Shown here in pieces: positions 1-64,000 of a stretch of DNA of 64,000 nt (the first letter of the stretch is position 1; the number at the start of each line of letters is the position of its first letter). Location: NCBI GenBank assembly GCA_032622095.1, contig CP136062.1, positions 226,936,578 through 227,000,577 of the forward strand, given 5' to 3'. The position numbers and the translations under genes were made by a program. Under the pieces are notes generated by a model, which was not told the DNA's origin, did no database searches, and saw only the letters and a program-made list of their open reading frames with translations. The stretch comes from Siphonodentalium dalli (Eukaryota; Mollusca; Scaphopoda; Gadilida; Siphonodentaliidae).

Positions 1-686
1 AAAACCAACAGGAATGGTCGTCGTGGCGTTTTGGAGAAGCTCAGAGCACCCGTTCTCCACTCTCAGTCACAAAACGGCACTGCGGGGTTAATCTCGTTAA
101 TAGTTAAAGAGCGTTCGTATCCGCTGTGTCGTTGATAAAGATCTTCCATATTTGGGTTCGTTAACCGGTTAACGCTCTTTATTCCCTTTGGCTTACGCAT
201 TCGGTTTTGTTTACGTTATCTGGAACTCGCTTCTGTGTGATTCTTACGTACTTAGGGCTTCATAGGAACGGGGGACATTTTAATCGGGTCAGTTTGTTAT
301 CTGGAACACGCTTCTGTGTGATTCTTACGTACTTAGGGCTTCCTAGGAACGGGGGACATTTTCATCGGGTCAGTTTTTCCGCCAGAGGTGATCTTCACCT
401 TGAAACGGGTACCCACAAATGATATATATGTGTGTGTCCTTTATAGACTCGAACCAATTGAGCTCAAACTTGCTAACAACGGGAAGTGTCATGGACGGGT
501 TAAATTGTGACCCCGACCTGACCTTGACCTTGAAAATGGTCAATTCAAGGTCAAATCGGGTAAAACTGGCGGATTTCGACGAAATTTTACACCTATGTGC
601 AGCATACGTGTCTCGGAAACTGTTGCAATTGCTTTTTCGAACAAAGCCATGAGACGAACCACGCCAGTGGCGGGCTAACCTGCTTG
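1..686 (+). mobile_element. Helitron, 3' part (non-autonomous)
   Basis: The window opens inside this element. Its right end carries the family's 3' signature: a short hairpin (CCGCC, loop AGT, GGCGG) about 11 nt before the terminus, here decayed to CTTG instead of CTAG. A 5' TC end, a 3' CTAR end with a nearby hairpin and absence of inverted repeats are the known marks of Helitrons. The interior has a tandem pair of about 90 bp (215-290 and 298-375) and no transposase. Inference: a non-autonomous copy mobilised by an enzyme encoded elsewhere. Confidence 0.6.
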
Positions 687-1897
687 TCTATCTATACTAT
701 ATATTTTGAGACTTCGTATATATGTGTGTGTGTACTTCATAGAATCCGAAACGCGTGTACAGATTGAGATCAAACTTCCTATGTAAGTGTCAAATCCCAC
801 CGACACGACCGTGGTCGCGGTTTAGAGAAGCTCAGAGCACCCGTTCTCCAATCTCAAATCACCGCAAAGGCACGGCGGGGGTTAATCAAGTGATTATTTA
901 ATGAGCGTTTGTTTTTGACGCATCTCTATAAAGAGCGTCTGTTTCCCATTCAACGTTATTCGCATCTGCAGAGTTATACGGGAACGCAAACGTTATCGCT
1001 CGAAATTTATTCCATGCGAGCACGGATGGCGCGCTTTGTTTTTACAGTATATACCTTTGGTATATACCGAAATCATCCCAGATAATCACGAATATAGCAT
1101 CAGATTTCTCCCCAGATATACCGTTATAAAGCTACTGGAATCTGCCAATCTACGGGAAATTCCAGGGAATGCCGATTGAGCTAAAACTTGCTACCTACGG
1201 GAAGTGTCATATATATGAGTGTGTCCTTTATAGACTCTAACCGATTGAGCTCAAACTTGCTAAATAAGAAAATAGCCCCCAAGCCGTAAATATCAACAAC
1301 AACGATATTGCTACCTACGGGGAGCAACGTTATTAGCATCTGCAGAATTATGCAGAGATAAAGTGCTTTCCTATTTTTAGAACGCAACACATATTTACGT
1401 CGCGTTGGTGATTGAGGTTCACAACGGGGTTAATTGACTGTCCGCTCTTTGCGACGATGAGGTTCACGGCGGGGACTATTGACCAACACTCACAATTTCG
1501 TCTTTTGCATCAGATACCAACACCTCGACCGATCGGGACGAAACTTGGTACGTGAGTGTAGTTTGACCAGGTGGTCGTCGCTGTCGTATTGGCGAGCCCG
1601 TGCGACGCCCGTGCAGCGCATGCGCAGACGAGATATCGGAAACGGGTGGAGCTATCGACTTGAAATTTGGTATGTGAATGTATCTTGCCCCGGATACGAA
1701 TTTTATCGGGTCGCCGAGCCCGTGCGACGCCAGATTCGCGCATGCGCAGACCAGATCTCGGAAACGGGTGGAGCTATCGACTTGAAATTTGGTTTTTGAG
1801 TAGCCCGGTCCTGTACGGGGTTACATTGAAAAACTAAAATTAATGGATCGACCAAAGCCATGGGACGAATGCCGCCAGTGGCGGGCTAACCTGCTAG
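687..1897 (+). mobile_element. Helitron, non-autonomous, tandem copy 2
   Basis: It begins at the TCTATACTATATATTTTGAG start shared by the copies and ends at CTAG (1894-1897), just after the CCGCC/GGCGG hairpin. The 5' third shares the family block (gttttggagaagctc region). The middle is private: it is GC-rich and holds two related segments of about 75 bp (1601-1672 and 1716-1798) with gcgcatgcgcag motifs. No coding capacity is seen. It is joined directly to the next copy. Confidence 0.6.
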
Positions 1898-2948
1898 TCT
1901 CCTATATATTTTGAGACTTCCGTAAATATATATATATATTTGTCCTCTATAGAATCGAAAACGGCTGGCTCGATTGAGCTCAAACTTCCCATCTAAGGGT
2001 AAAAACCCACGGGAATCGTCGTCGCGGCGTTTTGGAGAAGCTCTGAGCACTCATTCTCCACTCCCAATCACAAAAAAGGCACTGCGGGGGGTTAATCACG
2101 TGATAATTTAATGAGCCTTTATATATGACGCGTCGCTATGAAAGAGCGTTTGTTTACAATTCAACGCAACGTTATCGCTCGAAATTTAGCATCGAAAAAA
2201 TTTAATTTCTTTCATCAAAAACATAATTACGTGTTGGACTCTGTAATTTTAAGAATATGTAAGTATTACACATACTCAGCTTAAAATTTTGAAAAATAAG
2301 AGTTTTATCGACATAAATCGATTTTAATGGGAAATCCTATGTTAAAATTTAGCATCGAAAAATTTAATTTCTTCCATCTAAAACATAATTACGTATTGGA
2401 CTGTGTCATTTTAAGAACATATAAGTATTACACGCAGACACAAAAAGTCTCAGCTTGAAATTTTGAAAAATAACAGTTTTATCGACATAAATCCATTTGA
2501 ATGCGAAATCCTATCTTAAAATTTAAATATTACGCCACTGGCGGCATTCGTCCCATGACAATTCTATGGAAGCAAAATGGTCAACTCGGGACGGGTCAAC
2601 CGATTGAGCCCAAACTTGCTACATATGTGTACTTTTGTCCCGAAAGTGTCACGGACGGGTCAAATCTTGAACCCGACGTGACATTGACCTTCAAACTGGT
2701 CGTTCAAGTTCAAATGGGGTTAAACTGGCGGATTTCTGTACTTTTGTCCGGGGAGTGTTTTGGACGGGTCAAATCATGACCACGACCTGACATTGACCCA
2801 CAAAATTGTCAATTCAAGGTCAAATCGGGTAAAACTTGCTGATTTCGACGAAATTTTGTGCAAATGCAACACAAGTGTCTCGGAACCTGTTGCAATTGCT
2901 TTTTCGAGTCATGGGACGAATGCCACCAGTGGCGGGCTAACCTGCTAG
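1898..2948 (+). mobile_element. Helitron, non-autonomous, tandem copy 3
   Basis: It has a TCTCCTATATATTTTGAGAC start and a 3' hairpin with CTAG at 2945-2948. Two related blocks (about 2165-2340 and 2341-2520) form an internal duplication. The middle matches the copy at 33175-34244, so both derive from the same subfamily. No protein is encoded. Confidence 0.62.
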
Positions 2949-3957
2949 TCTATACTATATATATTTGAGACTTCCGTATATATATATGTGTGTACTTCAT
3001 GGAATCGAAAACGTGTGGACAGATTGAGCTCAAATTTCGTATATAAGTATAAAATCCCACGGACACCGCCGTGATCGCGTTTTGGAGAAACTCAGAGCAC
3101 CGTTTCTCCCTTCCCAATCATCAAAATCACCGCAATCGGCACTTCGGGGTTAATAGCGTTGATATATAAAGAGCGTTCGGTTTCAGCAGTGTCTATATAA
3201 AAAGCGTCGTTTTCGCTATCTACTTATCTGTATGACGGGAGTCTGAAGCCTGTCGCTCGAAATATTATGCAGAGAGATTTCACGACGGGAAGCGTTTGTT
3301 TTCAATTCAATGCAATGTTATGGAGTCTGATTGTAGCCTTTCGCTCGAAATATTATGCAGAGAGATTTCACGACGGGAAGCGTTTGTTTTCAATTCAATG
3401 CAATGTTATCGCTCGAAATATTATGCAGAGAGATTTCACAACATTAGGACGGGTACGGCAGACTCGAAATATTATGCAGAGAGATTTCACGACGGGAAGC
3501 GTTTGTTTTCAATTCAATGCAATGTTATCGTAGAGAAATTTCACGACGGGAAGCGTTTGTTTTCAATTCAATGCAATGTTATCGCTCGAAATATTATGCA
3601 GAGAGATTTCACGACATTAGGACGGGTATACGGGTAGGTTAAAAAAAAAGAATGCGTTGTCTGTCGTTCTCCTCACCTTAATCGGGTAAAATAAGGTCTA
3701 ATCGGGTAAAATATTGAAAAACTAAAAATTTAATTAAAAAAATTCAAAAATTCAGTAAATTAAAAATGCACGGGTAAAATATTGAAAAACCAAAAATTAA
3801 TTCAAAAATCCAGTAAATTAAAAATGCGCATTTAACACATGTTATAAAAAAAAAAAATTAATATTAACTCATTGAAAAAATAAAATTCAATTCATTAAAA
3901 AAATTAAAAATTGTCATGTTTCTGACGAACGCCGCCAGTGGCGGGCTAACCTGCTAG
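2949..3957 (+). mobile_element. Helitron, non-autonomous, tandem copy 4
   Basis: It begins TCTATACTATATAT and ends CTAG at 3954-3957 after the same hairpin. It contains a private array of about 67-bp units (about 3252-3625), each holding tattatgcagagagattt and an aattcaatgcaatgttat tail, with shortened units interspersed. Open frames over the array are by-products of the repetition. Confidence 0.6.
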
Positions 3958-4134
3958 TCTATACTATATATTTTGAGACTTCCGTATATATATATATGTG
4001 TGTACTTTATAGAATCGAAAACGACTGCACCCATCGAGCTAAAATTTCGTATATAAGTGTAAAAACCCACGGGGATCGTCGACGTCGCATTTTGGACAAG
4101 CTCTGAGCACTGAGTCTCCAATCCCAATAATCAA
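3958..4134 (+). mobile_element. Helitron 5' fragment
   Basis: Only the first about 180 bp of a Helitron copy is present. It starts directly after the CTAG of the previous copy and is cut by the start of the next one at 4135. No 3' hairpin belongs to it. Confidence 0.5.
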
Positions 4135-5313
4135 TCTACTATATAATTTGAGACTTCCGTAAATATATATGTTTGTCCTTTATAGACTCAAAAACGGCTG
4201 CACCGATTGGGCTCAAACTTCCTATATAAGGTTAAAAACCCACGGGAATGGTCGTCGCGGCGTTTTGGAGAAGCTCCGAGCACCCGTTCTTCACTCTCAG
4301 TCACAAAAACGGCACTGCGGGGTTAATCGCGTTGATAGTTAAAGAGCGTTCTTTTCCGCAGTGTCGTTGATAAAGAGCGTATGTGTGTAATGTGATTCTT
4401 ACGCCTGGGTCTGGGCGTGTGCGTGTAAGACTGTATCCAGACACGAGTGTGTTGTGTGACGTACTTAGGGCTTCCTAGGAATGTGTCGTGGCAAAATTAG
4501 ACCCCCACGGCATCCCCACGGCAATTTTAATTCACATTCCCAACACCTAGCAGGGACAAATATATATTAGCCAGCACCAAGGCGAGTCTTGTGACGTATT
4601 AATTCAAATGCTTTCGATCAAACAATATTCTCTGTCGCACTCATATTTCGTCATCTCTACGAATCCACTGCAATCGACCTATTTTTAGAACGCAATACAT
4701 GGTACCAAATTTACGGCGCGTTGGTGATGGGGGTGAACGGCGGGATTAATTTAAATATGTCATGTTGGTAACAATATCTAGCCGAGAATTTCTCAGACCT
4801 ACAGACGAATGCGACCAGGAAATTTCAAAATTGGTCACTTGACCTCCCCATGAATATCTTCTGGGAAATTCCAGGGAATGCTTGCCCATTATCGGGCCAT
4901 TGTGTGTGTCGCGGTCGCGCAATTTTAACACTTTCGAGGTAAATACACGTGGTTGTGAATTACGTCACGCCACGTGGATCCAGGCGGAAGTTAACCTGAC
5001 CCTTCCGATGCCGCGTACGTTAGTGATACCGGAGTTATAGCGTGCGCGTTATGTTTTTTGACTGACCGCAGTGCCCGATCCGCCGAATGTGAACATGTTA
5101 TCAACTGTTACGGCAGTCCGTGGCCCATGGCAGTCAATTGCCGTGGCGAATATTGAAGCCTACTGATCAATTCAAGGTCAAATCGGGTAAAACTGGCGGA
5201 TTTCGACGAAAATTTACACCTAGGTGCAGCATACGTGTCTCGGAAGCTGTTGCAATTGCTTTTTCGAACAAAGCCATGAGACGAACCACGCCAGTGGCGG
5301 GCTAACCTGCTAG
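4135..5313 (+). mobile_element. Helitron, non-autonomous, last tandem copy
   Basis: It starts TCTACTATATAATTTGAGAC after an A and ends with hairpin plus CTAG (5310-5313) followed by T, which fits insertion between A and T. The interior holds a private GC-richer segment (about 4440-5100). The end (about 5165-5313) closely repeats the end of the first copy. Confidence 0.6.
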
Positions 5314-6660
5314 TCAAATATAATTTGTCAAGTACCTAAATGCTCATATCTAACAATTGCGTCTAATTGAATTTCATTCTATAATTTAAGATCGTTACTT
5401 TTTATGGGGTGCGGGTGGAAGTTCATTTTATTCATTGTGGGGAAAGTGACTCCACAAGTGTACCAAGACAACTAGGGGCCGCTCGATTCACCATAATTAT
5501 CGGCGCGCCCCTGCTATGCGAAGGCACGATGTTCGATACGCAGATAACAGTTCGGACCACCCGAAGTAGAAAGCTAATGCAGCATGAAGACTTAGAAGTA
5601 TACACACAAGAAGGACGGCCATCCGAACGATTTACGGATTAGCTATCGCAGGTGTACTAGGAAAGATGCCCATTGGAAATTAATGCGGCGAGCTGACCAG
5701 GAGAGGATACAGAAGAATGACGCTCGTCCGATTACCCCAACTACGCCCCAAACTGATGTACCGCGAAATACGCCTTGGGCTAGCAACGTCACCCCTGACT
5801 ATAAAGATTCCCTGATTTTATTAGAGAAATCATGATGCTTTGGAACTCCCTCGAGTCGACACTAGTACTCGTACTACCGATGCAGAGATGCCATGAAGAC
5901 AGCTAGGATCTCTAGCCGGAAGCATGGATAGGAATGCAAGGTAACACATTATGATCTTGTATTCCTAACAACACACCACTGATGCGCCGACGAAGAAGAA
6001 GAGCAGACGACAGGAAGATAAGCTCAACCGGAACTCAACCGAGTCGATGACAAGCAGACACGCCCGACCTATGAAGACCCTAAACCGAGCAGACGACAGG
6101 AAGATAAACTCAACTAGGAAGAAGCCAGACTTGATGAATGAACATTATTGACTTTGTTGCAATTAAATAATCAACCGTTTTAATTGTCTTAAGAGTTATA
6201 TGTACCCGTATTGGCACACAAGCTTGGTCTGCCTATTTCTAATGGAATTGAGACAAAACATTCCAGTTATTCCAGACAATCCTGTTATTATCTGCCTGTC
6301 GCTAAAGTTCTCCATAATCAATATTATCGCAGCGACAAATGACTGTGTCGCCTTCAAATAGGACAAATACGCACTGATAAGCATCCTATTTGACAGCGAC
6401 CAAATTATCTCGCTGGTTCGCCACAAAGCGAGAAATCGACGAAGCATAACACCACTACCGTTACCGCATCGTGGCAGCGATGCGATCGGTTTCGATGTGA
6501 ATATAAATATTCCGCACTTTGAACAGCTATATATGGACGACAGAAACGGCCGTAAAAAAAATCGCGCGCTCGCGTTCGGTGTGAGTTGACCTTAAATCGG
6601 TATTTCGTGATTTGTTTTGTCCTATCTTACCACTACCTTACCCCTGCAATATTACGTAGT
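5314..6660. other. Unassigned intergenic DNA with a 28-bp direct repeat
   Basis: No recognisable gene. Base composition between 5400 and 6130 is more GC-rich than the flanks, and there is a 77-codon open frame (5409-5642, plus strand) whose product I do not recognise. A 28-bp sequence beginning gagcagacgacagg occurs at 6001-6028 and again, with one change, at 6087-6114. It may be a decayed retroelement, but I see no domain to support that. Confidence 0.3.
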
Positions 6661-7260
6661 TTAGAAGATCTGCGGCTGTCGCATGCATGCGGTAATGATG
6701 CCGTAATAATGCCTCGCGGCTATCCATTCACAGGAGTGCGGCCAACTGTGTTTAACGTATAGTTATAACGTATATAACCACCAAAATGAGTTCCATACAC
6801 AAGAACGCTGGTTGCCTTCACAGACCTGCGGCTGCGCGGCCAACACATGCGTTCTTCTGCTTTCACAGACATGCGGCTGACGCATGCGACCAACTCGTGC
6901 GGCCAATGCATGCGGCTATCGGGTCACTAATAACTGGCTTTTTTTAAATCGGATACGTTTAACTTCGTCAGCCGCATGTCTGTGAAAGCAGCTTTACATA
7001 AGTCATACAGGCATACACGTCGGCTGTATGGACATACAGTAATGCCCCAAATAATCGACTCCTTAAACACAGCAGAATTATGGGTAATTGTTTCAGGATT
7101 TAGTCGGAAATATGGCTTGTTGCCATTCATTCTCATTGAGAGCTTTCCGATGAATGGCAACAAGCCATATTTCCGACTAAATCCTGAAAAGTTACCCATA
7201 ATTCTGCTGTGGTTAAGGAGTCTATTATGTAGGGCATTACTGTATATATAACGGCTTGAA
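6661..7260. repeat. Foldback element with long inverted repeat
   Basis: Positions 7030-7128 and 7151-7247 are near-complete inverted copies of each other, separated by about 20 bp. Each arm holds the stretch ggaaatatggcttgttgcc or its complement. Outside this, gctttcacagacatgcggct (about 6858-6878) is inverted at 6969-6992. Repeated catgcggc words fill 6670-6920. This fits a foldback-type DNA transposon. No target duplication was identified. Confidence 0.5.
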
Positions 7261-7366
7261 ATAAGTACTGTCGATGTTGTGCAGCTGATTGAAACGAAGA
7301 TATTATCAGTTGTTCTCGTCATGTGATTTGAAAAGGAAACCAGGACACATTTCCTCTCTATTCCAG

Positions 7367-7528
7367 GGTGATGTCGGCGGTCCGGTCACGTGCCGAGAAA
7401 CAACAACAGGGGAGCGAATCGTTGTTGGTCTTATAAAGTCCGGGACATGCCGGGAAGATATGCGGTTCACCATCTTCGTTAAGCTAAACACTCGTGACTC
7501 GGAAGCCATTTTGAGAAATATTCAATAG
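7367..7528 (+). pseudogene. Orphan terminal exon of a trypsin-like serine protease homolog
   Basis: The open frame follows a good 3' splice site (tctattccag) and encodes 53 residues ending in TAG. It starts GDVGGPVTC, the block around the catalytic serine of S1 proteases, where Ser195 is replaced by Val. The rest aligns residue by residue with the last exon of the full gene at 38017-37859: same length class, same TTTGE and VVGL.KSGTC, same C-terminal amphipathic helix region. Earlier exons should lie upstream on the same strand, but that DNA is Helitron and palindrome and I find none. It is either the remnant of a duplicated pseudoprotease gene or the end of a gene starting outside the window. 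Family membership is certain; status is uncertain. Confidence 0.65.
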
Positions 7529-7898
7529 TTTCAAATTAAATTAAAACACTATGTATATATACTATTGACAATTATGATTTTTTCGCATTGAAAATGAATG
7601 AATATATATCCGAAATAGAACCTAAATTAAATTAAAATTATTCTAAGAGGGTTACATACCTCTGAAAGTTTAATAATTCATCACACGGTGAACACCCGAG
7701 CTTCGTTCATTATATCGTTCTGTTCTGTCAGGACTTTTCCTCATGAATCTGTCAGAGAGACCATGGTTCTAAATGATCCTGAACGTTTAACAATTCATCA
7801 CACAAACATGGTGAATACATAGCTGAATTAATTGCATAGAAATGCAGCTAAAATGCCGTTTGTCACGACTGGAGCTTCCTGAATTGTTTGCGAAAATC
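7529..7898. other. Intergenic DNA, nothing recognised
   Basis: AT-rich sequence after the orphan exon. One phrase (aattcatcacac) occurs twice, about 125 bp apart (7675, 7791). No gene or mobile-element end was identified. Confidence 0.3.
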
Positions 7899-8125
7899 CT
7901 GTGCCAATGCAACTCTTATATATGCGAGTCTTCCATATATAGGGCGCCTTATATACGAGAATGCATTGGTCTAACAATATTTACCTCGACCTTGTAAGCC
8001 AGTGCATTATCTTATATGTATATATACAAGGCTCTCTATGTGAGAGTTGCATATTTAAGAGAATGCGATGACACAGGACCTTTAATGCTCCACCATGCGC
8101 AGCCCCCGTCGTGAATGGGTTAAAG
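7899..8125. mobile_element. Decayed double-hairpin (piggyBac-type) MITE remnant
   Basis: The sequence repeats in degraded form the two hairpins of the MITE family at 20391, 41899, 44126 and 56771: ccaatgc, cttatatatgcgag, then agaatgcattgg, followed by a second weaker hairpin ending near 8085. The TTAA-flanked outer ends are not recognisable except for a possible gggttaaag at about 8118. It is an old copy. Confidence 0.45.
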
Positions 8126-8264
8126 GAACAAAAGGCACGCGGTCCTTAAATGTAAAAAAAATTAAATGTTTGTAAATCCACCGTTATTATGAAGAATACC
8201 AAAACAATAGATAGAATTTGTCTTATTTCCAGTCACGAAATTTCGCATTTTGAAACCGTTGTTA

Positions 8265-10915
8265 TTTAACCCGTTCTATACTAAAGCATCATTGACGAGT
8301 AGTTATCCTATAGGAAATGTTCAGTTATAACTTTAACCCTTTTTATACTAAATCATCATTGACGAGTAGTTATCTCATAGAAAATGTTCAGATAATAAGT
8401 TTAACTTTTCTATACTAAAGCACCATTGACGAGTAGTTATCCTATAGAAAATGTTCAGTTATAACTTTAACCCTTTTTATACTAAATCATCATTGACGAG
8501 TAGTTATCTCATAGAAAATGTTCAGATAATAAGTTTAACTTTTCTATACTAAAACACCATTGATGAGTAGTTATCCCATAGGAAATGTTCAGATAATAAG
8601 CTTAACCATGTATATCCTAAATCGTCATTGATGAGTAGTTATCCCATAAGAAATGTTCAGATAATAAGTTTGACCCTTTCTATACTAAACCGTCATTGAT
8701 GAGTAGTTATCCCATAGGAAATGTTCAGATAATAAGTTTAACCCTTTCTATACTAAAGCATCATTGATGAGTAGCTATCCCATAGACATGTTCAGATAAT
8801 AGTTTAACCCTTTCTATCCTAAAACATCATTGGTGAGTAATTATCCCATAGGAAATGTTCAGGTGATAAGTTCAACCCTTTCTATTTGATGAGCAGTTAT
8901 CACAAAATAAATGTTTAGACAATAAGTTTAACCCTTCTATACTAAAGCATCACTGATGAGTAGTTATCCCATAAGAATTGTTCAGATAATAAGTTTAATC
9001 CTTTCTGTTCTAAATCATCATTGACGAGTAGTTATCCCATAGGAAAGGTTCAGATAATAAGTTTAACCCTTTCTATACTTAAGCATCATTGATGAGTAGC
9101 TATCCCATAAGAATTGTTCAGATAATAAGTTTAATCCTTTCTGTCCTAAATCATCATTGATGAGTAGTTATCCCATAGGAAATGTTCAGATAATAAGTTT
9201 AACCCTTTCTATACTAAAGCATCATTGATGAGTAACTATCCCATAGACATGTTCAGATAATAGTTTAACCCTTTCCATCCTAAAACATCATTGGTGAGTA
9301 ATTATCCCGTAGGAAATGTTCAGGTGATAAGTTCAACCCTTTCTATTTGATGAGCAGTTATCACAAAATAAATGTTTAGACAATAAGTTTAACCCTTCTA
9401 TACTAAAGCATCACTGATGAGTAGTTATCCCATAAGAATTGTTCAGATAATAAGTTTAATCCTTTCTGTCCTAAACCATCATTGATGAGTAGTTATCCCA
9501 TAGGAAAAGTTCAGATAATAAGTTTAACCCTGTCTATACCAAAGCATCATTGGTGAGTAGTTATCCCATAGAAAATGTTCAGCTAATAAGTTTAATCCTT
9601 GCTGTATTAAAGCACCATTGATGAGTAGTTATCACATAGGAAATGTTCAGATAATAAGTTTAAACCTTTCTATACTGAATCATCATTGACGAGTAGTTGT
9701 CCCATAGGAAATGTTCATATAATAAGTTAAATCTTTTCTACACTAAAGCATCATTGGTGAGTAGTTATATATAACATGTTCAGATAATAAGTTTAAGCCT
9801 TTCTATACTAATGCACCATTAATGAGTAGTTATCCCATAGGAAATGTTCAGATAATAAGTTTAATCCTTTCTATACTAAAGCATCATTTATGAGTATTTA
9901 TCCCATATAAAATGTTCAGATAATAACTTTAACCATTTTTATACTAAATCATCATGGACGAATAGTTATCCCATAGAAAATGTTCAGATAATAAGTTTAA
10001 CTTTTCTATACTAAAGCATCATTGATGAGTAGTTATCCCATAGGAAATGTTCAGATAATAAGTTTAACCCTTTCTATACTAAAACACCATTGAGGAGTAG
10101 TTATCCATTAGGAAATGTTCATACAATAAGTATAACCCTCTATATACTAAATCACCAATGAATTAGTAGTTATCCCATAGGAAATGTTCAGATATTAAGT
10201 TCAACCATGTTTATACTAAATCATCATTGACGAGTAGTTATTCCATAAGAAATGTTCAGATAATAAGTTTAACCCTTTCTATACTAAAGCATCATTGATA
10301 AGCAGTTATCCCATAGAAAATGTTCAGTTGATAAGTTTAACCTTTTCTATCCTAAAGCATCATTGACGAGTAGTTATCCCATAAGAATTGTTCAGATAAT
10401 AAGTTTAACCCTTTCTATACTAAAGCATCATTGATGAGTAGTTATCCCATAAGAAATATTCAAATAATAAATTTACTCTTTCTATCCTAAATCATCATTG
10501 ATGAGTAGTTATCCCATAAGAAATGTTCAGATAATAAGTTTAACCATTTCTATACTAAAGCATCATTGATGAGCAGTTATCCCATAAGAAATGTTCATAT
10601 AATAAGTTTAACCCTTTCTATACTAAACCATAATTGATGAGTAGTTATCACATATGACATGTTTAAATAATACGTTTAACCCTTTCTATATCAAATCATC
10701 ATTGATGAGTGGTGGTTATCCCATAATAAATGTTCAGATAATAAGTTTAACCCTTGCTATACTAAACCATCGTTGATTAGTAGTTATCACATATGAAATG
10801 TTCAGATAATAAGTTTAACCCTTTTTATATTAAAGCATCATTGATTAGTAGTTATCAGTGATAATCACATAGGAAATGTTTAGATAATAAGTTTAACCCT
10901 TTCTATGCTAAAGCA
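8265..10915. repeat. 68-bp satellite array
   Basis: About 39 tandem copies of a 68-bp unit with the constant words gatgagtagttatccc, aatgttcagataataagttt and ccctttctatac. Copies diverge moderately and a few are shortened (for example near 8885 and 9345). A block of several units (about 8755-9000) recurs at about 9215-9480, showing higher-order amplification. The array runs directly into the lectin duplication at about 10920. Isolated monomers sit at 57175 and 63220. Confidence 0.9.
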
Positions 10916-11514
10916 TAATTTTTTACCAAAAAAAAATTAAAAAAATTAAAACATAGGGCTATTATTGGTCTAAAATTAACCAGTTTCCCCACTAATTACC
11001 GATTTGAAAATAAAAAAATGAAAACAATTTCAACCTATATTTGGTGTAAAATTTTCAAATTAATGTTGTGTCAGGCATGAAATTTCCAACCGTTAAACAT
11101 TTTGTCCAAGTTCAGGGGGTTACACTCCTCCTAAAACCTTGTCGCCATGTCCCTGCGAGCTTGTAATATATAAAGATGAAGGATTTATGTTGTCGAACTG
11201 TCGGACAGGGCTTCACGGTTATAACTGATATGATCGGTCAAGCTCCAGACTGAGATATCTGCCATAGCTCCGCCGAGATTACGAATGCAACAACTGTGGG
11301 AACGAGGAACAATTTGTCTGCGATAAATTGGGACGTTGGTCATTAGAATGTTTATCCTCTTCTTTAATATGACAAAATAGCAAACATTCTCCAATTTCTT
11401 GTGTCATTCATACATTTTGTATCATCATGTGGGGGAAATTATATGACGGATATGTTTAAAGCCATTACATGAATGTCTTTTACTATATGTAGACAAACAG
11501 AAAGGCGTTATAGT

Positions 11515-11690
11515 CCGCCAGACAGTCCCCCCATCTGACTTATCACTGTCATTCTGCAGGGATAGGTGTGACTCGATCCGTCAGCCAGTCCCCCCATCTG
11601 ACTTGTTACTGTCATTCTGGAGGGCTAGGTGTGATTCTCCCTGACAATCCTCCATTATGACTTGTCACTGTTATTAAGAGGGCTGACCCT
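11515..11690. repeat. About 63-bp minisatellite, copy A
   Basis: Roughly three units share the words agtccccccatctgactt, cactgtcatt and ggtgtga. The same array at 21755-22040 in copy B has about four to five units, so unit number changed after the duplication. No coding function is seen. Confidence 0.7.
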
Positions 11691-12313
11691 GTCAGACACC
11701 CACTTACCTATACGGTTACCTATAAAACCAGATGCCTGACCAGCTGGAGATTTTATTTATTAAACAAATATGTTATAGCTCATCAGACATTACATGAAAA
11801 TTATCAAATAAAAACATTTTTTTTATGGCTGGTGGTCTTTCTAGATGAAAATAATTATGAAATTTCTTGTATCAAGGAAAATTAAAAAGTGTCCTCTCAT
11901 GATTATCACATATGATATCATGGATATCATGAATATATCAGCCTCACTTGTGATAACAGTTCAAACTTACAGCAGTTCTTGGAACCTGAAAACAGCGAAA
12001 TTCACATATTTTTCAAGCCACAAAAGTGAAGAAAACAGGGTTATAATTCCCAACGAGTTGACGGTTCTTAAATATTGTGTCACAATAATCGCTTGTACCA
12101 AATTCCAAAAAGAATTTCCAGACAGATTTTGAGAAAATGATCACGCCATGCTGTTAATTCACACATTTCAACTTAATGTATATAAGTGTTTTTATTTTTG
12201 GTACCTCCATTTATGTTCGTGAACTCCGCCATTAAGTTCATGTATTACAAGTGGAGTTACCATTTTTGTTGTTATGTGGACCGCTTGCATCTATTCCGGA
12301 ATGTTCGATATAT

Positions 12314-12319
12314 TTTATT
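12314..12319 (-). terminator. Poly(A) signal of lectin gene A
   Basis: AATAAA on the minus strand, about 415 nt after the lectin stop codon. The identical hexamer and context occur at 22674-22679 in copy B. If used, the 3' UTR includes the 37-bp repeat array. Confidence 0.5.
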
Positions 12320-12424
12320 CTATAAATAAACGCAAATATGTTTTTCAACACCAAGTCAGCTCTGCTATGCTCCTCGCGCTGTGACTGACAGTGAAACCAT
12401 CTCCGTTCCGCTGTGGGTGACAGT

Positions 12425-12772
12425 GAAATCATCTCATCATTAGAATAGTGGCCACTGGCAGATGCATACTCGCTTGTTAGAATAGTGGCCTTTGACAGAT
12501 GTATCATCGGTTGTTAGAATAGTGGCCATTGGCTGATGTATCCTCGGTTGTTAGAATAGTGGCTACTGGCAGATGTATTCTCGGTTGTTAGAATAGTGGC
12601 CACTGGCAGATGTATCCTCGGTTGTTAGAATAGTGGCCACTTGCAGATGTATTCTCGGTTGTTAGAATAGTGGCCACTGGCATATGTATCCTCGGTTGTT
12701 AGAATAGTGACCACTGGCAGATGTATCCTCGGTTGTTAGAATAGTGACCACTGGCAGATGTATCCTCGGTTA
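12425..12772 (-). repeat. 37-bp tandem repeat derived from lectin C-terminus, copy A
   Basis: About eight to nine units of 37 bp, read on the minus strand as aaccgaggatacatctgcc followed by agtggtcactattctaac. The first unit is the last codons of the lectin (NRGYICQWSLF and the stop), so the array starts inside the gene and continues through the 3' UTR. Because 37 is not a multiple of three, later units are out of frame and lie after the stop. Confidence 0.85.
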
Positions 12773-13470
12773 TCTTGACCACACCTATTATCGTTCAGTT
12801 TGTAACTTTGGAAACGATGCAACTCCAGGCAGTTTCCATCTCCGTTCGGTTCATTTGGACCCATGTATACCCAAGGTAGGGACGAACCAGCAGTAGTTGT
12901 AAAAGTGCCATCCATATCGCCATCGTGCCCGTTTATCCAGAATCCTCTCACCGAGGATAAGCTGTTGTCTGCGTTGATGTTATCGACTATTAATTGCCAT
13001 TCAACTTGATCTTCCAAAATAAAGAGTTGTCCACCTTGAATTTCGCATGCCTGTTTTGCGCCATAAAACCCTGCAGTGATAATTGGGTATATATTGAAAA
13101 CCTTTTTGTTCACTTGATAAAGACCTTGAATGTTTTCGCACCTATAGCCTGGACCAGTGCCACTTCCGTCGGACGGGATGCACAGTTCGTCAGGGCCGCA
13201 GACACCACGTGTGCACGCCTTCCATGGCGTCTCCAATTGACCGACTGCTTCACCTAGAAAACTATTTGGATTTGTTATCAGCAAACATCGTTTATTTGAA
13301 AAATATGTTCTTACACAAGCTCTTTGGTATCGGCACAATGTTTTGCATCGAAGATGGTTTTCTGTCTTCGTGAAGAAAACTGGATGAAGAGCAGCAAGTA
13401 TGTTTGAACAAAATAATACAGAATAACCGAACGTAACACACGCTATCCAATTTAAGCAGGAATGTAACAT
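12736..13470 (-). CDS. Secreted C-type lectin with PAN/EGF-like front end (copy A)
   Basis: One uninterrupted frame of 244 codons. Residues 1-27 form a hydrophobic signal peptide. Residues about 30-75 carry a cysteine pattern (LRCKTLC, ACVRTYF, KRCLL) like a PAN/apple fragment. Residues about 82-110 hold three cysteines spaced as in the first half of an EGF domain. Residues about 112-242 are a C-type lectin domain with the WI.G motif, EPN at 207-209, a partner LND (WND in the family) near 225-227, and the final YICQW. In this family EPN plus the ND pair binds calcium and usually mannose-type sugars; binding here is inferred. It is probably an extracellular recognition protein. No intron is visible. 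The stop codon lies inside a 37-bp repeat that continues downstream. Confidence 0.85.
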   Translation of the reverse strand: MLHSCLNWIACVTFGYSVLFCSNILAALHPVFFTKTENHLRCKTLCRYQRACVRTYFSNKRCLLITNPNSFLGEAVGQLETPWKACTRGVCGPDELCIPSDGSGTGPGYRCENIQGLYQVNKKVFNIYPIITAGFYGAKQACEIQGGQLFILEDQVEWQLIVDNINADNSLSSVRGFWINGHDGDMDGTFTTTAGSSLPWVYMGPNEPNGDGNCLELHRFQSYKLNDNRCGQDNRGYICQWSLF

Positions 13471-13495
13471 GTTGAAGTTTGTGTATCGTTCCGCC

Positions 13496-14680
13496 TCAAT
13501 TCAAGACACAATCATTATCCAGCGAATTAGTAAAATGGATGTTAAAACTGTCTTTTGTTAAAGAACGTTTGCATACAGCATAGAAGCAACAATATAATAA
13601 TATTGAAGCGTCTACTACATCCTTCATATATAGGCTGGATGAATCGAGTTGCTGGGTAGCATCAAAACACAAACGAAGAGGCTGCTTTAATAAGCACGTT
13701 AGGATCAATTTACCCGTGGAATGGCTTGCAAACATGACCACGGACTCAATTGTGAACCTCTCTTTCTTGGATCGGTCTTTTGTTGAATTTTTCTCTTTGT
13801 TCACGGAGCCGCCTCTTTTCAAATTATAGAACTTGTGTACCGGTAATTTGAATGGTCAATATCGTCATGACATGCGTTAGACACTTTACACCATATTACG
13901 CTCACAATTAAAATATTGAAGTGATGTTGATCGAGGAACTTGGAGCGACCTTATTCTGAACGCAATGTTGAACGCTACGACGAGAGCGTAGTATGTATAT
14001 TGCGAATAAATGACCTGAAGTATCCTCCGCACACACACGCGACAGTATTTAGTTGTTGCAAACTTGGACGATTATTGATATTTTTGCATAGCGAACTTAG
14101 CGAGGGGTAAACTATGGACCGTATTATATCGAATACCCCAACGGTGAGATGTACAAAGCTTGTGTAGTGTACATATGTGCATATATCCAGGGGATTTGCA
14201 CAATTAAAACTAGTTCGTTCTTTTGTAAAGAAAAAACATTTACGGTGTATTGTCCTGTCACGTGGTTGGGTGACCTGTAAGCCTGCAAGTTTAGAGAGAG
14301 CCTTTATTCAACGACGGTCCCTTTGGGTGCACAATTTGATCGTTTAAACAATTTGATTAAAAACCAATATTTTTTTTAGATTGAACTCCTTGCTCAATTT
14401 AACATTTTTCTTTCATTTTTTTCTTTAATTAAATTATTTGTTATCAACATGTTGAAAAACTAACGCCGTTATAACCTCCACCAGGGTACCCCGAATCACC
14501 ACACCAAATTTGGTTGAAATCTGTCCAGGAGTCTGGGAGAAAAAACGCGAACAGACAGACAGACATACACTCTGAATTCCATTGGGAGATATTTTAGCCC
14601 AACAGTGCCAACACCATAGTAATAAGGTGTTGGGCAGTTTAGTCAAATATGTTTCGTAAATGTACTCAATATTTAAGAAA
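13496..14680. other. Intergenic DNA with a dispersed repeat tail
   Basis: No supported gene. Positions about 14440-14640 contain ccaaatttggttgaaat, a cagacagacagacataca run and flanking text of a kind common in dispersed invertebrate repeats (one copy only here). A 108-codon open frame (13822-13496, minus strand) has no domain I recognise and is probably chance. Confidence 0.35.
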
Positions 14681-14683
14681 TGA

Positions 14684-14905
14684 ATGTAGTGGGTGTGTGT
14701 TTCATTTGGGAATACGGCGCTGTGGTCGTTAACGAATGTAGTGGGTGTGTGTGTTATTGGGGGATACGGCGCTGTGGTTGTTAATGAATGTAGTGGGCGT
14801 GTGTGTGTTATTGTGGGATACGGCGCTGTGGTTGTTAATGAATGTAGTGGGTGTGTGTGTTATTGGGGGATACGGCGCTGTGGTCGTTGGGGAACATTGT
14901 GTGAA
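14684..14905. repeat. About 52-bp minisatellite, small block
   Basis: Four units with the core ggatacggcgctgtggtcgt, then aatgaatgtagtgggtgtg. The block is followed by a 75-bp tail (14926-15002), beginning with the inverted core acgaccacagcaccgta, which recurs after the larger block at 17061-17130. Confidence 0.85.
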
Positions 14906-15005
14906 CCGCGAAATGATTCTCACTAAATGTTCCCAAAACGACCACAGCACCGTACACCTTATATTTATAAAGCTTGTTTATGATTTATTCCCATATAAAA
15001 GCTGA

Positions 15006-15695
15006 TTGTATTCTTATTTATTTTCACAAAATCTGCCTAGTATTTGAGACTAGCTCACATAGCATATTAAGCCAGCCGAATATAAGATTTCCAAGGACTT
15101 AAACGTAGCAACGATAACGTGATCGATATAAATATTGTTATGACTTCATATGTAATTCGGCTGAACTTTGAAAAGCACGCCCAATTATTCTGCAGACCGC
15201 TTTTAGTGTATGTCAGATTAGGCCAACAATTTGTGACGTCGCGTTCATGTTACGGTATATGTGTTTTATTGTGGTACGAAATGGATGACCCAATTGGCAG
15301 TTGATCAATAACATGATTTAGTGTAACACTGACGGGTTATGTAAATATATAGTGATGATACACCATGCATTATCTGAAATCATCTGTATATTACCATCCA
15401 TTCGCGCGTTATATTACTGCGTTTACAGTAAAAGTCACTTGAAAGCATTCGGACCAATGGTTCATCACGACCTTACCTCGCCCGGTTGTTAAAACAAAGT
15501 AAAATTGCTTATGATTTCGTTATCAGCAAGTTGAAAGCTACAATTTGCAATGGCAAGTCTCTGAAGCTAAGCCTGAGGCTGAATTCAGTAGTGAAGAGCT
15601 TGAAGTGGAAGTTGAAGCTGCAGGAACCTGCTGGTCAAATATAGAGTCACTATTCTGAACAAAAACTTGTGGGTCTTTATCATTATATATAGCTA
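15006..15695. other. Spacer with a dispersed about 105-bp repeat
   Basis: No gene is seen. Positions about 15436-15540 (gaaagcattcggaccaatgg to gatttcgttatcag) recur at 17144-17247 and, inverted, at about 49345-49452, so this is a three-copy dispersed repeat of unknown type. Confidence 0.6.
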
Positions 15696-15699
15696 GAAA

Positions 15700-17040
15700 T
15701 GAATGTAGTGGGTGTGTGTTATTATGGGATACAGCGCTGCGGTCGTTAATGAATGTAGTGGGTGTGTGTTATTGTGGGATACGGCACTGCGGTCGTTAAT
15801 GAATGTAGTGGGTGTGTGTGTTATTGTGGGATACGGCGCTGTGGTCGTTAAGGAATGTAGTGGGTGTGTGTTATTGTGGGATACGGCGCTGTGGTCGTTA
15901 ATGAATGTAGTGGGTGTGTGTTATTGTGTGATACGGCGCTGTGGTCGTTAATGAATGTAGTGGGTGTGTGTGTTATTGTGGGATACGGCGCTGTGGTCGT
16001 TAAGGAATGTAGTGGGTGTATGTTATTGTGGGATACGGCGCTGTGGTCGTTAATGAATGTAGTGGGTATGTGTGTTATTGGGGAATACGGCGCCGTGGTC
16101 GTTAATGTATGTAGTGGGTGTGTGTGTTATTGGGGAATACGGCGCCGTGGTCGTTAATGAATGTAGTGGGTGTATGTGTTATTGTGCGATACGACGCTGT
16201 GGTCGTTAATGAATGTAGTGGGTGTGTGTTATTGTGGGATACGGCGCTGTGGTCGTTAATGAATGTAGTGGGTATGTGTGTTATTGTGGGATACGAGTCA
16301 TACGACGCTGTGGTCGTTAATGAATGTAGTTAGTGTGTGTTATTGTGGGATACGGCGCTGTGGTCGTTAATGAATGTAATGGGTGTGTGTGTTATTGTGG
16401 GATACGGTACTGTGATCGTTAATGAATGTAATGGGTGTGTGTGTTATTGTGGGATACGGCGCTGTGGTCGTTAATGAATGTAGTGGGTGTGTGTGTTATT
16501 GTGGGATACGACGCTGTGGTCGTTAATGAACGTAGTGGGTGTGTGTTATTGTGGGATACGGCGCTGTGGTCGTTAATGAATGTAGTGGGTGTGTGTGTTA
16601 TTGTGGAATACGGCACTGTGGTCGTTAACGAATGTAGTGGGTGTGTGTGTTATTGAGGGATACGGCGCTGTGGTCGTTAATGAATGTAGTGGGTGTGTGT
16701 TATTGTGAGATACGGCACTGTGATCGTTAATGAATGTAGTGGGTGTGTGTGTTATTGTGGGATACGGCGCTGTGGTCGTTAATGAATGTAGTGGGTGTGT
16801 GTGTGTTATTGTGGGATACGGCACTGTGATCGTTAATGAATGTAGTGGGTGTGTGTGTTATTGTGGGATACGGCACTGTGATCGTTAATGAATGTAGTGG
16901 GTGTGTGTGTTATTGTGGGATACGGGACTGTGATCGTTAATGAATGTAATGGGTGTGTGTGTTATTGTGGGATACGGAGCTGTGGTCGTTAATGAATGTA
17001 GTGGGTGTGAGTTATTGGGGATACGGTGCTGTGATCGTTG
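15700..17040. repeat. About 52-bp minisatellite, large block
   Basis: About 26 units of 50-54 bp with the same core as the block at 14684. Length variation comes mostly from the number of gt repeats, so frames shift between units. Flanking sequence on the right matches that of the small block, indicating duplication of the whole locus or spread with an element. Confidence 0.9.
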
Positions 17041-17370
17041 GGGCACGATTCTCACTAAATGTTCCCAAAACGACCACAGCACCGTATACCTTATATTTAT
17101 AAAGCTTGTTTATGATTTATTCCCATATAAACTCTGATTTCACGTGAAAGCATTCGGACCAATGGTTCATCACGACCTTACCTCGCCGTGTTGTTAAAAC
17201 AAAGTAAAATTGCTGATGATTTCGTTATCAGTAAGTTGAAAGTCTCTGGATATAATTAGATTGCCTATATGCATTATCTCAGATTTTTCGTAATTAATTT
17301 GACTTCCTGACCGTTTTGCAAATGTTTCGAAACATTGTTAAACTAACTTGACAGAGTTCTCATCAGCGAC

Positions 17371-17434
17371 ATCAGAAGATATTTTAGGCTGTTGAAGCTT
17401 TATTTGGCCGGTTTGTTGGGTAAAGGGTTAACAG
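17371..17434. mobile_element. Truncated end of piggyBac-type MITE
   Basis: Only the right end of the TTAA-flanked MITE is present (gaagatattttaggctgttg through tgttgggtaaagggttaa). It is bracketed by a direct repeat, acagagttctcatcagcgac, at about 17351-17370 and 17431-17450. The 20-bp bracket is longer than a piggyBac target duplication and suggests a repair event. Confidence 0.55.
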
Positions 17435-17529
17435 AGTTCTCATCAGCGACAACTAATTTATTATCGTCGGTATTATCATTGTATTTTCGATTTCGGTGAA
17501 GGAAATGCAGACTCCCTTCAAGACTCAGA

Positions 17530-19300
17530 CCAATGTTTACACATGGACTGCCTTAATATATGTATATACAAGGACTGCCTTAATATATGTACATACAAGG
17601 ACTGCCTTAATATATCTACATACAAGGACTGCCTTAAGATATCTACATACAAGGACTGCCTTAAGATATCTACATACAAGGACTGCCTTAATATATCTAC
17701 ACACAAGGACTGCCTTAATATATCTACATACAAGGACTGCCTTAATATATCTACATACAAGGACTGCCTAAATATATCTACATACAAGAACTGCCTAAAT
17801 ATATCTACATACAAGGACTGCCTTAAGATATCTACATACAAGGACTGCCTTAATATATCTACATACAAGGACTGCCTTAATATATCTACATACAAGGACT
17901 GCCTTAATATATCTACATACAAGGACTGCCTTAATATATCTACATACAAAGACTGCCTTAATATATCTACATACAAGTACTGCCTTAATATATGTACATA
18001 CAAGGACTGCCTTAATATATCTACATACAAGGACTGCCTTAAGATATCTACATACAAAGACTGCCTTAATATATCTACATACAAGTACTGCCTTAATATA
18101 TGTACATACAAGGACTGCCTTAATATATCTACATACAAGGACTGCCTTAAGATATCTACATACAAGGACTGCCTTAATATATCTACATACAAGTACTGCC
18201 TTAATATATGTACATACAAGGACTGCCTTAATATATGTACATACAAGGACTGCCTTAATATATCTACATACAAGGACTGCCTTAAGATATCTACATACAA
18301 GGACTGCCTTAATATATCTACACACAAGGACTGCCTTAATATATCTACATACAAGGACTGCCTTAATATATCTACATACAAGGACTGCCTAAATATATCT
18401 ACATACAAGAACTGCCTAAATATATCTACATACAAGGACTGCCTTAAGATATCTACATACAAGGACTGCCTTAATATATCTACATACAAGGACTGCCTTA
18501 ATATATCTACATACAAGGACTGCCTTAATATATCTACATACAAGGACTGCCTTAATATATCTACATACAAAGACTGCCTTAATATATCTACATACAAGTA
18601 CTGCCTTAATATATGTACATACAAGGACTGCCTTAATATATCTACATACAAGGACTGCCTTAAGATATCTACATACAAAGACTGCCTTAATATATCTACA
18701 TACAAGTACTGCCTTAATATATGTACATACAAGGACTGCCTTAATATATCTACATACAAGGACTGCCTTAAGATATCTACATACAAGGACTGCCTTAATA
18801 TATCTACATACAAGGACTGCCTTAATATATCTACATACAAGGACTGCCTTAATATATCTACATACAAGGACTGCCTTAATATATCTACACACAAGGACTG
18901 CCTTAATATATCTACATACAAGGACTGCCTTAATATATCTACATACAAGGACTGCCTTAATATATCTACACACAAGGACTGCCTTATTATATCTACATAC
19001 AAGGACTGCCTTAATATATCTACATACAATGACTGCCTAAATATATCTACATACAATGACTGCCTAAATATATCTACATACAATGACTGCCTTAATATAT
19101 CTACATACAAGGACTGCCTTAATATATCTACATACAAGTACTGCCTTAATATATCTACATACAAGGACTGCCTTAATATATCTACATACAAGGACTGCCT
19201 TAATATATCTACATACAAGGGCTGCCTTAATATATCTACATACAAGGACTGCCTTAATATATCTACATACAATGACTGCCTTAATATATCTACATACATT
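17530..19300. repeat. 27-bp satellite array with 621-bp higher-order repeat
   Basis: About 65 head-to-tail copies of a 27-bp unit (aaggactgcc, ttaatatatc, tacatac). Variant units recur in the same order 621 bp apart, which is 23 units: the rare aagaactgcc variant is at 17786 and again at 18407. Because 27 is divisible by three, several frames stay open on both strands for over 500 codons. These are artefacts. Confidence 0.95.
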
Positions 19301-19304
19301 TTCA

Positions 19305-19910
19305 CGCATTTTGGAATTCAAAATTGTACACGTGTATTTTGATATCTTTATTTTTTATTTTCACAAGAGGGCTTGAAGAATTAAATGTTAAGTAGTGTTG
19401 AGATGAATCGATTGCGTTGGCGATTTGGTACAATCTGTCGTCTGCGTCAAACTACTCAGTATGGAACCCTGAATGCACCTTTAAGGTTTTTGAGATTTGG
19501 ATCTCAGCCTAGAATCAAGACATTTTGAGCCGGACAAATGCTTATGCTTCGGAGTATAAACTATCTTAAAATATATATTGACAGAATGTTGTCATCATGA
19601 CACTATATATATAATACGTATCGGTAACCATGACATCTGATATATCAACACCCAACTGGCACCATACAAGAACATTAGAATCCATGTTCAAGTTGACCAT
19701 GAACTCTAATGTTCTTGTATGTTGCGTTCTATTACCATGGAGTATGGGGCAAGTAGGCTAGTTCTGAATTTGTTTTTATGTGAGACAATGTTGTATTCAT
19801 ATACGCCATTGAATGCAAGCAAGTTAACACCCATTTCTCAGTTGGACCGGCTTTATGAATATGACATGCATCGGCTGATAGGATCAGTGTGATTTTCCGT
19901 AGCAGGCTTG
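19305..19910. other. Intergenic DNA with one hairpin
   Basis: No gene is supported. A hairpin with arms catacaagaacattaga and its complement spans about 19665-19725. Confidence 0.35.
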
Positions 19911-20362
19911 CAGGGATGTGGCTAGATGGGGAGGGGGGTCCATCTTAAAATTTCCAACTGCGCCCACAGATTTGCAGAATTTAATTTGCACGCCTACCCC
20001 AATACCCCGCTGCTTTCCCATCGGGTTGGCACTGAGACCTTAATGTTTTTCCAACTGTTAGAAATTTCCAACCTGATACCATCCAAAGGTTAGACAAACA
20101 ATTACAACTGGTGGCTATTTCAGACGAAATTTTCAACAAAAATAAAAACATATAAATAAAAACATATGCTATTGTTGGTCTAAAAATAACAAGTTCCCCA
20201 CTGATTAGTGGTTGGAAAATAAAAAAATGAGAACAATTTCAACCTATATTTGGTGTAAAAATTTTCAATTAATGTTGTCAGGCATGAAATTTCCAACCGT
20301 TAAACATTTTGTCCAAGTTGAGGGGGTTAGACACCCCCTAAAACCTTGTCGCCACGTCCCTG
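19911..20362. mobile_element. hAT-like MITE
   Basis: Terminal inverted repeats are imperfect: CAGGGATGTGGC at the left and the complement of GCCACGTCCCTG at the right. Flanking 8-bp copies are caggcttg (19903-19910) and caagcttg (20363-20370), with one mismatch. An 8-bp target duplication and CAGGG ends fit hAT. The interior repeats the phrase aaatttccaac. Its right part is also present at 10935-11155 in copy A of the lectin duplication, and a longer relative lies at 50958-52168. Confidence 0.7.
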
Positions 20363-20390
20363 CAAGCTTGTAATATATAAAGTTATTTAA

Positions 20391-20762
20391 CCCTTTACCC
20401 AACAGAACTGCCCTGTGCCAACGCATTCTCTTATATATGCGAGTCGACCATAGGTCGCCTCGCATATATAAGAGAATGCATTGGCTTAACACATTAAAAA
20501 TTATAAAATTGTTAAAGAATGTAAGAAAAAATGGTAAAAAAAAGGCCAATGCATTCTCTTATATATGCGAGGCGACCTATGGTCGACTCGCATATATAAG
20601 AGAATGCATTGGCACAGGGCATAACTGTAACTATCACAATGTGGTCAAGGAGCTGGTTCCAATGATATCCATATTTGTATGGTTCTATTGAGATAGACCG
20701 AAGATATTTTAGGCCGTTGAAGCTTTATTTGGCCGGTTTTGGCCGGTTTGTTGGGTAAAGGG
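20391..20762 (+). mobile_element. piggyBac-type MITE, double hairpin
   Basis: It starts CCCTTTACCCAACA after TTAA (20387-20390) and ends TGTTGGGTAAAGGG; the right TTAA is mutated to ATAA. TTAA target sites and CCC ends are the piggyBac hallmark. Inside are two palindromes of about 68 bp (20418-20485 and about 20546-20613), each built on ccaatgcattctcttatata. It is absent from lectin copy A. Confidence 0.75.
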
Positions 20763-20952
20763 ATAAGGGACGGTCATTATAATTTTTGCTAGGCTGATAG
20801 GCTTATATTCAAAATGTTCCTCTGTTGAAAGTCGATATCTGGTCATCAAAAGCTCATATTTGTGGACCGGATCTATTTGTTTTCGTGTATAGAAAAAAGT
20901 ACAGATGAAGGATTTATGTTGTCGAACTGTCGGACAGGGCTTCACGGTTATA

Positions 20953-21459
20953 TAAGGATTAACTGTCATGTGGACTGTTTTTATGGAGATGTAACGGTGA
21001 GGTAAGTGGACATAACTTGTGTAAAACCCGAAGGGTTTTACATACAAGTTATGTCCACTTACCTCACCGTTACATCTCCATAAAAACAGTCCACATGACA
21101 GTTAATCCTTATATTTATATACATTTAGCGAAAAAGCCGCTTTTGTAAATATATTTAAATCGAAAAGTGTATCGTGACAATATCAGCCCAAAATACCCAA
21201 TAGCACCCTTGGCAAAAGTTAATAGGAACAATTTCTCTTCATGTTGAAACCCGATGATGTATTAAGTCAATCCTGCGCGAGTCTAAATGCGCCCAAAGCA
21301 TTACGCGTTCGTCTTTCCAAACCTAATGACGTATCGATGGTGTTATTAGCTTGGTGTTATGAGGCGTTACGCATTCACTGAGAAATAACTGCAACTAGCC
21401 ACGTGGGCGCCAACCAATCAGAATGCTGGATTTAGTGATGACAACACTTAGTGTGTAAA
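20953..21459 (+). mobile_element. 507-bp foldback element inserted at TATA
   Basis: The first about 160 bp is a near-perfect palindrome (atggagatgtaacggtgagg and its complement), followed by about 345 bp of unique sequence ending gtgtgtaaa. TATA is duplicated on both sides (20949-20952 and 21460-21463). The homologous place in lectin copy A reads straight through with a single TATA (about 11222), so this is a real insertion. A second, inverted copy lies at 38168-38648. No inverted termini or protein are seen, so the superfamily is unknown. Confidence 0.8.
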
Positions 21460-21754
21460 TATAACTGATATGATCGGTCGAGCTCCAGACTGAGATATCT
21501 GCCATAGCTCCGCCGAGATTACGAATGCAACAACTGTGGGAACGAGGAACAATTTGTCTGCGATAAATTGGGACGTTGGTCATTAGAATGTTTATCCTCT
21601 TCTTTAATATGACTATATAGCAAACATTCTCCAATTTCTTGTGTCATTCATACATTTTGTATCATCATGTGGGGGAAATTATATGACGGATATGTTTTAA
21701 ACCATTACAAGAATGTCTTTTAGTATACGTAGACAAACAGAAAGGCGTTATAGT

Positions 21755-22040
21755 CCGTCAGCCGGTCCCCCATTCTGACTTGTTACTGTCATTAAGAGGG
21801 CTGGGTGTGATTCTCCCTGATTATCCTCCATTATGACTTGTCACTGTCATTCTGGAGGGATAGGTGTGATTCGATCCGTCAGCCAGTCCCCCCATCTGAC
21901 TTGTTACTGTCATTCTGGAGGGATATGTGTGACTCGATCCGTCAGCCAGTCCCCCCATCTGACTTGTTACTGTCATTCTGGAGGGCTAGGTGTGATTCTC
22001 CCTGACAATCCTCCATTCTGACTTCTCACTGTTATTAAGA
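21755..22040. repeat. About 63-bp minisatellite, copy B
   Basis: Four to five units matching those at 11515-11690, with more units here than in copy A. Confidence 0.7.
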
Positions 22041-22673
22041 GGGCTGACCCTGTCAGACACCCACTTACCTATACGGTTACCTATAAAACCAGATGCCTGA
22101 CCAGCTGGAGATTTTATTTATTAAACAAATATGTTATAGCTCATCAGACATTACATGAAAATTATCAAATAAAAACATTTTTTTTATGGCTGGTGGTCTT
22201 TCTAGATGAAAATAATTATGAAATTTCTTGTATCAAGGAAAATTAAAAAGTGTCCTCTCATGATTATCACATATGATATCATGGATATCATGGATATATC
22301 AGCCTCACTTGTGATAAAAGTTCAAACTTACAGCAGTTCTTGGAACCTGAAAACAGCGAAATTCACATATTTTTCAAGCCACAAAAGTGAAGAAAACAGG
22401 GTTATAATTCCCAACGACTTGACGGTTCTTAAATATTGTGTCACAATAATCGCTTGTACCAAATTCCAAAAGGAATTTCCAGACAGATTTTGAGAAAATG
22501 ATCACGCCATGCTGTTAATTCACACATTTCAACTTAATGTATATAAGTATTTTTTATTTTTGGTACCTCCATTTATGTTCGTGAACTCCGCCATTAAGTT
22601 TCATGTATTACAAGTGGAGTTACCATTTTTGTTATGTGGACCGCTTGCATCTATTCCGGAATGTTCGATATAT

Positions 22674-22679
22674 TTTATT
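22674..22679 (-). terminator. Poly(A) signal of lectin gene B
   Basis: AATAAA on the minus strand about 310 nt after the stop codon, in the same context as in copy A. Confidence 0.5.
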
Positions 22680-22794
22680 CTATAAATAAACGCAAATATG
22701 TTTTTCAACACCAAGTTAGCTCTGCTATTCTCCTCGCGCTGTGACTGACAGTGAAACCATCTCCCTTCCGCTGTGGGTGGCAGTGAAATCATCT

Positions 22795-23030
22795 CATCAT
22801 TAGAATAGTGGCCACTGGTATGCAGATGCATACTCGCTTGTTAGAATAGTGGACTTTGGCAGATGTATCCTCGGTTGTTAGAATAGTGGTGACTGGCAGA
22901 TGTATTGTCGGTTGTTAGAATAGTGACCACTGGCAGATGTATTCTCGGTTGTTAGATTAGTGGCCACTGGCAGATGTATCCTCGCTTGTTAGAATAGTGG
23001 CCACTGGCAGATGTATCCTCGGTTATCTAG
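22795..23030 (-). repeat. 37-bp tandem repeat derived from lectin C-terminus, copy B
   Basis: About six units of the same 37-bp repeat as in copy A, again beginning with the last codons of the lectin. Unit number and individual substitutions differ from copy A. Confidence 0.85.
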
Positions 23031-23717
23031 ACCACAATTATTATCGTTCAGTTTGTAACTTTGGAAACGTTGCAACTCCAGGCAGTTTCCATCTTCGCTC
23101 GGTTCACTTGGTCCCCAGTATACCCAAGGTAGGGCCGAACCAGAAGTAGTTGTAAAAGTGTCATCCATATCGCCATCGTGCCCGTTTATCCAGAATCCTC
23201 TCACCGAGGATAAGCTGTTGTCTGCGTTGATGTTATCGACTATTAATTGCCATTCAACTTGATCCTCCAAAATAAAGAGTTGTCCACCTTGAATTTCGCA
23301 TGCCTGTTTTGCGCCATAAAACCCTGCAGTGATAATTGGGTATATATTGAAAACCTTTTTGTTGACTTGATAAATACCTTGGAGGTTTTCGCACCTATAG
23401 CCTGGACCAGTGCCACTTCCGTCGGACGGGATGCACAGTTCGTCAGGGCCGCAGACACGACGTATGCACGCCTTCCATGGCGTCTCCAATTGACCGACTG
23501 CTTCATCTAGAAAACTATTTGGATTTGTTATCAGCAAACATCGTTTATTTGAAAAATATGTTCTTACACAAGTTCTTTGGTATCGACAGAGTGTTTCGCA
23601 TCGAAGATAGTTTCTCGTCTTCAGAAAGAAAGCTGATTGAAGAGCGGCATGTATATTTGCACACAGAAATAATGAAAAACCGAAGATAACAAAAACCATC
23701 CCATTCAGATGTAACAT
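22989..23717 (-). CDS. Secreted C-type lectin with PAN/EGF-like front end (copy B, EPS variant)
   Basis: A paralogue of the gene at 12736-13470 with 242 codons and the same layout: signal peptide, PAN-like cysteines, half-EGF cysteine set, C-type lectin domain. I chose the ATG at 23717 because it matches the start of copy A; an in-frame ATG 24 codons upstream (23789) lies beyond the duplicated block and would bury the signal peptide. The sugar-binding triplet is EPS (205-207) instead of EPN, with the LND partner kept. In this family a change at the third position can alter calcium or sugar binding, so the two copies may differ in ligand. The central part of the domain is nearly identical between copies; changes cluster at the signal peptide and around the binding loop. 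Confidence 0.85.
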   Translation of the reverse strand: MLHLNGMVFVIFGFSLFLCANIHAALQSAFFLKTRNYLRCETLCRYQRTCVRTYFSNKRCLLITNPNSFLDEAVGQLETPWKACIRRVCGPDELCIPSDGSGTGPGYRCENLQGIYQVNKKVFNIYPIITAGFYGAKQACEIQGGQLFILEDQVEWQLIVDNINADNSLSSVRGFWINGHDGDMDDTFTTTSGSALPWVYWGPSEPSEDGNCLELQRFQSYKLNDNNCGLDNRGYICQWPLF

Positions 23718-23735
23718 GTTGAAGTTTCTGTAGCG

Positions 23736-26700
23736 TTCCGTCAGCCCAAAAGTACAATGCACTTGTTCCAGATTTGATCTCACTGGCATATATTAATTAT
23801 TCTGCGAATTATTCAAAATAATGTTTTAACTGTTTTCCCATATCAACAAATCCCAAAGTAATAAACACGTCCTCACCATACGTTATTTTTCACTCAAATA
23901 ATACACAATACCTGTGTAACGGGAGGTAATTCAAAGTAACAATCTTGAATCAATGAATGTCGTTGTTGATACTTTTATGCATTTCTCAAATCAATAATTT
24001 TCGATATCTCGGTATAGAGGTGTGTATATATCTAACGAACGGCAATAGTTGTAATGAACATAGCAGGGACGTGTTAGGGTGGTGGTGAACCGATTATTGC
24101 ATTTAGTGCTCCTATAAATTCCCCAATTTTGTGAAGGTCGACAGGGCCTCTGGTATTAATTATTAGTGCTAAGTTGTGTAAGCTTGACGACCTTGTCAGT
24201 ATTGGAAGTAACGACTTCTAATTGATTCGATTTGTTCGCGATTCAAAATGTAATGATATTCATCTCCTGTCACAATGGTGAAGCAGGCTTTTCGCAAATA
24301 ACGTTTGTCTTTGAGCACACAAGTAGAATTTTAAATATATCTTGAAGTGTCTAGGTTTATTCACATCATGGTCTTATTCATCGTGTATATCCGACGCTGG
24401 ACATTATGCATAAAAATTCCATTTGGTATACAATAGGCAGAGATTTTTTTCACACACTATGCATGATGGTTAAAAACCAGGACAACACAAGAAGATCAAA
24501 TCCCTCTGAATAATTTGTGAATATACTACACCTCTAAAATCTATTATCTATAAATTCTGGATATAAATTATATCCTGAGGAATCACGATTAGTATGTGAA
24601 ATTCCACGGATCGTCTACAATTTGGTCTGATAAATACCGATTATCTTATACTTAAAACGTCTATTGCTATACACATAACGTAGAAAGGTCCAAAAAATTA
24701 CTTATGCAGCACCAAAAATGATTTTTTTGTCTGTTTGTTTAAACTGTTGCCGAAAGAGATAATTATGTGGTATACGGCGAATTGCATGAGCACTATCAAT
24801 CTAGTGTGCAACGTTCGGTGTTACCAACCCTCGACTCGTGTTACTGGTCAGACATCCACTTTATTGGTTACACATACCAACACTGGCTTAAATAACGAAC
24901 AACTTATTGTTGTTCCTCTATAAATAAATTTATATGAAATAAATGGATAGAAAATTGATGGTATAAAGATATTTCAAATGCTATCATCTCGAGCGGAATG
25001 AATACATTGTCGCAAGTTGTGAAATTATTGCAATCATTACATATTTTGTATAATCGGCGCCTTACGCGGACATCGCAAAGGGCATGGTGTTAACTGATTA
25101 CTGACCTGGGTTGTAAGAAGTTTGGCCATTATAACCCCAGTGCCTGCATTGCATGGTAAGGACAATCCTGGTAAAATTATAGGAAGCTCCGCAATTTTGT
25201 TCACGCCCCAGTTTCGGCGAATATTTAAAAATATGTTATCGCATTTTGTTATGTACCCCCCCCCCCACCAAACATCACTGCGCTTTGTAAGAGATCATTT
25301 GAAGCGTAATATTAACGTTTGTGTTCATCCATGTGTTGCAATACGTGGCAATGGCAAAAAAAGTCACTTGTCTTTGGAGGATAACCCCATATAAATTAAA
25401 GACAAACCTATTGATCTCCATATATGTTCCAATTTAATCAACTGACACTCTTGTAGCAGAACGCTGTTTCCGTGTTCCATCACTAGAATCTTCAAAATTA
25501 TTAAAGGTCACTAAAACCTAGAGATTATCTAACTTCGATAGCCATATTATTGTATGTAGTACAGCGTGTATTCAAAACTGGAACAGGGTAAGGGCACAAT
25601 AACGCATTTAGTACTGATGTCCTCTCTTGGGAATGTTGGTCACAAGGAATGGTGAGGTGGATTCTTGAACGTACATACGCAATAGTTATATAAACCATTT
25701 ACTGCATATTGATACTTAGTATCATAACATTGCATAGGTACGCACATGATGTGATGACAACAATGAGACCAAATTATTTTAGGCGTTCAAACCATTTGGC
25801 CATTCAGGTAAAATGTACTTTACAAATCCAGGAAAAAACACAAATGTGACATAAGAGTTATGTATTCTGACAGGCCCAGTTTAAACATATGTCACTTGCT
25901 ATTGCAAGCACAATTGACCATTCCCTATAAATACTGGACCAGAATTCTGGATCCAGTATGTGTGAGTTCCAGTCGTCATACATTCTCACCATGTAGGATA
26001 CGTCGTCACAAAAATAAACACTTTAACTATAGAGATCGTAGTCTTTAATATATAGTTTTGTCCCAGAAGAATACACAACGTGAAATAAAGAAATATGCGG
26101 GTAAAACACACAGGGACTCTGCTACAACTCTGTTAAGGCCTGGTGATTTGAAAACTGCAAAATAGCCACATTACTGGAGACGACCCTTTGAATCAAACCA
26201 AGAGCCCCATAACACCATATCTCTATGAGTGACAGGAACAATTTATAGAACTCTAAATTTTTGATGAATAGCTATCATTGTCACAAGTTTTTGATCACAA
26301 TAAAATTCATTGAAAAAAACAAACAATAATTTTTCTTATTTTAGTAAATATGAACCAAGATGTTGTCTTGATGCATAATTATGTTAGTTGGCCAGCATCA
26401 ATAATATGATGGAAAAATGGTATTTACATTGAAATGTTAACTGAGGGGAGCCAGATATTGGTAACACATACAGTATAGAGCATTAACACACCATCATTAG
26501 TTTAATAACATAGGAATTCCCGGGGAGCTGGTGCATCGGAGACGGGCGTTATTAGTTGCAAAACCTGTGCCCTAATCACGTTTGTATATTATAGATGTCA
26601 AATAAATTTCAAGTCAAGCTCGAGCAATTGTCTGTCCTTAAATAAAAGTTATGCTTCGTTTAAGCATATTTTATTGTATTTATTGGAGCGAGAAACTATA

Positions 26701-27030
26701 CCAGTACAGGGGATCGGAACACAAGTCATTTCATCTTAGATGTAGTCAGCCAATCCCATTTATCTCGTGTTTTGCCATTTATCGGTAAAACACAGTATTT
26801 ATCGATTTCTGGGCTACAAATTGTTTCCTTCTGAATGGCGACCTCGCCAATTCGCACGACAGCAAATATATTGTGATTTGTAATTTGCCGTACACCAGCA
26901 TCTAACGTTTAAGTCTGATTGTGTGCGGATGCGCTGAAAATTACCCTACAAATGTCCACCCCTTTCTTTGTTGGTATATTGTCTTCGGGAACACTTTTCA
27001 GGTATATCCTTCATGTTAGAATACTCTAAC
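23736..27030. other. Intergenic DNA, nothing recognised
   Basis: About 3.3 kb of AT-rich unique-looking sequence. Open frames are short and lack recognisable domains. A run of C lies at about 25256-25268. No tRNA, transposon end or tandem array was found by eye. Confidence 0.35.
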
Positions 27031-27130
27031 ACTAACAGTAGGAACGACCCAAACCCTAGCCATAACCCCAACCCTAGTCCCAACACTAACCTAACCCTAA
27101 CCATAACCCCAACCTTAGTCCCAACACTAA
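27030..27130. repeat. Telomere-like (CCCTAA-type) degenerate repeat
   Basis: Runs of ccctaacc, ccataacccc and ccaaccctagtcc resemble degenerate CCCTAA (TTAGGG) telomere repeats. The run resumes at 27728-27765 after a transposon insertion, so it was once continuous. Confidence 0.6.
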
Positions 27131-27138
27131 CCTGACCC

Positions 27139-27727
27139 GAGGGTTCGCGCTGCCACTTGCCAAATTTGCCAATGGCAAAAATAATTCACATTTGGCAAAA
27201 AATATTTTCATTTAGCAAAAGTTTTGGCAAGTCACTTTTTAATTCCTCAAGACAGTTCATAAATGTTGGTCAATCAATACCATTCATTTCAGGAAAATCT
27301 TACAACATAATTATATCAGTGATATTTTATAAGGTTTAGGAAAAGTGAAAACCTCTATTAATATGTAGTTAATTTCATAGTATCAGTACCGATGTTGGAG
27401 GGATTACTAGTATGTAGTGCGGTGGTGGTGTTTACATAGCTAATCCTCATGCATGTGCCCTTCTGTTGAAGCAACCCTTCTACTATTGGCTTATCGTTGT
27501 ATGATAAACCACAATAGAGATGAGAGCATAATTAATTATTAACTAACTGATTTTCTATCGATATCAAAAGTCGTTCAAACCGCGAGTGTCGAAACATGAG
27601 AGTTAAGGTTGCAGAAAATGATACTATCAGGGATAGCATTTGGCAAATGCTAAAATAATTTGGCAAAAAATATTTTCATTTGGCAAATTATTTGGCAAGT
27701 ATAAATTTTGGTCCAGCGCGGACCCTG
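27139..27727. mobile_element. hAT-like MITE with 8-bp target duplication
   Basis: The termini are GAGGGTTCGCGCTG and the complement of CAGCGCGGACCCTG. A perfect 8-bp duplication CCTGACCC flanks it (27131-27138 and 27728-27735). Sub-terminal regions repeat the word tttggcaaa many times in both orientations. There is no open frame of note. It interrupts the telomere-like repeat. Confidence 0.8.
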
Positions 27728-27769
27728 CCTGACCCTAACCATAACCCGAACCCTAATACATACGGACAT

Positions 27770-29050
27770 TGGAGGGGTGCGGTTGCGTGTATTCTTACAT
27801 GAAGGATATACCCACATTAAAGACTCAAGAAAATTGAAGAGGATGTATTAAATAAGAGGCGTCATAGATCTCAAGATTGATATTATCCCATGAAGGAACT
27901 CACTGTCATATCATTAGACATTACATCTTGTGTTTTGATGTATTCAACTCATCGTCGATAATCCAATAAGGACATTGTATAGTGGTCGTATTCAGCGAGA
28001 GACTTGGCAAAAATAATGACGCAGTATAAATGAAATAAATATGCATAATCCGAAATAACGCTCCCAAATTACTATTTCTTTGGCTTGGGGCGCGGGTAAA
28101 AAATAATTGATTCGAGTCGAGGAACCCACCCATCAAAGCTCAGAGTGATCAGACATAGACTTTTTTGAAAAATTTTATTTCTCGAAATGTGTAATTATTT
28201 GTGGCCCAAAAAAAACTAGCCGTCAAATCGACGGTCTCGTACAAAATTGCGGATGAAGATGGATAACTCTAAACCGAAGTGGTATTACGGCCAAATGTCG
28301 TGATACTCAAATGATAATACGGCCATATTTCGTTGAACAACATGTTGATAAATAACACTTTTTGGGAAATTTTATACAATTGTTGACAGACGTTAGCATT
28401 ATTTTTTTGTAATTAATCGATTCTGATATCAAAAGCGTATTTTGAAGAAATGTTGTTGTTGGTGTTGTAGCTTGATAATATGTGGACCGTCTGATCGGAT
28501 TGAGTACCTTTAATGAAATTCCAACTGTGGCGCACCATCAAGAGGACAAAATTACTAAAATCCAGGTTAGTGTGAGTGATCCATTTTTGAAAAGGGAGCA
28601 CACATTCAGCAGATAAGTAGCAGTATAGATTATCAGATAATGTACATTTCCATTATATACACAGCCGTGGTATATTGCGTTTGTGACCACTTACAATAAC
28701 ACTTTAGTTTAAAGTTTCCTATGTGATGGCTTATAAGCATGATCGCGGACTCAATAATGTTTTGTCCCATTCTTGTGCTTCTGTTTTGGTTTGGGTTTTT
28801 ATGGCATCGAGCCGACTTTCAAACTATAGAATTTTCCATATGAAACTATTTTATTTTGAGACACCCATCAAACCGGCCCACAATGTGACTATATACGCGA
28901 TGAATTATTAAAATGTTAAAAGCATTAAGCCTGAAGTCCCATTTATTTGAAACAACTTGATGTGTCTAAAATCAATCTCACAGGATGGAACTGGTCAGGA
29001 GTAAACCGGAAACGACAACAGATTAAAGCTTGTTGTCGAATCCATTTCAT
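27770..29050. other. Intergenic DNA with one dispersed repeat
   Basis: Positions about 27990-28150 recur, inverted and diverged, at about 47490-47640 (shared words: agccaaagaaat, ggagcgtta, ttcggattatg). No gene is seen. Confidence 0.45.
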
Positions 29051-29056
29051 ATCATC

Positions 29057-29825
29057 AATGGAACGTTCATACACTAGTTAGTTTGCACGGAATGTTTTGC
29101 AGACATTTTATCATAGAAAATCATATGGTGCCAGGATATGGTCGGAATCAGGCATTAACATGCATCAGTACCCACATATAACTACATGAGAAGTATAAAC
29201 TATGTACTTCCACTATATAGCAGCGATGCCATCGATATTTAAAGTGATGTGAAACATTACAGCAGGGTGATCCATTAGAAATAGAGAATAATCTTGTTCA
29301 AAGTAGTAATTTTTACAAATTTATATCCAAATTGACAATACACACCGTCATTCTTATATAATAATTAATTGCAGTGACTCTCGGTGGGGAAATCGTTTTC
29401 GTTAGTTTATTGCAGATAGATGCGTCCCGAATCGAGTAGTAAATATTCACAATTAAGCGTGGTTCAGACGATGTTTTCTATGGAGTGGAAGGGTAGTTTA
29501 GGATGTTAGTAGAATGTTACATTCCTCCATTTGGCACAGTACCTGAATGTAAACTTATCAGTTTTACGCACCCGAACAAGTACATAATATGTCTTTTTCC
29601 CGCAAGTATCAATCATACGGGTATTTTAAGGCAATGCGTTAGTAGCCCCGTTACATGTGAAACTACCGAAATTTTACTTCTGATGTAGTTATACATGTAC
29701 ATGTAGCTTCGGTAAATATGAAGTTTATATTTACGTTGCCGTCCAGATTCTGACACCAAAGGGTTTTCTATGAGAAAATGCCTGCAAAAAATGCCGCGCA
29801 AACTTGCCAGTGAATGATTGTACCT
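29057..29825. mobile_element. Diverged foldback MITE related to 30951-31362
   Basis: The left arm (29060-29150: gtttgcacggaatgttttgc, atcatagaaaatcatatggt) and the right arm (29735-29820) are inverted relatives, and both match the termini of the PIF-like MITE at 30951. The interior differs and includes a dispersed repeat (29365-29600) shared with 47661-47840 and 32500-32580. Target duplication is not resolved. Confidence 0.5.
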
Positions 29826-29910
29826 TACTACTTGCTTTGTAATATGTAAAAATTATGGAATAACTTCTGTTTACACAATCTATAGAAGTTGCTTACCAGT
29901 AATTTGAATG

Positions 29911-30150
29911 ACCGAAAATAGTGCAGCAGCAAAATCGAAAATAGTGCAGCAGCAAAATCGAAAATAGTGCAGCAGCTAAATCGAAAATAGTGCAGCAGCT
30001 AAATCGAAAATAGTGCAGCAACCAAATCGAAAATAGTGCAGCAGTAAAATCGAAAATAGTGCAGCAGTAAAATCGAAAATAGTGCAGCAGCCAAATCGAA
30101 AATAGTGCAGCAACCGAAACGAAAATAGTGCAGCAGCAAAATCGAAAACA
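29911..30150. repeat. 23-bp tandem repeat
   Basis: About ten units of 23 bp (gaaaatagtgcagcagcaaaatc) with few substitutions. Open frames on the minus strand over this array are artefacts. Confidence 0.9.
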
Positions 30151-30296
30151 GAGCTCTAGTTTTCGGGTTACCCTTATATATCCATGGTAGAACAAGTGGA
30201 AACCAACATATTTTTAAAAGAACATCATAGTTATGGTTCACGAAAATAACATTAACAAAATAATGGCATCGCTGGTGGCTACCGTTAAATCGACGA

Positions 30297-30385
30297 TTAT
30301 TAATAATAATAATAATAATTATAATAATAATAATAATAATAGAATCGCTGATGGCTACCGTTAAATTATTATTAATAATAATGCA
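30297..30385. repeat. AAT microsatellite, LINE tail
   Basis: Two stretches of (aat)n separated by a short duplicated phrase (tggctaccgttaaat). They sit at the 3' side of the minus-strand LINE fragment and are probably its microsatellite tail. Confidence 0.6.
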
Positions 30386-30915
30386 GTTTTGAGCCACGAA
30401 TCCTCCGCGGTGCTCTCGGGCTTCACATGGACAAATACAAACATATATACATGCATTAAATAAATTTAGACACCATGGTTTCATCAAATCGTGCGATGTA
30501 TTTCAGTGGGTCTTCTTGTCCTTAGGGGGGAAAGCAATTTGGAAGATATGAGTCTTGAGGGCCGATTTAAATTCCGAAATATCTTGTGCAGATAGGAACA
30601 GGTAGTTGGTTCCAAAGAAATGGTCCAGCTACAGAAAATGCCCGATCGCCTCGCGTTTTGAGATCACCGGGGTTCAGTACAAGATTGCACGCATTTCCAG
30701 ACCTCATTTCCAGCCTGTTCATATTGTGCGACCAAGTCAGCCAGATAGGATGGTGATAGTTTATATAGTAGTATTTGTAGACAATTAGTAGCATATTAAA
30801 ACTGATCCGATGTCTGATGGGTAGCCAATGCCAGTTTTCAAGAACTGGGGAAATGTGATCAAGTTTCTTTGAACGGGTAATCATTCTTGCTGCACAATTT
30901 TAACTATTTGAAGTT
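30386..30915 (-). pseudogene. Decayed LINE, C-terminal reverse-transcriptase part
   Basis: On the minus strand, reading from about 30915, the translation shows the hallmarks of the end of a CR1/Jockey-type reverse transcriptase: CAARMITRSKK, LDHISPVL, WHWLPIRHRI, GDRAFSVAGPFLWNQLP. After a frameshift near 30590 the usual tail continues (LKTHIF), then CEAREHRGGF. The remainder of the enzyme is missing; the element is 5' truncated as LINEs usually are, and a MITE adjoins at 30951. It is not functional. Confidence 0.8.
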
Positions 30916-30950
30916 TGTCATTAAGAGCTTGCTTACATCCGTATTAGTAA

Positions 30951-31362
30951 GGGTACGTTCATACGCTGGCAAGTTTGCACGGTATGTTATTGCTGGCATT
31001 TCGTCATAGAAAACCACATGGTGCCAGAATATGAACGGATATATGCACATAACATGCATCTTACCAAAGCGAAAGACATGAGAAGTAAAATTTATGTAGT
31101 TCCAATTGTAACGGTGCTACTGGAATTTGCCTTCAAAAACCTGTATGATTTATTCTTGCGAGATAATTGCATGTTATTTACAGGCAAATTCCGTAGCATC
31201 GCTACAGGTGGAACTACAGAGATTTTACTTCGCACGTAGTTAGCTGTGGTACAGCTGCACTTTATATGCTTGTTTCCGTCCATATTCTGGCACCATATCG
31301 TTCTCTACGACAAAATGCCTGCAAACCATACCGTGCAAACTTACCAGTGCATGAACGTACCC
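30951..31362. mobile_element. PIF/Harbinger-like MITE
   Basis: 412 bp with termini GGGTACGTTCATACGCTGG and the complementary right end, flanked by TAA on both sides (30948-30950 and 31363-31365). GGG ends with a 3-bp TAA/TTA duplication fit PIF/Harbinger. The arms continue inward so nearly the whole element can fold back (aaattccgtagcatcgctac pairs with the left inner arm). Confidence 0.8.
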
Positions 31363-31470
31363 TAATGAATTGCAGTAGTCCAGCTGCTGGTAATGATATA
31401 GGCTATATATAAACACCCATGACAATTGACAGATATTAGTGTGATTTTCCTATAAAAGCTCTGTGGTTAA

Positions 31471-32015
31471 AGGGATACTGTACCCAAATGTTGTTGTTGG
31501 TTTCTTTAGTCTCTGAGTTGGAGAATAAGGTAACCAGATTTCAATTATTTGAAAGTCTGTGGATTACGAAGTAATGATACGGATGGCAGATTAGCTGGAA
31601 TGTCGAGTAATGTTTGGATAGTTTTCGAGCAAATGTATCAAATAAATTATATATTATATGCATACTAGTCCCATATACTCATTAAGTCATTTTGTATAGT
31701 CACTAGTCAGTGAGTGGCTTGAGTTTACGCCCCGTATCAACATAATGTTTACACGATCATGTGTGCCACGCTTTGTCCAATCCACTATCCGTGAATTATT
31801 TTGATTACGTCTTAACGGAAATTCGTAATTTAATTTATGACTCCAGCCATAAATTAAATTTATTTAAAATTATTAACTTTGATTTTAAGATAACCTATTA
31901 ACCTGAAGGTTTACAGAATACATCTTCGACTCAAAATACTTAGTTTTCTATATATTATCGATATTAGATTGTTTTTATCACCGGCAATTTATTGAAAATG
32001 GCGTACATTACCCCT
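31471..32015. mobile_element. MITE flanked by TTAA
   Basis: 545 bp. Left end AGGGATACTGTAC after TTAA (31467-31470); right end GTACATTACCCCT before TTAA (32016-32019). The inverted ends are imperfect. TTAA duplication suits piggyBac or Kolobok-type elements. No coding sequence. Confidence 0.65.
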
Positions 32016-32019
32016 TTAA

Positions 32020-32940
32020 GTCCTAACTTATATATAAACGGTATTTGTGTTTAAACTAATAACTCATGCCACAGCTCTACTTAAAGAAAACAAATTGGTT
32101 AATTGGGATTTCCATGTAATGTATTTTCTCTGACAATTCGCTGTTTCACAGAAGTATATTAATAAAAAAAAATTAGTCAAACGAATATTGCGAACGTGTC
32201 AAACTAATTAATTCATACCATCATAGGTAACAAGTCATTGAACGGAAATTTTGAACGGGTTGCGAGATATTCGACGTTTACAACCCCTCCACAAACACGT
32301 TTATGCTCGAAAAAATACATATTTGTTACACCAAATTTACAATTTAGTTTCTAATTGATGTGACGTAAAGTGTGCTCAATAACACAATTAATGTGATTAC
32401 ATATCTGTTCAGGCTTCCACGTCTCCAGTCTCCAACAACAACACATTATATTTGCGAGCCTCTCTTATGGGTCGATTTGCTTCAGAATTTCAAATTTTCG
32501 GCGATGTTAGTAGAATGTTACATTCCTCCAGTTGGCATATAACGTTTCATGCACCCGAACAAGTCCATACTATGCATTTAATCTATGACTAAGGCCAGAG
32601 TTAGTCATAGTTATCCGCTGAAATGTGTGGGTTAGTCAAAATGACTCCAAATGATTGTGACTAACCCTAAGTTAGTCATATTGACCCGACTCAATGTACT
32701 ATCAGATTCTTCAATCACGGGGACCTCATGCTATAGTCTGAATAATTTCGAAGTCATTCGATGGGTAGAGGTTATCGTGCTATATATGGTGTCTCGAACA
32801 CAAGTTGACTTCTACGTTTCACAACCGAATAAGCATTAGAATTGAATGGAATATCCGGACATAATTATTTCCAGCATCTTCACGCAATATGTCTTCAGGG
32901 CTCGTGTTCACCAACTGGGTTTATTTTATACACCGGGTTG
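32020..32940. other. Intergenic DNA with dispersed repeat copy
   Basis: Positions about 32500-32580 (gatgttagtagaatgttac, acgcacccgaacaag-like phrase) repeat segments at 29501-29600 and 47805-47840/48711-48770. A phrase on gttagtca is repeated at 32600-32690. No gene is seen. Confidence 0.4.
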
Positions 32941-32947
32941 TTTATTT

Positions 32948-34369
32948 CACGATGGGGAATCACGTTGTTTCGAGGTTCGTGGGAATTTTTGGGACGGATT
33001 AAAAGTCGAACTGCGACTCGTAGGTCGAGTACGGTAAAAGGTGTAGTTGGGAATTCTTGTGAGATGCATGCGAAACCTTCAGTGATAAGCCGTATATAGT
33101 TGTTGTAATAATTTGAAGGATTAGTTGTTTTAACGGAATTATGAGTTGGTCATTCGTGAAACCAATATATTTTATCTCCTATATATTTTGAGAACTCCGT
33201 ATATAAATATATATGTGTGTATGTGTGTACTTTATAGAATCGAAAACGGCTGCACCGATCGAGACCAAACTTCCAATCTAAGGGTAAAATCCCACGGGAA
33301 TGGTCGTCGCGGCGTTTTGGAGAAGCTCTCAGCACCCGTTCTCCACTCTCAGTCACAAAAAAGGCACTGCGGGGGTTAATCACGTGATAATTTAATGAGC
33401 GTTTGTATATGACGCGTCGATATAAAAGAGCGTTTGTTTACAATTCAACGCAACGTTATCGTTCGAAATTTAGCATCGAAAAAATTTAATTTCTTTCATC
33501 AAAAACATAATTACGTGTTGGAATCTGTCATTTTAAGAATATATAAGTATTACACGCAGACACTCGAAGTCTCAGCTTAAAATTTTTAAAAATAAGAGTT
33601 TTATCGACATAAATCGATTTGAATGGCAAATCCTATGTTAAATATTATCTTCGATACACTGCTAAAAATTCTATCTGGGAAGCAAAATGGTCAACTCGGG
33701 ACGGGTCAATCTATTGAGCCCAAACTTTTGTCCGGGAAGTGTCACGGACGGGTCAAATCGTGACCCCTACCTGACTGTGACCTTAAAAATGGTCAATTCA
33801 AGGTCAAACGGGGTAAAACTGGCGGATCAAATCATGACAGGACCTGACCTTGACCTTCAAAATGGTCAATTCAAGCTCAAATCTTCGATACACTGCTAAA
33901 AATTCTATCTGGGAAGCAAAATGGTCAACTCGGGACGGGTCAATCTATTGAGCCCAAACTTTTGTCCGGGAAGTGTCACGGACGGGTCAAATCGTGACCC
34001 CTACCTGACTGTGACCTTAAAAATGGTCAATTCAAGGTCAAACGGGGTAAAACTGGCGGATCAAATCATGACAGGACCTGACCTTGACCTTCAAAATGGT
34101 CAATTCAAGCTCAAATCGGGTAAATCTTGCTGATTTCAACGAAATTTGGTGCAAATGCAGCACACGTGTTTCGGAAGCTGTTGCATTTGCTTTTTCGAAC
34201 AAAGCCATGGGACGATTGCCGCAAGTGGCGGGCTAACCTGCTAGTATTCTATAATTACAATCATGGGTATATAATATATGATCTTGAGCGCGTTACCATT
34301 TCTGACATTGGATTTCTTGTTTGAATGCGTGATACTCATCAACTCGAAACCACGTGATTCCCCACCGTG
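32948..34369. mobile_element. Transib-like non-autonomous element (split by a Helitron)
   Basis: The left end is CACGATGGGGAATCACG and the right end is the complement of CACGGTGGGGAATCACGTGG. TATTT is duplicated on both sides (32943-32947 and 34370-34374). A 5-bp duplication with CAC-rG-TG ends resembles Transib, the superfamily related to RAG1. The AT-rich target is unlike the GC-rich preference described for Transib. A Helitron occupies 33175-34244; without it about 352 bp remain. A second copy is at 52924-53415. Confidence 0.55.
33175..34244 (+). mobile_element. Helitron, non-autonomous, nested copy
   Basis: It starts TCTCCTATATATTTTGAG after A and ends with hairpin plus CTAG (34241-34244) before T. 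It is the same subfamily as 1898-2948. A 234-bp segment is perfectly or almost perfectly tandem-duplicated (33653-33886 and 33887-34120), giving two identical open frames that are not genes. The insertion lies within the Transib-like element. Confidence 0.7.
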
Positions 34370-34465
34370 TATTTGGTCGCGGCTGAACGCACAACGTACA
34401 GCGTTTATGACGCACAATGTCTGCCATATCATTGACCAAAATCTATCAGATTTGCCATTTGGCAA

Positions 34466-35105
34466 TAAGCATGCACTGCCTCACTAAGCCTTGTCACTGT
34501 TTCGCGATTTTCAAGATGGCCGATGGTTCTATATGGTCCGAGTCCTAGCATTTTACCCAACCCACCGGTAAAAGGTCAAAGTTAAGAAGTAGCTTGCATC
34601 CATTTGTAAACATTCGACAGTGCGAGCATTGTTTTATCAGCATTTTGATGGCATAATTTCAGTTATTCTGAGTGCAACTACGGGTTTAAGAATTGTTTTG
34701 TGGCCATGTCATCTACAGAGTTAGGATCTGGTGACGATGCGGACATTCAGACGTTTAAGCTATGTTTTGTCAACGAACTTCTCATAATTTACTGATAAAT
34801 TATAAATAGCGAGTATTTGCGATAAAAAAAAAATAACGCAAAAACATATATGTGATACACTCATTCCATCTACTTCGCGAAATATACGTATTGTATGTAT
34901 TCAGGGTGATTGTTTAATTAGTTTTATGAAGTTGTCTACCTGCGAGTCGGTAACGAACTGTTGGTATCTTATTTTGGGAATTCCCAGACTGGAGCCATAT
35001 GCTAAAAATAGATGCTACTTCTTAACTTTGACCTCCGGAGACCAAATGGCGGATTCACCGCGAGTTAGTGAACTTACTTATAGGCATGCACTGCCTCACT
35101 ACTAA
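34466..35105. mobile_element. Possible TIR element within an 18-bp direct repeat
   Basis: GGTCAAAGTTAAGAAGTAGC (about 34574-34593) is inverted at about 35010-35030. Outside, gcatgcactgcctcacta occurs at about 34469-34486 and again at about 35083-35100. The relation of the two layers is unclear; no superfamily can be given. Confidence 0.45.
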
Positions 35106-35190
35106 TCGAGAACGCTCACCGGATACAAATTGCGTATTTCTTACACATAGCGGTATATATATATATAGAGACTCAAACCATGGGTGTATT

Positions 35191-35558
35191 TGAGCAACAC
35201 AGGCTACAGCCGGCTAGGCATGCGCAGTAGAAAGCCACAGAAACTATTGTACCGGTAATCCGAACTTGGAATGTGGCTGATGGATAATATTATACCGGCA
35301 TAATGTTGCTATATCTTTCACCAATGGTCTCGCTCGCTGAAGCAAGCACATTTGAATCAATTAACACTCGTGCGGAGTCCGTTCCTCCATAAATCTGATA
35401 TTTAAAAGAGTATGATATGTGATTATTATCAGAGCCAGAGAACAATGTTTAGTGATAGTCGCCATTTATTTCCCCGCCAGTTGTAGCTTTCTACTGCGCA
35501 TGCCTTATAAGCTACAGCCGGCTACAGCTGGCTACAGCCTGCGTGCTCAAATACACCC
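35191..35558. mobile_element. MITE with about 60-bp inverted termini
   Basis: GGGTGTATTTGAGCA starts the left arm and its complement ends the right arm. Both arms continue with ggctacagccggct and catgcgcagtagaaag. No clear target duplication. Confidence 0.6.
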
Positions 35559-35559
35559 T

Positions 35560-37030
35560 AAATCTTTCTGCGGAATGAGTTTTGAAGATATAATTCCTTT
35601 AGTCACGTGGTGTATTTTCTCCACGAACTTCGCGCGGTTGCTCGTGAATTAAGTGAACCAAACATAGACTGATAGTGCATGTTTTTAAGTAATCGGCGAT
35701 AAACAATTATGATAGTCAAATTGCCTTGATTTGATATATATCAACCAAGTTGTAGACCCCGAAGCCACGACAACTAGTTTTCACGGCTGGCTCAACCAAC
35801 TTTCGTGGCTGGTTATCTAGCTAAGCCGGCTCAGTCGCGACGTTCGTGGCTGACGAAATATGGCGGTTCAGCCGGCTGATACGTTATCATTCAGCGCATT
35901 TCGTTTCCGAAATTTTCCTAATCCCCGGTTATAGACACCCGCTTGTTTTGGCGTTTGTTGTGAACCCGTAAAATTCCAGACCATGCACGCGTATTCTATT
36001 GGTGTTGGACTTTTCCATTATGGCGAAATACACGAAGGATTCAGTAAAGGACTGGCAGGGATGTACTATGTAGTTTCCTATCTATATAATCGGTATAAGT
36101 TACATTGGGACTTCTGTTGACTTCATACGACTATCATCGCTGGCATCTTGCGATATATGCATGCATCATTGAATGCTGAATCCGATAGTATTGATATATA
36201 ATATTTCAAACTATTTTCTATTCTCTTCTACAGGTTATGTGCATATATTGACAAATGTCAGCGATGTCTGAGACTGAGTCGTGTCGAAATAAACAATTTA
36301 TACTTTAAAGCCTTTCAATACTGAATGGATGCTCCCACTCCGTAATATGAAAGCATGCATTGGAATAGTCTATGAGAGGCCCTGGGTGTTCTGATAGTAT
36401 AACAACCATACCGTGTCCATACGAGTATGCCAATATTAGGCAATGCGGTTTAGTTATTTGCGATTCGCAGTACAGTTGTCCTTAACATATAAGTCCATGC
36501 ACACGGCTCAGCCATTTTACAATTCCGGCGGCGGAGATTTTCTCATGCGGCTGGCGTTAGAGGAATCAATGAGCTAAATGTGTTCTAGAGTCGGGGAGCG
36601 AGTACACCGTGGAATTCCTAAAGGTGAAGGTAACTGAAGAATGACATTCACCTGATACATGCGACACGTTATAAAAGGATGACATCGCGTTTATTTGATT
36701 TGTACATAATATCTAAATAATTTAAACTGGTGAATGAATGGGGGAATGGATTTTTGTGAGCGGGAAATTTATTTAACTAGCTGCTGTTGTCCTGGGTTTT
36801 TCCAGATCAAATTTGGCTGTGAGATAGCCCTGTCGTAGACTTGGGGATTTATTTTAAAAAGTAAATACATGACCTATGAGTTTTCTTGCATTTTCGTGAT
36901 CAACTGGTGTCAATCTAGCTGGGTAAACATCACTGGTATGGCCTGCAGGCTTCAATTCAGTGAATTTGGCCGAAACGTTAACACTGTCGCCTATGGGAAA
37001 CCATTTATTTCAGTGATTCCTAGAAATAAT
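35560..37030. other. Intergenic DNA
   Basis: No gene is supported. A GC-richer stretch at 35750-35890 repeats the words cgtggctgg and gccggctca two to three times. The remainder is unremarkable. Confidence 0.3.
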
Positions 37031-37053
37031 ATGGCTGGCGGCGGCGGCGTGCG

Positions 37054-37080
37054 ATGGCGGCTTCGGGCTCTACCAAGTTG
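37054..37080 (+). CDS. Possible 5' coding exon (MAASGSTKL)
   Basis: A short frame starting ATGGCGGCTTCG encodes nine residues and runs directly into a strong 5' splice site (gtgagt at 37081). The local sequence is GC- and CpG-rich (ggcggcggcggcgtg), unlike its surroundings, as often seen at promoters. No matching downstream exon was recognised on the plus strand, and the region lies just beyond the 3' end of the minus-strand pseudoprotease gene. Speculative. Confidence 0.2.
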
Positions 37081-37491
37081 GTGAGTTTAAACCCAGGAGT
37101 GCTATTTTCAAAACTTTACCCGGAGGAGTAAAATGACGCTCGAATGTATGATATTTTACATTTTACAGTATTCACAATTATAATTTGCTATATATATGTA
37201 TATATATAGAGAGTGTAGCTTATGTCCTCAAATGGTGAAAAATTGACACTCCTTGAGATTTAATTTGAATGCCAGGGGTACTAAACCGTACTTACATCAT
37301 TATACTATACGCTGCATGAGAACAACATCGCGCATAACCAGGATGGTGAAATGGTGTATGGAATGAAAGGCTAATTTTAGCAGGCCTACTGGTGGTAATT
37401 GCCTTTTAGTTTAAACATAGTTTATTCTCCAACACAATTCAGTACATGTTAATTTACAAATTTTATATACATGTGTGCATAATAAATAAAT

Positions 37492-37497
37492 TTTATT
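37492..37497 (-). terminator. Candidate poly(A) signal of the pseudoprotease gene
   Basis: AATAAA on the minus strand about 360 nt after the stop codon at 37859. No closer canonical hexamer was found. Confidence 0.35.
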
Positions 37498-37858
37498 CTT
37501 TTCCATTTGCATATAATTATGTATATATGTATAGATATATGTATTTGGTTGGAAAAGGAACGACAGCACGCGTGCCAAACGAAGCCCACACAGTATACGT
37601 GTTCATTTTTTATAAATCGTTTATCTGCGTAGAGCAGAACAGAAGAAAAACAGTCCGTGGTTGTGCGTTATGTCCATTTTGGCAGAATGCCATAAACCAT
37701 AATTGCCTTTTAGGGTGCAGACAATAGTTTTAAATTCGACTTCTAGAATAAAAATTTAACCGTGGAACAGTTCGGTCCCGATCCCCACGACAAAACAGGT
37801 ACCAGAAAAAGAAAACAACATATTTTTGTTATAGTTATAATGAATGAAGACGCGATCC

Positions 37859-38017
37859 TTAAATAGCGTTGAGGACGGCTTCCGATACATCAGATGACAA
37901 GTCGACGAAGAAGGTCAAATGTGAAGATCCATTGCATGTCCCACTCTTCATGAGTCCGACAACGATTTTCTCCCCTGTTGTGGTTTCTGTGCACGTGACT
38001 GGTCCGCCTGCGTCACC
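37859..38017 (-). CDS. Pseudoprotease exon 7: Ser195 lost, C-terminus
   Basis: 159 bp, acceptor cgttaccag, phase 0, stop TAA. It starts GDAGGPVTC: Ser195 is Ala418, while Asp194 and the GG stay. Cys424 (201) and the later SGTC (220) complete two disulfides. A homologous orphan exon is at 7367-7528. Confidence 0.88.
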   Translation of the reverse strand, partial: GDAGGPVTCTETTTGEKIVVGLMKSGTCNGSSHLTFFVDLSSDVSEAVLNAI

Positions 38018-41000
38018 CTGGTAACGGAAATGAAAGATGCATAACATTTGAACGAGTAACTATGGCGTTTATTTATAGTTACAATAATACTATTATAAGT
38101 TACCCACTGTTCATTGTTTTTACCGTGATGCTTGCTCACATGCAAACTAATGCGTCATCGTCTTATATTTACACACTAAGTGTTGTCATCACTAAATCCA
38201 GCATTCTGATTGGTCGGCGCCCACGTGGCTAGTTGCAGTTATTTCTCGGTGAATGCGTAACGCCTCATGACACCAAGCTAATAACACCATCGATACGTCA
38301 TTAGGTTTGGAAAGACGAACGCGTAATGTTTTGGGCGCATTTGGACTCGCGCAGGATTGACTTAATACATCATCGGGTTTCAACATGAAGAGAAATTGTT
38401 CCTATTAACTTTTGCCAAGGGTGCTATTGGGTATTTTGGGCTGATCTTGTCACGATACACTTTTCGATTTAAATATATTTACAAAAGTGGCTTTTTCTCT
38501 AAATGTATATAAATATAAGGATTAACTGTCATGTGGACTATTTTTATGGAGATGTAACGGTGAGGTAAGCGGACATAACTTGTATATATGTCCACTTACC
38601 TCACCGTTACATCTCCATAAAAACAGTCCACATGACAGTTAATCCTTATATATGCACGACTGCCACGACAGCGACGGAGCATCGACCCCGCCCCCGTTCG
38701 AAGTAGAATGCATATCTACTCAGAATCTACATGTAACAATATGACAAATAAATAGCGACTGATTTGAAATCAAGACATATCGAGAAATTTATACGCGATA
38801 TATACGATGATGAAAAATCGTCTGGAGCAAATAAGCTTCGTACGTATAGATCTATTAAGAGTGAGTATATAATGGAGCCTTTCCTCGAACACACACGATG
38901 CCACGAAGCGCGAGAAATGTTTATATGACTTCGTATTAGTAATCACAATTTGGAAATAGAAAAAGGTAGACATAAATAACAGAAAACTCCAGTTAAAACA
39001 AAACAGATTGTGTACAATGTGCGATCAGGCACGTGTTGAAACTGAATATAATTTTGTTATCGAGTGTAGTGCATACTCTGATCTCAGGGCAAGACTATTT
39101 CGAAATATTCAAGAAAATAAGGGTGAATTTAAAAAAATGAGCGATAGTGAACAATTTCAAACGATTATGAGAAATTATGAAGTAAAGATTATAAATACCG
39201 TATGCAACATGATCCGGTTGTTCTTTCTCAGAAGGGGGTCTTTGAATGTTTAGTGTATTATAGTGATAAACATGAGAAGTTATTGGTGGTAGTTGAATGA
39301 TGATGCATTGCATCAAACAGTTATATTGAACACAATTTATTTTTGTTTGTATTTACATGTTTTAAGTTCTAATTCATATTGTAACTTGCAACTGCCTATA
39401 TATCAGGCCCTGTTTCATGAAGGCAACTTATGACATAGTTGGGACTTAAGATGGTCATAAGTTCAAACTTCAGTCATAAGTGCGTTTCACGAACAAGGTC
39501 TTAACTTAAGATGGTCTACACTTTGGTCTTAACTTTAAGACCGGTGTGAGGTGTCTTAAGATAATCTTAAAGTTAAGACCTACATTATGATCCGCATTTG
39601 GTCCGAAATGTGGATGGGATCTAATATATTTCCATAGAGTTTGACATCATTTGCGATTCAAATCACACAATCGTACTGTATACAATAATCAGGTTGAGAC
39701 AATTAGTCCGAACATTTTCACATCGAGGATAATATTGAATGATTTATATACAGCTATGTCGGCTATTATTATTATTATTATTATTTACTTGCCTTTCTAT
39801 ATTATTATGTTAGGATTGTACATTTTGGAAATAATAACGTATATATGTACCCCGTATATATATCGGCAGGGTATAATCATACATAATATATATTATTTTA
39901 TTATTATGATGTATATTATCATAATCCACCCTCGTGAATCTCAGATCCTATACATTTATTACATCTGCATCACATGTTTACTAACTATGAAATATAAAAA
40001 ATATATAGCATGTATATAGTATACGGACCGCGGGCTCTTCGGGATCCGCGAAAGAACATATATCACTGTGAACCGGCCGTCTATTCACGTGTTGTTAATT
40101 AAAATAAACGCTCTTTATTAGAAATCGTCGCTTTGGTTTTATTAAAACATCTATGAAAATTTGTCGTTCAACATAGCCATGTACGTACTTTCGAAGTTCA
40201 TACGCAGTTTGCTAATTATAACAGGCGTTTAGCATATTTCTCAACAGAACCAGAGCAAATGGCATTAACATCATTTATATATGGCTTCTACAATTATGTC
40301 TCAGATTGGAAATAAGTCTATTTGGAGCACGATATGAAGTACTATTCACATTACAGCAATATAAATAAAGAGCGTTTTGTATTAGTATTCCATGAATTTT
40401 GGCAATTAATAAAGAGCGTTTAGCTCGGAACTTCCATCGTGGTGTATTGCATGTGTATGCCCCCGTGGCGACCTATTCGGTTTCCTAGTAGTATAGATGC
40501 TTCAAATACATTTAATGTATTAGAACCTAATATCAGCAAACGAAATGAGTGAACATATGCCCCGCATCACCTTAATGGCATGTTATATGGGTGAAGGTTC
40601 ACCTTCGGAGTTACGATGTATAAGTCCCTTTAATAACTGAAATAATATATTGGGGCTCGTTACGTTTGTATATAATAGGCATTGGAAGCATGCAGCTATG
40701 TGTGGATGGAATCTGACGCGAAATTATACAGTTAAATAGCGCGCTTATGAGGTTAAGTATGCACCAGCCATTATACTAATTATCGCCCTTGCATTACAAT
40801 ATCATAATTCTTCTTATACACGCCCTAGTATCTATCACGAGACACTGTACCTAGGCATATAACATACACAGAACCAATATTTTCTGCGCATAGCTGTAAT
40901 AAATTGCCGAGAGCCAGTCTAAAAGCGCGCGAACTTAACTTCCTACTTGAGATGGACTTAAGATTGTTTTATGAAACGCGTTCGTGAAACGGAAAAGTAA

Positions 41001-44000
41001 CATCATAAGATCCACCTTAGATCTTAGATTAAGACCATCTTAAGATAATCTTATGACCTTGCTTCATGAAACAGGGCCATGGCGTATTGCAATAAATATT
41101 GTATTCTATTTATATTCTGTAACATTGTTAAACTATATTACATATTATGCCAGAATTCGCCGTTTAAAGGGGCACTATACACTAAATCCGGCCATTTATG
41201 GGACCATCATCTCCTTTTATACTCAACAGAATATTATGCAACATATAAATGAATTTGAGCCATGGATTGAGTGTCATAAACTCATTTTAATTAATATATC
41301 TCTAGGTGATGTATGCGAACGGGCGCCTTCGGAAGCTGATTTAAATATGCACGTGTGCGCCCTTGTGTAGTTTGGCGGATTTGTGTGAACGATTTGATAC
41401 CCCCTTTGTTTCCTGATTTCAGTGTTCTCTTTATTTTTTCAAACTCATGTATATAATTTGAGGACCACCTGTTTGCAAATGGTCAATTATTACATGTGTA
41501 ATGTATTCTTCATATAATGGCGGACAATAAAGATATATATATATATAAAATACGTTTTGCTTGTTTCACTGTTATCTGTAACTTTCCAATAAATCAATAA
41601 ATCAATTAATAAATCGAAAGTTAAGTGTTTCTGCTAGCCACAAATGTAGATCTCATAAACCTCCTCTGGAGGACTATACTTACAGCACATGCCGCTGATG
41701 ATGATCCGCTTGGAGATGTGCAGCCAACGCTGGATGCATCGTTAAAAGATACGAGATCGGGGTCGAGAGCGGATACCAAGGAGAGGATATTGGCGCAGTC
41801 CGATTCGACTTCCACATCGCCGGAAACCAACAGCGACTGTGGTCCGGCTACAAATGGAGAGGAGAGTGATTTAAAATAAAAAGACAACAGTTAATTAACC
41901 CTTTACCCAACAGAAGGGCCCTGTGCCAATGCATTCTCTTATATATGCGAGTCGACCATAGGTAGCCTCGCATATATAAGAGAATGCATTGGCGTAACAC
42001 ATTAAAAATTATAAAATTGTTAAAGAATGTAAGAAAAAGTGTTAAAAAAAAGATTTGGTTAGGCCAATGCATTCTCTTATATATGCGAGGCGACCAATGG
42101 TCGACTCGCATGTATAAGAGAATGCATTGGCACAGGGCATAACTGTAACCATCACAATGTGGTCAATGAGCCGCTTCCAATGATATCCATATTTGTATGG
42201 TTTTATTGAGACAGACCCAAGATAATTTAGGCTGTTGCAGCTTTATTTGGCCGTTTTGGCCGGTTTGTTGGGTAAAGGGTTAACTGTAGCGTATGGTGTT
42301 TCTCCTCGAGTGAGATGCGGAGGATTATTTTCACGAGTCCCCAGACCAGTGAAAATAATCCTCGCATCTCACGAGAGGAGAAAAAACATGCGCTACTCAG
42401 AACATTTGACTGTTGTGTTTATTATATTGTTTATACCAGTTTGTTACGACCCATAACACAATGAAACAAACGGTTAGACCTATATTACGTTCTTAAAGCT
42501 AAATTATCACCAGACATTTCTGTTAAAATAATGTGCAAGGATACCGAATGACGCACAAATTGACGGCATGACTCAGGGCTGTGAGTAGGATAACATCTTG
42601 AGAGTAGGATAACATCTTGAGAGTAGGATAACATCTTGGGAGTAGGATAACATCTCGAGAGTAGGATAACATCTTGAGAGTAGGATAACATCTTGAGAGT
42701 AGGATAACATGTTGAGAGTAGGATAACATGTTGAGAGTAGGATAACATCTTGATAGTAGGATAACATCTTGGGAGTAGGATAACATATTGATAGTAGGAT
42801 AACATCTTGATAGTAGGATAACATCTTGATAGTAGGATAACATCTTGAGAGTATGATAACATGTTGAGAGTAGGATAACATCTTGATAGTAGGATAACAT
42901 CTTGAGAGTAGGATAACATATTGATAGTAGGATAACATCTTGATAGTAGGATAACATCTTGAGAGTAGGATAACATCGTGAGAGTAGGATAACATACTGA
43001 GAGTAGGATAACATCGTGAGAGTAGGATAACATCGTGAGAGTAGGATAACATCGTGGGAGTAGGATAACATCGTGAGAGTAGGATAACATACTGAGAGTA
43101 GGATAACATACTGAGAGTAGGATAACATCGTGAGAGTAGGATAACATCGTGCGAGTATGATAACATCGTGGGAGTAGGATAACATCGTGAGAGTAGGATA
43201 ACATACTGAGAGTAGGATAACATATTGATAGTAGGATAACATCTTGATAGTAGGATAACATCTTGATAGTAGGATAACATCTTGAGAGTAGGATAACATC
43301 TTGAGAGTAGGATAACATCTTGAGAGTAAGATAACATCGTGAGAATAGGATAACATACTGAGAGTAGGATAACATACTGAGAGTAGGATAACATACTGAG
43401 AGTAGGACAACACGTTCGGGCTTCTGTGAGTGGGGGTATGATTTATATTTTTGGCGTAAACATTTGATGAAAATAAAATAAACATAATTTAGTTTTAATG
43501 AGGTTGGAATTGGAACATGTTAGTAGTTAGACACATATTTCATGATATAGGCGTATATACACATGGCTTCTTGGACCCGTCGTGTCATTCTAATAATATA
43601 CAAAATTCGTACAATGACGGCATATCCGTGGGAATGACGAAAGTGAATCAGTGATTATATATATATTTATTTATTACATGATACTACCACTATTCCATTC
43701 AATAAACCTATTCTATAAATTGTGATATTAAACGTTCGTTTAATAACAGGAAATAGTGCCAGGTGACATTTGACTTCCGGTTTGTCGTCTGTTAACATTC
43801 CGTACGTTATGTCTCAAAATACTATGGCTTCCAATATTTATGTATTTTTTGTCGATGTTTTGGATAATGTAATAAATAGAATATATAACCCCAGTTTATA
43901 GCGGGAATTACAAAACTCGTCTAGTAAATTATAGATCTGGACCTCGCCAAAGGCTCGGTCCAGACCTAATTTACTGGACTCGTTTTGCAAATTCCGCTAT

Positions 44001-47000
44001 AAACCGCGGACTCGTTGCAGATGCTCTCTCTATATTATATTGATAACACTTGCAAAGTGTCCTTCCAAAACGAATGCAGTAAAAACATTTAATTAAAAAT
44101 AGAATGTCACCGCCTTCCGCTTTAACCCTTTACCCAACAAACCGGCCAAAACCGGGCAAATAAAGCTTCAACAGCCTAAAATATATTCGGTCTTTCTCAA
44201 TAGAACCATACAAATATGGATATCATTGGAACCGGCTCCTTGACCACATTGTGATAGTTACAGTTATGCCCTGTGCCAATGCATTCTCTTATATATGCGA
44301 ATCGACCATATGTCGCCTCGCATATATAAGAGAATGCCTTGGCCTAAAAAAAATTGTTTTTTAACACTTTTTACCATTTTTTCTTACATTCTTTAACAAT
44401 TTTATAATTTTTAATGTGTTAAGCCAATGCATTCTCTTATATATGCGAGGCGACCTATGGTCGACTCGCATATATAAGAGAATGCATTGGCTCAGGGCCC
44501 TTCTGTTGGGTAAAGGGTGTGAATGGAGCTGCTTACCAGGTCTCTATTTAGCGTCTAGATACGACGAAGCCTTCACAGTACGAGTGACCTTGCTCAGGGG
44601 TCACAACTAGACGCGAGATATGAACATCGTATAACTCTACAGTCACACTACACTTAAAACTAGAAACCCAGCTACGGTGAGCTGCCGAACTCATGTGTAC
44701 AGCGACTGCAAGTTTAAAACTTTAACCGGTGAGGTGCCGAACTCATGTGTACAGCGACTACAAGTTTAAAACTTTAACCGGTGAGGTGCCGAACTCATGT
44801 GTACAGCGACTGCAAGTTTAAAACTTTAACCGGTGAGGTGCCGAACTCATGTGTACAGCGACTACAAGCTTAACACTATAACCGGTGAGGTGCCGAACTC
44901 ATGTGTACAGCTACCACAAGTTTAACACTCTAACCGGTGAGCTGCATAACTCAAGTGTACAGCGACTACAAGTTTAACACTCTAACCGGTGAGCTGCATA
45001 ACTCAAGTGTACAGCGACTGCATGTTTAACACTCTAACCGGTGAGCTGCCGAACTCATGTGTATATCGACTGCATGTTTAACACTCTAACCTGTGAGCTG
45101 CATAACTCATGTGTACAGCGACTGCATGTTTAACACTCTAACCGGTGAGCTGCATAACTCATGTGTACAGCGACTACAAGTTTAACACTCTAACCGGTGA
45201 GGTGCCGAACTCATGTATACAGCTACCACAAGTTTAACACTCTAACCGGTGAGGTGCCGAACTCATGTGTACAGCGACTGCAAGTTCAACACTCTAACCG
45301 GTGAGCTGCCGAACTCATGTGTACATCGACCACAAGTTTAACACTCTAACCGGTGAGGTGCCGAACTCATGTGTACAGCGACTACAAGTTTAACACTATA
45401 ACCGGTGAGGTGCCGAACTCATGTGTACAGCGACTATAAGTTTAACACTATAACCGGTGAGGTGCCGAACTCATGTGTACAGCGACTGCATGTTTAACAC
45501 TCTAACCGGTGAGCTGCCGAACTCATGTGTACAGCTACTACAAGTTTAACACTCTAACCGGTGAGCTGCATAACTCAAGTGTACAGCGACTACAAGTTTA
45601 ACACTCTAACCGGTGAGGTGCCGAACTCATGTATACAGCTACCACAAGTTTAACACTCTAACCGGTGAGCTGAGCTGCCGAACTCATGTGTACATCGACC
45701 ACAAGTTTAACACTCTAACCGGTGAGGTGCCGAACTCATGTATACAGCTACCACAAGTTTAACACTCTAACCGGTGAGGTGCCGAACTCATGTGTACAGC
45801 GACTACACGTTTAACACTCTAACCGGTGAGGTGCCGAACTCATGTGTACAGCGACTACAAGTTTAACACTCTAACCGGTGAGGTGCCGAACTCATGTGTA
45901 CAGCGACTACAAGTTTAACACTCTAACCGGTGAGGTGCCGAACTCATGTGTACAGCGACTACAAGTTTAACACTCTAACGGTGAGCTGCCGAACTCATGT
46001 GTACAGCGACTACAAGTTTAACACTCTAACCGGTGAGGTGCCGAACGCATGTGTACAGCGACTACAAGTATAACACTCTAACCGGTGAGGTGCCGAACTC
46101 ATGTGTACAGCGACAACAAGTTTAACTCTATAACCGATCTGGTGCCGAACTCATGTGTACAGCGACCACAAGTTTAACACTCTAACCGATGAGGTGCCGA
46201 ACTCATGTATACAGCTACCACAAGTTTAACACTCTAACCGGTGAGGTGCCGAACTCATGTGTACAGCGACTACAAGTTTAACACTCTAACCGGTGAGGTG
46301 CCGAACTCATGTGTACAGCGACTACAAGCTTAACACTCTAACCGGTGAGGTGCCGAACTCATGTGTACAGCGACTACAAGTTTAACACTCTAACCGGTGA
46401 GGTGCCGAACTCATGTGTACAGCGACTACAAGTTTAACACTCTAACCGGTGAGCTGCCGAACTCATGTGTACATCGACCACAAGTTTAACACTCTAACCG
46501 GTGAGGTGCCGAACTCATGTATACAGCTACCACAAGTTTAACACTCTAACCGGTGAGGTGCCGAACTCATGTGTACAGCGACTACACGTTTAACAATCTA
46601 ACCGGTGAGCTGCCGAATATGTTAACTGGCATTCAGTATTCACCCTCTGCTAACTGGTATTCAGTGTTCATCCCTCTGCTAACTGGTATTCAGTGTTCAC
46701 CCTCTGCTAACTGGTATTCAGTGTTCACCCCTCTGGTAACTGTTATTCAGTGTTCACCCCTATGTTAAATGGTATTCAGTGTTCACCCCTCTGCTAACTG
46801 GTATTCCGTGTTCACCCCCTCTGTTAACTGACATTCCGTTTTCACCCCCTCTGCTAACTGGTATTTATGATTCAGGGGGAGGGTGTGACACCCTGATGAA
46901 TTATATAACTCACTTCCAGTCGTGTCTTCTCCCCATCCTACAATTTCACATGTCGTTGGGTCCACCTGGATGGTGCTGTCCTTGGATTCCAAACATGCCG

Positions 47001-50000
47001 GCGCTACACATCTGTCGAATGTCACAGCTTCACTCAATGTCATGGTAACGAGACCGCTGGCTGTAAATAAGAAATGTAAAATCATATCACAAATTTATAA
47101 TACCCCAATCAGCCACCTACCGATGCAAGTTATCCTATGCGGTCCGGTGACCGAAGTTATTTATTGTAAAGATCTTTACACAATCCGATTCGATGGTCCC
47201 CGTATCACCAGATCGCAACAACAACAAAAAAAAAAAAAAAAAAAAAAAAAAAACAACAACACAACAACAACAACAACAATATTTAAAAAGACGCTTTAGT
47301 TATCATGATCTATTAATTACCAAAAGATAATGTTATCCACTGTCAACTCAAGTATACAATTTTCCAAATCGTTAGATATCAATATTTTGTACAACGCAAT
47401 AGAGAGTATGTCGGTCGGCTCGTCGAATATTTGCTAGGCCGTCAAATATTCCAGGTTGTGAAAAATAACAAATTTCAATAATCGATATCTGATAACTCTG
47501 AGTTTTGATGGGTGGTACCTCGGCTCGAATAATAAAATAACGTTTACCCCCGAAGCCAAAGAAATGGTAATTTAGGAGCGTTAATTCGGATTATGTATCT
47601 TTAAATGATGTCAACGGCTTATGCATTGTATTAGCGCCGTATTCCTTGATTGACCAATCTTAATTAATGCAGTGCGAAATCGTTTTCGTTAGTTTAGCTC
47701 CGATAGTTGCGTTTCCCATAGGGAAGTAAATATTTACAATTGAGCGTAGTTCAGACGATGTTTTCTATGGAGTGGTATGGTCGATTTGCTTCATATTTTC
47801 GGCGATGTTAGTAGAATGCTACATTCCTCCAGTTGGCATAGCGCCAAGCAGTCTCTTAGAAAAGCCGACGAAAATCCTATATCGGATGTAAGTCTCTAGA
47901 ACTCTCTATTAAAATTAGGTTCTGTATTGAAGGGATTCCCTCCATTTCATTGGAGAGTGGCGCAGACTGCGCGCAATTTCAGTGGTTTATGGCATAGCAG
48001 ATCACGTCAGAGATCAGAGGTCAAAGACGTTTTGACAATTTTCTCACGCATTATCAAAATCAACTATTGTTGGAAAACTGAATACAGGCGATACATGCAT
48101 AATTAATTTTACTCATCGAAATATATATGGAGACATCATCTTTGATTTATATATATGGAAACATCATCTTTGATTTATCAGTCAACGATATTCATGAATA
48201 GTTTATTCTTCCACCATTATAAATGGTACAAAGAATGGATCAAACAACACATGATACGATATATACATACAAGACAATAGAGGACAGTGTGTGTGCATCT
48301 GATTATGGACAAGATAGCCCACCTGTTGCGCGCTCCCAGCGCACGCCCACCGCTACTGAGTTCGGCTCTTAGAGTCGAACTTAGTAACCCTGGTTATACG
48401 ATGGTAGCGCCCAACGACATGAGCTATGGTTCCGAATCAGCTATGATCATATGCTAAATTATGGAAAAGACAGTGTATAACGTGCGGGTGCATTTCAACC
48501 GTTTACTCGGGAGAACTACCAGTTTTTTTCATTAAAAAAATTAACAAATTTACTCAGTATCTTCAATGACTGATTATTCTATCGCATCTAGTTGTATTTA
48601 TTACTATTTCTAAACACTACGATTCTCACAAACATTTACTACGCCAGGAATGCACTCCATATTTGGAAACGTTAGGATATTCGTCGGCTTTTCAAAGAGA
48701 CTGAGCGCCAGAATGCTAACTTATTAGTTTCACGCACCCGAACAATTGCATAATATGTATTTAAACATTGACATACTTGGATCCTCGGTTGTGCTGGAGA
48801 CGACAATATCCTGATCCCCGGGTTCATCTACCTGCCACATGTATTCTCCTACTGTCACCTGATAATTGGTTCCACTGTAATTAAAATTATGGTGATTTAA
48901 ACATATTTTATTATCCCTCTATACACATATACAGATAAATGTAGCAGAATTGATGATGTGAATGCGACGCGATAAAGGGATCAGAGCACAATATTAGTTA
49001 TAGAAATTATGGAAGCTCCTATCCATTATGTGTACCGATAATATTGATTCATTTCATTTTGGGCTCAATGAAACCAAACAAACCATTAACATTGAGTTTT
49101 ATTTGTATATATATTATCCTGGTATACAACATGCATCAAACCATTATTGGTACCAAACGTCTTTCTACTAAACGTCCAATTTGACAACATGACTGAAATT
49201 TGGGAAATAATGAAATATTCCATATCCAACAGCTGGTCCGGAGACATATACCTGTTATTGATACAAATTTTGTCAATATATATTTGTGTAATGAATCTGT
49301 GTACCGTCTAAAGACTCCGTTAGTTCTATAAAGCCACATTATTTCAACTTTCTGATAACGAAATCGTCAGCCATTTTTACTTTGTTTTAACAACAAGGCG
49401 TGGTCAGGTCGTGATGAACCATTGGCCCGAATGAAATCACGTGACTTTTACTATAAACTTAGTAAAATAGCACGTGAAACGATTTTACCGCTCATATGAT
49501 TTCAGATTAACCCAATGCATGACGTATTACCACTATATTATCACTATATTACCACTATATTATCACTATATATCACTATATTATCACTATATATTAACCC
49601 AATGCATGACGTATTATCACGATTTATTAACCTAATGCATGACGTATTATCACTATATTAACACCCGATTACTGCGCTGTTGGGCTAAAATTCCACCCAA
49701 GGAAATTTAGAGTGAAGGAATTTTGTTTTCGCAATAGTGAAATTCACAAAAGAGCACATCTAATGATGCTATTTAGTGAATTCTCGTTAAAAATATGAAT
49801 TGCAGGAAGGAATTTTAATATTGGTTTAGTGTGTATATATCTACATATTTACAGTTTCGGAAAACATAAATATTGCAAAAATATGAGATAAAAAATAGCT
49901 GAATTGTGAATTTTGCTGGAAACGGGACCCACTTCACGCAGTCGCGATCCGGCGTCTAGCGTGCGATAGAGTACAGCGTACTGATCCAAACACCCAGAAT

Positions 50001-53000
50001 GCGGCGTATACGAAATAGGGGATGTTCAACAGAAAAATTTATTAAACTGACATTGGCATCGCAGCGATAATAGAATGTCGAAAACAACAATGAGAACTGA
50101 TGGAAAATCTTTTATTTTTTCAATGCTTGTTTTTCTCGTAAAAAGCGGACCTACCCCATGATATCATGTTATAAAAGAACAAGTTTTGCGTAAATATTGA
50201 AACTAGGAGCCCATTCTCTTGAATAGTGCTATATAATTGTTCAGTTTATAAGGCTGTATATTTAAACTAATTTTAGTAGTCATAATTTATATTTAAACAT
50301 GGATTTGGAAAAAAACATTACATGACATTGAACAAATCTGCTATCGGCTCTGACCCACCCACCGAGCCGGACCTGGAGTTTTCTCCCGCCCCACTTCAGG
50401 GTACCCCGCACCCGGCCTCAACATTACATGTAGTATTACTGACAATGACGCGACGGGTGGTATCCTCAACATTACATGTAGTATTACTGACAATGGCGTG
50501 AGCATGTAAAGGGGTGGTATCCTCAACATTACATGTGGATTACTTACAATGGCGTGAGCATGTATAGGGGGTGGTAACCTCAATATTACATGTGGTATCA
50601 CTTACAATGACGCGACGGGGTGGTATCCTCAACATTACATGTAGTATTACTGACTATGGCGTGAGCATGTAAAGGGTGTGGTAGCCTCAACATTACGTGT
50701 GGTATTACTTTCAATGGCGTGAGCATGTATAGGGGGTGGTAGCCTCAATATTACATGTGGTATCACTTACAATGACGGGACGGGGTAGTATCATCAACAC
50801 TACATGTAGTATTACTGACTATGGCGTGAGCATGTAAAGGGTGTGGTAGCCTCAACATTACATGTGGTATTACTTACAATGGCGTGAGCATGTATAGGGG
50901 GTGGTAGCCTCAATATTACATGTGGTATCACTTACAATGACGCGACGGGGTGGTATCCAGGGATGTGGGGGGGGGTGTATCACCCCCCCCAGCAGAGAGC
51001 TATATTTTCAATAGTTGGAAATTTCATACCTGCCACAACTAAATTTCACACCAACAATAGGTTGAAAATGTTCTTGTAGTTTGATTATAAAACAATTTAT
51101 TGTTTTTCGACCAATATTTGCATATGATCCTATTTTTGGTAAATTTTTTTGACAGAAATGGTCATCAGTTGGAAATTTTCCAACCTTAGGGGGGTGACAG
51201 GTTGGAAATTTCCAACACTTGGAAAGCTTGTGTCCTGGTCCCTCCCCCGTGGCCAGTCAAAAACTTCTAGTTAATTTAAGAAAACAATATTGTCATACAA
51301 TTGGTCAACATTGTCATTGGAATTGTCATCAGTTGGAAATTTTCCAACCTAAGTGGGGGTGTAGGGTTTGAAATTTCCAACAGTAGGAAGGCTTGAGGCT
51401 AGTCTAGATGTTAGGATTTTGCGATTTTCTTGTTCAGATTTCAAAATTTTCGCACACCGGGCCGAACCATGGTCGGCCCGGTGTGTCATTGTCCCATCCA
51501 CATGGCCAATACAAAACTGATAATTAGTTTAGCAAAACAATATTTTACTACATTTGGTAAACTTGTAGACATAAATGGTCATCAGTTGAAGAATTTTCCA
51601 ACCTCAGGTTGGAAAATTCCAACACTAGGAAAGCTTCAGTTGAGGCCAGTCTAGATGCTAGGATTTGCGATTTTCTTGTATAGTTTTAAAAATTTTCTCA
51701 CACCGGGCCAAACAACCATGGTCGGCCCGGTATTTCCTGGTCTGTTGTCGGTAGCTGTGTGCATTTGTCTGGAATTAGATTACTAGTTGTTTTTTTTTGG
51801 GGCAATTTTCAGGTTAAAATATCTTAATGTTCTCATACCGGGAAAATAGAAGCATGGTTTATGAATATATAGGAAATTAGGCCTGAGCATGAGGTACAAG
51901 GGGGGGGGGGGGTGCATATGGAATTATGCAAAAAGTTGTGTTGGTGCGATTCCGACTCAAGGGGGGGGGGGGGGGGTGCAAATGGAATTATGCAAAAAGT
52001 TGTGTTGGTGCGATTCCGACTCAAGGGAGGGGGGTGCAAATGGAATTATGCAAAAAGTTGTGTTGGTGTGATTCCGACTCAAGGGGGGGGGGGGGGGTGC
52101 AGTTGGAAATTCCCAAGGTGGACACCCCCCCCCCCCCCCCCAGCGGAGACCCTCTAGCCACATCCCCGGTGGTATCCTCAACATTACATGTAGTATTACT
52201 GACAATGGCGTGAGCATGTAAAGGGGTGGTATCCTCAACATTACATGTGGATTACTTACAATGGCGTGAGCATGTATAGGGGGTGGTAACCTCAATATTA
52301 CATGTGGTATCACTTACAATGACGCGACGGGGTGGTATCCTCAACATTACATGTAGTATTACTGACTATGGCGTGAGCATGTAAAGGGTGTGGTAGCCTC
52401 AACATTACGTGTGGTATTACTTACAATGGCGTGAGCATGTATAGGGGTGGTAGCCTCAATATTACATGTGGTATTACTTTCAATGGCGTGAGCATGTATA
52501 GGGGGGGTGGTAGCCTCAATATTACATGTGGTATCACTTACAATGACGCGACGGGGTGGTATCCTCAACATTACATGTAGTATTACTTACAATGGCGCGA
52601 TGGGGTGGTATATACCCACAACATTACATGTAGTATTACTGACAATAATGGCGTGAGCATGTAAAGGGGGATGGTACCCTCAACATTACATGTGACAGTA
52701 CTTACAATGGCGCGAGCGAGTCAGTGCACTCCTTGGTAGTAACCACGTGGGTAGCGTCGACGAGCATTCCAGTACACAGTGGTGGGAGGCTGACTCCGGT
52801 AACGCTGGGTTTGATGGCCGCCAGCCATGGGTCGTGGCACTGATAGTCGACGTTTCCATGGTCAATACGAGAGATGACGGTGTCCTCGTAGTTAGAATAC
52901 TCACATTCTATAACGAGTAAGAACACGGTGGGGAATCACGTGATGTCGAGTTGATGAGTACCACGCATTAAAAATGGCCGAGGCGATCGAAAACGCTACC

Positions 53001-56000
53001 AGAACAAAAGTAATGACCTAAGATATGACGTATTACATTGTATTTTGTTACGAGCAGATGCTATACTATTTTTCAAACAAGCTGACAACTTATTTGTGTC
53101 GAAATTCACATTTGTTTGCTCCAACATACTGACAAAAATTGTCAGTGGAAGGATTCTCCAAGATGTATGGACTGGTGTGTTCCACCTCCGATGGCAACTT
53201 TGGTCAGAATGTTATAGAAAACCACTGAGTATTTCCGAGCAAATAAGGTATCAACTTATTTCAAAAATAAAATATCATATGCTCGTAACAGTCAAACTGT
53301 TTTTGTGTCAGTTCCTCGTATATTATGTTTTGTTTTGTACGTTTGCATTAGCCCCTCGGCAATTTTTTATGCGTGGTACTCGCCAACCTCGGAACCACAT
53401 GATTCCCCTACCGTGAAGAAACAAAGTCAGAACGAACGGCGATGTGTCATTATCACTCGCCACACAGAGACGGAATTAAAAATTAAATTAGAGCATATTA
53501 ATTATTAACTGAATGATTAACTATTTTGGCATCCCGAAAACCCCTACACCCGTAAAAATCCCAGGTACCTACGTAGGTACTATATATACTTGTTCCGTGT
53601 GGAGTACCAAAATGTTGGTACAATGGAGTGCCTGTCCTGGTAATCCGCGCTAACTAATCAGTGACTACATGAATAGTTCTTTTAAACTAATCAGTGACTA
53701 CATGGATAGTTCTTTTAAACTAATCAGTGACTACATGGATAGTTCTTTAACCCTTTGAGTGCCAGGTCTATTTTTGTATCAACCCATATACCCTGTGCCA
53801 ATGCATTCTCTTATATATGCGAGTCGATCATAGGTCTCCTCGCATATATAAGAGAATGCATTGGCCTAACAATTTTTTTTATTTTTTTTTTACAATGTTT
53901 TACAATTTTAATAATTTATTCTTATATTCTTTAACATACTTATTTTGTAGGTTTAGGGCCGATGAGATCGGCCCCTGGCACTCAAAGGGTTAAACTATTC
54001 AGTTTACTATATAACTCTTAATAAGCTCTCTCATGAAAATGATCACTTTATGGACTTATAATCTATTTTAGGTTAATAATGGACTAATTTTGAGTCCATA
54101 GCGAACTGAATTTTACATGTATAAGTGTCATTACCGACTCATTTTACATGTATAAGTGCCATTACCGACTCATTTTACATGTATAAGTGCCATTACCGAC
54201 TCATTTTACATGTATAAGTGCCATCACCGACTCATTTTATATGTATAAGTGCCATTACCGACTCATTTTACATTTATAAGTGCCATTACCGACTCATTTT
54301 ACATGTATAAGTGCCATTACCGACTCATTTTACATGTATAAGTGCCGTTACCGACTCATTTTATATGTATACGTGCCATTACCGACTCATTTTACATGTA
54401 TAAGTGCCATTACCGACTCATTTTACATGTATAAGTGCCATCACCGACTCATTTTACATGTATAAGTGCCATCACCGACTCATTTTATATGTATAAGTGC
54501 CATCACCGACTCATTTTATATGTATAAGTGCCATCACCGACTCATTTTACATGTATAAGCGCCATTACCGACTCATTTTACATGTATAAGTGCCATTACC
54601 GACTCATTTTACATGTATAAGTGCCATCACCGACTCATTTTACATGTATAAGTGCCATCACCGACTCATTTTATATGTATAAGTGCCATCACCGACTCAT
54701 TTTATATGTATAAGTGCCATCACCGACTCATTTTACATGTATACGTGCCATTACCGACTCATTTTACATGTATAAGTGCCATTACCGACTCATTTTACAT
54801 GTATAAGTGCCATTACCGACTCATTTTACATGTATAAGTGCCATAACCGACTCATTTTACATGTATAAGTGCCATTACCGACTCATTTTATATGTATACG
54901 TGCCATTACCGACTCATTTTACATGTATAAGTGCCATTACCGACTCATTTTACATGTATAAGTGCCATTACCGACTCATTTTACATGTATAAGTGCCATA
55001 ACCGACTCATTTGACATGTATACGTGCCATTACCGACTCATTTTACATATATAAGTGACATTACCGACTCATTTTATATGTATAAGTGCCATTACCGACT
55101 CATTTTACATGTATAAGTGCCATTACCGACTCATTTACATGTATAAGTGCCATTACCGACTCATTTTACATGTATAAGTGCCATCACCGACTCATTTTAC
55201 ATGTATAAGTGCCATCACCGACTCATTTTACATTTATAAGTGCCATTACCGACTCATTTTACATGTATAAGTGCCATTACCGACTCATTTTACATGTATA
55301 AGTGCCATTACCGACTCATTTTACATGTATACGTGCCATTACCGACTCATTTTACATGTATAAGTGCCATCACCGACTCATTTTAAATTTATAAGTGCCA
55401 TTACCGACTCATTTACATGTATAAGTGCCATTACCGACTCATTTTACATGTATAAGTGCCATCACCGACTCATTTTACATGTATACGTGCCATCACCGAC
55501 TCATTTTACATTTATAAGTGCCATTACCGACTCATTTTACATGTATAAGTGCCATTACCGACTCATTTTATATGTATACGTGCCATTACCGACTCATTTT
55601 ACATGTATAAGTGCCATTACCGACTCATTTACATGTATAAGTGCCATTACCGACTCATTTTACATGTATAAGTGCCATCACCGACTCATTTTACATGTAT
55701 AAGTGCCATCACCGACTCATTTTACATTTATAAGTGCCATTACCGACTTATTTTACATGTATAAGTGCCATTACCGACTCATTTTACATGTATAAGTGCC
55801 ATTGCCGACTCATTTTACATGTATACGTGCCATTACCGACTCATTTTACATGTATAACTGCCATTACCGACTCATTTTATATGTATAAGTGCCATTACCG
55901 ACTCAGTTTGACTTATTATAAGTTCATTATGGGCGGAGATTTATATGAATAAACCATCTCGTGACTTAATTACCAGATGCATGCTCTTTAAAATGTGTTT

Positions 56001-59000
56001 TCACTGTGGCCCGCGCAATAAAACGGAATAACGGGTATCAGTTCACGATGGGCTTATTTCAGAATCAAATAATCCAATATGAACATATGTGAATGTTATA
56101 CGTCGAGTTACGAATCTCACGCGCGGATATGTTGTTTAAATCCATAGATGGGAAGAACTTATTTGCCTTCCCTATAAGCTCCCGGCATATTTCCAATTAC
56201 ATGCACACAAATCACCCAGCCTGTAAATAGCGCACACACAATCGATGCTGGGAGAGCTTGAATCTGCAATACTGTTAAACAAACAAATGTGTTCTAAAAA
56301 TAGGTTGACATTTGACATGAACAATTGAACTCTCGGTCTCGACTTTCCGAGCCACATGGGCTGCGATTGTCTGATCATGTTTATCTCAGCCAATCATATT
56401 TAACGTTGCGCACAGACGGTTGTTAGAAAAGTAGTTCAATTCAAATTGGATTTTCTTTTAGTGCAATAATGCAATTTATTTAATAAATCGCCACCGACCG
56501 GTTGGTATTCGCCGACCAGACTGACATCATAGTACTCAAGTCACCTCGATAACTATGAACTCGAGACCTTCGAACTAGTGATTTCACCATCTAATGACCC
56601 GCGGTATTCACCACTGTATACAGTGTACACTAACATTAAACCCTATCACAACGGCGAAGACATTAATTTTGTGCTATGCTGCGTAACGCCAAATTTTTTA
56701 TTTCTACAAGGCCGAGAAAATTGGTCACCTGAACGTCATCTTCACCATTTATATACTGAATACGCATTAACCCTTTACCCAACAAAACGGCCAAAAACGC
56801 CCAAATAAAGCTTCAACAGCCTAAAATATCTTCGGTCTGTCTCAATAAAACCATACAAATATGGATATCATTGGAACCGGCTCATTGACCACATTGTGAT
56901 GGTTACAGTTATGCCCTGTGCCAATGCATTCTCTTATATATGCGAGTCGGTCATAGGTCGCCTCGCATATATAAGAGAATGCATTGTCCTAACAAAAAAT
57001 CTTTTTTTTAACACTTTTTACCATTTTTTCTTACATTCTTTAACAATTTTATAATTTTTAATGTGTTAAGCCAATGCATTCTCTTATACATGCGAGGCGA
57101 CCTATGGTCGACTCGCATATATAAGAGAATGCATTGGCACAGGGCCCTTCTGTTGGGTAAAGGGTTAATCATTAGTAAATGTTCAGATAATAAGCTCAAC
57201 AAACTATCATACACGTATATCTGAACATTTCCATTTCCCACCAATGAATGTGAATCAGCCTGCTCTTGTATTATCTCTTTTTCTGCCTGACGTCTGCTTA
57301 TATTACATGAATACCCCTCCGAATAAATAATATACCGTTCCAATGTATACTGTTATAACTGAATGAGAGAATCCATTTAGTAATTAAAGGGAATTAACTC
57401 ACTCTTGGATACCACCGTGGTAGTTGATGCGGCGGTCGTTGTAGTGGTTGCGGCCGTGGTTGTCGTTGTGGCGGTGGTCGTGGTTGTTGCCGCGGTGGTT
57501 GTGGTTGTTGCCGCGGTGGTTGTCGTTGTTGCCGCGGTGGTTGTGGTTGTTGCCGCGGTGGTTGTCGTTGTTGCCGCGGTGGTTGTGGTTGTTGCCGCGG
57601 CGGTTGTTGTGGTTGCCGCGGTTGTTGTTGTTGTTGCCGCTGCGGTCGTCGTTGTTGCCGCGGTAGTTGTCGTTGTGGAGGTTATACCACACGAACTCTT
57701 GTAGTTGGTGCTGCACCTGCTACACCATGTTGGACAATACTGGTTATAGAGATAATAGTAATATGTTCTCGGTACTGTGGTCAGTCTTGATGTGTATCCG
57801 CAAGTTGTTTCTGTCAAAATCGAGAGCAGCAAATATTCAGGGCATAAACAAAATAATGGCATTAAAGCAACACATCATACCTTGCATGATGCCTCGAATT
57901 TAACATAGTACACGTGTGTTCATGTTACCTTATATGGAAATCAAAATAAGACAATAAACTCAGGAACCACTTTTTTCTACGGACATGTTATCAACAGCCC
58001 ACTACCTCCATTGCTTACATAAGGGTATAATATAGGTAGTCTCGTTCCTATAGTTCAGACGAGCTTTATTTTGTCAACGTATAGCTTTATTAGGTGTGTA
58101 CTACTTAATTCCATGACGTAAATGTATATGCTCATTGCGCAAGTAACGCCAAGGTGCAAAACAGAGTTCAGTCCCCTCGCCACGCTATGCCTGACCGCTG
58201 CCGGCATGTGTATTTCTTAATTAAATCTAACATGTTTTTATTTAAGTGTTTTGTCAGTTACAATTCATTCTGGCTTGGTCTAGACACTTTTCAAATGAAT
58301 ATGGACAGTTCAGTTTCTCCGAATAAATGCAGAATGAAATGTAACCTATAACAAAAAAACTCTCAAATAAATAAATGTGCGATATCTTCACATTATGTAT
58401 AGGTGCTGGCAGCTGTGAGTCCTGTGTAGGGGACTGAACTCTGCATGTAGTTTGAGGTAACGTATGTGCGTCTATCAGCCCAAATAACGTCATTGTGATT
58501 TGGGAACGTTTTAATGGTCCATAATTCACAGTAATTGATACAAAATGCGTAAAAAGATATGTGTTTTCGCTCTAAAACATATAAAGCATTCGAACATTGC
58601 CAGTTTAAAATAACTACAAAAAAAAAAATATTTCGTTATAAGCTGCACTACTGTTTACCCACGCCATGAATGCTAATTAGTTTGAAAGGCATGTTTTGTG
58701 CAATGTATAACTAAAATATATAATGCTGTCTTTTAAACGGACATGCCTGAACAATATTTGCTAATGACAGAGCTATTTTCCAACTCTATTAAATTTTCGC
58801 AATGGGGTGAAACAAACGCTCTTTATTTCTACCGTATTAGGACTAGACTAACAAGGTACGCTCTTTATTGTTCCATGCCGAATAACGTTCGGGGCCCAAA
58901 TGTTCTCAATTCTACAATTAGATCACTAGAATTTATCTCAATGTGGCATAAACATATAACACTGTGCCGCGATGTCACAAAAGCGAGCATAATTTGTGAC

Positions 59001-62000
59001 ATTCAAACAGCCAAGTGCCTTTAAACTGTTTATGATTGTCATCTATTGGAATCGGACTCGGCAGAACATCGCCCAATAGATGCTCAAATCCCCCCACGGA
59101 CATAACCAGATTAAGCGACGGCACTATACATACATATTTTCTGTCTCTTTCTGTTGCGATAATGTTTGACAATAGGCACCCATTGCATAATGAACTACTA
59201 TTGACAAGATTTACGAACATGGTACTACGTCAATATAATTTATGAACATGGTACTACGTCAATTCAATTTATGAACATGGTACTACGTCAATATAATTTA
59301 TGAACATGGTACTACGTCAATATAATTTATGAACATGGTACTACGTCAATATAATTTATGAACATGGTACTACGTCAATATAATTTATGAACATGGTACT
59401 ACGTCAATATAATTTATGAAGATGGTACTACGTCAATATAATTTATGAACATGGTACTACGTCAATATAATTTATGAACATGGTACTACGTCAATATAAT
59501 TTATGAACATGGTACTACGTCAATATAATTTATGAACATGGTACTACGTCAATATAATTTATGAACATGGTACTACGTCAATATAATTTATGAACATGGT
59601 ACTACGTCAATATAATTTATGAACATGGTACTACGTCAATATAATTTATGAACATGGTACTACGTCAATATAATATGAGTTCTTTTTATCAGTTGTAGTT
59701 TTGTCATATCCGTAGTTGTGATTATGGTTTCTTGTTTTGCATGCGATCGTCGAACGTACCACTGACTCGTAGCTGATAGCAGCATTATTAAGTACAAAAT
59801 AATCACCACAAACAGAACCATTTCAGTTAACGGCGAGTGACAAGAAGTTTGAACGGCACGATTTTCTCACAATCGGGCGCATGGTAGTTTATTCTGCGTA
59901 AAGGGTTTATGGACCGTCCGAAAAAAATTACGACTACTTAATAAGTCTTATCATTAGTATTTCATTATGCGAAAAGTGTGTATTTTCAGTAAGTTTTCTG
60001 ACACGCTACTATGCTGCATATCCCTAGTATACTAGTAAGTATGTCGTGTATTTACCTATGTTTCGTGACCAGAACTCGTACGTTACCACATATATTACGA
60101 AATATGAACAGATCTGACACAGGCTTGGAATGACAATAAGAAGACAAACCTTGGTTTACGTAAACTGCATGGGATTGTAAAATACGAGAATACGGACCAA
60201 TTCGGACCAATAATCCCGGCTTACTGTGTTCGAAGCTAGGTATATCACATTTCGCGATCCCGGCTTACTGCCTTCTCAATTTCGCTATCTCTTCAGTGCT
60301 AAAATGGCTTCCGATGAGAAAGGACTGTGTTGTTAAACGCCACTGATGTAACGCGATAATATAGCTTCTTTCTGAATATCACGATTTTCAAGATACCTTT
60401 GTGTGTATATATGGATCTTGTAAAAGTGACTGTCGTTAGAAATAAACAAAAATAGAACCAGTTTTTAAACAAAAAAACAGGTGTGATCGTTAGGCCACTT
60501 CCGATAACCAACAAAGATAGATGTTTACGTTGAATAAAACTGTGTAAATGAAGCCATTATGAAACTTCAATATCAAATAGCAAACTTAGTATCAAAGCTA
60601 TGCTAATGGTTCACACCTTGATGAAATTAACCAAACGGAGGTGTGTATGTGGTAATTAATATATAATCCCTCTTTTGTCGAAATATATAGCGTTATCAGT
60701 TTACCATAATAGTTACCACGAGCGTTCTGAGTGAGCCCCGGTGACAGACCGGATGCAAAGGATTATCAAACAATGGCCTTTTAAAATTCCACATCCTATT
60801 TTGCCGTCTCTAAAGTACATTAAAGAAAACGCCGACTACCATGGAGTCAGTTACATGTTGCCATGAGGCAATAATAGCACAAAGTGAACTTGTTCGGTGA
60901 AGGTTGCGTGTATACACCGCGAAGCACGTGCAATGTGTGAAATTTCGTGTAATTCTCTTGGAAAACATCAGTGTTGATTCTCGTTTATACGTACATTGTC
61001 GCATTAATATGGAGGAAGCTTTAGATTCTCAAATGGATTGAGTAAAACGTTCGCGTGAGATCATACAGGTCAGTGTGAATATCAGACAACTGAACTCAAT
61101 ATTACCACGGTGTTATAACAGCAACAAATGTATATATTTATATCGAAAAACACTTCATAAAACACATACTCGCGACACAATTAATATTCATAACGCATCA
61201 TCGATCGGGACTACTATTTTCGCGTTTAGTTTGAAATCTGTTATACATAAATATCGAAATTTTAATAACACTAGGATCCGAGTGTGGTCGTTGGCATTGT
61301 TTAATCCAGCGTAAACAGATGTCTTAGTTACTTTTTTTATTTAGGAAACCGAACTAAAACATGTATAAATATCGTTCGTCAACCGGACATGTTCCCCATG
61401 TACATTTCAACCCCATTTTTAGCTTTTTAACACTTATTTTGCTCTCGTGTTCGTAAATTCCATATGGCTTACAATGGTGGTTAGGGAACCGCTTGTGGTG
61501 CGATTCATATCACTAGGCAGGCACATGTCGCTTCCGGGTTTAAGCTATCGGCTCATTGGCTATAATTGAAATTGGGGCGGTACCTACGGATAGGTCCATT
61601 GTTACTGCATTCAACCCGTGTGTGTTATTATTTAGGGACGTTTACATTGGTGTAGATCTGTACACATATCTGTGTGAAGTGACGTGTCGCGGATTACTGT
61701 GATTACAACATGATTACTGATAGTGAACGCGCGCTCATCAGTACTCTGGTAATGAACAATTCACTATGAGTCGTGTCAGATTAGGCCAGACAAAAATAAT
61801 GAATCAACTATATCAGCAGACCAAAGCCATTCTGTGCCGCGTCAGCATCAGTTGAGTTAAGAGAAGCAGGAGACCGTGGGCCGCAGAAAGATAGCGCACC
61901 GGATTTTCTGACAATTGTCTCAATGCTCGTTGTATTCCATATGAAATGCATGGGTTGAAATGACAAAGAAAGATTACGCACATTCGCCAAGCCCGGGTAA

Positions 62001-62784
62001 CAATTAATCAAATCAGATTTGCCTGTCGCAATGCCTCGGTGTTGACCGTGAATTATAACGGACACGAATTTTGCTCACAGGAACGAATACCGTTTTCTTT
62101 CTGTGCGCATTTCTATATCAACCCGTTTACACTAGTATGCGTGTAGAACTGTATACAGATCTACAGCAATGTAAATGCACCCTTATGTCGAATCGTTCAC
62201 TGCCATATTATAATCTTCGGAACACAGATATGTTATAATAATGACTTCAATCACATACATTGTTAGGTTATCTTGTCATTATAATGGTTTATTATTGTTT
62301 ATGCTGTGCGTATGTGCATGTCGTATAACTGTAGTCTCATCTGATTGTCAGTTCTGACATGTGCTCAATATCCATATATTTGTTCAAATAACGAGAACTT
62401 CCCATTAAAGTAATTGAAAAGTATTTTAAAAGGTATTGTAAATTATTATATTTGTAATTGACATTTTGGAAATAATTGTAATTAAATACTTTGTGCAAGT
62501 AATCGGCCCACACCTGCAGTGCACATACATTGACACCACAAACATTATATACACTCACCGTATGTCAAACAGAAGTCTGGGTATGAAGTTGGTTCGCATG
62601 AGTACGCATTAGCCGCGCAGAAGTTGTACATCGTGTATGGCTGGTTATATGGGTTGTAATAGCTATATGATCCATATGAACTGTAGTTTGGGTCTCTGTA
62701 AGAATGGTAGTGCCTAGATCCCACTTCTACGGTATCAGTTGCCAGGACAACCGAAACGCACACCAAGACTGCGAGACGAAGCAT
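37859..62784 (-). CDS. Secreted ShK-like/mucin-linker trypsin homolog (pseudoprotease), 7 exons
   Basis: Exons 62784-62559, 57810-57403, 52907-52706, 48874-48777, 47060-46914, 41847-41684 and 38017-37859 join in phases 1,1,2,1,1,0 to 467 codons. Layout: signal peptide 1-15; Tyr/Ser/Pro-rich 26-53; ShK-like cysteine domain 56-108; Thr/Ala-rich linker about 119-208; S1 (trypsin-fold) domain 226-467. The activation site is Arg225-Ile226. Cysteines matching the 42-58, 136-201, 168-182 and 191-220 disulfides and the 1-122 link are present, as is Asp194. The catalytic positions are Glu271 (His57), Gly314 (Asp102) and Ala418 (Ser195), and the pocket residue 189 is Ala412. Hence the fold is kept but not the chemistry. 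In other animals such homologs act as cofactors or binding proteins; the role here is unknown. The long linker suggests an extracellular or mucus protein. Confidence 0.85.
38168..38648 (-). mobile_element. 481-bp foldback element at TATA, inverted copy
   Basis: Inverted copy of 20953-21459. TATA flanks both sides (38164-38167 and 38649-38652). The palindrome has a shorter centre than in the other copy. It lies in intron 6, about 150 bp upstream of exon 7. Confidence 0.75.
38780..39253 (+). pseudogene. Decayed LINE, C-terminal cysteine region
   Basis: Plus-strand translation shows NKLRTYRSIK, then (after a stop where Arg would be expected, near 38930) LRISNHNLEIEKGRH, a frameshift near 38975, and CTMCDQARVETEYNFVIEC. 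This is the end of a LINE reverse-transcriptase protein with its C-x2-C zinc-knuckle-like motif, a type frequent in marine invertebrates. The frame then runs to TAG at 39253. It is non-functional, lies in intron 6 and is antisense to the host gene. Confidence 0.75.
39406..41078. mobile_element. 1.67-kb TIR element without recognisable transposase
   Basis: The termini are GGCCCTGTTTCATGAAGGCAA and its near-complement at the right, followed inward by further inverted aagatggtc and cttaagataatctta words over about 170 bp. The interior is AT-rich with a short att repeat (39764-39785) and no transposase motif. Target duplication is not clear. It lies in intron 6. Confidence 0.65.
41684..41847 (-). 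CDS. Pseudoprotease exon 6
   Basis: 164 bp, acceptor atttgtag, donor gtaagt, phase 1 in and phase 0 out. It carries Cys378 (168) and Cys403 (182) and ends SSSAACA, where active enzymes have DSCQ before GDSGG. Residue 189 at the bottom of the specificity pocket is Ala412. This exon supplied the missing join between exons 5 and 7. Confidence 0.8.
41899..42279 (+). mobile_element. piggyBac-type MITE, double hairpin
   Basis: 381 bp flanked by perfect TTAA (41895-41898 and 42280-42283), ends CCCTTTACCCAACA and its complement. It has two internal palindromes of about 68 bp in opposite orientation. It lies in intron 5, about 50 bp upstream of exon 6's acceptor. Confidence 0.85.
42287..42399. repeat. 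Palindrome next to the piggyBac-type MITE
   Basis: Arms of about 50 bp (gagatgcggaggattatttt and its complement) around a 10-bp centre, starting a few bases after the TTAA of the neighbouring MITE. Confidence 0.6.
42578..43410. repeat. 19-bp satellite array
   Basis: About 44 units of 19 bp (gagagtaggataacatctt) with variants in the last bases (ctt, gtt, att, act, cgt). Groups of variants recur, for example the cgt/act block at 42970-43210. It keeps three minus-strand frames open for about 300 codons; these are artefacts. It lies in intron 5. Confidence 0.95.
43500..44125. other. Intronic DNA with a palindrome
   Basis: Intron 5 sequence. A near-palindrome at about 43897-44010 has arms tttatagcgggaatt...ctcgtctagtaaatt and their complement around a centre at about 43955. 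No other feature. Confidence 0.45.
44126..44517 (-). mobile_element. piggyBac-type MITE, double hairpin, inverted
   Basis: It starts CCCTTTACCCAACA after TTAA (44122-44125) and ends TGTTGGGTAAAGGG, but the right flank reads TGTG, so the duplication is lost. Two internal hairpins are as in the sister copies. It lies in intron 5. Confidence 0.75.
44640..46615. repeat. 52-bp satellite array
   Basis: About 38 units of 52 bp with the words gccgaactcatgtgtacagc, gtttaacactctaaccggtg. Variants (gctgcataactca, tatacagctacc) recur in clusters. It lies in intron 5 and is followed directly by a 30-bp array. Confidence 0.95.
46617..46866. repeat. 30-bp tandem repeat next to exon 5 donor
   Basis: About eight units on ctctgctaactggtattcag followed by tgttcacccc. 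It ends about 47 bp from the exon 5 splice donor (46913). Confidence 0.9.
46914..47060 (-). CDS. Pseudoprotease exon 5: Asp102 lost
   Basis: 147 bp, acceptor tatttacag, donor gtgagt, phase 1 on both sides. SGLVTMTLSEAVTF replaces the usual NDIALLKLSEPVTF, so Asp102 is Gly314. It continues with CVAPACLE (Cys122) and CEIVGWGED (Cys136). Sequence similarity to S1 proteases is clear apart from the catalytic site. Confidence 0.85.
47215..47280. repeat. A-run and CAA microsatellite
   Basis: An A-run of about 28 bp between (caa)n stretches in intron 4. Confidence 0.85.
47661..47846. repeat. Dispersed repeat, interrupted copy
   Basis: It matches 29365-29600 (gaaatcgttttcgttagttt, cagacgatgttttctatgga, gatgttagtagaatg). 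The match resumes at 48704-48770 after an inserted element. Confidence 0.6.
47847..48703. mobile_element. 857-bp TIR element within a dispersed repeat
   Basis: The ends carry CAGTCTCTTAGAAAAGCCGA and its near-complement. AGCGCCA is duplicated on both sides (47840-47846 and 48704-48710). It sits in intron 4, about 75 bp from exon 4's donor. No transposase. Confidence 0.65.
48777..48874 (-). CDS. Pseudoprotease exon 4
   Basis: 98 bp, acceptor taattacag, donor gtatgt, phases 2 and 1. It encodes residues 279-312: NYQVTVGEYMWQVDEPGDQD then IVVSSTTEDP, which fits the strand pair and loop preceding Asp102 in S1 proteases (V.VG, D.PG.Q). It is short but open only in the phase required by its neighbours. 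Confidence 0.8.
48885..50390. other. Intron 3 proximal sequence
   Basis: It includes an inverted copy of the dispersed repeat at 15436/17144 (about 49345-49452) and short repeats of cactatattatcactatat and atgacgtatta (49515-49660). No gene. Confidence 0.45.
50400..50957. repeat. Splice-donor-derived minisatellite, part 1
   Basis: Units of about 55-62 bp built from cctcaacattacatg, tgg/tagtatta(c), cttacaatggcgtgagc and atgtaaaggggtgg. On the minus strand each unit carries CGCCATT|GTAAGT or CGCCATT|GTCAGT, the same bases as the end of exon 3 and its donor at 52706, and the following tacatgtaatgttgagg is the start of intron 3. The array continues at 52169 beyond an inserted hAT-like element. 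Confidence 0.85.
50958..52168. mobile_element. hAT-like element, 1.2 kb, with 8-bp target duplication
   Basis: The ends are CAGGGATGTGG and the complement of CCACATCCCCG. GTGGTATC is perfectly duplicated (50950-50957 and 52169-52176) and is the repeat unit's own sequence, so it landed in the minisatellite. The interior repeats ttggaaatttccaac-type palindromes, two short hairpins on caccgggccg (about 51455-51488 and 51700-51733) and a G-rich 63-bp array. It encodes no transposase. It is related to 19911-20362. Confidence 0.8.
51890..52100. repeat. 63-bp repeat with long G-runs
   Basis: Three to four units of tgcaaatggaattatgcaaa then gttgtgttggtgcgattccg, separated by G-runs of 13 (51900-51912), 16 (51961-51976) and 15 (52083-52097). 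A C-run follows at about 52127-52140. Confidence 0.9.
52169..52690. repeat. Splice-donor-derived minisatellite, part 2
   Basis: Continuation of the array at 50400-50957, with the same order of unit variants as 50455-50640. It runs into the genuine exon 3 donor: the final unit is the real splice junction at 52706/52705. Confidence 0.85.
52706..52907 (-). CDS. Pseudoprotease exon 3: start of protease-like domain, His57 lost
   Basis: 202 bp, acceptor cgttatag, donor gtaagt. It encodes the activation junction SR|IDHG (IVGG in active enzymes), PWLAAI, LCTGMLV around Cys42, and VVTTKEC where TAAHC is expected. The histidine is Glu271. The 5' splice site of this exon is the seed of the downstream tandem array (50400-52690), and a Transib-like element ends 16 bp upstream of the exon. 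Confidence 0.85.
52924..53415. mobile_element. Transib-like non-autonomous element beside exon 3
   Basis: 492 bp with ends CACGGTGGGGAATCACGTG and the complement of a similar right end, flanked by AAGAA on both sides (52919-52923 and 53416-53420). It is the same family as 32948-34369. Arms of about 60 bp share gagtaccacgcat. Its left target copy supplies the pyrimidine bases (ttctt, minus strand) just upstream of exon 3's acceptor. No transposase. Confidence 0.6.
53651..53750. repeat. 33-bp tandem repeat
   Basis: About three units of actaatcagtgactacatgg then atagttctttta in intron 2, ended by the TTAA of the adjacent MITE. Confidence 0.85.
53751..53989. mobile_element. piggyBac-type MITE, second family sharing the hairpin
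   Basis: 239 bp flanked by TTAA (53747-53750 and 53990-53993). The ends are CCCTTTGAGTGCCAGG and its complement, different from the CCCTTTACCC family after the first six bases. It nevertheless carries one copy of the same about 68-bp hairpin (about 53797-53863). It lies in intron 2. Confidence 0.8.
54105..55905. repeat. 31-bp satellite array
   Basis: About 58 units of 31 bp (ccattaccgactcattttac then atgtataagtg). Few substitutions: cat/cac, tat/cat, aag/acg. A 93-bp (three-unit) period keeps short frames open, without meaning. It lies in intron 2. Confidence 0.95.
55910..56766. other. Intron 2 sequence, nothing recognised
   Basis: No repeats or exons were recognised between the 31-bp satellite and the next MITE. 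Confidence 0.35.
56771..57164 (-). mobile_element. piggyBac-type MITE, double hairpin
   Basis: 394 bp with perfect TTAA on both sides (56767-56770 and 57165-57168), ends CCCTTTACCCAACA and its complement, and two internal hairpins. It lies in intron 2, 238 bp from exon 2's donor. Confidence 0.85.
57175..57390. repeat. Satellite-like monomer plus segment shared with 63330-63510
   Basis: The first part contains aatgttcagataataag, as in the 68-bp satellite. The rest (cgtctgctta, ccatttagt and spacing between them) is a diverged copy of 63340-63500. It lies just inside intron 2 next to exon 2's donor. Confidence 0.55.
57403..57810 (-). CDS. Pseudoprotease exon 2: rest of ShK-like domain and Thr/Ala-rich linker
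   Basis: 408 bp between acceptor tttgacag and donor gtgagt, phase 1 on both sides. It opens with Cys79 and ends the cysteine domain as CPTWCSRC (101-108), the C-x3-C-x2-C close typical of ShK domains, plus Cys116. About 90 residues of Thr with Ala pairs follow, a likely O-glycosylated stalk. The DNA of the linker is a short-period coding repeat, so length variation is expected. Confidence 0.85.
58163..58443. mobile_element. Possible short TIR element
   Basis: CAGAGTTCAGTCCCCT starts the left side and its complement ends the right side, 280 bp apart. No target duplication found. It lies in intron 1. Confidence 0.5.
59216..59672. repeat. 29-bp tandem repeat, very homogeneous
   Basis: About 15-16 units of 29 bp (aacatggtac tacgtcaata then taatttatg) with almost no differences between units, implying recent expansion. 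It lies in intron 1. Confidence 0.95.
59680..61630. other. Intron 1 sequence, nothing recognised
   Basis: No exon, tandem array or transposon end was recognised. A small repeat of cccggcttactg occurs at about 60213 and 60261. Confidence 0.35.
61635..62182. mobile_element. PIF/Harbinger-like MITE
   Basis: 548 bp. The ends are GGGACGTTTACATTGGTG and the complement of CAATGTAAATGCACCC. TTA is duplicated (61632-61634 and 62183-62185). It lies in intron 1, about 380 bp from exon 1. No transposase. Confidence 0.75.
62559..62784 (-). CDS. Pseudoprotease exon 1: signal peptide, Tyr-rich stretch, first cysteines
   Basis: 226 bp, ending in phase 1 at the donor gtgagt. Residues 1-15 are a signal peptide (MLRLAVLVCVSVVLA). 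Residues 26-53 are rich in Tyr, Ser, Asn and Pro (SSYGSYSYYNPY). Cys56, Cys63 and Cys72 start the ShK-like domain. The start is supported by a TATA box 53-60 bp upstream. Confidence 0.85.
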
Positions 62785-62836
62785 TGCGAAATGTGTGGTG
62801 ATCGAAACGAAGTGACCCCTTCAGAACACTTTCAAG

Positions 62837-62844
62837 TTTTTATA
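62837..62844 (-). promoter_or_regulatory. TATA box of the pseudoprotease gene
   Basis: TATAAAAA on the minus strand, 53-60 bp upstream of the start codon at 62784. With the usual 30-bp spacing, transcription would begin near 62810 and leave a 5' UTR of about 25 nt. A TATA promoter with a very short leader is common for highly expressed secreted proteins. Confidence 0.6.
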
Positions 62845-63214
62845 CGCAGACATTTCCAATACATTTTATTTAGATAATATTGTTTTATATTCCAAATGAT
62901 GTCACATTTCATACAGGTGTGTCTAATTGTCTTCTAATTAGTATATGAACGTGCTGATTTACAGTAACAACATCGCCCGTATGACATATGTTCCTCATTT
63001 AGAGTTTGTTCAAACATAGGGTTTGGAATGACCGCCACGACAATTTCAAAGCACAGGACGTGATGTCCTATTGTTTGGATCAGCATTCCACCGTGGGCGT
63101 ATTGACTCGCAGGACCGCAGCTGTGTATCAAGTCTCTTCACATGTCCACTCGGATGAGACAGACGCCATTGACACATTATCTCGAATTGCGACATATTCT
63201 ACCATAAACCTTAC

Positions 63215-63510
63215 TACACTAAATACTCATTGATGAGTAGTTGTTCCTTGGGAAATGTTCAGATAATAAGTTCAACAAATTATGAGTAGTTATCCCTTAT
63301 GAAATATTCAGATAATAAGTTCAACAAATGTTTGTTGAACTTATTATCTGAACACATCCCTCCATTAAATATGAATCCATCTGTACTTATATTAGCTGTC
63401 GTCTGCTTATTTTTCCTGAAACCCCCTTCAGATGAATGCTGGACCACTCCAATGTATGATTTTATAAACTGATTGTGAGTATCCATTTAGTTTGAAAGGG
63501 TGAATTGCAT
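63215..63510. repeat. Satellite monomers and segment shared with intron 2
   Basis: Two shortened relatives of the 68-bp satellite (tgatgagtagttgttcc, ttcagataataagttcaac), then an inverted monomer piece (about 63330-63350), then the segment similar to 57175-57390. It lies upstream of the pseudoprotease promoter. Confidence 0.55.
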
Positions 63511-63674
63511 TTAAAGCGACATGCCATATCTTAGACTTAAATTGGACCCAGTCATAAATCCATTTTCATTATAATTACCATATTGTTTTCATCATTCATG
63601 GAGCACATAAGTGTTTTTGCACCAATTCATGACTCAAATTAATTCATTTGTTGCATATATTCTGTTGAGTATAT

Positions 63675-63834
63675 ACACAGAACGACGCGATGTGTAAATG
63701 GGTTTGTCGATACGGCACGAGTGCTGTCGCGGAAGGATAGAACGAGAGGCGCTTGCGCCTCGAGTTCTATCCTTCCGCGCGACAACACGAGTGCCGTGTC
63801 GACAAACCCATTTACACATCGCGTCGTTCTGTGT
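63675..63834. repeat. GC-rich long palindrome
   Basis: A near-perfect inverted repeat with arms of about 77-80 bp and almost no spacer, centred near 63756 (gaggcgcttgcgcctc). Arms start acacagaacgacgcgatgtg. It is far more GC-rich than its surroundings. Confidence 0.85.
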
Positions 63835-64000
63835 TTATTACACGCTTCTCGTACTAGAATCCGTGCATTAAGAAAACAGGATTAGAAGGTTTATTTAGGC
63901 TTATACAGGGCGTGTTTGTCATGTGTGATGATTCTTTTATTTAAATAGTTTCAGTTTCATGGTTGAGGCGAACGTCATGTACGTCATTTTACGTCGAGAT

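Follow-up and report, generated by a model that had tools for sequence, protein, structure and literature searches.

The 64,000-nucleotide stretch of Siphonodentalium dalli DNA analyzed here (hereafter, the window) contains a seven-exon gene on its minus strand whose product has the makeup of a serine protease homolog (SPH), that is, an S1 fold in which at least one residue of the catalytic triad is missing, and here all three are. The reading favored below, at a probability of about 0.42, is that this SPH is a secreted-looking, non-catalytic extracellular adaptor. Because the triad is gone and a nearby copy of the last exon also lacks the serine, the protease-like shape has probably been retained for a job other than cutting.

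The gene runs from a start at 62784 to a stop at 37859. Its seven exons join into 1404 nt, which encode 467 amino acids plus the stop codon with no internal stop, and all six introns begin with GT and end with AG (12/12 canonical splice dinucleotides), with phases of 1, 1, 2, 1, 1, and 0. A preliminary description of this DNA had proposed seven exons in consistent phases without a stop; its coordinates are right, and the splice dinucleotides, phases, and open frame all agree with it, the minus strand being a detail that it did not give. GC3 of the exons is 0.48-0.64, and the GC content of the window, taken per 4-kb piece, is 0.32-0.44. A TATA-like element, TATAAAAA, at 62837..62844 on the minus strand lies 60 bases 5' of the ATG and is a possible core promoter; another TATAAA is found at 62889. 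An AATAAA positioned 361 bases 3' of the stop codon is a candidate signal by sequence only.

Exon 1 (62559..62784; this and the other six exons are on the minus strand) carries the ATG, a signal-peptide-like N-terminus, a Tyr-rich segment, and cysteines 1 to 3 of an eight-Cys module, and it ends in phase 1 at a GTGAGT donor. Exon 2 (57403..57810) supplies the other five cysteines of this module and a Thr/Ala linker. Exons 3 through 7 encode the S1 (trypsin) domain. Exon 3 (52706..52907) contains the equivalent of Cys1, an activation-type site at R225/I226 (52869-52864), Cys42, E271 at the position of His57 (52731-52729), and Cys58. Exon 4 (48777..48874) covers the segment from about position 60 to about position 100 in chymotrypsin numbering, with a loop before 102 that is shorter than that of chymotrypsinogen, and exon 5 (46914..47060) contains G314 at the position of Asp102 (47055-47053), an extra cysteine at 117, Cys122, Cys136, and a GWG sequence. 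Exon 6 (41684..41847) provides Cys168, a longer 168-182 loop, Cys182, and SSAA followed by Cys191. Finally, exon 7 (37859..38017) encodes Gly193, Asp194, A418 at the position of Ser195 (38011-38009), Cys201, the segment GLMKSG in place of GIVSWG, Cys220, and the TAA stop.

Searched alone, the S1 domain matches the Pfam Trypsin family (PF00089) with 73.1 bits and an E value of 3.8e-20 (cut-off, 20.6 bits), over profile positions 11 to 213 of 220. Given this score and span, the match is not a matter of chance. When the full-length protein was searched against Pfam, the Trypsin family was absent from the listing, probably an effect of the biased composition of the Thr/Ala linker; this suggests that full-length profile annotation may overlook the S1 domain in proteins with such a linker. 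DUF1986 was rejected as a match to the domain (18.6 and 20.0 bits against a cut-off of 25.2), as were four weak Pfam matches of the full-length protein, which lie in its low-complexity part and fall below the cut-off. An NCBIfam search gave no match at E ≤1. A comparison of viral contigs with the S1 domain yielded five pattern stretches, none of which was confirmed. The best PDB sequence match of the domain is plasminogen (E 1.1e-13). Plasminogen and HGF-like proteins have a kringle architecture, and the HGF-like proteins are also catalytically dead; that S1 domains of this group are the best PDB matches implies no close relationship.

Residues of the S1 domain were placed by reference to bovine chymotrypsinogen A, identical to PDB 1acb_E, using a MAFFT alignment and four pairwise settings. 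The two proteins share 55 identities in 231 aligned residues. All ten core cysteines (1, 42, 58, 122, 136, 168, 182, 191, 201, and 220) align by MAFFT, and Cys168 is missed in one of the four pairwise settings; thus, the expected disulfide cysteines do survive, as the preliminary description had it. Their positions predict the disulfides 1-122, 42-58, 136-201, 168-182, and 191-220. Two extra cysteines, residues 235 and 329 (chymotrypsin positions 25 and 117), are encoded at 52839-52837 and 47010-47008 and could possibly form a sixth disulfide with each other.

In five of five alignments, His57 is replaced by Glu (E271), Asp102 by Gly (G314), and Ser195 by Ala (A418), which are the replacements that had been proposed. 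None of the three residues of an active S1A peptidase is therefore present and, as judged from the predicted protein, catalysis is lost. Also as proposed, the Arg/Ile site and Asp194 are kept: MAFFT and all four pairwise settings agree in placing R225/I226 at 15/16 and G416-D417 at Gly193-Asp194. Elsewhere in the window, the patterns used found no strings of the His57, Asp102, or Ser195 type in an S1 context. Three triad-like strings, ALHC (minus strand, 53631, within intron 2), AKHC (minus strand, 13346), and DSGG (plus strand, 46869), have no S1 context by eye.

A second copy of the last exon is present on the plus strand at 7367..7528. First seen as an open frame (7289-7525, plus strand) and matched by exon 7 in a tblastn search within the window (E 1.2e-18), it has an in-phase AG acceptor, Val at the position of Ser195 (7373-7375, in the sequence GDVGGP), and a TAG stop at 7526-7528. 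The gene that contains exon 7 and this paralogous exon are convergent. Of 52 residues, 33 are identical in the two copies, which share the motif GD[AV]GGPVTC.ETTTGE.IVVGL.KSGTC across positions 193-220. In their intron and 3' flanks, similarity is no higher than that of shuffled sequence; therefore, the exon pair is not a recent duplicate. Two base steps separate Ser (TCN) from Val (GTN), as against one between Ala and Val, which makes a non-Ser ancestral codon the simpler assumption: the exon from which both copies derive would already have been without Ser at 195. No other exons of the paralog were found in bases 1-7366, the search for exon 6 was negative under both strict and loose rules, and tblastn was convincing for exon 7 only. 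The paralog may be a stray exon, or it may extend beyond the left edge of the window.

Searches outside the window with the exon-7 pair gave 79 pattern stretches in viral contigs, none of them confirmed, and 23 stretches in genome contigs, of which a Streptomyces locus was the lone one confirmed; with 25 residues at 48% identity, it was taken as a short chance match. Two Artemis chains, the sole PDB matches to a profile of the pair (E 0.16), were rejected.

Comparison of the 52 codons of the exon pair by the Nei-Gojobori method gives a dS of 0.70, a dN of 0.355, and an omega of 0.51, with a codon bootstrap interval of 0.25-1.00 in which 2.6% of replicates reach 1. Maximum likelihood (Biopython) gives a dN of 0.36 and a dS of 0.75, and a Fisher test of synonymous and nonsynonymous changes across all 52 codons has p 0.078. 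The exon was also split at Cys220, a natural border chosen post hoc with the alignment already seen. Within the first 28 codons (193-220), 24 of 28 residues are identical and omega is 0.19 (Fisher p 0.002), as against 9 identical residues of 24 and an omega of 0.985 (Fisher p 1.0) in the 24 codons past Cys220; the contrast in identity between the two parts has a Fisher p of 0.0005. Together with the existence of a second exon copy lacking Ser195, the omega values for the exon as a whole and for 193-220, which rest on a total of 52 codons and, in the second case, on a split made post hoc, support the idea, already put forward in the preliminary description, that the fold is under selection for a non-enzymatic role.

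An SPH acting as an extracellular adaptor would work as follows. The protein would be secreted, and a trypsin-like protease would cut it after Arg225. The new N-terminus, Ile226, would then pair with Asp417 and lock the S1 domain; retention of the Arg/Ile site, Ile16, and Asp194 suggests such a zymogen-type switch. After cleavage, the N-terminal part would be held on by a bond between Cys213 and Cys334 (Cys1-Cys122), and the Tyr-rich segment, the eight-Cys module, and the linker (if glycosylated) could anchor the domain in mucus or a matrix, or could permit oligomers to form. As an adaptor or cofactor, the S1 domain would engage a partner through a surface near the 193-220 loops, as in insect clip-domain SPHs, and this cofactor step is the least certain of the series. 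For the partner-binding face, the conserved 193-220 block is the leading candidate. Several findings weigh against the adaptor reading: the omega near 0.99 for the 24 codons past Cys220, the whole-exon p of 0.078, and the bootstrap interval that touches 1; the absence of a clip or other known regulatory domain by Pfam profile; and the dependence of the cleft residues on the alignment, together with the chance that the paralog is a stray exon. A further-reaching version, which is tentative and rather doubtful, posits that dead S1 proteins of this type make up a lineage-specific family: the once catalytic loops at 193-220 would now be a conserved partner-binding surface, the Arg/Ile site would be a cleavage switch, and the front half (Tyr-rich segment, eight-Cys module, and Thr/Ala linker) would set the domain in mucus or matrix. 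If such a family exists, a cofactor like the clip-domain SPHs would have evolved independently of clip-domain proteins.

The N-terminal half of the protein is the ground for the main rival explanation. Residues 1 to 16 are signal-peptide-like, as judged by eye, and the segment that follows is rich in Tyr (10 of 39 residues). The eight cysteines of the module have spacings of 6, 8, 6, 21, 3, 2, and 7. Residues 118-208 form the Thr/Ala linker (57413..57685, minus strand), in which 62 of 91 residues are Thr and 25 of 91 are Ala and which is encoded by 12.2 copies of a 21-bp repeat (57423-57676). As a long Thr/Ser-rich tandem repeat, it is mucin-like, with two Ser residues and no Pro. It had been called a mucin stalk; by its place in the predicted protein, between the eight-Cys module and the S1 domain, it is an internal linker and not a stalk. 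The label of an ShK-like domain fares no better. The ending of the module, C-x3-C-x2-C, does resemble that of ShK, but this is the sole resemblance; the module has eight cysteines rather than the six of ShK, as well as a gap of 21 residues. None of three versions of the region had a listed match to the Pfam ShK profile at E ≤10 (a search in which HMMER filters discard most matches above 0.1), and the region has no relative among PDB sequences. When the protein is set against S1 and ShK models, as the preliminary description had suggested, a match to the S1 profile is listed for the isolated domain and none to the ShK profile for the module. Three chains of CREB-binding protein (PDB, E 2.8-3.7) were rejected as relatives of the module, as was DUF6945, which appeared with shorter cuts of it at E 0.11-0.19, below the cut-off. 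A clip domain is likewise a disulfide module; none was found, and the N-terminal 120 amino acids have no listed Pfam family.

These features could also belong to a protein with a structural role in mucus, adhesive, or a shell-type matrix, in which the S1 fold would serve as a stable, disulfide-locked module, the Tyr segment and Cys module would crosslink, and the linker would bear glycans. The Tyr-rich N-terminus, the eight-Cys module, and the Thr/Ala linker all speak for such a role. There is also an analogue in limpet adhesive mucus, P-vulgata_8, in which a protease domain without its catalytic motif is coupled to Ser-Pro-Thr-Thr repeats; it differs from the product described here in its metalloprotease (reprolysin) fold and in having its repeats toward the C-terminus (PMC7333891). 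However, a structural role leaves unexplained the retention of the R/I site and Asp194 and the conservation of 193-220 in the exon pair. It is a genuine possibility, if a somewhat unlikely one.

The substrate cleft bears on another explanation, in which the protein acts as a decoy, capturing protease inhibitors or substrates but leaving them uncut. The fold and Gly193 are kept, as a decoy would require, and position 216 could be Gly if GLMKSG is laid on GIVSWG by eye, although MAFFT and the pairwise alignments place these residues otherwise. Against this, no alignment retains Ser214 or Trp215 (Leu-Met-Lys at 214-216 by MAFFT; Lys at 214 and a gap at 215-216 in all four pairwise settings). In addition, position 226 is not Gly but Thr (MAFFT), Leu (three of four pairwise settings), or unaligned (one of four), and position 102 is preceded by a shorter loop. 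Serpins, moreover, require the catalytic serine. The preliminary description had also placed Ala at 189; that residue is Ala in the MAFFT alignment and when set opposite plasminogen, but Ser410 takes its place in all four pairwise settings, and positions 189-190 together are read as Ala by MAFFT and as Ser by the pairwise settings. Ala at 189 alone would not prove loss of the pocket. The exact residues at 189, 216, and 226 thus vary with the alignment and are uncertain, and it is likely, from the residues that line the cleft, that substrate binding is lost. A decoy is improbable.

The triad changes at three positions and the omega near 0.99 past Cys220 in the exon pair could also be the marks of a former protease gene that is decaying and is still unbroken. 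This is very unlikely, given the open frame, the 12/12 canonical splice dinucleotides, the retention of ten core cysteines, and the omega of 0.19 at 193-220. In simulations of unselected point substitutions (without indels), 10 of 2000 runs kept an open frame at d=0.1, and 0 of 2000 did so at either d=0.2 or d=0.35. That the exon model is wrong, or that another isoform restores the triad, is the least probable explanation: the A-x-H-C string in intron 2 (ALHC) would be its starting point, but its surroundings do not look like S1 by eye, the phases and splice sites are consistent throughout, and, with the patterns used, the exon 7 motif is the sole other triad-type string on the minus strand across the gene.

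Inactive S1 homologs are common; in Tenebrio, 125 of 269 S1A sequences are inactive (PMC11172050). Insect SPHs require proteolytic cleavage and are cofactors for prophenoloxidase activation (PMC10540698, PMC6901238). Drosophila cSPH35 and cSPH242, clip-domain SPHs, resemble the present product in having an N-terminal disulfide module followed by an S1 fold that lacks a working catalytic residue, and the cleavage that clip-domain SPHs need for function has a counterpart here in the activation-type site that is kept; unlike these proteins, in which Gly replaces Ser, the product here has lost the whole triad, has no clip domain, and has a Thr/Ala repeat linker (PMC10540698). Since no clip domain was found, the gene product is not a member of the clip-domain SPHs.

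To our knowledge, the Tc-MUC mucins of Toxocara have no S1 domain. They are similar in being secreted mucins with a cysteine module (SXC/ShKT) and are reported to lack a toxin-like function, but the module has six cysteines rather than the eight found here (PMC7333891). The pairing of a Cys module with a mucin is already known (PMC7333891). So is that of ShKT with trypsin, examples being Nv174 of Nematostella (PMC4877951) and the trypsin-like domain named among the partners of ShKT (PMC6409789). Such proteins also combine a Cys module and an S1 domain in a single chain; Nv174, however, is labelled a chymotrypsin in a table of that paper (PMC4877951), and here the S1 domain is inactive, the module has no ShKT profile support, and a Thr/Ala linker lies between the two. 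The domain order had been called unusual. In part this holds, in that the exact order of Cys module, Thr/Ala linker, and fully dead S1 domain was not recognized in the literature among the matches listed, where names may differ; the two component pairings are familiar. The pseudoprotease itself is of a common kind. What is newer, and goes beyond an ordinary SPH, is the loss of the full triad together with a serine-less paralogous exon, and with the core cysteines and zymogen-type site this makes a clean case for asking what role an S1 fold plays once cutting is lost.

The remainder of the window is rich in repeats, and 16-mers repeated within it cover 38% of its length. Neither a tRNA scan nor an Rfam scan at the gathering threshold gave a match in the window, and Pfam searches of ten stretches, including the paralogous exon, found no family over its cut-off. 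Open stretches at 30570-30899 (minus strand) and 38960-39250 (plus strand), for which Pfam likewise gave no match above cut-off, presumably resemble the C-terminal ends of non-LTR reverse transcriptases. Large tandem arrays are located at 8265-10920, 15698-17039, 17541-19298, 42583-43412, 44675-46617, and 54110-55909, with periods of 68, 52, 27, 19, 52, and 31 bp, respectively, the last three lying within introns of the gene. Long open frames on both strands of the array at 17.5-19.3 kb are best taken as repeat artefacts. An inverted repeat at 38513-38651, in the intron 5' of exon 7, has 65-nt arms that are 97% complementary and a spacer of 9 nt, and is MITE-like. At 33647-34117, the two copies of a 234 bp tandem duplication match at 100%, and the duplication is thus very recent or recently homogenized.
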